From contig WELB01000420.1 in NCBI GenBank assembly GCA_009602725.1, positions 1-38,849 of the forward strand: a DNA stretch of 38,849 nt, given 5' to 3'. Numbering within the stretch: the first letter of the stretch is position 1; each line of letters starts with the position of its first letter. Both the position numbers and the translations under genes were made by a program. Below the pieces are notes generated by a model. That model ran no database searches. It saw only the letters and a list, made by a program, of their open reading frames with translations, and had not been told where the DNA came from. The DNA is from Spirogloea muscicola (taxonomy: Eukaryota; Streptophyta; Zygnematophyceae; Spirogloeales; Spirogloeaceae). Of the stretch, positions 1-38,849 are shown piece by piece.

Positions 1-125
1 ACCCCCTCTCACTCTCTCTCTCCCTCTCCTCTCCCTCTCTATCTCTCTCTGTCCCTCTCTGTCCCTCTCTCCCTCTCTCCCTCTCTTCCCTCCCCCCCTC
101 TTCCTCCCTCTCTCTTCCTAGTCAT
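1..125. repeat. CT-rich low-complexity tract
   Basis: Almost pure pyrimidine on the + strand, with repeating CTCTCTCCCTCT blocks. It lies just upstream of the first recognisable HK exon and probably belongs to an intron of that gene, whose 5' part is outside the window. No coding signal is seen. Confidence 0.85.
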
Positions 126-214
126 CTTGCTTGTCCAGTTCCCACTTCTTAGTGAGGACCTCAATTGTGGAGGCTCTGCACGACCACACTGGTGCAAGCG
201 TTTGTACTGACTAG

Positions 215-3200
215 GCCGTGCTGGGCGAGCTGCGCTTGCGGCAGGATGCATACGCCAAATTCCAGGCGGCTCGATCAGAGCGCTACCGGCAGGACCTGCG
301 GTGCGTGCGCGCCGACGGCGCGCACGTGTGGGTGCGGCTGACCGTCTCGCGTGCCCGCGAGGAGCGCCGCTGCGCCACTGAGTTCGTCATGTGCATGCTC
401 GAGGACATCACTGTCAGCAAGCAGGCCGAGGTTCGAATCGCAGCCCCCCAAGCCTTCCTACATGGGGCAGGAACTATTGTGGATGACAGAAATGGCTGGA
501 TTTAGAAGGAAGAGGGACGCAGGAAGATGGGATTGGAGGGAGGCGCAGAGAGAGCAGGGTAGGGAAGAAGAGGGTGAGATGTGTGTAGGGGTTAGGGAGG
601 AGGGAGGGAGGGAGGGAGGGAGGATGGGTGCAGGGTGAGAGCAAGAATGGAAGAGGTATTAGGGACGGTGGGAGACTGAGAGAGAGAGGGGAAGGGGAGT
701 TGCCAAGGGGGTCGAGTGTGAGAGCCAGAGTGCTGGAGATCAGAAGAGAGTGACAGGATCACGGAGCAGAGGCAGAGAGAGTGACAGAGGAAGTAAAGAT
801 GGAGGCCGAGGAGGAAAAGATACTGTTAGTGCGAACTACAGATAATGGACAGGAAGACGAAGGGATACAGGAGGAGGGTCCAGGAGGGAGAAACAGCAAG
901 GAGACTGTTATCACTAGAGATATACAAATGGTAAATTTAGTTTGTCTAATGCTGTGCCTAACGGTTGTCGCTAATTCCTCGGTAACACTGAGCCCTGTGG
1001 CGCTCGGGCTCTTGCAGGAGAGCTTGGCGCGCGTGGCGCGGAGCTTCCAGCTCGTGGTGGAGCACGTGCCGCTGCCGGCGGTGTTCAGCTCGCCGAGTCG
1101 CGACGACGAGCTCATTATCAACCGCGCGTGCGAGCACCTGCTGGGGTACCGCAAGGAGGACATCAACACGCACGACAAGTGGTTCAGGTCGGCCTCGGCT
1201 CGGCACAGCCGCAGCTCCGTCGTGACTGTGACCGGCGCCCATGCGGCGCTGCACAGGCCTCTGCCGATAGCTGACGCCACACGTTTCCTCACCAGCACGT
1301 TGCATCGGGAGGGCGCGAGGCACTGGCGGCAGGAGTACGAGCGGGCGCGCGAGGCGCGCTTCCCTAGCAAGCTGCTCATGCCAGCTTTTCACAAGGACGG
1401 CTCTCAGTGCTGGATCGAGTGAGTGCCGCACCCCAGCATGACCATCACTCAGTTTTTCTATGACTTGTGCAGTTTGGTAATCTCATCTGGGGATTGGCAG
1501 CCCTGACTGCTAGACTAGTGGGAATGACAATTTAATAAGTTCTTGTTAATGAGGGAAAGTGGGACCATTATCGAATAATAATGGCTGCCAGCAGCATTGT
1601 AATTAACGGAGTTCCTTTCGTCGTAGAGCGAGCAGTTTCTTGCTGCAAAGCTATGGAGGGTAGAGTTGGGGAGTCGCAGAGTAAATGGATATTATAGGGT
1701 CATCATTCTGCATGACTGGTCATAGGGCTAGGAATGGGCTTAAAAGTCAGGAGTGATAGTGTACGGAACTGGACTTCAAAGGGTCCAGGTGTCAGTGAGA
1801 ACAGGCTTTCTGAAGTCTAGTGCAAGGTAGTGCCATCTTATGCAGTAAGTAGCATGATTGCTGGGCCAAGTTGCACACCATAAGACAGAGCGGCCTTGAA
1901 AGCTGCGCTGATTGCACTCGTAACCCTTCCACTGGCGGCCCTGTGTTGATCCGTGCAGGTGGACGGGGTACCTGTACGATGGTGGGGAGCTGTGGATCGT
2001 GAACGACGTCACGGAGCAGCGGTCAGCCCAGGAGAAGTTTCACATCCTCTTCGACGCGTCCTCTGTGAGTGCTCTTGCCCTGCACTCCCTTGGACTCAAC
2101 AGTAAGTGCCTGATTGCTAGTCAGTAAATAGCACTGAAATTTGTTGCCGTACCAGCTTCAAGTGGTACTACATTGAGCCATTCATCACAGGATATGAAAT
2201 GGGCAGCGGTAACAAGTGCCACCCACAAGGATATGTCCCAGGATCCGATACTGCTCTGCAACATCAATTTGGAGGTCCAGGACTGCAACGAGGCGGCGGT
2301 GCGTATCCTGCAGCGTGAAAGGAAGGAGGAGGTACTTCGTGTTGTGAAGCACCTGGGCAACCCCGTCGTGATGCCACTCATGCAGCCCGACGGGCGGCCC
2401 TCCCTCGAGGTGAAGCTCGGTGGCCATCCTGTGCAGTTGTGCAGAAGCCCTCGGGGTGTAGGCTCCACTCCTTGCTGTTCCTCTTCTACCTCTTGTATAT
2501 TAGAGTCCTTAGTGAGAGTTACCATTGGAACGTGCTTCAAGAGCTTCTTTTTTCTGATATGTATGCACTGACGATGGTGCTTAATGATTGGGCAGCGGAT
2601 ACTGGAGAACGACGTGGTTGTCAAGCGTGACGGGCACCACCGTTTTGAGTGGGTGCACCTCCGCAAGGACGGCTCGGACCTGCTCGTGGAGGTCACGCTG
2701 AAGCTCATCAGCATTAACGGGGAGGCCCACATCCTGGTCGTGTGGCACGACCTCACCGAGCGCAAGAAGCAGGTGCGCATTGTGGTGCTTAAGAGCTTCT
2801 CTTGTTTACTCTGTCAGGTTGCTCTTTATCCTGCTCTGCGCGTGCCTGCACTCTTTGGACACTTGGTGGTTTTCTTTGTATTCACTTCTGGAGAGTCGTT
2901 GGTGGATCTCAATCAGACTAGCTGCGCACTTAAACAGGAACTGGACCTGCGCCTAGCCAAGGAGGCAGCTGAAGCAGCCAGCCAGGCCAAGAGCCGGTTC
3001 CTTGCTAACATGTCCCACGAGATCCGCACTCCTATGAACGGTATCTCCTCTCGCTTTCTTCTGCAGCCCATGCACAGACCTCCTCAAATGCTGCAGGTCC
3101 TGTCCTCCACACTGCGTGATAGTGATCAAAAAGTCCAAATTCATGTTTGGTAGGAAATTGTTCACCGAGCGAAGACAATGGAAAGTTGTCAATGAAATTG

Positions 3201-6200
3201 GTTTGGCGTGTTTCTTATCAGGTGTCATTGGGGTGGCGGAGCTGTTGAAGAGCACAGAGCTTAATGAAGAGCAGCAGTCGTACCTTGACATCATCCGGAC
3301 GTCTGGGGACAACTTGCTGCGCATCATCTCCGATGTGCTGGACCTCAGCAAGATTGAGGCGCAGAATCTGAAATTGGAGAGTCTGGAATTCGACTTTTGC
3401 GTGCTGTTGAGCGAGGCTCTGGCACTCCTGGACGTTGTTGCTAGTGAAAAAGGTTCGTGCTACCTAGGCTGCAGTATTGTTGGACATTCTTCAAGAGTGT
3501 GATGCCAGAATGCAAGGTTTCCCTGTCTGCACTTTGTTTCTGTCGCGTGACCATCCAGGGGCTTCATTTGGAGCGGAAACGTATTCAGTACCTGAGCTGT
3601 TCCATGCTCAAGCACTGAAGTGCTTACAGTCAAGTGCCTGATAGCATCTGAAATAGGATTTGTATTCCATCTTCCTGTAATTGCAGCTCTACGGCTTACT
3701 TATGACGTCGATGAGGCCTTACCTCCTCGACTAATTGGAGACCCCACCAGGATACGGCAGATTCTGCTCAACCTGGTGTCGAATTCCATCAAGTTCACTG
3801 AGGCGTAAGTTTCTGATACTTAATCAATGTCTTCCAAGGGCGTAGTACTGTCTACAAGTCAAGATCTAGTCTTGCAACGCATTCTGATGCATCCTGACAG
3901 GCACCCTGAGCAGAGTGGTACTAATGCACTGACACCTCAACATGTTCATGGTGCCAGTGGCCAGATCATAGTATCTGTGAAAGTCGTCGATAGAGTTAGA
4001 GACAGCACCAACGAGTCTTTAGAGAAGGTCAGTGAGATGATGATGAGTTGAGCAGGCCTCTGTAGGCAAGCTTGCTATCAGGCACTTGCAATAAGATGGT
4101 GCATAACAGCAGTCTTGGAAGCCTTCTATGATGTGCATGCACATTACCAGGACTCTGCCATTTGTGATACGGGCCTAAGATGTAACTCAGTGAATGAGCA
4201 GGTTGTTGTAAGGTGTGAGATACAAGATACGGGTGTGGGGATCAATCACGAGGCATTGGATAAATTATTTCAGGCCTTCATGCAGGTACGATGCCTGTTG
4301 ACACCAGGAGTGGATGCAGGCAGAGGCTTTGTTCAAGATAAGACTTGCACAGGGAAAGTAGCCGCCTGCATGGCTGGTACCATATCTTGACAATTTGCTT
4401 AAGGACATTTTGCATGTCCATGTGGTGGCCTTGAGCTGGAACACCTAGTTGTGCACAACTCAGAAGGCAAGTAGTATGTAACTGCATGACGATTAGCTAA
4501 GATACTCAGTGGAGTGTTGCTAAAGTTTTGGGCAGTGCTGGCCTGCCAAAATGTCCTGTTTCCTTTGATACATAATCTCAACCATGCACACAGGCTGATA
4601 CGTCAACTAGTAGAAAGCATGGAGGCACAGGTTACCACAGACCTCCCCTTTGTGTCGTGAGTAAAGTGCATGCTGTTGAGTTGTCACAACTCAGTAAGCT
4701 GGCATACTGCAAGCAAGTACTCGGCTGCGCAGCAGCTGACAAGCGTTTGGGGTTGCTGAGCTCAAATGCTAGGAGGAGGGGGTTGTTTGATCTAAGAGAA
4801 GATGTGTATTGATATCTGGCTTTCAATTTGCAACTGCAGGACTTGGATTAGCTATAAGCAAGTCCCTGGTTGAGCTTATGGGTGGGCAGATCGGCGTCAC
4901 AAGCGAAGAAGGAAAGGGGTCTACATTCTTTTTCATCTTAACACTAGGCATCAGCAATGTGCCTCGAACACCTGCGGGTGCAGCAGGAGAGGGGGCATCT
5001 CTTATAAGAGGAAGTAGAGAGGACATGGCAGCCCTGAGGGTGCTGGTGGTGGAAGACAACAAGGTGAGCTGTCGTGAGATGTCTGTTGTGTCCTTGCCTG
5101 CCTACTTGCAGTGCTAGGCTAGTAACTCCATAGACTTTTCATGAGGGTCAACCTTGCCAGTTCTGGAACAGTCATACAGTACACCTTGCCTTTTGCAGGT
5201 GAATCAGATTGTGGTGACAAAGATGCTCAAGAACATGGGCGTCATGTATGACTTGGCTGAGAATGGAGTAGAAGCTGTCCAAGCTTACCTAGATAATGAC
5301 TACGACCTTATCTTAATGGTTGCTCCTTCAGCCTTATGCCAATGTCCTCATGCCTTAGCAAAAAGTGAAATGAGGCCTCCAAGCAGGTCCAAAGTTCCAT
5401 AGCCATGTTAATGTTTGTCTGAAAACGATATAGTATTATCAGCGTCCTCCACATTCAGAATGCCTCTTTAACGAGTTATGTGGTGGCCGCTGGCCAACTA
5501 GCTTGTATCATGCTGATAAAGTGCTAACTCCTCATCACAACCTTTTCAATGCAATTTGGACGTTGGTAACTGACACTGTAGCTGTTATTCTCTTATGATC
5601 ATTGTCAGGATTGCCACATGCCCGAGATGGATGGCTTTGAGGCAACAAGGAGAATTCGAGCACTGGAGCTTCGCAAGACGCAGGCCTCGCACAAGCCGAA
5701 GCCCTACATAGTTGCTCTGACAGCGTCGGCCTTGAGTCACGAGCGGGAGTCCTGTGAGAGGTCCGGCATGGATCACTTTTTGACGAAGCCCGTAAGGCCC
5801 AAAGACTTGGAGGAATTGATGCTGACACAGGTCTGCCAGAGATCAGGGGTCCAGCGTGATGCTGTCCGATAATTTGCACTGTATTATGCCTTCATTCTTT
5901 ATTCAACATTGTGCCTCAGCTGAGGGCCTCCAATGTCCGAATTCGCACAAAGCCATTTGATTTGAACATGTGGTGTCCAACGTCATGTAATGCGGCATCT
6001 CGTTTGGTAAGTATTTCATCAGGCAGTACATCGGGGGCCTACTGTAATACTATGGCCTGCAAACTTGCTCCCACGAGTTTGCAGCAGTTGCGTCAAGGAC
6101 TGCTACTTTGCAGGCAGCTCTCCAAGTCGGTGACCAGATCAATATAGGCAAGATCTCACGATATTGCTCGTTTCTGCATACGATTATTCATACGCAAAGG

Positions 6201-6311
6201 ACGAGGATGACAATGACCAGACAAGCACGTGCATGCCCTGCCCTGTTGTCACGTCAGGAGTCCTACCAAGATGACACTCGTACTTCTGAATTTACTCGTA
6301 GCTCTGACTGA
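215..6311 (+). CDS. PAS-containing hybrid sensor histidine kinase, copy A (intact, 5' partial)
   Basis: Predicted exons: 215-430, 1018-1187, 1296-1418, 1959-2064, 2242-2409, 2596-2772, 2938-3040, 3222-3452, 3687-3804, 3958-4027, 4202-4285, 4594-4630, 4840-5063, 5199-5318, 5609-5830, 5920-6006, 6114-6311. All phases join, giving 817 residues without a stop; the start lies upstream. Domains: PAC end 1-72; PAS/PAC about 73-195 (ends [14 protein letters not shown]); PAS/PAC 196-320 (ends [10 protein letters not shown]); dimerisation domain with phospho-His347 in [15 protein letters not shown]; ATPase with N-box [12 protein letters not shown] (N464), G1 DTGVG 503-507, F-box LFQAF, G2 GGTGLGLAIS; receiver with E606/D607, phospho-Asp650 (DCHMPEMDG), T687 and K709. 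Such proteins autophosphorylate on His and pass phosphate to their own Asp, normally onward through an Hpt protein. No membrane segment is visible, so a soluble PAS-sensing kinase is inferred. The signal is unknown. The 108-nt intron at 1188-1295 is a multiple of three and could be retained in frame. The last exon after K752 is uncertain because it is not conserved in copy C. Confidence 0.85.
431..1017 (+). other. purine-rich intron of HK copy A
   Basis: The interval lies between the first PAC exon and the next PAS exon, and its 3' end is a good acceptor (CTTGCAG). It is strongly G/A-rich on the sense strand. At 602-620 five GGG runs are separated by single A, a G-quadruplex-compatible motif. 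The open frames in this interval are low-complexity purine readings, not genes. Confidence 0.6.
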
Positions 6312-6700
6312 TTTGGTTGCTCAACATGACCTGCTTTTGCAGTGAGCTGGCTGGACCATGTGCAAAGAGGCACTCGACGTGTGCGGAGCTCTTTGTTGCC
6401 TGCAGCTTGGCTGAAACAAGGTCTTGCAGGTTGCAATGCAGGACAATGAGCATGCTTTCCAATAAGTCGCGTAGTTGTACACTCTCAAGCAGTCGTACTC
6501 AGCTCTAGGAAGAACATGGACATTTGTGGAAGGTGCAGTGTGCTTGACACACTCCGCATGAACGAGCTTCTGAGCTCAAACATGCACGATGCAGAAACGT
6601 AGTAATGCAAGCAAGCAGCACAATTAGCCGCGCAGATCTAGAATCAATGCGGCTGCTGACATAGTTAGAACGGCTGTAAAAGCCAGCAAGGTGCTTACAG
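6312..6700 (+). other. 3' flank of HK copy A
   Basis: No convincing gene. The stretch is conserved in copy C (about 28994-29360) and contains acceptor-like sites such as CTTTTGCAG near 6342 and TCTTGCAG near 6430. It may be 3' UTR or alternative terminal exons of the kinase. A reading GDVEERLLQGARRAASATV (about 6718-6774, ending at a stop near 6793) is conserved in copy C and could be a terminal exon, but it lies antisense to a LINE relic. Confidence 0.4.
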
Positions 6701-7085
6701 AAGGTGTTCATGACGGAGATGTGGAGGAGAGGCTGCTGCAAGGAGCTCGCAGAGCAGCGTCTGCTACTGTGCTCATGCCCGAGACGAGCACATAGGGGGG
6801 CTTCGTGACGAAGAGGGTCTTCAGCCGGAGGTCGGAGTAACTTGCAGCTGGAAGAGAGGCACCCCGACGAGACCCAGAAGTAGCAGCCAATCTGGGACCG
6901 TTGGAAGGCAATGGACAGCCGCATATCGAACACCTGGGCAAGCGACCCAGCGCCGTGAAGCCGGGCAGCTCCCCTTGCTGTCCCTGCGGACGATCCTGGC
7001 CCGCCGTGCAAGCTGCTGCAGCAGGTCCAGCCACGACTGCTGAACGCCCCTGCAATGAGATAGGGCTCGGAAGACGTAAATGACA
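6700..7085 (-). pseudogene. LINE C-terminal relic adjoining HK copy A
   Basis: Read on the minus strand, two frames together give the LINE end pattern: LDLLQQLARRAR, then GSLAQVFDMRLSIAFQRSQ, then ASLPAASYSDLRLK. It therefore carries at least one frameshift. The usual terminal LLSRGY is replaced after SDLRLK, so the tail is not the standard F1 or F3 3' end. The same relic follows HK copies B and C, so it was part of the unit before triplication. Confidence 0.65.
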
Positions 7086-7265
7086 AAGGAAAGCAAGTGG
7101 TTACTTATTTTTGGCAGCTGGAAAACCCCATGTCAGCAGCCACAAGTCCCTCCCTCCCTCTCCCCCCCCTCCTGTTGGGAGTTGGATCGTCAGCCAGGCG
7201 CCGGCCTTTGGTGAGGGAAAGGCGGAGACCCACCGACTGTGTTTTGTCAGGCTTTGTCCACCTGA
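7086..7265. other. conserved spacer before M element, unit 1
   Basis: No gene is seen. A CCCTCCCTCC-rich stretch is followed by a segment ending TTTGTCCACCTGA immediately before the M element. The same spacer is recognisable at about 17661-18043 (interrupted by an F1 end) and 29770-29967, and marks the repeat unit. Confidence 0.6.
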
Positions 7266-7319
7266 GGGCCGGGTTACACCGGGACGGACGGACGGACGGA
7301 GGGGTACGTGTCGCGCGGT
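7266..7319. mobile_element. M element, left terminal part (unit 1)
   Basis: Starts GGGCCGGGTTACACCGGGAC followed by repeated GACG, preceded by TGA as at the intact copy 29968. The sequence is cut after CGCGCGGT, and the interior resumes at about 8008 behind a nest of LINE fragments. The end closely matches the other GGGCC..TTACACC termini in the window. Confidence 0.75.
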
Positions 7320-7500
7320 AGAACACCGATGGTGGCTCGAGCTGCTCACCCAGCTCGCCCGCCACACCATCGCCCGTCGCTTCCATTGGGAGCCGGTAGA
7401 CTTTCCTGCAGCCGGGTTGCTAACGCAAGTGTATCGTGTGCGCCTGGCCGTCTCGCTGCAGAGGTCTATGGCCCGCGCGCTGCACCTTCGTGCCGGCAGA
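7320..7500 (+). mobile_element. F1 LINE C-terminal fragment
   Basis: Encodes WLELLTQLARHTIARRF .. VYRVRLAVSLQRSMARAL, matching the F1 C-terminus at 37740-37900. It stops at HLRAGR and is abutted by an inverted F1 tail, so the last ~20 codons and the 3' UTR are missing. It sits inside the M element. Confidence 0.75.
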
Positions 7501-7683
7501 AGGAGGTGCTCGCCCATTGAGAAGAAAGTGCTCGCCCATTGAGAATAGGGGCTGGAACAACCAGCCCGAAAAAGAATGAACAGAGTACGAGAAGGGGGCC
7601 AGGGGAAGCGCTAAGTAACAGAAACAAAGCTGCTACGAGACACTCAGTAACCCCTGCTAAGCAGCCGCAGATCAGAGATGCTG
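7501..7683 (-). mobile_element. F1 LINE 3' end with duplicated tail
   Basis: On the minus strand it ends ISDLRLLSRGY-stop followed by the F1 3' UTR, the stem-loop GGGCTGGTTGTTCCAGCCC and the tail CTCAATGGGCGAGCAC. A second partial tail (GGGCGAGCACC, 7501-7524) is repeated head-to-tail beyond it. Only about 10 codons of coding sequence remain. Confidence 0.75.
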
Positions 7684-7725
7684 AGAAGGGGGGCTGGCAA
7701 AGCCAACCCAAAAAGAATGGACAAT
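7684..7725 (-). mobile_element. LINE 3' tail fragment (minus)
   Basis: Contains GGGCTGGCAAAGCCAACCC, a mutated form of the tail stem-loop, and the usual AAAAAGAATGGACA neighbour. It is joined directly to the 5' truncation point of the preceding minus-strand F1 end. The next 60 bp (7726-7785) hold nothing recognisable. Confidence 0.55.
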
Positions 7726-7785
7726 GTTCAAAGCCAAAGAAAGAGGTGCTGAAAAAGGACTACACTACAAAGTGCAAGATGGTGC

Positions 7786-8007
7786 AGAGCCCTCGCTGCT
7801 GCCTCTGGCTCTGCCTGGGGACCCACTTCCAGGAGCCTAGAATCTCTGCGGCTGCTCAGCAGGGGTTACTGAGTGATTCGTAGCTGCTTTGTTTCTATGT
7901 GTACATGTTATTCTTAGCGCTTCCCTGGCCCCCTTCTCGTACTCTGTTCATTCCTTCTTGGGCTGGCTTTTCTAGCCCCTATCCTCAATGGGCGAGCACT
8001 TTCTTTG
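7786..8007 (+). mobile_element. F1 LINE 3' end (plus)
   Basis: Shows the codons for CTLWLCL-type frames, the LINE end CTGCTCAGCAGGGGTTACTGA, a 3' UTR containing CTCGTACTCTGTTCATTC, the stem-loop GGGCTGGCTTTTCTAGCCC and the tail CTCAATGGGCGAGCACTTTC. It is severely 5'-truncated and the coding part is frame-damaged. Confidence 0.75.
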
Positions 8008-8176
8008 AAACGCCGGCTTGCCAACCTTGCGCGCCGCCCGGACGCGGACGCGCGCCACGGTGGCGCCACATCGGCGCTGACTAGGACTCCTTTTGGGGCG
8101 CGTCAAGGAGGACACGCGCGCGTTTGCCACGAGGGCGGACGAACTGGCCCCTCCTCCCGAGGAGGAGGGCCCAGTT
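8008..8176. mobile_element. M element interior (first copy, unit 1)
   Basis: Continues the M element interrupted at 7319: AAACGCCGGC, CGCGCCACGGTGGCGCCACA, CGCGTTTGCCACGAGGGC, ending at the central palindrome GGGCCCAGTT. The segment plus the LINE tail in front of it is repeated at 10254-10495. Confidence 0.75.
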
Positions 8177-8487
8177 CACACTCTCCTTCAAAACATTGCC
8201 AATCTAGGCTACACTCGACGTGCAGATGTGTTTCCGGCTGAGATGGGCTTGCCAGCTGCATATCTGTCGCTCTTGCGACGACGAGCTTCGGCCTGTTTGC
8301 AGCGTGCTCAGGCTAGTGCTTTGCACCAGAAAGCTGGGCGAGCTCTAGTTGGTGGCAGAAGAGCTCCGTTTCTGGCATCTAGTATTCATGCATCGAGTAG
8401 TGACCTTTATATTTTGACCCGTGGTTATTGAACGGGTCAATCTGCTGTAGATTATGTAGATCTTTAGATGTGCTTGCCATTGTACCT
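8177..8487 (+). mobile_element. F2 LINE 3' fragment (plus), left arm of an inverted repeat
   Basis: Encodes LLQNIANLGYTRRADVFPAE .. SDLYILTRGY-stop, followed by F2 3' UTR up to GCTTGCCATTGTACCT. It matches the minus-strand F2 copy that starts 68 bp downstream, from residue 402 of that copy to the 3' UTR. It was inserted at the central palindrome of the M element. Confidence 0.8.
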
Positions 8488-8866
8488 AGAAGATGAGCTC
8501 GCCCATAGAAGAGAAAAGAGATCGTGTATTAGAAAGAATTGTAGGCCAAATGGCCAGGTACAAAGGCAAGCACATCTAAAAATCTACATAACCTACAGCA
8601 GATTGACCCACTCAATAACCACGGGTCAAAACATAAAGGTCACTACTCGATGCATGAATACTAGATGCCAGGAACGGAGCCCTTCTGCCACCTACTAGAG
8701 CTCGCCCAGCTTTCTGGTGCAAGGCACTAGCCTGAGCACGCTGCAAACAGGCCGAAACTCGACGTCGCAAGAGCGACAGATATGCAGCTGGCAAGCCCAT
8801 CTCAGCCGGAAACACATCTGCGCGTCGAGTGTAGCCTAGATTGGCAATGTTTTGAAGCAGAGTGTG
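8177..8866. repeat. 311-bp inverted repeat with 68-bp loop
   Basis: Arms 8177-8487 and 8556-8866 are the two F2 copies in opposite orientation. They are equal in length and nearly identical by eye, e.g. GGTTATTGAACGGGTCAATC against the complement of GATTGACCCACTCAATAACC. Confidence 0.85.
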
Positions 8867-9998
8867 GAAGCGAGGACCCAGACAGCCAAAGATGTCGATT
8901 GCAGCTGGCAGGAGTTGATCGCATTGGGGGTAATCGGAGTAATGCCGCAGTTTTCTTTGCTCTGCTCCGCCCACTGCGTGCCCAGCAATGTGTGTTGATG
9001 CTGGGCCTTTATATGCCTCCGTAACAACAACGTCGACCAGGGCCCGTGGTCCTCCACCAGGTTGCACGCCCACAATGTCAAGTGTGCGGCGATGATGACG
9101 TCCCTGGGCGTCCGTGGTGATAGGCATGATATTGTTGACTTCCACGACCGCACGGTAGCCGGCGTCGCGCATCAAGCCCGCCAGGGCATCGCGAAGGAGG
9201 TTGTGAATGCCCACCACTTCTGGTCCAGTGGGGCATCTCAGCATGTGAGTGGCGAGCACAGCACCCTCTGCACGGAAGCCGCACTCGCACTGGCGCACCC
9301 CAATCAGGCAATTAGGTGGGAGGCCGAGGAAGAGTTGAAGCGATGTCCGAAAGGCCTCGGAGCTGATGCTGAAGGCGTTGGCGACGGGGGGAGAGGTGAT
9401 CCAGTCAGTGGCACCAGGTGTGGCCAGAGAAGTGAGTCTTGCCAAGCTCCTCGGATTGTTCTGAATCTCTGGCAGCCTCCTCAACCTTCTGCGGCGTTCG
9501 TCTTCCACTGCCGTAACCAGTCTGGATTGTGCCCCTCTATCAGAAGCTTGGGCGAGGGTGGAGAATGGCGTGAGTAGGGGTTGGAGAGAGAGGAAAGAGC
9601 TGATGGCTGAGTCGCGGATGCTCCTCAGATCCGCTTGGAAGGGGAAGGAGCCTTCCTCCACATTGCGTACAGGGTCGTGGAGGCAAGGGAAGCGCATGGG
9701 GAGCAGGGAGGCGATCTGGTGCCAGCAGCCCAGGAAGGCTGCTTGCGCCGTCTGCTCCAACGACCGGCAGCCAAGGCCGCCCATGCGAGTAGGGAGGGAG
9801 GCCTGGAGGGAAGCTGAAGCAGAGGGGAAAGATGAAGAATGTAGTAGGGCTGCCAGGGACTGCTGAAGGGAGTCATCATATTCCTTGTAGAGCTCCGCCA
9901 CCATGCCCAATGGGGCAACTGTCCGTTGCAGATAGCAAGCCCGTTGGCCGATGCAGCGGGTGAGGATGGCCAACGCCAGCTGCGTGTCCCCAAGGAGG
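8488..9998 (-). mobile_element. F2 LINE C-terminal half with restriction-like endonuclease (5'-truncated)
   Basis: The open frame (stop at 8612) runs 485 codons; the first ~26 residues come from an abutting LINE tail. Residues 27-250 are the post-RT region (LPTRMGGLGCRSLEQTAQAA at 92-111 is typical). A CCHC-like finger follows: C261, C263, H275, C279 (HMLRC). A PD-(D/E)XK-like endonuclease has RRTLDIVG (D331) and LVDVVVTEA (D346). The C-terminus ends SDLYVLTRGY. The reverse transcriptase domain is absent, so the copy is 5'-truncated and cannot move alone. The 3' UTR carries the small hairpin GGCCATTTGGCC and a distal tail ATGGGCGAGC shared with F1. In complete relatives the enzyme nicks the target and primes reverse transcription there. 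Confidence 0.85.
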
Positions 9999-10325
9999 GG
10001 AAGGGAAGGGAGGGGAGGGGAAGAGAGGGGCTGGCAGAAGCCAGCCAAAAAAGAATGGACAAAACCCAAAAGAAGGGAAACACACTAGCTAGGCATCGAG
10101 ACAACTAGACATGACGGAACCACACGAAGTTAAAAACCCGCGGGTTTGTACCTGGCCATTGAGAGAAAGCGCGGCCAGATTGACTGGTGGCTGGGAAAGG
10201 CCAGCCCAAAGCCATTTGGCCTACAGCTGTTTCTAATACACGGTCTTTCCTCCTTCTCGTACTCTGTTCATTCCTTTTTGGGCTGGCTTTTCCAGCCCCT
10301 ATCCTCAATGGGCGAGCACTTTCTT
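9999..10325. mobile_element. cluster of LINE 3' tails (minus, minus, plus, plus)
   Basis: Holds four tail pieces and no gene. A minus tail has stem-loop GGCTGGCTTCTGCCAGCC complement near 10030-10048. A minus F3 tail (GCGGCCAGATTGACTGGTGG) lies near 10171-10212. A plus F2 tail (GCCATTTGGCCTACAG) lies near 10211-10250. A plus F1 tail with GGGCTGGCTTTTCCAGCCC lies at about 10254-10325. Between them, 10134-10147 is the perfect palindrome AAACCCGCGGGTTT. Confidence 0.65.
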
Positions 10326-10671
10326 TGAAACGCCCGGCTTGCCAACCTTGCGCGCTCGGACGCGGACGCGCGCCACGGGGGCGCCACATCGGCGCTGACT
10401 AGGACTCCTTTTGGGGCGCGTCAAGGAGGAAACGCGCGCGTTTGCCACGAGGGCGGACGAACTGGGCCCTCCTCCCGAGGGCCCAGTTCCGTCCACCCCC
10501 CCCCCGTCCACCCCCTGCTTGAAAAGGGACAGCTGGCACCCCCCCACCCCAATACACGAGATTTCAGAATTCTGTTCTGCACGTGCAGCCTGCTTCGGCC
10601 TCCGTGGCCGCGTCCACCCCCTGACAAGACGGACGCCAGGCGTCCGACCGCCCGTCCCGGTGTAAATTGAG
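10326..10671. mobile_element. M element interior and right end (unit 1)
   Basis: Repeats the interior seen at 8008 and continues through the central palindrome (GGGCCCTCCTCCCGAGGGCC), GGGACAGCTGGCACC, TACACGAGATTTCAGAATTC and TGTTCTGCACGTGCAGCC to the right terminus CGTCCCGGTGTAAATTG. It abuts a second M element directly. Confidence 0.75.
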
Positions 10672-11201
10672 GGCCAGGGGCGGACGGCCGGACGGAGGGC
10701 TACGTGTCGCGCGGTGGATGTAACGCCCGGCTATGCACAGCTTGCGCGCCCGGAGCCGGAACGCGCGCGCCACGGAGGCGCCACATCGGCGCTGACTAGG
10801 ACGCCTACTGCGGCGCGTGAAGGAGATAACGCGCTCGTGTGTCACAAGGGCGGACGGAAAGAAGGGGGGCTCGCCCATTGAGAATATGGGCTGGAACAGC
10901 CAGCCCAAAAAAGAATGAACAGAGTACAAGAAGAGGGGGGGGGAAGCCAGGCGAAGCCCTAAGGCGAAGCAGCGGAAACGGGCCCACCTCCCGAGGAGAG
11001 CCCAGTTGCGTCCACCCCCCGCCTCGCTCGTCCCCTTCGGCCTGCTCGAAACGGGACAGCTGGCACCCCTCACCCCCCTAATACACGAGATTTCAAATGC
11101 GGTCCTGCACGTGCTGGCGGCCTCGGCCTCCGTGGCCGCGTCCACCCCCCCAACGGGGCGGACGCCGGCGTCCGTCCGTCCGTCCGGGTATTAATTGGCC
11201 C
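10672..11201. mobile_element. M element copy 2 (unit 1)
   Basis: Left end GGGCCAGGGGCGGACGG lacks the TTACACC block. The right end is CGTCCGTCCGTCCGGGTATT followed by AATTGGCCC. The interior matches other copies and is interrupted by an F1 tail. It ends immediately before the E1 leader. Confidence 0.7.
10861..10972 (-). mobile_element. F1 3' tail insertion with 6-bp target duplication
   Basis: The fragment is non-coding: tail, stem-loop GGGCTGGAACAGCCAGCCC and part of the 3' UTR. It is flanked by CGGAAA at 10855-10860 and 10973-10978, as expected for target-primed insertion of a very short 5'-truncated cDNA. Confidence 0.65.
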
Positions 11202-11694
11202 TGTGTGATTCCTTGTTGCTCTTCAAAGTCGGAAGGAGACAGGCGGGGGTCGTGAGGTGGCATCTAATACCAGCCTGCTTTGTAGACGCCACAGACGCTA
11301 TAGACGCCATACCGGTGTGCCGCTTTCATCGCACCATGAGCTGTCTCCCCGTCCACGGGCGTAGCCTCGGGGTACAAACCTCCATCGTCTGCTCGGAATT
11401 TCCGACGCCTCTGCTATAGCACGCTGCATGCCTTCCTTACATCTGCATCTTCCCCACCGCTGTCGGGTACGCTACTAGTCTTCTTCCTGCAGGGCGTGCT
11501 GCTTGCCTTCTTCTACCTGCTTGGAGTCTCTGGTTCGTTCGTTGCTTGCTTGCCCGCTTGCTTGCTTACCAGCTTCTACTTCTCTATCATTTGCATTCAC
11601 TTCTGGTGCTTCTACTCCAATATTTTTTTGATCGATTTCTCTATTTCTGGTCATATTAACTTCTTGAGGTGTCGTTTTTGAATTATCCTGCATC
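11202..11694 (+). other. E1 leader
   Basis: Shared with E2 (21887-22305) and E3 (31446-31904): TGCTTTGTAGACGCCACAGA, CACCATGAGCTGTC, then CT-rich sequence with GCTTGCTTGC runs up to the ATG of the 184-aa ORF family. It includes the unoccupied M-element site (CTCTTCAAAGTCGG, 11221-11232). It may be promoter/5' UTR; no clear TATA box is seen. Confidence 0.55.
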
Positions 11695-12917
11695 ATGTGC
11701 GCAGCAATCAGCGCGATGTGGCCTCAAGAGGTCGTCAATCGGTTCAACGCCATCCCCCCATGCCCGCGAGAGAATAACTTCTCTGGGCCGTACAACAAGC
11801 TGCTATATACTGCATTCCCATGGGACAGCAAGTTTTCAGTGGCACCTCAGCCTCATCCACTGCCTGACTCGAAAGACTCTGAAGACTTTGTGTTCGAGTA
11901 CATGGTACTAATGGACTTTAACATCCCCGTCTTCATACTTGAGATTGAGGAGCCAAGCAGAATACAATCCCTATCTGCAAGGCAAGAAGCGGACATGTGG
12001 ATCAGGAGGAGGCTAAGGGACTTGCGGGACGAATGCCCTCTAGATAGACTATACGGTGTAAGTGCGTTTGGCAAACAACTTCGCACATATTATATGGACA
12101 AGCAGTAAGTAATTGATCCTTATGCAAAACCACAATGCGCAGGATCACCAGTAGACACAGCACCAAGAGTGTAACGAATGCTGTAGATCGCCAAGCCCGG
12201 GCTGCCGGCAGCGCAAGGAGAAGCGGGAGGCATTGGGATGGGTCCGCAACGGTAAAATTGACAAACGGTTACTGCAGGGGCAAGGGTCCAGGGGTCCGAG
12301 GTTGGGTGAAGAACTCACCCCCTCTCCCATCTCGGGTGCCCCCTTTATAGCCCGACGGCCTGCGAGCCCGGCCATACGGGCCCGGGTGGGATGTTCGGCA
12401 CCCAGTCTCTCGTTGATGACCCGTCCACGACCTGTCGACGGCTATCAACGGCTACCACCGACAATCTACCCGTCACTCGCAGCTGACGGTCACTACCCCC
12501 AGGCTATCGTCAGCCGTCTATCATCCCCGTCAATACTAACGGCTAACAATGCCGTCAAGGCAGTCTACAGCGATGCCACCTCCCGTCGCCGTTCCAGCGC
12601 CAGCACCATGCTGTCTCGCGTGTCACGACTCCGGGTTGCGCCGCTCTCAGCTCTATATCAAAGCCACGCTGCCCAGCCTGGTGAAATTGTCCGTCTCCAG
12701 GCATCTGTCAAGCCTTTCCTGCGGCACTGACAGTCAATTTATTTATCAGCCGGTGAGGTATCTAATCTCCAGGCATCTGTCAATACATTACAGCTGCATT
12801 GACATTCCAGCCATGTAAATTCGTTACAAAGAGAGAGATGGAATTTGATTATACTTACTACAGGCGGATATCATGAGCTTACTTGTATATTTGACTATAT
12901 AAAGAATAACACTTAAC
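11695..12917 (+). pseudogene. E1 copy of the 184-aa unknown ORF, truncated and split
   Basis: Starts MCAAISAMWPQEVV and matches the intact copy at 22306, including VFILEIEEPS and RRRLRDLRDE..LDRLYGVSA. At 12106-12108 a TAA replaces the TAC codon of the intact copy (YYMDKQ-stop instead of YHVDKQY). Sixty-one bp further on, a 659-bp TG..CA element (LTR1) splits the remaining frame, whose end resumes at 12834. Function is therefore probably lost. The shortened 137-aa product still contains the most conserved part. Confidence 0.75.
12170..12828. mobile_element. LTR1: solo-LTR-like insertion, 659 bp
   Basis: Ends TGTAACGAAT..ATTCGTTACA form a perfect 10-bp inverted pair and begin TG, end CA. The 5-bp duplication AAGAG flanks it (12165-12169, 12829-12833). 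The E2 paralogue at about 22770-22785 shows the empty site CACCAAGAGAGAGATGG. TTTATAG near 12344 could be the TATA of an LTR. No coding sequence is convincing. Length, TG/CA ends and 5-bp duplication fit a solo LTR; a TIR DNA element with 5-bp duplication is the alternative. Confidence 0.75.
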
Positions 12918-13799
12918 AGCAGTTCTATCTCGTGATGCTGTCGTCTACGATGGTTGAGAAGCTTATCTCTGTCTTGCGATCCCCCGCCCTTTCGATCCCC
13001 CGCCCTTTGACTCATATACTCTCTCTTAAATCAGCACATTAGTGCGCACAAAAAAGCGCACTGATTGACAATTATAGTATGTATGAGAATGCTCCTCTTC
13101 TTGTAGCCACTCAGACTACGCTTCACAGAGGAGGAGATCGAGCGTGGTTGCAGCATGCTAACATGGCTGAAAGTTGTAGCAATCAATCCTTTAAGAAAAG
13201 TCTTATTCCTTGATTACGGTGGGGTACAATCTAATATGTTAAAGATAGACCTAAATAAGCTGTGTATCCTCCCTTTTCCATATACCGCTAATAGGATGGG
13301 TAAGCAAATGTAAAGCTCTAGTAGGGATGGTGGACCGAACTAAAAAGGTAAGAAAGGACCACGTCCCCCTCTTTCACTATTTTTGCATCCTGACTCCATC
13401 TGTTCGTAGGATTCAGCACTGGCATGCTCAATATCGCCAAATATTCTATCTATGGAGTACGGAGTACGAATTACGCTCATAAGAATGTCTATAACCAGGA
13501 TGATGGTGGTAGGGTATCAATCCCTCTATGGACCTTTATGGCTGTCTTCTGTACTCCATTTGTTGATATTTTAAAAAGTACATAGATAAGGAGAAAAAGC
13601 ATACCCCACATAAGCAAACCCCACATACCATTCAAGGCCTAGAACATGGCAGATTCACCCACTATATGAGCTCTACCTATGCATAAATGGGGTACATATC
13701 AACTATATCTGCGCTCTTGCAGCCCGGTATCATGATAATATCCCTACTAGAGCTTTATGTTGGTGTACCCTACGTACCCCATCTAAAAAGTGCTTCATT
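12834..13799. other. E1 distal segment
   Basis: Matches E2 22780-23735. It includes GATCCCCCGCCCTTTC duplicated in tandem at 12979-13010, a region corresponding to the small open frame at 22990-23238 (here interrupted by TAG after CTCTTCTTG), and GGAGTACGGAGTACG near 13455. No functional gene is seen. Confidence 0.55.
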
Positions 13800-14330
13800 C
13801 CAGGCCTTCATGCAAGTACGACGTCTATTATTACTAGAAACTTGGTGCAGGCAAAGGCTTTTTTCAAGATGAGACTCGCACGAATAAAATAAATGCCTGC
13901 ATGGCGGATACCATTTGGACAGGATTTGCTCAAGGACATTTGGCATGTCCATGTTGTGGCCTTGACGTTGAACAACTTCTTGTGCACAACTCAGAAGGCA
14001 AACAGTAGATGACTGCATGAATGTTAGCTAAGGTACTCAGTCGAGAGCTGTTAGACTTTGGGTAATGCTGGCCTGCCCACGTCCAACTTCCTTTGATACA
14101 TAATCTCAAACATGCACACAGGCTGACACGTCAACTAGTAGAAAGCACGGAGGTTCAGGTGACTGCAGACCTCCCCTTCGGTCGCTAGTAAATGGCATGC
14201 TGGTTTTTCATCAAAACTTCAGTAACTGGCATACTGCAAGCAAGGTACTCGGTCGTTCAGCTGCTGTCAAGCGTCTGGGGTTGCTGAGCTACAACGCTAG
14301 GAGGAGGCGGTTTCGTTGGCAAAATCAAAT
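13800..14330 (+). pseudogene. HK slice fused to the E1 block
   Basis: Corresponds to copy A about 4272-4790: the end of the G1 exon (CAGGCCTTCATGCAAGTACG), the small exon encoding [12 protein letters not shown] (about 14122-14160), and the intron before the G2 exon. G2 itself is absent: the slice ends at CAAAATCAAAT and runs into copy B. It is too short to encode a kinase. Confidence 0.75.
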
Positions 14331-17272
14331 AGGTGAAGCTCGGTGGCCACCCTGTGCAGCTGTGCAGAAGCCCTCGGGGTGAAGGCTCCACTCCTTTCTG
14401 TTCCTCTTGTACCTCTTGTATATTAGAGTCCTTAGTGAGAGTTACCATTGGAACGTGCTTTAAGAGCTTCTTTCTGCTGATAATGTATGCACTGAAGATG
14501 GTGCTTACTGATTGGGCAGCGGATACTGGAGAGCGACATGATTGTCAAGCCTGACGGGCACCACCGTTTCGAGTGGGTGCACCTCCGCAAGGACGGCTCG
14601 GACGTGCTCGTGGAGGTCACGCTGAAGCTCATCAGCATCAACGGGGAGGCCCACATCCTGGTCGTGTGGCACTGTAAGGAACCTCGCCCTACACATGCAG
14701 TTAGGGTGAGCAGTCCTTGAGTTCGGCTGTAGGGGTTTAGGGACCAACCCACTACACAGGCAAAGCACTAGCGCATAGGCGCAGCGGAAGACAGGCCCCG
14801 TGGCGCCGCCGTCCGGCGGCGACTCCACCTCCTGGGCGCAGGCCGGCGCAGCAGGCCCCGCAGCAAGGTGCGGCGGCGGCTGCGGCGGCGAGCAGCGGCA
14901 AGGCTGCTCCTGGGCTTCACCGGTTCGAACTCTCTCGAGCCTTAGCCCCAAGGCTCTTCGTGCTTTCCTGTGCCACCCCCCCCTCCAGGGGTGTGAGCGG
15001 GTCGCCCCATGGCCTGCCAGACGGCGGGCCAAAGATCCTATCTTGAACGGGCGGATCCTGGCGAGGAGTATTTCTGGACGGGCTGGACCCGTCTCTGGGC
15101 GGGCCTCTTGCCCGGCAAGCCAGCCCGCCACCTGGCGGGCCCACTTGTCTCAAATAGCCGGTCATGTAATGCAAACAGAGCCATGTGGCTTAACCAAACG
15201 GCTGGTTCATTACAGGCACGACCTCACCGAGCGCAAGAAGCAGGTGCGCATTGTGGTGCTTAACAGCTTCTCTTGTTTACTCTGTCAGGTTGCTCTTTAT
15301 CCTGCTCTGCGCGTGCCTGCACTCTTTGGACACTTGGTGGTTTTCTTTGTATTCACTTCTGGAGAGTCGTTGGTGGATCTCAATCAGACTAGCTGCGCAC
15401 TTAAACAGGAACTGGACCTGCGCCTAGCCAAGGAGGCAGCTGAAGCAGCCAGCCAGGCCAAGAGCGGGTTCCTTGCTAACATGTCCCACGAGATCCGCAC
15501 TCTTCTGAACGGTATCTCCTCTCGCTTTCTTCTGCAGCCCATGCACAGACCTCCTCAAATGCTGCAGGTCCTGTCCTCCACACTTCGTGATAGTGATCAA
15601 AAAGTCCAAATTCATGTTTGGCAGGAAATTGTTCACCAAGCGAAGACAATGGAAAGTTGTCAATGAAATTCATTTGGCGTGTTTCTTATGAGGTGTCATT
15701 GGGGTGGCGGAGCTGTTGAAGAGCACAGAGCTTAATGAAGAGCAGCAGTCGTACCTTGACATCATCCGGATGTCTGGGGACAGCTTGCTGCGCATCATCT
15801 CCGATGTGCTGGACCTCAGCAAGATTGAGTCGCAGAATCTGTAATTGGAGAGTCTGGAAATCGACTTTTGCGTGCTGTTGAGCGAGGCTCTGGCACTCCT
15901 GGACGTTGTTGCTATTGAAAAGGTTCATGCTATCTAGGCTGCAGTACTGTTGGACATTCTTTAAGAGGGTGATGAATGCAAGGTTTCCCTGTCTGCACTT
16001 GATTTCTGTCGCGTGACCATTCAGGGGCTTCATTTGGAGCGGAAAAGTATTGAGTACCTCAGCTGTTCCATGCTCAAGCACTGGAGTGCTTACAGTCAAG
16101 TGCCTGATAGCAACTGAAATAGATTTTGTTTTTCCATATTCCCGTAATTGCAGCTCTACGCTTACTTATGACGTCGATGAGGCCTTGCCTCCTTGACTAA
16201 TTGGAGACCCCACCAGGATACGGCAGATTTTGCTTAACCTGGTGTCCATCAAGTTCCATCAAGTTCACTGAGGCGTAAGTTTCTGATACTTAATCAATGT
16301 CTTCCAAGGGCGTAGTACTGTCTACAAGTCAAGATCTAGTCTTGCGCAGCATCCTGATGCATCCTGACAGGCACCCTGAGCAGATTGGTACTAATGCACT
16401 GACATCTCAACATGTTCATGGTGACAGTGGCCAAACTTAGTCCTAATATCTGTGAGAGTTGTCGACAATTTTAGAGACAGCACCAACGAGTCTCTAGAGA
16501 AGGTCAGTTAGATGCTGATGTATTGAGCAGGCCTCTGTAGGCAAGCTTGTTAGCAGGCACTTGCAATAAGATGGTGCATAACAGCAGTCTTGGAAGCCTT
16601 CTATGATGTGCATGCACATTACCAGGACTCTGCCATTAGTGATACGGGCCTAAGATGTAACTCAGTGGATGAGCAGGTTGTTGTAAGGTGTGAGATACAA
16701 GATACGGGTGTGGGGATCCATCACGAGGCATTGGATAGATTATTTCAGGCCTTCATGCAGGTACGATGCCTGTTCTCACCACGAGTGGTTGCAGGCAGAG
16801 GCTTAGTTCAAGATGAGACTTGCACAAGAAAAGTAGCAGCCTGCATGGCTGGTACCATGTTAAGACAATTTGCTTAAGGACAATTTGCTTAAGGACATTT
16901 TGCATGTCCATGTTGTGGCCTTGAGCTGGGACACCTAGTTGTGCACAAGCCAGAAGGCAAGTAGTATGTAACTGCATGACGGTCAGCTAAGATACTCAGT
17001 GGAGTGTTGCTAAAGTTTTGGGCAATGCTGGCCTGCCAAAATGTCCTGTTTGCTTTGATACATTATCTCAACCATGCACACAGGCTGATACGTCAACTAG
17101 TAGAAAGCATGGAGGCACAGGTGACCGCAGACCTCCCCTTTGTGTCGTGAGTAAAGTGCACGCTGTGAGTTGTCACAATTCAGTAAGCTGGCATACTGCA
17201 AGCGAGTACTGGATTGCGCAGCTGCTGACAAGAGTTTGGGGTTGCTGAGCTCAAATGCTAGGAGGAGGGGGT
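14331..17272 (+). pseudogene. hybrid histidine kinase, copy B (degenerate)
   Basis: Begins inside the intron after the second PAS exon (AGGTGAAGCTCGGTGG), so earlier PAS exons are lost. Retained exons: 14520-15243 (split by LTR2), 15409-15511 with HEIRTLLNG instead of HEIRTPMNG, 15693 onward. A TAA at 15842-15844 replaces the AAA codon of copy A. One A is missing before the next donor (ATTGAAAAGGTT), and a TGA occurs in the N-box exon (CCTCCTTGACTA). The N-box itself is scrambled by a small duplication (CATCAAGTTCCATCAAGTTC). The G1 motif DTGVG survives (about 16690-16730). Everything from the G2 box through the receiver is deleted at 17272/17273. Clearly a pseudogene. Confidence 0.85.
14673..15214. 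mobile_element. LTR2: solo-LTR-like insertion, 542 bp, inside a PAC exon
   Basis: Ends TGTAAGGAACC..GGTTCATTACA pair at 10 of 11 positions. GGCAC is duplicated at 14668-14672 and 15215-15219. Copies A (about 2741-2752) and C (25447-25456) show the empty site GTGTGGCACGACCTC. The interior is GC-rich, with CGGCGGCGGC blocks. The terminal TGTAA(G/C)GAA motif is shared with LTR1, suggesting related elements. Confidence 0.8.
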
Positions 17273-17660
17273 AAATGCCAGCCAGGTGAAAAAGTTGTTT
17301 ATGAGGGAGATGTCAAAGAGAGGCTGCTGCAAGGAGCTCGCAGAGCAGCGTCTGCTACTGTGCCCATGCCCGAGACGAGTACATAGCGGGGCTTCGTGAA
17401 GAAGAGGGTCTTCAGCAGCAAGTCGGAGTATTTTGCAGCTGGAAAAGAGGCACCCCGATGAGACCCAGAAGTAGCAGCCAACCTGGGACCGTTGGAAGGA
17501 AATGGGTAGCCGCATTTCGAACACCTGGGCAAGCGACCCAGCGGCGTTGGAGCCGGGCAGCTCCCCTTGCCGTTCCTACCGACCATGGATGGCCAGCCGG
17601 GCAAGCGGCTGCAGAGGGTCCAGCCACCGACTGCCGAACGCCAACTGAAAGGGATCTGAA
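17273..17660 (-). pseudogene. LINE C-terminal relic adjoining HK copy B
   Basis: Minus-strand readings FEMRLPISFQRSQVGCYFWV and ASFPAAKYSDLLLKTLFFTK match the relics after copies A and C. At least one frameshift is present. It starts abruptly at the copy B deletion junction, where the HK 3' exons are missing. Confidence 0.6.
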
Positions 17661-18029
17661 GACGTAAATGACCAAGGAAAGCACGTGGTCACTTACTTCT
17701 GGCAGCTGGAAACCCCCATGTCCGCAGCCGCAAGTCCCTCCCTCCCTCGCCCTCCTGTTGGGCTTTGGATCGTCAGCCAGGCGCCGGCGTTTTTATCGGT
17801 GAGGAAAGGCGGAGACCCACCGATTCAGGCTTTGCCAGGGGACCCACTTCCAGGAGCCTAGCGTCTCTCATCTGCGGCTGCTTAGCAGGGGTTCCTGAGT
17901 GATTCGTAGCTGCTTTGTTTCTTCTTGTGCTAGTTTTCCTTAGCGCTTCCCCCGGCCTCCTTCTCGTACTTGGTTCATTCTGTTTTGGGCTGGCTTTTCC
18001 AGCCCCGATCCTCAATGGGCAAGCACTTT
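17661..18029 (+). mobile_element. spacer with F1 LINE 3' end
   Basis: The first 170 bp repeat the spacer before the M element. From about 17835 a plus-strand F1 end follows: GGGGACCCACTTCCAGGAGC, a damaged terminal codon (GGTTCCTGA for GGTTACTGA), 3' UTR, stem-loop GGGCTGGCTTTTCCAGCCC and tail to 18029. Confidence 0.65.
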
Positions 18030-18043
18030 CTTTGTCCACCTGA

Positions 18044-18240
18044 GGGCCGGGTTACACCGGGACGGGACGGACGGACGGAGGGGTACGCGTTGCGCGGTGT
18101 ATGAAACGCCCGGCTTTACAACCTTGCGCGCCCGGACGCGGACGCGCGACACGGGGGCGCCACATCGGCGCCGAGTAGGACTCCTTTTTGGGGCGCGTTC
18201 AGGATGAAATGCGCGCGTTTGCCACGAGGGTGGACGAAAC
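18044..18240. mobile_element. M element, left part (unit 2)
   Basis: Begins GGGCCGGGTTACACCGGGAC after TGA and runs through GTATGAAACGCCCGGC, CGCGCGACACGGGGGCGCCA and GCGCGTTTGCCACGAGG. It breaks at GACGAAAC, just before the central palindrome. The rest resumes at 19423 and 19725-20161. Confidence 0.75.
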
Positions 18241-18540
18241 CGATGGCCGGAATGGCCAGAAGGGTTGACGGCGGCCATTGCGGGCTACCGTCGGCAGCGG
18301 GAGATTGTCGAAGGCTAAACGGCGTGCCAGCGGCTGGGCAGAAGCCCACTGCGACCCACTTGGGACCCACTTCAACGACCTAGCATCTCCGACCTGCGGC
18401 TGCTTAGCAAAGGTTACTGAGTGATTCGTAGCTGCTTTTTTCTGTTTCTTAGCGCTTCCCCTGGCCCCCTCCTCGTACTCTGTTCATTCTTTTTCGGGCT
18501 GGTTTTTCCAGCCCCTATTCTCAATGGGCGAGCACTTCCG
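18241..18540 (+). mobile_element. F1 LINE 3' end inserted in the M element
   Basis: About 100 bp of unassigned sequence is followed by the LINE terminus ISDLRLLSKGY-stop, 3' UTR, stem-loop GGGCTGGTTTTTCCAGCCC and tail AATGGGCGAGCACTT. The terminal peptide has K instead of R. AAC on both sides (18237-18239 and within GGAACTGGGCC at 19423) may be a short target duplication for the whole nested insert. Confidence 0.6.
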
Positions 18541-18842
18541 TTCTACAGCGAGGTGAAGGGAGATGGAGCGTTGAGCGGCAGAGAGGCTGGGCTTGGGCCA
18601 GTATTCAGATATGAGAGCCCGCGCAGGGGACTCAGCCTCTGCCCTTGGTAATATGGGTGTCGGGGAGCCCGGGAGGGCGCCGCCCCAAGCGTCTGACAGA
18701 GCTGCTTGTGGCGGTCAACGCGGTCAGACGCCGCCCCACTAAGCAGGTGATGCAGGTGGTTACCGCCTTCGCCGAACCACTCGTAGCCCCCATCTAAATC
18801 GGAGAGGAGGTGAATCAGAATCAGAATCAGGAGGTGAATCAG
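18541..18842. other. unassigned segment with GAATCA repeats
   Basis: No gene recognised. GAATCA-type units are clustered at about 18810-18842. It lies between two plus-strand LINE ends and may be LINE sequence too diverged to identify. Confidence 0.35.
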
Positions 18843-19285
18843 TTGCCTACGACCGCTCACACCCAGCTCAATGTGCCACAAAGGCTGGTTATGCGGTCGC
18901 CTGCGCTGCTCGGGCTAAAGAGCTGAAGTACGCAAATCATCCGCGGGAAGACGAGTTCTTCCCGTTGGCCATTGATACCCATGGGGCGCTGGGCGCAAGT
19001 GTATCGAATGCGCCTGGCCGTCTCGCCGCAGAGGTCTATGGCCCGGGCGTTGCACCTTCGTGCCGGCCGAGCCCTCGCTGCTGCCTCTGGCTCTGGGCCA
19101 GGGGACCCACTTCACCGAGCCTAGCATCTCCGACCTGCGGCTGCTTAGCAGAGGGTACTGAGTGATTCGTAGCTGCTTTGTTTCTGTTTCTTAGCGCTTC
19201 CCCTGGCCCCTTCTCGTACTCTGTTCATTCTTTTTCGGGCTGGTCGTTCCAGCCCCTATTCTCCGATGGGCGAGCACTTTCTTCT
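18843..19285 (+). mobile_element. F1 LINE 3' fragment with internal deletion
   Basis: Encodes the AYDRSHPAQCATKAGYAVAC and PREDEFFPLAIDTHGALG part of the endonuclease-linked C-terminus. It then skips directly from GALG to the QVYRMRLAVS region in a shifted frame, losing about 100 bp. The terminus (GCTTAGCAGAGGGTACTGA), 3' UTR, stem-loop GGGCTGGTCGTTCCAGCCC and tail are present. Confidence 0.75.
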
Positions 19286-19432
19286 CTGAATCAGAAGCTA
19301 CTCCGCGGCTATCACTGCCGGATGAAAACTACTCCGCGGCTGTCACCGCCTAGAGCTAGATAGCTAAGTTGAAGTTAGCCAAGACTTCTACGCTTAACGA
19401 TTTCTCGCCTAAGGTCAACAGGAACTGGGCCC
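19286..19432. repeat. short tandem duplication and M remnant
   Basis: CTACTCCGCGGCTATCACTG and CTACTCCGCGGCTGTCACCG stand in tandem, about 31 bp apart. The last bases (AACTGGGCCC) resume the M element. No gene is seen. Confidence 0.5.
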
Positions 19433-19439
19433 TCCGTGA

Positions 19440-19724
19440 AGAAAGAAGAAAGTGCTCGCCCATTGAGAATAGGGGCTGGAACAACCAGCCCGAAAAAGAA
19501 TGATCAGAGTACGAGAAGGGGGCCAGGGGAAGCGCTAAGTAACAGAAACAAAGCTGCTACGAGACACTCAGTAACCCCTGCTAAGCAGCCGCAGATCAGA
19601 GATGCTGGGCTCCTGGAAGTGGGTCCCCTGGCCAGAGCCAGAGGCAGCAGCGAGGGCTCTGCCGGCACGAAGGTGCAGCGCCCGGGCCATGGACCTCTGC
19701 AGCGAGACGGCCAGGCGCATTCGA
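19440..19724 (-). mobile_element. F1 LINE 3' end, complete insertion with 7-bp target duplication
   Basis: TCCGTGA flanks the insert at 19433-19439 and 19725-19731. The minus strand encodes RGRALAAASGSGQGT-type sequence ending SDLRLLSRGY, then 3' UTR, stem-loop GGGCTGGTTGTTCCAGCCC and the tail GAGCACTTTCTTCTTTCT. The 285-bp copy defines the F1 3' terminus: a short CTT-rich end, not poly(A). It lies in the loop of the M element's central palindrome. Confidence 0.8.
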
Positions 19725-19731
19725 TCCGTGA

Positions 19732-20161
19732 GGAGGGCCCAGTTCCGTGCACCCCCCTTCCCTTTCTGCATCAGAAAGCTGGTCGAGCCTTAGCTGCTGG
19801 CACAAGAGCTAGTCAATTGCCGTCCGGTATTCGAGCGTCAGCTAGCGACCTCTATGTGCTGACTCGTGGTTACTGAGCGGGTCAGCTTAGCAGCAGGTGA
19901 CGTACATTTGTCCAATGTGCTTGCCTTTGTACTTGGCCACACATGGCCTCCCCATCTCTTAATATACACGCATTTTCCTTCCCTCGTCCACCCCATTCGG
20001 CCTGCCTGAGAAGGGACAGCTGGCACCCCTCACCCCCCAGTTCACGATATTCCAAATGCGGTCCTGCACGTGCAGGCGGCCTCGGCCTCCGTGGCCGCGT
20101 CCGCCGCCCCAACGGGGCGGACGCCAAGCATCCGTCCGTCCGTCCCGGTGAAAATTGGCCC
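19732..20161. mobile_element. M element, right part (unit 2)
   Basis: Continues from the central palindrome (GGAGGGCCCAGTTCCGTG) and, after an F2 insertion, through GGGACAGCTGGCACC, CACGTGCAGGCGGCC and GGGGCGGACGCC to the terminus CCGTCCGTCCCGGTG..AATTGGCCC. Confidence 0.75.
19763..19976 (+). mobile_element. F2 LINE 3' end, complete insertion with 7-bp target duplication
   Basis: CCTTCCC at 19756-19762 and 19977-19983 flanks the insert; M copy 31267-31280 shows the empty site. It encodes HQKAGRA-like sequence (CATCAGAAAGCTGGTCGAGC) ending SDLYVLTRGY, then the F2 3' UTR with hairpin GGCCACACATGGCC and the end TATACACGCATTTT. Confidence 0.8.
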
Positions 20162-20482
20162 GAGTGATTCCACATTAGACCGGGTTACACCGGGTTGGTC
20201 GGCCGTCGCCGAGGGATACGTGTCGCGCATTGTATGGAAGGACCGGCGCCAGCGTAACGCGCGCCCGGTCGGGTTGCACGCCACGAAGGCGCCACGTCGG
20301 ACGCTGACCAGGACCCCTTTTGGGCGCCTTAAAGGAAGAAACGCGCGCGTTTGCCAAGCTGGCGGCCGGAGTCCCGACCCCCCTCCCCTCCGACCAGGCT
20401 GCCCTGCCTGCCCGAAAGGGGACAGCTGGCCCCCCCCCCCCGGCCAGATACACGACATTCAGATACAAAAACCACCCCCCCC

Positions 20483-20588
20483 AAAGAAGAAAGTGCTCGC
20501 CCATTGAGAATAGGGGCTGGAACAACCAGCCCGAAAAAGAATGAACAGAGTACGAGAAGGGGGCCAGGGGAAGCGCTAACTAACAGAC
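20483..20588 (-). mobile_element. F1 3' tail inserted in the Harbinger element
   Basis: Only tail, stem-loop (GGGCTGGTTGTTCCAGCCC complement) and about 50 bp of 3' UTR are present. Flanking C-runs preceded by AAAA (AAAACCACCCCCC and AAAACCCCCCC) look like a degenerate target duplication. Confidence 0.6.
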
Positions 20589-20751
20589 CAAAACCCCCCC
20601 CCTCGCCCCCCATCCTCCTCGGCAGGCCAGGGGGAGCTTGACCAGCCTCTCCTTCGCACGCGCCAGTCTCCCTCCCTTCTCCCTCTCCTGATCAGGAGCG
20701 AGGTCGCGCGCCCTTCCGCCCGCCTCCCGGCAGCTCTGGCCTGCAGCCCTG

Positions 20752-21600
20752 TCATAGCGCCAGCCTGATCGCCAAGGCCGCGCAGTCCCAGGACAGCCGC
20801 GCTGCATCCCCAAGCAAATTGTAGTGGCCAAGTCTTCCTTCCGCGCACGCCCGACCGATCTCGCTCTGCTGGAAGACCTCACAGTCGTGCATGCTGCCGC
20901 ACCGGCCGACGTCAAAGTCCCAGATCTTGCGCTTTGCGTCGGCCACCACCTGCAGATGCACTGAGTAGTGGCTCTTACGGTTTTAGTAGTCTTGGGGATC
21001 GACACTTGGCCGGATGATCGGGATGTGGCCGTCGACTGCGCCGATGACGTACGGGATGCCTGCGAGCTCCCAACACTCGGTGGCCGTGCCGTCCATCCCC
21101 GCGTGTGTCGGCCATCTGACTTGCACCTGAAGCAGGATGCCCTTGATAGCGAGCAGCACCTGTCTGACGATGACGCTAGCCGTGCACGCCGCCATCCCGA
21201 GAAGATCGGCTGTGTCCCTGAGTCCACATCCGGTTGCCAGGCGGTGCAGCGTGGCCGCAATCCTTGCTTCCACCAGCACAGCTACTCCGTACTTCGTGGC
21301 TCGCTTCTCGAGCGCGCCGCGGAGAGCCTGGACCAGCCTGTCAAAGACTCTGCGCCACACTCTCACGCGCTTCCGGAAGTGCTCCTCGGTGAAGTCGACC
21401 TGCAGCTGGTGGAGCCAGCCGGTCGGCTGAGTGGAGCTCCACAGGAGGCGCGGTGCTCTCTCCTCCTCCCCTCGCAGCAACATCGTGGCCACGAGCGCCA
21501 CGAGCGCCATGATCTCGATCTGCTGCAAGAGCGGCAGCAGATTCGCCTCCGCCGCCGCCTCCACCTCCGCCTCCGCCTCCGTCGAGCGCAGGACTGCCAT
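20752..21600 (-). pseudogene. PIF/Harbinger (DDE_Tnp_4) transposase, interrupted
   Basis: Likely start MAVLRSTEAEAEVE at 21600. An acidic Ala/Glu stretch is followed by the helical N-terminal region (FRKRVRVWRRVFDRLVQAL; LHRLATGCGLRDTADLLGMA; ASVIVRQVLLAI). The catalytic domain then shows IPYVIGAVDGHIPIIRP (first Asp; the usual Thr between DG and H is missing), DPQDY-stop-NRKSHYSVHLQVV, and GRCGSMHDCEVFQQS (second Asp). The TAA at 20983-20985 lies in frame where the family has a single residue between Tyr and NRK. After LLGDAA the frame departs from the family and the third acidic residue is not found. Family members cut and paste DNA as nucleases with a separate Myb-like partner, which is not seen here. 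Inactive as it stands. Confidence 0.8.
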
Positions 21601-21886
21601 CGTGACGCAGCAGATCCGCCTCCGCTCGGGCCCCGTGCCTGCAGGCCTGGTCGGCAGCGGGAGGGGGGAGCGTGGGCCTGCGGGGGCGCTCGACCAGGCG
21701 GCGGGCGGCGGCGCTGCTGCCGGGGTTTGAAGCTGCTGCCCTGGCGCGCCGGGCAGCCAATCCGACCTGGCGGGGCTTGGGAGGTGGCACCGCACGTGCA
21801 GGCGGCCCCGGCGTCCGCGGTGGCGACCTCCCCTTGACCCGGCGGTCAGCACGTGCGACACCGCGCGACCTGCTGTAAACAAGCCC

Positions 21887-22305
21887 TAATACCAGGCTGC
21901 TTTGTAGACGCCACAGACGCTATAGACGCCACACCGGTGTACCGCTTTTATCCCACCATGAGCTGTCGCCCCCTCCACGGGCTAGCCTCGGGGTACAGAT
22001 CGTCATCGTCTGCCCTTCCCGTCGCTATCTTGCACCCCAAACCCGCTGCATACTTACCCTGTGGCTACGGGTTTCCCACTCCTGCCGAGCACGCCGCGAG
22101 GCTTCTTCCTGCAGGGCGCGGCGCTTGCCTTACTCTACCTGCTTGGAGTCCCTGGTTCGTCCTTCGCTTGCTTGCTCGCTCGCTTGCTTACCAGCTTCTA
22201 TTTCTCTATCAATTGCATTCACTTCTGTCGCTTCTTCTCAAATATCATTTTCTTCGATTCCCTTCTTATTCCTTGTCTGAGGTCGTTTTTGCAATATCCT
22301 GAATC
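21887..22305 (+). other. E2 leader
   Basis: Homologous to 11262-11694 and 31486-31904. It holds TGCTTTGTAGACGCCACAGA, CACCATGAGCTGTCGCC, GCTTGCTTGCTCGCTCGCTT and a CT-rich stretch before the ATG. It is the presumed 5' UTR/promoter of the next gene; no core promoter motif is certain. Confidence 0.5.
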
Positions 22306-22860
22306 ATGTGCGCAGCAATGAGCGCGATGTGGCCTCCAGCGATCGTCAAACGGTTCAATGTCCTCCCCTCATGCCCGCGAGAGAATGACTTCTCTGGGCC
22401 GTACAATATGCTGCTATTTTATGCATTCCCATGGAACAGCAAATTTGTAGTGGTACCTCAGGGTTTTCCACTGTCTGATTCGAGAGAGACTGAAGACTCT
22501 GTGTTCGAGTACGTGGTACTATTGGACAACACACCCGTCTTCATACTTGAGATAGAGGATCCAAGCAAAGTACGATCCCTATCTGCAAGGCAAGTAGCGG
22601 ACATGTGGATGAGGAGGAGGCTACGGGACATGCGGGACGACTGCACTCTAGATAGACTATACGGTGTAAGTGCGTTTGGCAAACAAGTTCGCACATATCA
22701 TGTGGACAAGCAGTACGTAATTGATCCTCATGCAAAACCACAATACGCAGAATCACCAGTAGAAACAGCACCAAGAGAGAGATGGAATTTAGATGTACTT
22801 ACTACAGGCGGATATCATGAGCTTACAAGTATTTTTGACTATATAAAGAATAAAACTTAA
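22306..22860 (+). CDS. 184-aa protein of unknown function, intact member of the E-block family
   Basis: Open from ATG (CATGTGCGCAGCA context conserved in E1 and E3) to TAA. Conserved features: GPYNMLL at 31-37, VFEYVVLLDNTPVFILEIED at 66-85, MRRRLRDMRDDCTLDRLYGV at 102-121, then SAFG and TAPRERWNLDVL at 154-165. The alpha/beta run ending FILEIED resembles the hydrophobic-strand-plus-E.E/K signature of PD-(D/E)XK-like folds; here the last position is E or D, not K, so nuclease activity is doubtful. From memory it resembles an unnamed family common in fungal genomes, with FILE(I/L)KPPS and GVSAFG motifs; this needs a search. No signal peptide or membrane segment. Three copies in the window suggest a repeat-borne or recently duplicated gene; this is the only one without breaks. 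Confidence 0.6.
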   Translation: MCAAMSAMWPPAIVKRFNVLPSCPRENDFSGPYNMLLFYAFPWNSKFVVVPQGFPLSDSRETEDSVFEYVVLLDNTPVFILEIEDPSKVRSLSARQVADMWMRRRLRDMRDDCTLDRLYGVSAFGKQVRTYHVDKQYVIDPHAKPQYAESPVETAPRERWNLDVLTTGGYHELTSIFDYIKNKT

Positions 22861-23735
22861 GAGCAGTACTATCTCGTGGTGCTGTCGTCTACGATGATTG
22901 AGAAGCCCATCTCTGTCTTGCGATCCCCCGCCTTTTGACTCTACTCTCTCTTAAAATCAGCACAGTAGTGCGCACAAAGAACGCACTGATTGACAATCAT
23001 AGTATGTATGAGAATGCTCCTCTTCTTGCAGCCACTCAGACTAGGCTTTACAGAGGACGAGATCGAGCGTGGTTGCAGCATGCTAACATGGCTGCAAGTT
23101 GTAGCAATCAATCCTTTAAGAAAAGTCTTATTCCTTGACTATGGTGGTGTACAGCCTAATATGGCAAATATGGACCTAAATAAGCTGTGTATCCTCCCTT
23201 TCCCATATATAGCCAATAGGATGGGTAAGCAAATATGAAGCTCTAGTAGAGATGGTGGACCGAATTGAGAAGGTAAGAAGAGACGAAGAGAAGGACCACT
23301 TCCCCCTCTTTTACTGTTTCTGCATCCTGACTCCATCTGTACGTAGGTTTTCGCACTGGCATGCTCAATATCGCCAATATCCTATCTATGGAGTACGGAG
23401 TACGGATTACGCTCATAAGAATGTTTGTCACCAGGATGATGGTGGAAGGGTATCCATCCCTCTATAGACCTTTATGGCCGTACTCCGTACTCCATTGAGT
23501 GTTATTTTTATGAGTACACAGAATTAGGAGAAAAAGCGTACCCCACGTAAGCGTACCCCACATACCATTTACGGCCCAAAACATGGTAAATTCACCCAAT
23601 ATATAAGCCCTACCTATGCATAATTGGGGTACGATTTCAACTGTATTGGCGCTCTTGCAGCCCTGTATCATCATACCATCCCTACTGAGCTTTATCTTGG
23701 CGTACCCCACGTACCCCATCTAATATGCTGTATTC
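22861..23735. other. E2 distal segment
   Basis: Conserved with E1 and E3. An 82-codon open frame at 22990-23238 reads LGFTEDEIERGCSMLTWLQV..VLFLDYGGVQPNM and stays similar in E1 from LRFTEEEIERGCS on, with TAG in place of an early codon. An acceptor-like CTTCTTG(T/C)AG precedes it, so it may be an exon. Function unrecognised. The rest holds GGAGTACGGAGTACG and GCGTACCCCACGTAAGCGTA repeats. Confidence 0.4.
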
Positions 23736-24265
23736 CAGGCCTTCATGCAAGTACGACGTCTATTCTTACAAGGAAGTGGGTGCAGCAGAGGCTTTGTTCA
23801 AGATGAGACTCGCACAGAAAACGTGATTGCCTGCATGGCGGGTACCATTTTGACAAACATTGCTCAAAGGACATTTGGCTTGTCCTCGTTGTGGCCTTGA
23901 CTTTTGAACAACTTCTTGTGCACAACTCAGAAGCCAGATAGTAGATGCCTGCATAAACGTCAGCTAAGGTACTCAGTCGAGAGCTGTTAGAATTTGGGTA
24001 ATGCTGGCCTGCCCATGTCCAACTTTCTTTGATACATAATCTCAAACATGCACACAGGCTGACACGTCAACTGGTAGAAAGCACGGAGGCACAGGTGACT
24101 GCAGGCCTCCCCTTCGGTCGCTAGTAGATGGCATGCTGGTGTTTCATCAAAACTTCAGTAACTGGCATACTGCAAGCAAGGTACTCGATCGTTCAGCTGC
24201 TGTCAAGCGTCTGGGGTTGCTGAGCTCCAACGCTAGGAGGAGGCGGTTTCGTTGGCAAAATCAAA
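23736..24265 (+). pseudogene. HK slice fused to the E2 block
   Basis: Same slice and same left junction as 13800-14330: CAGGCCTTCATGCAAGTACG directly after ACCCCATCTAA-type E sequence, then the small exon DTSTGRKHGGTG (about 24058-24094) and the following intron to CAAAATCAAAT. On the right it joins a different sequence from unit 2. Confidence 0.75.
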
Positions 24266-24339
24266 TGTGTACTGACATCTGGTTCTCACTTGCTCTCCAT
24301 GCGCCTCCCTCCAAGCCCGTCTTCCTGCCTTCATTCCTT

Positions 24340-24800
24340 CTTCATTCCAGCAGTACTTCTGTCATCCGACATAGCTCCTGCCCATCGAAAAAGTCTTGGG
24401 GGACAGCGATGCAAACCTCGGCCTGCTTGCTGACGGCGATGTCGTCGAGCATGCACATGACGATCGCGGTGGCGCAGCGGCGCTCCTCTCGCGGCGATTT
24501 CACAGCCGATTCTTTCATATCAGCAGCCGCTTTCTTCTTTTCTCGCGGTCAGCCGCACCCACACCGGCGCGCCGTCGGCGCGCACGCGCCGCAGGTCCTG
24601 CCGGTGGCGCTCTGATCGAGCCGCCTGGAACTCGGCGTATGCATCCTGCCGCAAGCGCCGCTCGCCCAGCGCGGCCTAGTCAGCAGAGACGCTTGCGTCG
24701 GCGGGCTCGTGCCGGGCCTCCGCAGCTGAGGTCCTCGCCCAGCAGTGGGAAGTGGAGAAACGAGATAGCTAGGATGAGGGAGGAGCTCGTGACAAGAAAG
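24340..24800 (-). pseudogene. inverted first PAC exon of HK copy C
   Basis: The minus strand reads [39 protein letters not shown], matching copy A residues 3-50, with the acceptor TGACTAG conserved. About 50 bp (24495-24545) interrupt the exon before GCGCCGCTGCGCCA. The block corresponds to copy A about 115-510 reversed, including intron sequence on both sides, so it is a local inversion within copy C. Confidence 0.75.
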
Positions 24801-24841
24801 TAAGAGAGAGCGGAGCTGGAGGAAGAGAAGAAGAGAAGATA

Positions 24842-27800
24842 CTTGTCCGGGACGCCGATGTCCGCTTCCCTGCCAAGGACGCCAATGGCCGCTTCCTCTT
24901 CGCCAACAAGGTCGGGGTGATGGTCTCGCCGCTCGGCTCCTTGCCCCTCTGCACCATCAAGATCTGCAACACAGACATGGAGGTTCAGGACTGCAACGAG
25001 GCGGCAGTGCGAATCCTGCAGGGTGAGAAGAAGGAGGAGGTACTTCGTATCGTGAAGCACCTAGGCAACCCCGTCGTGACGCCACTCATGCAGCCCGACG
25101 GGCCGCCCTCCCTTGAAGCTCGGTGGCCAACCTGTGCTGCTGTGCAGAAGCCCTCGGGGTGTAGGCTCCACTCCTTTCTGTTGCTCTTGTACCTCTTGTA
25201 TATTTGAGTCCTTAGTGAGAGTTACCATTGAAACGTGCTTTAAGAGCTTCTTTCCGCTGATAATGTATGCACTGAAGATGGTGCTTGATGATTGGGCAGC
25301 GGATGCTGGAGAACGACGTGATTGTCAAGCGTGACGGGCACCACCGTCTCGAGTGGGTGCACCTCTGCAAGGACGGCTTGGACCTGCTCGTGGAGGTCAC
25401 GCTGAAGCTCATCAGCATCAACGGGGAGGCCCACATCCTGGTCGTGTGGCACGACCTCACCGAGCGCAAGAAGCAGGTGCGCAATGTGGTGCTTAACAGC
25501 TTCTCTTGTTAGTCTAATTACTCTGTCAGGTTGCTCTTTATCCTGCTCTGCGCGTGCCTGCACTCTTTAGACACTTGGTGGTTTTCTTTGTATTCACTTC
25601 TGGAGAGTCATCGGTGAATCTCAATCAGACTAGCTGCGCACTTAAACAGGAACTGGACCTGCGCCTAGCCAAGGAGGCAGCTGAAGCAGCCAGCCAGGCC
25701 AAGAGCCGGTTCCTTGCTAACATGTCCCACGAGATCCGCACTCCTATGAACGGTATCTCCTCTCGCTTTCTTCTGCAGCCAATGCACAGACCTCCTCAAG
25801 TGCTGCAGGTCCTGTCCTCCACACTTCGTGATAGTGATCAAAAAGTCCAAATTCATGTTTGGTAGGAATTTGTTCAACAAGCGAAGACAATGGAAAGTTG
25901 TCAATGAAATTGGTTTGGCGTGTTTCTTATCAGGTGTCATTGGGGTGGCGGAGCTGTTGAAGAGCACAGAGCTTAATGAAGAGCAGCAGTCGTACCTTGA
26001 CATCATCCGGACGTCTGGGGACAAGTTGCTGCGCATCATCTCCGATGTGCTGGACCTCAGCAAGATTGAGTCGCAGAATCTGAAATTGGAGAGTCTGGAA
26101 TTCGACTTTTGCGTGCTGTTGAGCGAGGCTCTGGCACTCCTGGACGTTGTTGCTATTGAAAAAGGTTCGTTCTACCTAGGCTGCAGTACTGTTGGATATT
26201 CTTTGAAAGGGTGATGAATGCAAGGTTTCCCTGTCTGCACTTGATTTCTGTCGCGTGACCATTCAGGGGCTTCATTTGGAGCGGAGAAGTATTCAGTACC
26301 TCAGCTGTTCCATGCTCAAGCACTGGAGTGCTTACAGTCAAGTGCCTGATAGCATCTGAAATAGAATCTGTATTCCATATTCCTGTAATTGCAGCTCTAC
26401 GGCTTACTTATGACGTCGATGAGGCCTTGCCTCCTCGACTGATTGGAGACCCCACCACGATACGGCAGATTCTGCTTAACCTGGTGCCGAATTCCATCAA
26501 GTTCACTGAGGCGTAAGTTTCTGATACTTAATCAATGTCTTCCAAGGGCGTAGTACTGTCTACAAGTCAAGATCTAGTCTTGCGCCGCATCCTGATGCAT
26601 CCTGACAGGCACCCTGAGCAGAGTGGTACTAATGCACTGACATCTCAACATGTCCATGGTGACAGTGGCCAGATTTTAGTATCTGTGAAAGGTGTCGACA
26701 GAGTTAGAGACAGCACCAACGAGTCTTTAGAGAAGGTCAGTTAGATGCTGATGAGTTGAGCACGCCTCTGTAGGCAAGCTTGTTACCAGGCACTTGCAAT
26801 AAGATGGTGCATAACAGCAGTCTTGGAAGCCTTCTATGATGTGCATGCACATTACCAGGACTCTGCCATTGGTGACACGGGCCTAAGATGTGACTCAGTG
26901 AATGAGCAGGTTGTAGTAAGGTGTTAGATGAAAGATACGGGTGTTGGGATCAATCACGAGGCATTGGATAGATTATTTCAGGCCTTCATGCAGGTACGAT
27001 GCCTGTTCTCACCACAAGTGGTTGCAGGCAGAGGCTTTGTTCAAGATGAGACTTGCACAAGAGAAGTAGACGCCTGCATGGCTGGTACCATGTTAAGACA
27101 ATTTGCTTAAGGACAATTTGCATGTCCATGTTGTGGCCTTAGAGCTGGGACACCTAGTTGTGCACAAGCCAGAAGGCAAGTAGTATGTAACTGCATGACG
27201 GTCAGGTAAGATACTCAGTGGAGTGTTGCTAAAGTTTTGGGCAATGCTGGCCTGCCAAAATTTCCTGTTTCCTTTGATACATTATCTCAACCATGCACCA
27301 CAGGCTGCTACGTCAACTAGTAGAAAGCATGGAGGCACAGGTTACCGCAGACCTTCCCTTTATGTCGTGAGTAAAGTGCATGCTGTTGAGTCGTCACAAC
27401 TCAGTAAGCTGGCATACTGCAAGCAAGTACTTGATTGCTCAGCTGCTGACAAGCGTTTGGGGTTGCTGAGCTCAAATGTTAGGAGGAGGGGGTTGTTTAA
27501 TCTAGAAGAAGATGTATATTTGTTTCTGGCTTTCAATTGGCAACTGCAGGACTAGGATTAGCTATTAGCAAGTCCCTGGTTGAGCTCATGGGTGGGCAGA
27601 TCGGCGTTATAAGCGAAGAAGGAAAGGGGTCTACATTCTTTTTCACCTTAACACTAGGCATCAGCAATGTGCCTCGAACACCTGCGGATGCAGCAGGAGA
27701 GGGGGCATCTCTTATGAGAGGAAGTAGAGAGGACATGGCAGCCCTGAGGGTGCTGGTGGTGGAAGACAACAAGGTGAGCTGTCATGAGATGTCTGTTGTG

Positions 27801-28993
27801 TACTTGCCTGCCTACTTGCAGTGCTAGGCTAGTAGCTCCATAGGCTTTTCATGAGGGTCAACCTTGCCAGTTCTGGAACAGTCATACAGTACACCTTGCC
27901 CTTTGCAGGTGAATCAGATTGTGGTGACAAAGATGCTCAAGAATATGGGCGTCATGTATGACTTGGCTGAGAATGGAGTAGAAGCTGTCCTAGATAATGA
28001 CTACGACGTTATCTCAGTGGTTGCTCAGTCAGCCTTGTGCCAATGTCCTCATGCCTTAGCAAAAAGTGAAATGAGACCTCCAAGCAAAATTCCATAGCCA
28101 TGTGTGTGTTTGTCTAAATAACGATATAGAATTACCAGCGTCCTCCACATTCAGAATGCCTCTTTAGCGAGTTACATGGTGGCCACTGGCCAACTAGCTT
28201 ATATCATGCTGATAAAGTACCAACACCTCATCACAAACTTTTCTATACAATTTGGATTTTGGTAACTGACACACTAGCTGTAAATTTCTTATGATTGTTG
28301 TCAGGATTGCCACATGCCCGAGATGAATGTCTTTGAGTCAACAAGGAGAATACGAGCACTGGAGCTTCGCGAGACGCAGGCCTCGCACAAGCCGAAGCCC
28401 TACATAGTTGCTCTGACAGCGTCGGCCTTGAGTCACGAGCGGGAGTCCTGTGAGAGGTCCGGCATGGATCACTTTTTGACGAAGCCCGTAAGGCCCAAAG
28501 ACTTGGAGGAATTGATGCTGACACAGGTCTGCCAGATATCAGGGGTCCAGCGTGATGCTGTCCGATACTCTGCACTGTATTCTGCTTTCATTCTTTTTTC
28601 AACATTGTGCCTCAGCTGAGGGCCTCCAATGTTGAAATTCGCACAAAGCCATTTGACTTGAACGTGTGGTGTCCAATGTCATGTAATGCGGCATCTCGTT
28701 TGGTAAGTATTTCATCAGGCAGTACATTGGGGGGCCCACTGTGATCCTATGGCCTGCAAACTTGCTCCCACGAGTTTGCAACAGTTGCGTCAAGGACTGC
28801 TACTTTGCAGGCAGCTCTCCAAGTGGGTGACAAGATCAATGTAGGCAAGATCTCAAGATGTTGCTCGTTCTTGCATAATATGTTAATACACGAAGGACGA
28901 GGAAGACAACGACCAGACAAGGACGTGCATGCCCTGCCCTGTTTCATCGTCATGGGTCCTACAAAAAAGACACTCGTACTTCTGAATTTTTAA
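24842..28993 (+). pseudogene. hybrid histidine kinase, copy C (nonsense codon, lost donor)
   Basis: Exons homologous to copy A: PAS about 24960-25120, 25300-25476, 25650-25752 (H-box HEIRTPMNG intact), 25934-26164, 26395-26512 (N-box LVPNSIKFT; S to P), 26666-26735, 26910-26993, 27304-27340, 27550-27773, 27909-28019 (three codons fewer), 28305-28526, 28616-28702, 28811-28993. TAG at 26925-26927 replaces GAG four codons before DTGVG. A 5-nt deletion near 25114 removes the GT donor present in copy A (CTCGAGGTGAAG against CTTGAAG). The receiver keeps DCHMPEM but has NV in place of DG. An N-terminal piece absent from copy A's visible part, DADVRFPAKDANGRFLFANK (about 24852-24911), looks like the start of a PAS domain. 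Probably a recent pseudogene: all other phases still match. Confidence 0.85.
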
Positions 28994-29380
28994 GCTCTGA
29001 CTGATTCGGTTGCTCAACATGACCTGCTTTTGCAGTAAGCTGGCTGAACCATGTGCAGAAAGGCACTGGACTTGTGCGGAGCTCTTTCTTGCCTGCAGCG
29101 TGGCTGAAACAAGGTCTTGCAGGTTGCAATTCAGGAGACTGAGCATGCTTTCCGAAAAGTCGCATAGTTGTACATTCTCAAGCAGTTGTACTCAGCACTA
29201 GAAAGACCATGGACATTCGAGAAAGGTGCAGTATACTTGACACACTCCGCAGGAATGAGCTTCTGGCTCAAACATGCACGATGCAGTAACGTAGTAATGC
29301 ATGAAGACAAGCGAGCAGCACAATCAGCCGCGCAGATCTGGAATCAATGCTTCTGCTTACATGATCGCTGTAAAAGCCAG
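28994..29380 (+). other. 3' flank of HK copy C
   Basis: Conserved with copy A 6312-6715, including the acceptor-like TGCTTTTGCAG near 29026-29036. No independent gene is seen. Confidence 0.4.
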
Positions 29381-29770
29381 CCAGGTGCTTACGAAAGAGG
29401 TGTTTATGAGGGAGATGTGGAAGAGAGGCTGCTGCAAGGAGCTCGCAGAGCAGCGTCTGCTACTGTGCCCATGCCCGAGACGAGCACATAGCGGGGCTTC
29501 GTGAAGAAGTGGGTCTTCAGCCGCAAGTCGGAGTATTTTGCAGCTGGAAAAGAGGCACCCCGATGAGACCCAGAAGTAGCAGCCAACCTGGGACCGTTGG
29601 AAGGAAATGGATAGCCGCATACCGAACACCTGGGCAAGCGACCCAGCGGCGTTGGAGCCGGGCAGCTCCCCTTGCCGTCCCTGCCGACCATGGATGGCCC
29701 GCTTGGCAAGCGGCTGCAGAGGGTCCAGCCACCGACTGCCGAAAGCCAGTGAAAGAGATCTGGAGACGTA
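29381..29770 (-). pseudogene. LINE C-terminal relic adjoining HK copy C
   Basis: Minus frames FGSRWLDPLQPLAKRAIHG, GSLAQVFGMRLSISFQRSQ and PAAKYSDLRLKTHFFTK recapitulate the relic after copies A and B. The first block (FGSRWLD) shows it is the same C-terminal region as the F3 copies at 36240-36590. Frameshifted and dead. Confidence 0.65.
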
Positions 29771-29967
29771 GATGACAAATGAAAGCACGTGGTCACTTAC
29801 TTCTGGCAGCTGGGAAACCCATGTAAGCAGCCGCAAGTCCCTCCCTCCCTCGTCCCCCTCCTCCTGTTGGGAGTTGGATCGCCAGCCAGGCGCCGGCCTT
29901 CGGCGAGGGAAAGGCGGAGAACTCACCGATTCAAGGCTTTGCCTTGAATGTTTGTTTGCCCACCTGA

Positions 29968-30341
29968 GGGCCGGGTTACACCGGGTCGGTCGGCCGCGCC
30001 GAGGCGTACGTGCCGTGCGTTGTATGAAACACCCGGCGTTACACTGGGCGCGGGCCCGGTCGTGGTCGCACGCCACGAAGGCGCCACATCGGACTCTGAC
30101 CTGGACGGATTCTGTCGGCGCAGGAGGAAAAGGCGCGCGTTTGCCACGAGGGCAGCCGGAAAATAGACCGCCCACCCCAGCCCGGCCCAAAAAAGGGACA
30201 GTTGGCACCTACCCTCCAAATCCGCAAGGACAATAATTACGCAACACGGGCAGGCCGCCTCCGGCCTCCGTGGCAGCGACACCCCCTTGACCTGGCGGTC
30301 AAGACGATTTCGCACGGCCGACCCGGTGTGTAACCCGGCCC
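29968..30341. mobile_element. M element, compact intact copy (374 bp)
   Basis: Termini GGGCCGGGTTACACCGGGTC and the complement of CGACCCGGTGTGTAACCCGG CCC are inverted. TGA flanks both ends (29965-29967, 30342-30344). No coding capacity. Shared ends and subterminal sequence with the Harbinger relic at 20178-21886 make it the likely MITE-type derivative of that transposon. Confidence 0.8.
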
Positions 30342-30367
30342 TGAAGAATTTTCTTGTGCTCTTCAAA

Positions 30368-31445
30368 GGGCCAGATTACACCGGGACGGACGGACGGACG
30401 CAGGGGTACGTGTCGCCTGGTGTATGGATCGCCCGGCTTGCGCGCCCGGACGCGGACGCGCGCCACGGAGGGGCCACATTGGCGCTGACTAGGACGCCTT
30501 TCGAGGCGCGTTAAGGAGAAAACGCGCGCGTTCGCCACGAGGGCGGACGAAACTGGGCCCTCCTCCCGAGGAGGGCCTAGTTGTTAGAATATAGGCATTA
30601 GCTCCTTTCGTTATTCTCCATACTATTTTAAGTGTCCCACTTAGGGAAGCACCTGTCGCTTCCAGAGGTGGCTTGCCCGGATCATCAGGGTGACACGTAG
30701 ACAGATCACACGTGAGAGTATGTGCCTCACACCTGTGGACACATCAGCTTAACGGGCACCTAGGGCCAGCTCTGCAGCAGGCCCCTGCCCGACTAGCTTA
30801 ACGGACACCTCGGGCCGGCTCTGCAGCCGGCCCTCCTTGGGCCCCCGGTGGGCAGACCCGCCGGGACCCAGTGTGCCCATGTGATTCTGCATTCTTTCTA
30901 TGTAGGCAAAAGGGGGTCGAGTGAGCTCAAGCTTGCTCACTCTAACAGGAGCCACCGTCCTCCTTTTGCCCACCGCTCCTCCTTGCTTGCCAGCGCCCAC
31001 GCCACCTGCCTTGAGCTGCTGCCGGCCTGCTTCCTGCCGGACCCTGCCGCCATCACCGCCATGGGCAAGAAGGCTGTCTTTGCCGTGGGCAAGAAGGCGA
31101 GGAAGGAGCGCGGCGCTCCATTCAAGAGCACCGCGTCCTCATCGCCTGAGCCTCAAGCTTCTTCACGGCCTGAGCCCCAACCGAGTGATGGTGAGACTCT
31201 GGGTCCTGGGCATTCAGTTAGTCCTAATACGGCACTAACGAATAGCCCAGCTCAACACTAGTTCCCCCTTCCCTCGTCCACCCCCTTCGGCCTGCCCGAA
31301 AAGGGGACAGCTGGCACCCTTTACACCCCAATACACGAGATTTTCAAATACGGTTCTGCACGCGCAGGCGGCCTCGGCCTCGCGTCCGCCCTCCCAACGG
31401 GGCGGACGCCAGCGTCCGTCCGTCCGTCCCGGTGTAAATTGGCCG
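30368..31445. mobile_element. M element copy with LTR3 insertion
   Basis: Left end GGGCCAGATTACACCGGGAC, right end CGTCCCGGTGTAAATTGGCC. AAA lies on both sides (30365-30367, 31446-31448). Unit 1 shows the empty site CTCTTCAAAGTCGG at 11221-11232. The central palindrome is split by LTR3. Confidence 0.8.
30582..31257. mobile_element. LTR3: solo-LTR-like insertion, 676 bp
   Basis: Begins TGTTAGAATATAGGC, ends GCTCAACA, flanked by CTAGT (30577-30581, 31258-31262). Other M copies lack it. An open frame starting MGKKAVFAVGKKARKERG at 31061 lies in its 3' third and runs to the element end. It is basic, then Ser/Pro-rich, and may be an artefact or the start of a gag-like reading. The ends differ from LTR1 and LTR2 and look Copia-like. 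Confidence 0.75.
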
Positions 31446-31904
31446 AAAAGTCGGCGGCGGTAGCTGAGGTGGCAGGTCCAAAACCAGTCTGCTTTGTAGA
31501 CGCCATAGACGCTATAGACGCTATAGACACCGGTGTGCTGCTTTTATCCCACCATGAGCTGTCGCTCCTCACGGGCATAGCCTCGGGGTACAAAGATTCA
31601 TCGTCCGCACCATCCAGGCAATTCCTCCCCTGTCCGCACTACACGCTCTTCCGTCCGTACAATTCTCTTCCATTTCGGCCGGTGCCGCTGCAAGTCTTCT
31701 TTCGGCCGAGTGCGCTGCTTGCTTTCTCCTACCTGCTTTGGAGTCTCTAGTACATTCTTTGCTTGCTTGCTTGTTTATCTGCTGCTACTTGTCTATCATT
31801 TGCATTCACTTCTGTTGCTTCCGTTCAAATATTAATCTCTTCGATTGCCTTCTTATTTCTGGTCATCATTTGACTGAGGTGTCGTTGTCATTGAACTATC
31901 CTGC
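31446..31904 (+). other. E3 leader with 9-bp minisatellite
   Basis: Same leader as E1 and E2. The TAGACGC(C/T)A unit is expanded (31497-31530) to four copies against three in E1 and E2. CT-rich sequence with GCTTGCTTGC precedes the ATG. Confidence 0.55.
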
Positions 31905-32540
31905 ATTATGTGCGCAGCAATTAGCATGATATGGCCTCAGAAGATCGTCAATCGTTTCATTGCTGTCCCCTCAAACCCGGAAGAGAATGACTTTTATGCG
32001 CCGTACAACAAGCTGCTGAACCATGTATTCCCAGTGGACAGCGAGTCTCCAGTGGCACCTCAGTCTTATCCAGTGCCTGAGTTGAGATAATCTGTGGACT
32101 TTCTGATCGAGTACATGGTTCAGCAGCTTGTTGTACGGCTCATAGAAGTCATTCTCTTCCGGATTTGAGGGGACGGCAATGAAACGATCGACGATCTTTT
32201 GAGGCCACATCACGCTAATTGCTGCGCACATAATAAATTCCTATCTGCAAGGCAAGAAGCGGACATACAGAGCAGGAGGAGGCTAAGGGATTTGTGGGAC
32301 GAATGCACTCTAGATAGACTACGGTGTATACGCGTTTGGCAAACAACTTTGCACATATTGTATAGACAAGCAGTATATGATTGATGCTCATGCAATACCA
32401 CAAGACGTAGACTTCATGATATATACAGCACCGAGAGAGAGCTGGAATAGATATGCTTACTACAGGCGGGGAATATGAGCTTACAAGTGTATTCGACTAT
32501 ATAGAGAATTACACTTACGAGCAGTACTATCTCTTGATGC
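31905..32540 (+). pseudogene. E3 copy of the 184-aa ORF, broken by a fold-back
   Basis: The frame starts MCAAISMIWPQKIVNRF (31908) and stops at 32088-32090 (TAA after VPELR). The middle of the gene is replaced by an inverted copy of a family member's 5' end (32114-32234). The 3' part resumes at CTATCTGCAAGGCAAGAAGC with further small changes. No product is expected. Confidence 0.75.
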
Positions 32541-33432
32541 TGTCTGTCGTCTACGATAATTGAGAAGCCCACCTCTTTCTTGCGATCCCCCGCCCTTTGA
32601 CTCATATACTCTCTCTTAAAATCAGCACAACAGTGTGCACAAAGAGCGCACTAATCGACAACTATAGTAGGTATAAGAATACCCCTCTTATTGTAGCCAC
32701 CCAGACTACGCTTTAAAGAGGACGAGATCGAGCGTGATAGCAGCATGCTAGCATGGCTGCAAGTTGTAGCAGCCAATCCTTTAAACATGAATTATTCTTT
32801 TGGGTATGGTGGGGTACAACCTAATATGGCTAAGATAAACCCAAATAAGCTGTGTATCTTCTTTTCCCCCATATATAGCTTATAGGATAGGGTAAGCAAA
32901 TATTAAGCTCTAGTAGGAATGGTGGACCGAACTAAAGAGTGAAGAAAGGACCACGTCCCCCTTTTTCCCTGTTCTTGCATCCTGACTCCATCTATACATT
33001 CGCAATGGCATGCTCAATATCGCCAGATATCATATCTATGGAGTACGGAGTATGTAATACGAATGTCTCATAAGAATGTTCATAAACAGGATGATGGTGG
33101 TAGGGTATCCATCCCTCTATAGACCTTTACGGCCGTACTCCGTACTCCATTCGTTAATACTACAAAGAATACACAGAATAAGGGGAATAAGCCACTATTG
33201 TTGCATCAAAACAAATTGACTCCATCTGACTCCATTAGCCCAGAAAAGAGCCAAACACCACTCCTTCAAAAGCATCACATTGAGCCATTTATCAAGTGTA
33301 CCCCACGTACCATTCAAGGCCCAAAATATAGCAGTTTCACCCACTAAATGAGCCCTACCTATGCATAAGTGGGTTACGATTTAAGTAGATTTGCGCTCTT
33401 GCAGCCCTGTATCATCATACCATCCCTACTGG
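32541..33432. other. E3 distal segment
   Basis: Homologous to E1 and E2 distal parts, with extra sequence at about 33185-33300. Where E1 and E2 continue into the HK slice, E3 instead stops at CATCCCTACTGG and joins an F1 tail. No gene is seen. Confidence 0.5.
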
Positions 33433-34150
33433 AGAAAGTGCTCGCCCTTTGAGGATAGGCGCTGGAAAAGCCAGCCCAAAAAAGAATGACCAAAGTACGA
33501 TAAAGGGGGCCAGGGGAAGCGCTAAGAAAAAGAAGCACAGTAAGAAACAAAGCAGCTACGAATCACCCAGTAACCCCTGCTAAGCAGCCGCAGATGAGAG
33601 ACGCTAGGCTATGGAAGTGGGTCCCCTGGCCAGAGCCAGAGGCAGCAGCCAGGGCTCTGCCGGCACAAAGGTGCAGCGCGCGGGCCATAGACCTCTGCAG
33701 CGACGTGCTGTTCTCGAAGATTAGCCCCAGAACAGCGTTCTGGGGCCAGGCGCATACGGTATACTTACACCAACGACCCGGCTGCAGGAAAGTCCACCCG
33801 CTCCCCATGGAAGCGACGGGCGATGGCGTGGCGGGCGAGCTGGTTGAGCAACTCGAGCCACCAAGCGCCCAGCGCCCCGTGGGTGTCAATTGCCAACGGG
33901 ACGAACTCGTCTTCCCGCGTGTGGTCGGCGTACCTGAGCTCTTTAGCTCGAGTGGCACAGGCGACCGCATACCCAGCCTTGGTGGCACATTGGGCTGGGT
34001 GTGTGCGGTTGTATGCGTCGGTGGTCACCACGTCCAGGATAAGACGTGGCCCGCCGGCCTGTGGGGTGGCCACCAGGTCTGCGCGACGGGCGTGGAGACC
34101 GTCGGCCCTTTCCTGGAGCTGCATGACGCCGGAGTGCTCCGCTGCCACCG
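33433..34150 (-). mobile_element. F1 LINE 3' fragment, longer copy
   Basis: The minus strand encodes LILDVVTTDAYNRTHPAQCA, KAGYAVACATRAKELRYADH, EDEFVPLAIDTHGALG and WWLELLNQLARHAIARRF, then SLQRSMARALHLCAGRALAA and the terminus. It thus retains the end of the restriction-like endonuclease (LDVVTTDAY). A short insert containing CCCCAGAACAGCGTTCTGGG G (33725-33745) breaks the frame. The 3' UTR and tail to 33433 are present. Confidence 0.75.
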
Positions 34151-34215
34151 AGAAGAAGAGAAAGTGCTCGCCCATTGAGAATAGGGGCTGGAACAACCAG
34201 CCCGAAAAAGAATGA
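34151..34215 (-). mobile_element. F1 3' tail abutting the previous copy
   Basis: Tail and stem-loop only (complement of GGGCTGGTTGTTCCAGCCC). It joins directly to the 5' truncation point of the 33433-34150 copy, in the same orientation. Confidence 0.7.
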
Positions 34216-34583
34216 ACCGAGAAGCGGCCCCGCCTTGCCCGACCTCGCCAGCCACCCAGATGCTTCTCGATGGGCCCCCTCCAGCTGCGGCCCTTCGTTT
34301 ACTGAATGTGGGCTCCTGTGAGACTTCTCTACGGGCGAGCAGTTCCTCCTCGTCTTTGTCGCCAGGGGGATTGTTTTCCGGCAGCTAGTCTGTCGGATTT
34401 GAGGCTCCTCACTCGTACTACAACTACTGAGTGGTCCATCCCCCCCGTTCTGATATAGCATCTTCAGGCCCCTTCGTAGCTGCTACGCGGTTTAGGCCCC
34501 TCCGTTATTTGGCGCCGTCAAACCTTCCAATTCTTTTCGGGCTGGCTTTTCACAGCCCTGGCCCCCATTGGAAGAGCCACTTC
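34216..34583 (+). mobile_element. F5 LINE 3' end
   Basis: The frame GRAVPPRLCRQGDCFPAAS LSDLRLLTRTTTT ends at TAG 34456-34458, a variant of the usual SDLRLLTRGY terminus with a C-terminal extension. The tail has CTTTTCGGGCTGGC..TCACAGCCC and CCCCCATTGGAAGAGCC. No coding sequence upstream of about 34320 is certain. Confidence 0.55.
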
Positions 34584-34800
34584 TTCGTCGCCTTGGCGGC
34601 TGCCTCCGGCTTCCGCCAGGGCGACATTTGCCCGCCCTCTAGTTAGTCTGATCTGCACATGTTGACTAGAGCTTATTGAGTTCTCTTTGTGCTTGTTTTA
34701 TTCGTGCTTCTCCTCGCCCCTTTTCGCACTTTGTCCATTCTCTTCTGGCTGGCCTTTTTCAGCCCCTATCATCTATGGACGAGCCCTTCTATTTTATTGA
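34584..34800 (+). mobile_element. F3-like LINE 3' end
   Basis: Starts exactly after the F5 tail: LAAASGFRQGDICPPSS-stop, matching the F3 peptide AAASGFRQGDIFPPAS but ended early by TAG. The 3' UTR holds CGCACTTTGTCCATTCTCTT, stem-loop GGCTGGCCTTTTTCAGCC and tail CTATGGACGAGCCC. Confidence 0.6.
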
Positions 34801-35020
34801 GCGCCCACTCTTACCGCTGAAGAACGTGTGTATAAAGTGTTGAAGGGTAATCTCCTGCTTCTGGCGCCTTTCGGCCCTTCTGATCTTGTACATGCCTTTG
34901 GGCCAAAAACCCTACATCCTACACCCGAACCCTAAACTCGAGATTATTCTTCGGCCCTTCACTTTTCGTCGGGCTGGCTGTTCACAGCCCTTGCCCCCTC
35001 TGGGAGTGCACTTCTTCTTT
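34801..35020 (+). mobile_element. third LINE tail in a plus-strand series
   Basis: About 130 bp unassigned, then CTTTTCGTCGGGCTGGCTGT with TCACAGCCC and GGGAGTGCACTTC, another tail of the GGGCTGG type at about 34960-35015. Confidence 0.5.
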
Positions 35021-35739
35021 GGGCTGGCCTGTCATGCGAGAGGGCGTCGATGGCACAATGGCGTCGATTATCAAGATAACGACAAATAATGACGTACTAG
35101 GCTCCAATCAGCAAACCAAAAGGAATTGTCGATCCCATTGGCCACGCTGAAAGAAAATACTCCAATGAGAGGCCGACATTAAGAATTGTTAACAGTCCCA
35201 CAGCATAAGAAGATAAAACGGAACAGTCCAAACCAGAACCTGTAGTCCGCTTTGCAAGTAAAAGGGCGAGGGACTGCCTACTGAGTAAACTCCATCCATT
35301 ATCCTATGCGAGTAATATGTAAAAGTATACACAAGCAAATGTGCAGTCCCTTGTCCGCAAGATGATGACTTGTGCACGGTCATTAAATACCAATCGATGC
35401 ACATGCTACTAGGCCTCAATGCACAGCATTAACTGATGCAACCTGAGAACTAGTGCTCAATCTAGTGAAACTTGTGATACGCAGCGCAAAACTCGGGGCT
35501 GCTCACCACAAAACTACCACGACTTCTCGCAGTCGCGCCACGGGTCCGTGCGACGGTTTACTAGCTGCTGCGGCTCCTGCTCTAGGCTCTACGCTTCTAT
35601 GGCGCGACGTTGGCGCAGGCGTGGCTCGCGGCAAGAGGGTAAAATTTGCAAAGCGCACTGCTTTGTAAAGGGCTGCTCGCCCCGACTTGGGCCGGGCGCG
35701 GCGGAACCCTAGCGCTACCTGACCAGGTGCGGCCGTTGG
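35021..35739. other. no recognisable gene
   Basis: An AT-richer stretch (35080-35460) differs in composition from its surroundings and shows no match elsewhere in the window; it could be unique sequence. The only longer frame, 35189-35419 on the minus strand, has no recognisable feature. Confidence 0.5.
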
Positions 35740-36095
35740 CTACGCTAGTTGGCTAAGCTGGATGGTCGGCTGTCGTGGGCCGTCACCCGTCGCTGGAGCC
35801 GAGTCCACCGTAAGATGGGCATCGTCAGCCGTGCCGTCCGTTCCACGATCGCCCCGCCACCGTTCTGTAGCGCCCACCTTCACGGTCTTGTGGGTGGTTG
35901 AGGTACCTTCAGATGGGCTTCCCTCGTTGCGCCTCGAACGGTCTTCTGACGGTCGGCGTCGCATGTGGGCCTGGGCCCTTGTAGTCGCTCCGTTGTTGTT
36001 GTCGTCCGCATCTGATGTGTGGTCGATGTTGTTGTTGTAGTCCGCATTGGTTGAGCGGTCGATGTTGTTGTCGTCGAGAGAGAGAGAGAAAGAAG
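35740..36095 (-). other. open frame with 36-bp tandem repeats, unknown
   Basis: The minus frame reads DDNNIDRSTNADYNNNIDHT and continues as a hydrophilic, Asn/Asp- then Arg/Ser/Thr-rich sequence to a stop at 35740. The repeats encode NNNIDHTSDADD-like units. Its apparent start lies in an F3 tail, so the true start, if any, is unknown. Could be a disordered domain of a mobile-element protein or non-coding. Confidence 0.3.
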
Positions 36096-36590
36096 GAGAG
36101 AAAAAAGAAGCGCGGCCAGATTGACTGGTGGCTGGGAAAGGCCAGCCCAAAGGAATGGACAAGGTCTGAAGGAGCCGGAGTGCGAACGACTAGGACCAAG
36201 ACATCAGCCAGGGAACGCTCAGTAACCTCTATTCAGGAGATGCAAGTCTGAGTAGCTAGCTGGCGGAAAGATGTCGCCCTGACGGAAGCCGGAGGCCGCC
36301 GCCAAAGCTCGGCCTGCGCGCAAGTGAACCGCAAAGGCAAGGGACCGCAGCATCGAGACGGCCAAACGCATACGGAAGACCTGAGCGAGGGACCCGGCGA
36401 CGTTGAAGGTGGGCTGCTCGCCCTGCTGCCCGAGGCGGCGGGCAGCTGCACGCCGCGCCAGGCGGTGGAGCAAGTCAAGCCATTTCGAGCCAAAGGCTCC
36501 GTGCACATCGACTGCCAGTGGAACGAACTCGTCTCCAACCGGGTGGTCCAAGTACTTCCGCTCCTTGTCGCCCGCCGCAAGAGAGAAAGA
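36096..36590 (-). mobile_element. F3 LINE 3' fragment (first of a minus-strand series)
   Basis: Encodes DKERKYLDHPVGDEFVPLAV, GAFGSKWLDLLHRLARRAA, GSLAQVFRMRLAVSMLRSLA and RAGRALAAASGFRQGDIF, ending SDLHLLNRGY. The 3' UTR has stem-loop GGGCTGGCCTTTCCCAGCC and the end CAGTCAATCTGGCCGCGCTT. The frame is open throughout the fragment. Confidence 0.75.
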
Positions 36591-36892
36591 AGAAGCGCGG
36601 CCAGATTGACTGGTGGCTGGGAAAGGCCAGCCCAAAGGAATGGACAAGGTCTGAGGGAGCCTGAGTGCAAACGACTAGGACTAAGACATCAGCCAGAATA
36701 CGCTCAGTAACCTCTAGACAGGAGATGCAAGTCCGAGTAGCTAGCTGGCGGAAAGACGTCGCCCTGACGGAAGCCGGAGGCCGCCGCCAAAGTTCGGCCT
36801 GCGCGCAAATGAACCGCGAAGGCGAGGGACCGCTGCAGCGAGACGGCCAAACGCATACGGAAGACCTGAGCGAGGGACCCGGCTACGTTGAA
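36591..36892 (-). mobile_element. F3 LINE 3' fragment (second of the series)
   Basis: Shorter copy beginning at FNVAGSLAQVFRMRLAVS and ending SDLHLLSRGY, with the same 3' UTR and tail. Its tail touches the 5' truncation point of the first copy across only a few purine bases (AGAGAGAAAGAAGAA). Confidence 0.75.
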
Positions 36893-37060
36893 GCGGCCAG
36901 ATTGACTGGTGGCTGAGAGAGGCCAGCCCAAAGGAATGGACACGGTCTGATTGACACCAGTGGCTGTGAGGCAGTGGCTCTCCCAATGGGGGCAAGGGCT
37001 GTGAAGGAGAGTGGCTCTCCTAATGGGGGGCAAGGTCTGTGAAATGGGCAAAGGGGGAAG
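36893..37060 (-). mobile_element. LINE tails only (F3, then two F5-like)
   Basis: Complement of the F3 tail (GCGGCCAGATTGACTGGTGG) at 36893-36955, then two copies of GGCTCTCC(C/T)AATGGGGG..GTG at about 36977-37050 that match the F5 tail. No coding sequence is attached. Confidence 0.6.
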
Positions 37061-37160
37061 GCGCGCGGGGCGCATGACATGAAATGGAGGCCAATTCAAG
37101 CCGATACATTGTTCAGGCAGAGCCTAGGGCAAACTAAACAGGGCTACATTATACAGAGAC

Positions 37161-37553
37161 CTAAACCAAGGTGCCTAAGGTGACATCGGTACCCATGCGT
37201 GAGCACAAACAAACCCGACAAGCTAACTTGGGGAGCTGGAGCGCCGCTGCGAAGCCGGAGGCCTGACTTAGAGCGCGCCCTGCACGTTGATGAAGAGCCA
37301 ATGGTTGCGAGCGCTGCAAACTTTGTGAGAGCCGCATTCTACAATATGCAACCAAGGCCTGCGGAATGCTGGAATGGTCCAAGCTGCCCCCCCGACTTCG
37401 ACGACGCTCATCAACCAGCCGGGCCAGATGCTGGATCAGGGAGGACCATGTCAAAATGCCGTAGCCTCCGTAGATATCCATGGCACACGGATGCAGATGG
37501 TCCCCTCGCGGATGGTCCTGGTAGTGCCGCTCCTTCTTGCGCTCCGCGCGCAA
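37161..37553 (-). mobile_element. F4 LINE C-terminal fragment (minus)
   Basis: Encodes ERKKERHYQDHPRGDHLHPC, MDIYGGYGILTWSSLIQHLA and AYCRMRLSQSLQRSQPLALH, then RAGRALSQASGFAAALQLPK. It follows the same plan as F1 and F3 with many substitutions and has a longer C-terminus (stop at 37161). The 60 to 100 bp on its left hold nothing recognised. Confidence 0.7.
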
Positions 37554-37618
37554 CGTGCAGGGCGCGCTCTGAGTCAGGCCTCCGGCTTTCGTGGCGGCGC
37601 TCCAGCTCCCAAAGTTAG
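37508..37618 (+). mobile_element. F4 LINE fragment (plus), partial inverted repeat
   Basis: Encodes QRAGRALSQASGFRGGAPAP and KVSLLD-stop, matching the F4 terminus of the minus copy at about 37213-37290. Opposite orientation gives a roughly 75-bp inverted repeat. Confidence 0.6.
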
Positions 37619-37682
37619 CTTGTTGGATTGATTCTCACCGCCGCCGCCGCCCCCATTCTATCTCCAATTGCCTCCTCCTCCC

Positions 37683-38125
37683 CCTCCCCGAGACGAGTTC
37701 TTCCCGTTGGCCATCGACACACATGGGGCGCTGGGCGCTCGGTGGCTCGAGCTGCTCACCCAGCTCGCCCGCCACACCATCGCCCGGCGCTTCCATGGGG
37801 AGCCGGTTGACTTCCCTGCAGCCGGGGCGCTGGCGCAAGTGTATCGAATGCGCCTGGCCGTCTCGCTGCAGAGGTCCATGGCCCGGGCGCTGCACCGTGC
37901 CGGCAGAGCCCTCGCTGCTGCCTCTGGCTCTGGCCAGGGGACCCACTTCCAGGAGCCCAGCATCTCAGATCTGCGGCTGCTTAGCAGGGGTTACTGAGTG
38001 TCCCGTAGCTGCTTTGTTTTCTGTTTCTTAGCGCTTCCCCTGGCCCCCTTCTCGTACTCTGTTCATTCTTTTCGGGCTGGTTGTTCCAGCCCCTATTCTC
38101 AATGGGCGAGCACTTTCTTCCTCCC
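37683..38125 (+). mobile_element. F1 LINE 3' fragment, best-preserved copy
   Basis: The open frame covers DEFFPLAIDTHGALGARWLE, LLTQLARHTIARRFHGEPVD and FPAAGALAQVYRMRLAVSLQ to SDLRLLSRGY-stop (37997). The F1 3' UTR, stem-loop GGGCTGGTTGTTCCAGCCC and tail to TTTCTTC follow. It serves as reference for the damaged copies. The RT and endonuclease core are absent. Confidence 0.8.
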
Positions 38126-38130
38126 CCTCG

Positions 38131-38400
38131 AAGAAGGGCTCGCCCATTGAGAATATGGGCTGGAACAGCCAGCCCAAAAAAGAATGAACAGAGTACAAGA
38201 AGAGGGGGGGGAAAGCCAGGCGAAGCCCTAAGGCGAAGCAGCATAAATGACAAGCACACAAGAAAAAACAAAGCAGCTACTAACCACTCAGTAACCCCTG
38301 CTAAGCAGGCGCAGGTCGGAGAGGCTATGCTCCTGGAAGTATGTCCCCTGGCCAGAGCCAGAGGCAGCGGCAAGGGCTCGGCCAGCACCAGCTCGGCCAG
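38131..38400 (-). mobile_element. F1 LINE 3' end (minus)
   Basis: Tail to tail with the previous copy, separated by a few bases (CTCCCCCTCGAAG). The minus strand encodes RALAAASGSGQGTYF to SDLRLLSRGY, then a 3' UTR variant with CAAGAAAAAACAAAG on the plus strand, stem-loop and tail. Confidence 0.75.
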
Positions 38401-38494
38401 CACTTTCTTCCTCCGCCTCCCCCTCCCCCTTCCCCTCCGCCTCCTCCCCCATCAAGAAGAAAATGCCCATCGCCTCCATCAGCACCCCCCACGA

Positions 38495-38765
38495 CGCCTG
38501 GCCGTCTCGCTGCAGAGGTCTATGGCCCCGGGCGTTGCACCTTCGTGCCGGCAGAGCCCTCGCTGCTGCCTCTGGCTCTGGCCAGGGGACCCAATTCAAC
38601 GAGCCTAGCATCGCCGACCTGCGGCTGCTTAGCAGAGGTTACTGAGTGATTCGTAGCTGCTTTGTTTCTGTTTCTTAGCGCTTCCCCTGGCCCCCTTCTC
38701 GTAACTCTGTTCATTCTTTTCGGGCTGGTTTTTCCAGCCCCTATTCTCAATGGGCGAGCACTTAC
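38495..38765 (+). mobile_element. F1 LINE 3' end (plus)
   Basis: Starts at CCTGGCCGTCTCGCTGCAGA. One extra base shifts the frame near 38527, after which HLRAGRALAAASGSGQGT runs to RLLSRGY-stop (38645). 3' UTR, stem-loop GGGCTGGTTTTTCCAGCCC and tail are present. The last 84 bp of the window hold nothing recognised except a terminal CCG repeat. Confidence 0.75.
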
Positions 38766-38849
38766 TTCCCACGACATCCTCATCTCTCCCCGCGCCCTCC
38801 CTCTGACTTTGCCACAGGCGCGCTAGGTCGAGGGCGCCGCCGCCGCCGC

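Follow-up and report, generated by a model that had tools for sequence, protein, structure and literature searches.

Neighboring parts of a tandem histidine kinase array in Spirogloea muscicola differ in divergence and genealogy

Three collinear units on one contig

We analyzed the whole of contig C420 (38849 bases), which we refer to as the window. It holds three collinear units (units 1, 2, and 3; w1, w2, and w3 in comparisons), and each of these includes, in the same order, a copy of a histidine kinase gene (HK), a LINE-like relic, and a block that we call E. The features, with their coordinates in the window, are:

215-5830, plus strand: HK1, a hybrid histidine kinase gene with 14 inferred exons, an open frame, and the domains PAS-HisKA-HATPase_c-REC; the 5' end lies beyond the contig
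6676-7317, minus strand: HK tail and antisense LINE-like relic of unit 1
11264-13794, plus strand: E1 block, beta type (joined to a slice of HK), split by the insert at 12170-12828 (self-BLAST, trees)
12170-12828, no strand assigned: solo-LTR-like insert within E1, private to unit 1, with TG..CA ends and the target duplication AAGAG
13797-14330, plus strand: HK slice 1, HK 4267-4784 joined to the end of E1 (slice clade 100/100)
14331-17272, plus strand: HK2, an apparent pseudogene that starts at HK position 2408, with exon length changes, stops, and an LTR in an exon (self-BLAST, exon map)
14673-15214, no strand assigned: solo-LTR-like insert, private to unit 2, with TG..CA ends and the target duplication GGCAC
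17271-17823, minus strand: tail and LINE-like relic of unit 2 (self-BLAST, genome search)
21886-23730, plus strand: E2 block, beta type (self-BLAST, trees)
22306-22860, plus strand: E2 open reading frame, 184 amino acids, with no known family found in searches
23731-24291, plus strand: HK slice 2, joined to the end of E2
24291-24783, minus strand: inverted piece of the HK 5' region (107-556) ahead of HK3 (self-BLAST)
24963-29292, plus strand: HK3, a probable pseudogene without the 5' PAS exons of HK1; its counterpart of the exon at 4202-4285 contains a stop
29370-30019, minus strand: tail and LINE-like relic of unit 3 (self-BLAST, genome search)
31480-33434, plus strand: E3 block, alpha type (like the blocks on contigs C52 and C184), with a broken frame and an inverted E piece at 32109-32234

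The sequence-only reading of this DNA had described a tandem triplication of a single unit. In a self-BLAST of the window, which is a check of the dot-plot type, we saw the three parallel diagonals that this implies, and the order of the parts was the same in all three units, as that reading had proposed. The HK blocks lie at 2255-7317, 14331-17823, and 24963-30019, and the E blocks lie at 11264-14330 and 21886-24291 (both including a slice) and at 31480-33434. The HK block of unit 1 (2255-7317) is 91.6% identical to that of unit 3 (24963-30019), and 2408-4783 matches 14331-17272 in unit 2 in two pieces (94.7% and 93.8%). For the LINE-derived tail, identity is 85.4% between 6676-7236 and 17271-17823 and 90.4% between 17271-17836 and 29370-29943. 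For E, 11264-12169 and 12826-14330 match 21886-24266 at 83.6% and 87.9%, and E1 and E2 match 31282/31480-33434 in pieces, at 73-86%. The slices of HK 4266-4828, at 13797-14312 and 23731-24291, match at 78.7-80.3%. Self-BLAST E-values reach down to 0, so the similarity between units is not due to chance. The array is real, and it is a genome change of a known kind. A slice of HK had been expected at the end of every unit; it is present in units 1 and 2, and in unit 3 the E block ends at 33434, where a repeat starts. Searches of the window found no RNA families above threshold and no tRNAs.

One open kinase copy and two decayed copies

HK1 contains HisKA (2.8e-24), HATPase_c (2.3e-26), and a receiver domain (Response_reg, 1.5e-21) in a single open frame, all above the Pfam cut-offs, which identifies it as a hybrid histidine kinase. 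There is one clear PAS domain at residues 241-352 of the spliced frame (PAS_9, 3e-15) and a weaker partial match to PAS_3 at residues 12-48; note that the version scanned with Pfam contained 7 residues from a doubtful exon of 21 bases. This 15th exon (3560-3580) was later dropped: each of the three window copies has GG in place of the acceptor, and without the piece there is an open frame over 778 amino acids. (An AG one base before the GG would break the frame at residue 480.) Exon ends were set by eye rather than from transcripts, and the intactness of HK1 depends on them. HK1 carries all of the domains of plant and algal hybrid histidine kinases (PAS-HisKA-HATPase-REC). In comparison with these, the N-terminus of HK1 is beyond the contig and its exon ends are inferred, and it is placed by its domains.

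At 3557-3560, and at the same places in HK2 and HK3, the three window copies have one extra G relative to the copies on contigs C9 and C22. This base lies within a presumed intron and also points to a common origin of the trio.

HK2 lacks HK positions 4784-6675 (the end of HATPase and REC) as well as everything 5' of 2408, and it has 547 extra bases (the LTR and its target duplication) within an exon. In HK3, the exon homologous to 5199-5318 is short by 9 bases, and the receiver motif MDGFEA is replaced by MNVFES. The 24834-24963 stretch, just ahead of HK3, resembles the beginning of a PAS domain (KDANGRFLFAN). HK1 has no such sequence within the contig, and this stretch may represent the 5' exon that is missing from the kinase.

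We take HK2 and HK3 to be probable pseudogenes: dN/dS is 0.54-0.94 within the window trio, as compared to 0.08-0.25 among HK1 and the C9 and C22 copies (0.17-0.25 in the 5' segment, and 0.08-0.13 further on, in the mid and 3' segments). These values still include the 7 codons of the dropped piece, and they leave out all comparisons with w2 in the 3' segment (which is deleted in w2, leaving nothing homologous to compare) and all comparisons with the C52 copy (misaligned in the 5' segment and partial in the mid segment, with dN/dS of 0.27-0.81). HK2 and HK3 would be decaying through truncation, stops, a frameshift, and an LTR insertion, and we infer that HK1 is the copy that was kept working as a phosphorelay sensor kinase. 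When the exon map is applied to the C9 copy, there is a GG acceptor ahead of exon 1, and exon 2 is longer by 2 bases and has one stop; in the C22 copy, exon 2 is longer by 58 bases and has two stops. Either exon 2 as we set it is not exact for these copies or both of them are also losing function.

Repeats within the units

The LINE-like relic had been taken to be older than the array, and this is borne out by the genome: it is also found downstream of the HK copy on C22 (84%), and the adjoining HK tail is found on C52 and C184. The part of the relic at 6822-7054 is widely repeated (57 matches among the 40 scored of 1041 candidates). LTR insertions had been described as private to single units, and this stood for the two that we examined, both of which have target duplications of 5 bases. 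The insert at 14673-15214 was identified as a solo LTR by its ends, its duplication, and its copy number (of 1040 candidates, 40 were scored, and among these were 39 further copies with 94-98% identity); the insert at 12170-12828 was judged by its ends and AAGAG alone. Also, 20983-21885 on the minus strand has an open frame of 300 amino acids that by eye resembles a Harbinger-type transposase and has no Pfam match.

Other versions of the locus

We located the HK core at six places (seven matches in a genome search): three in the window and one each on C22, C9, and C52. A protein search with E gave at least 16 matches, which correspond to three copies in the window, two on C9, and one each on C52 and C184; a DNA comparison identified part of E on C22 as well. 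Thus, HK and E also occur together outside the window, on C9, C22, and C52, and as remnants on C184. On C9, HK, E, and a second partial HK are in tandem, and the junction between E and the slice recurs there. We also considered E as a high-copy transposon, which is not supported, as all of the matches listed in the protein search were on C420, C9, C52, and C184.

The genome looks to be about threefold redundant, which would fit a triploid, an allopolyploid, or an uncollapsed assembly. For example, actin is on three contigs (C15, C121, and C258) that are 89-91% identical over 3.3-3.4 kb, and many of the 78 HisKA matches in the genome have equal scores in twos and threes. The flanks of the HK copies on C9 and C22 are 85.5% and 84.9% identical, so these are syntenic versions of one locus; the flanks on C52 and C184 are 85.1% and 86.7% identical. 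For the C9/C22 locus, each of the two flanks has three matches in the genome (C22, C9, and C6 for the left flank, and C22, C9, and C17 for the right flank), which makes the window the probable third version of this locus. The link to C6 and C17 is an indirect one, as both border runs of N: the homology of C6 stops at 437887, beside a 56-base N run and opposite an N stretch upstream of HK on C22, and C17 has a 15-kb N stretch ahead of the right flank. In the 12 kb of C6 past its gap we saw no HK or E sequence and no match to these loci. In having threefold flanks, along with control genes that also come in threes (about 84-91% identity), the locus resembles duplicated loci in polyploid or uncollapsed assemblies; the threes here could be haplotypes, subgenomes, or both. 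Genes were also seen to recur in twos and threes on separate contigs, such as LHC on C37, C98, and C130. The LHC genes (68 matches), the actin, which is of a green type, and a CP29-like protein all indicate the green lineage; the best three matches of the CP29-like protein are multi-domain LHCI chains, followed by CP29.1 chains, and these chains are from land plants.

In such a redundant genome, reads from homeologous copies might be chained into a false array, and C420 is short (38849 bases) and begins inside the locus. We consider such an artefact to be very unlikely: even in their youngest part the units are 4-6% apart, they have private inserts, and the junction of E and the slice is also on C9, in a tandem of HK, E, and partial HK.

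On C22, at about 721922-724772, there are two inverted arms that match the HK tail and the 5' part of E, with tail pieces of 491 bases that are identical. This is either a recent palindrome or a fold-back in the assembly.

Parts of the unit differ in divergence

The sequence-only reading had derived one relative timeline from the array. We compared the divergence (K) of HK introns, E blocks, and LINE relics, as it had proposed, and the results are discordant and contradict a single timeline: K among the window copies is 0.04-0.06 in the HK mid introns, 0.08-0.14 in the LINE tail, 0.12-0.18 in the 3' DNA of E, and 0.24-0.33 in the 5' DNA of E.

In the HK mid introns, K is 0.055 for w1-w2, 0.058 for w1-w3, and 0.040 for w2-w3, as compared to 0.26-0.29 from the trio to C9 and C22, and a tree of the HK core (2745-4260) places w1, w2, and w3 in one clade (support 100/100). 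In the LINE tail, K is 0.078 for w2-w3, 0.091 for w1-C22, 0.133 for w1-w3, and 0.141 for w1-w2. Site patterns in this tail favor w1+C22 against w2+w3 (19 sites, versus 2 and 0 for the other two splits); with outgroups, the tree joins w2 and w3 alone and leaves w1, C22, and C184 in no resolved order. The window trio could still be one clade in the LINE tail, with faster change in w2 and w3 contributing.

For the 3' DNA of E, K is 0.118 for w1-w2, 0.171 for w2-w3, and 0.184 for w1-w3. In the tree of this noncoding DNA, a clade of w1, w2, and w3 is rejected (p-AU 0.00066), and w3 is placed with C52 and C184 (100/99). At an indel in E, E3 shares its state with C52 and C184, and E1 and E2 differ. 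The position of the two C9 copies (one of which is inverted) in this tree is weakly supported (75/79), and the beta type is defined by the slice and the indel rather than by this tree. In the tree of the slices, support is 100/100 for a single clade of w1, w2, C9, and the inverted C9 copy, and the five HK sequences fall outside it, in another clade; K for w1-w2 is 0.087. From these segment trees, the junction between E and the HK slice is old and common to the window (E1 and E2) and C9, and it appears to have arisen once; the HK cores are younger than the blocks between them. The C9 copy itself seems to be a mosaic, with K to w1 of 0.259 in the HK mid introns and 0.108 in the 3' introns.

Could the units nevertheless have been copied whole, with mutation rates that differ along the unit? 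The shared order of the parts, the single clade of HK cores, and their uniform divergence (K of 0.04-0.06) would fit with a plain segmental triplication of this kind, and rates do vary by place, as K for w1-C22 is 0.28 in the HK mid introns and 0.09 in the LINE tail. But relative to w1-C22, the divergence of w1-w2 rises from 0.2-fold in the HK introns to 1.5-fold in the LINE tail. The order of the distances flips between neighboring parts of the unit, so a single genealogy with differences in site rates alone is insufficient. Together with the rejection of the E trio and the indel state that E3 shares with C52 and C184, this makes a plain triplication unlikely. Of the proposed tandem triplication of one unit, the three collinear units stand, but they do not descend from a unit copied whole: the HK cores form a young clade, and the E blocks do not group together. 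Because the parts of the unit do not have a common history, the single timeline fails.

Alternatively, a clean tandem duplication might have been followed by replacement of E3 and the tails through ectopic exchange with other loci. The grouping of E3 with C52 and C184 is what this would produce, and, to judge by the mosaic C9 copy, loci may be able to exchange sequence. However, E1 and E2 are also further apart than the HK cores (0.118 in the 3' DNA of E and 0.087 in the slices, versus 0.055 in the introns), so more than E3 must have been exchanged, and we consider this scenario quite unlikely.

A proposed history

The explanation that we favor, and consider fairly likely on the basis of these comparisons, is that an old tandem HK-E locus exists in several versions in the genome and that its kinase cores were later homogenized. 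The tandem arrangement of HK and E, with at least two types of E, would predate the divergence of the genome copies, and the window's version of the locus would carry three units. The HK cores would then have been homogenized by gene conversion or unequal exchange, while the E blocks and the tails kept older differences. Conversion or unequal exchange as the agent, and the order of these events, are our interpretation of the discordant trees of adjacent segments, and the ends of the tracts can be placed only roughly. One result counts against this history: in a quartet over 5064-6460, w1+w3 is still favored over C9+C22 (15 versus 6 and 6). Within the same history, E3 could derive from the C52/C184 locus by exchange.

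With young and similar cores, older flanks, and decaying copies beside a constrained one, the locus resembles tandem arrays under concerted evolution. It differs from them in that its units also hold an orphan block (E) fused to an old kinase fragment, and conversion is suggested here by discordant trees. The locus is a compact natural case in which separate dates can be obtained for adjacent parts of a repeated unit, and it illustrates that order and spacing alone can mislead as to the origin of an array. As one genome contains several versions of the locus, the decay of the kinase and the exchange of sequence could be measured side by side.

An orphan frame in the E block

The E frame is open in E2 (184 amino acids), in the inverted C9 copy (183 amino acids), and for 158 codons on C52, and it is broken in E1, E3, and C184. 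If random substitutions equal in number to the differences between E2 and C9 are introduced, the frame stays free of stops in 5-6% of trials, and between E2 and C9 there are no frameshifting indels, versus 5.2 expected at the rate of the 3' DNA. The frame was therefore probably under selection, although the test is biased by the choice of open copies. For E2-C9, dN/dS is 1.04, and across all ten pairs it is 0.47-1.92, a range that includes four comparisons with C184 that are inflated by frameshifts and on which no argument rests. The value of 1.92 is for w1-w2 and is a point estimate from 45 non-synonymous and 7 synonymous differences. E thus represents an orphan family whose frame is kept open without marked conservation of amino acids (dN/dS near 1).

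We considered the E frame as a candidate PD-(D/E)XK-like nuclease and found no match to it in Pfam, PDB sequences, PHROGs, phage records, IMG/VR, or prokaryote genomes. E as a viral, phage, or prokaryotic gene was set aside, as we found no relative in the last four of these collections, which do not extend to eukaryotes. The frame presumably has an ExK-like motif and some likeness to fungal proteins. A fold model from the single sequence had a pLDDT of 31.7 and was unusable. E might be a fast-changing orphan protein gene, perhaps nuclease-like, that stays near the kinase locus across several copies of the genome, and its product or its sequence might bring about the breaks, palindromes, and exchanges that recur around it; we give this idea hardly any credence. 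Of the whole locus, the E frame and the way it is linked to the kinase are most worth following.

Inverted pieces of E are found at 32109-32234 in unit 3 and, within or beside E, at 1167649-1168216 on C9, and they read as another sign of repeated inverted duplication at E. Finally, the 3' noncoding DNA of E (for example, within 22860-23730) contains a short inverted repeat, GGAGTACGGAGTACGG ... CCGTACTCCGTACTCC, in several of the aligned E copies, which is perhaps an old small element.
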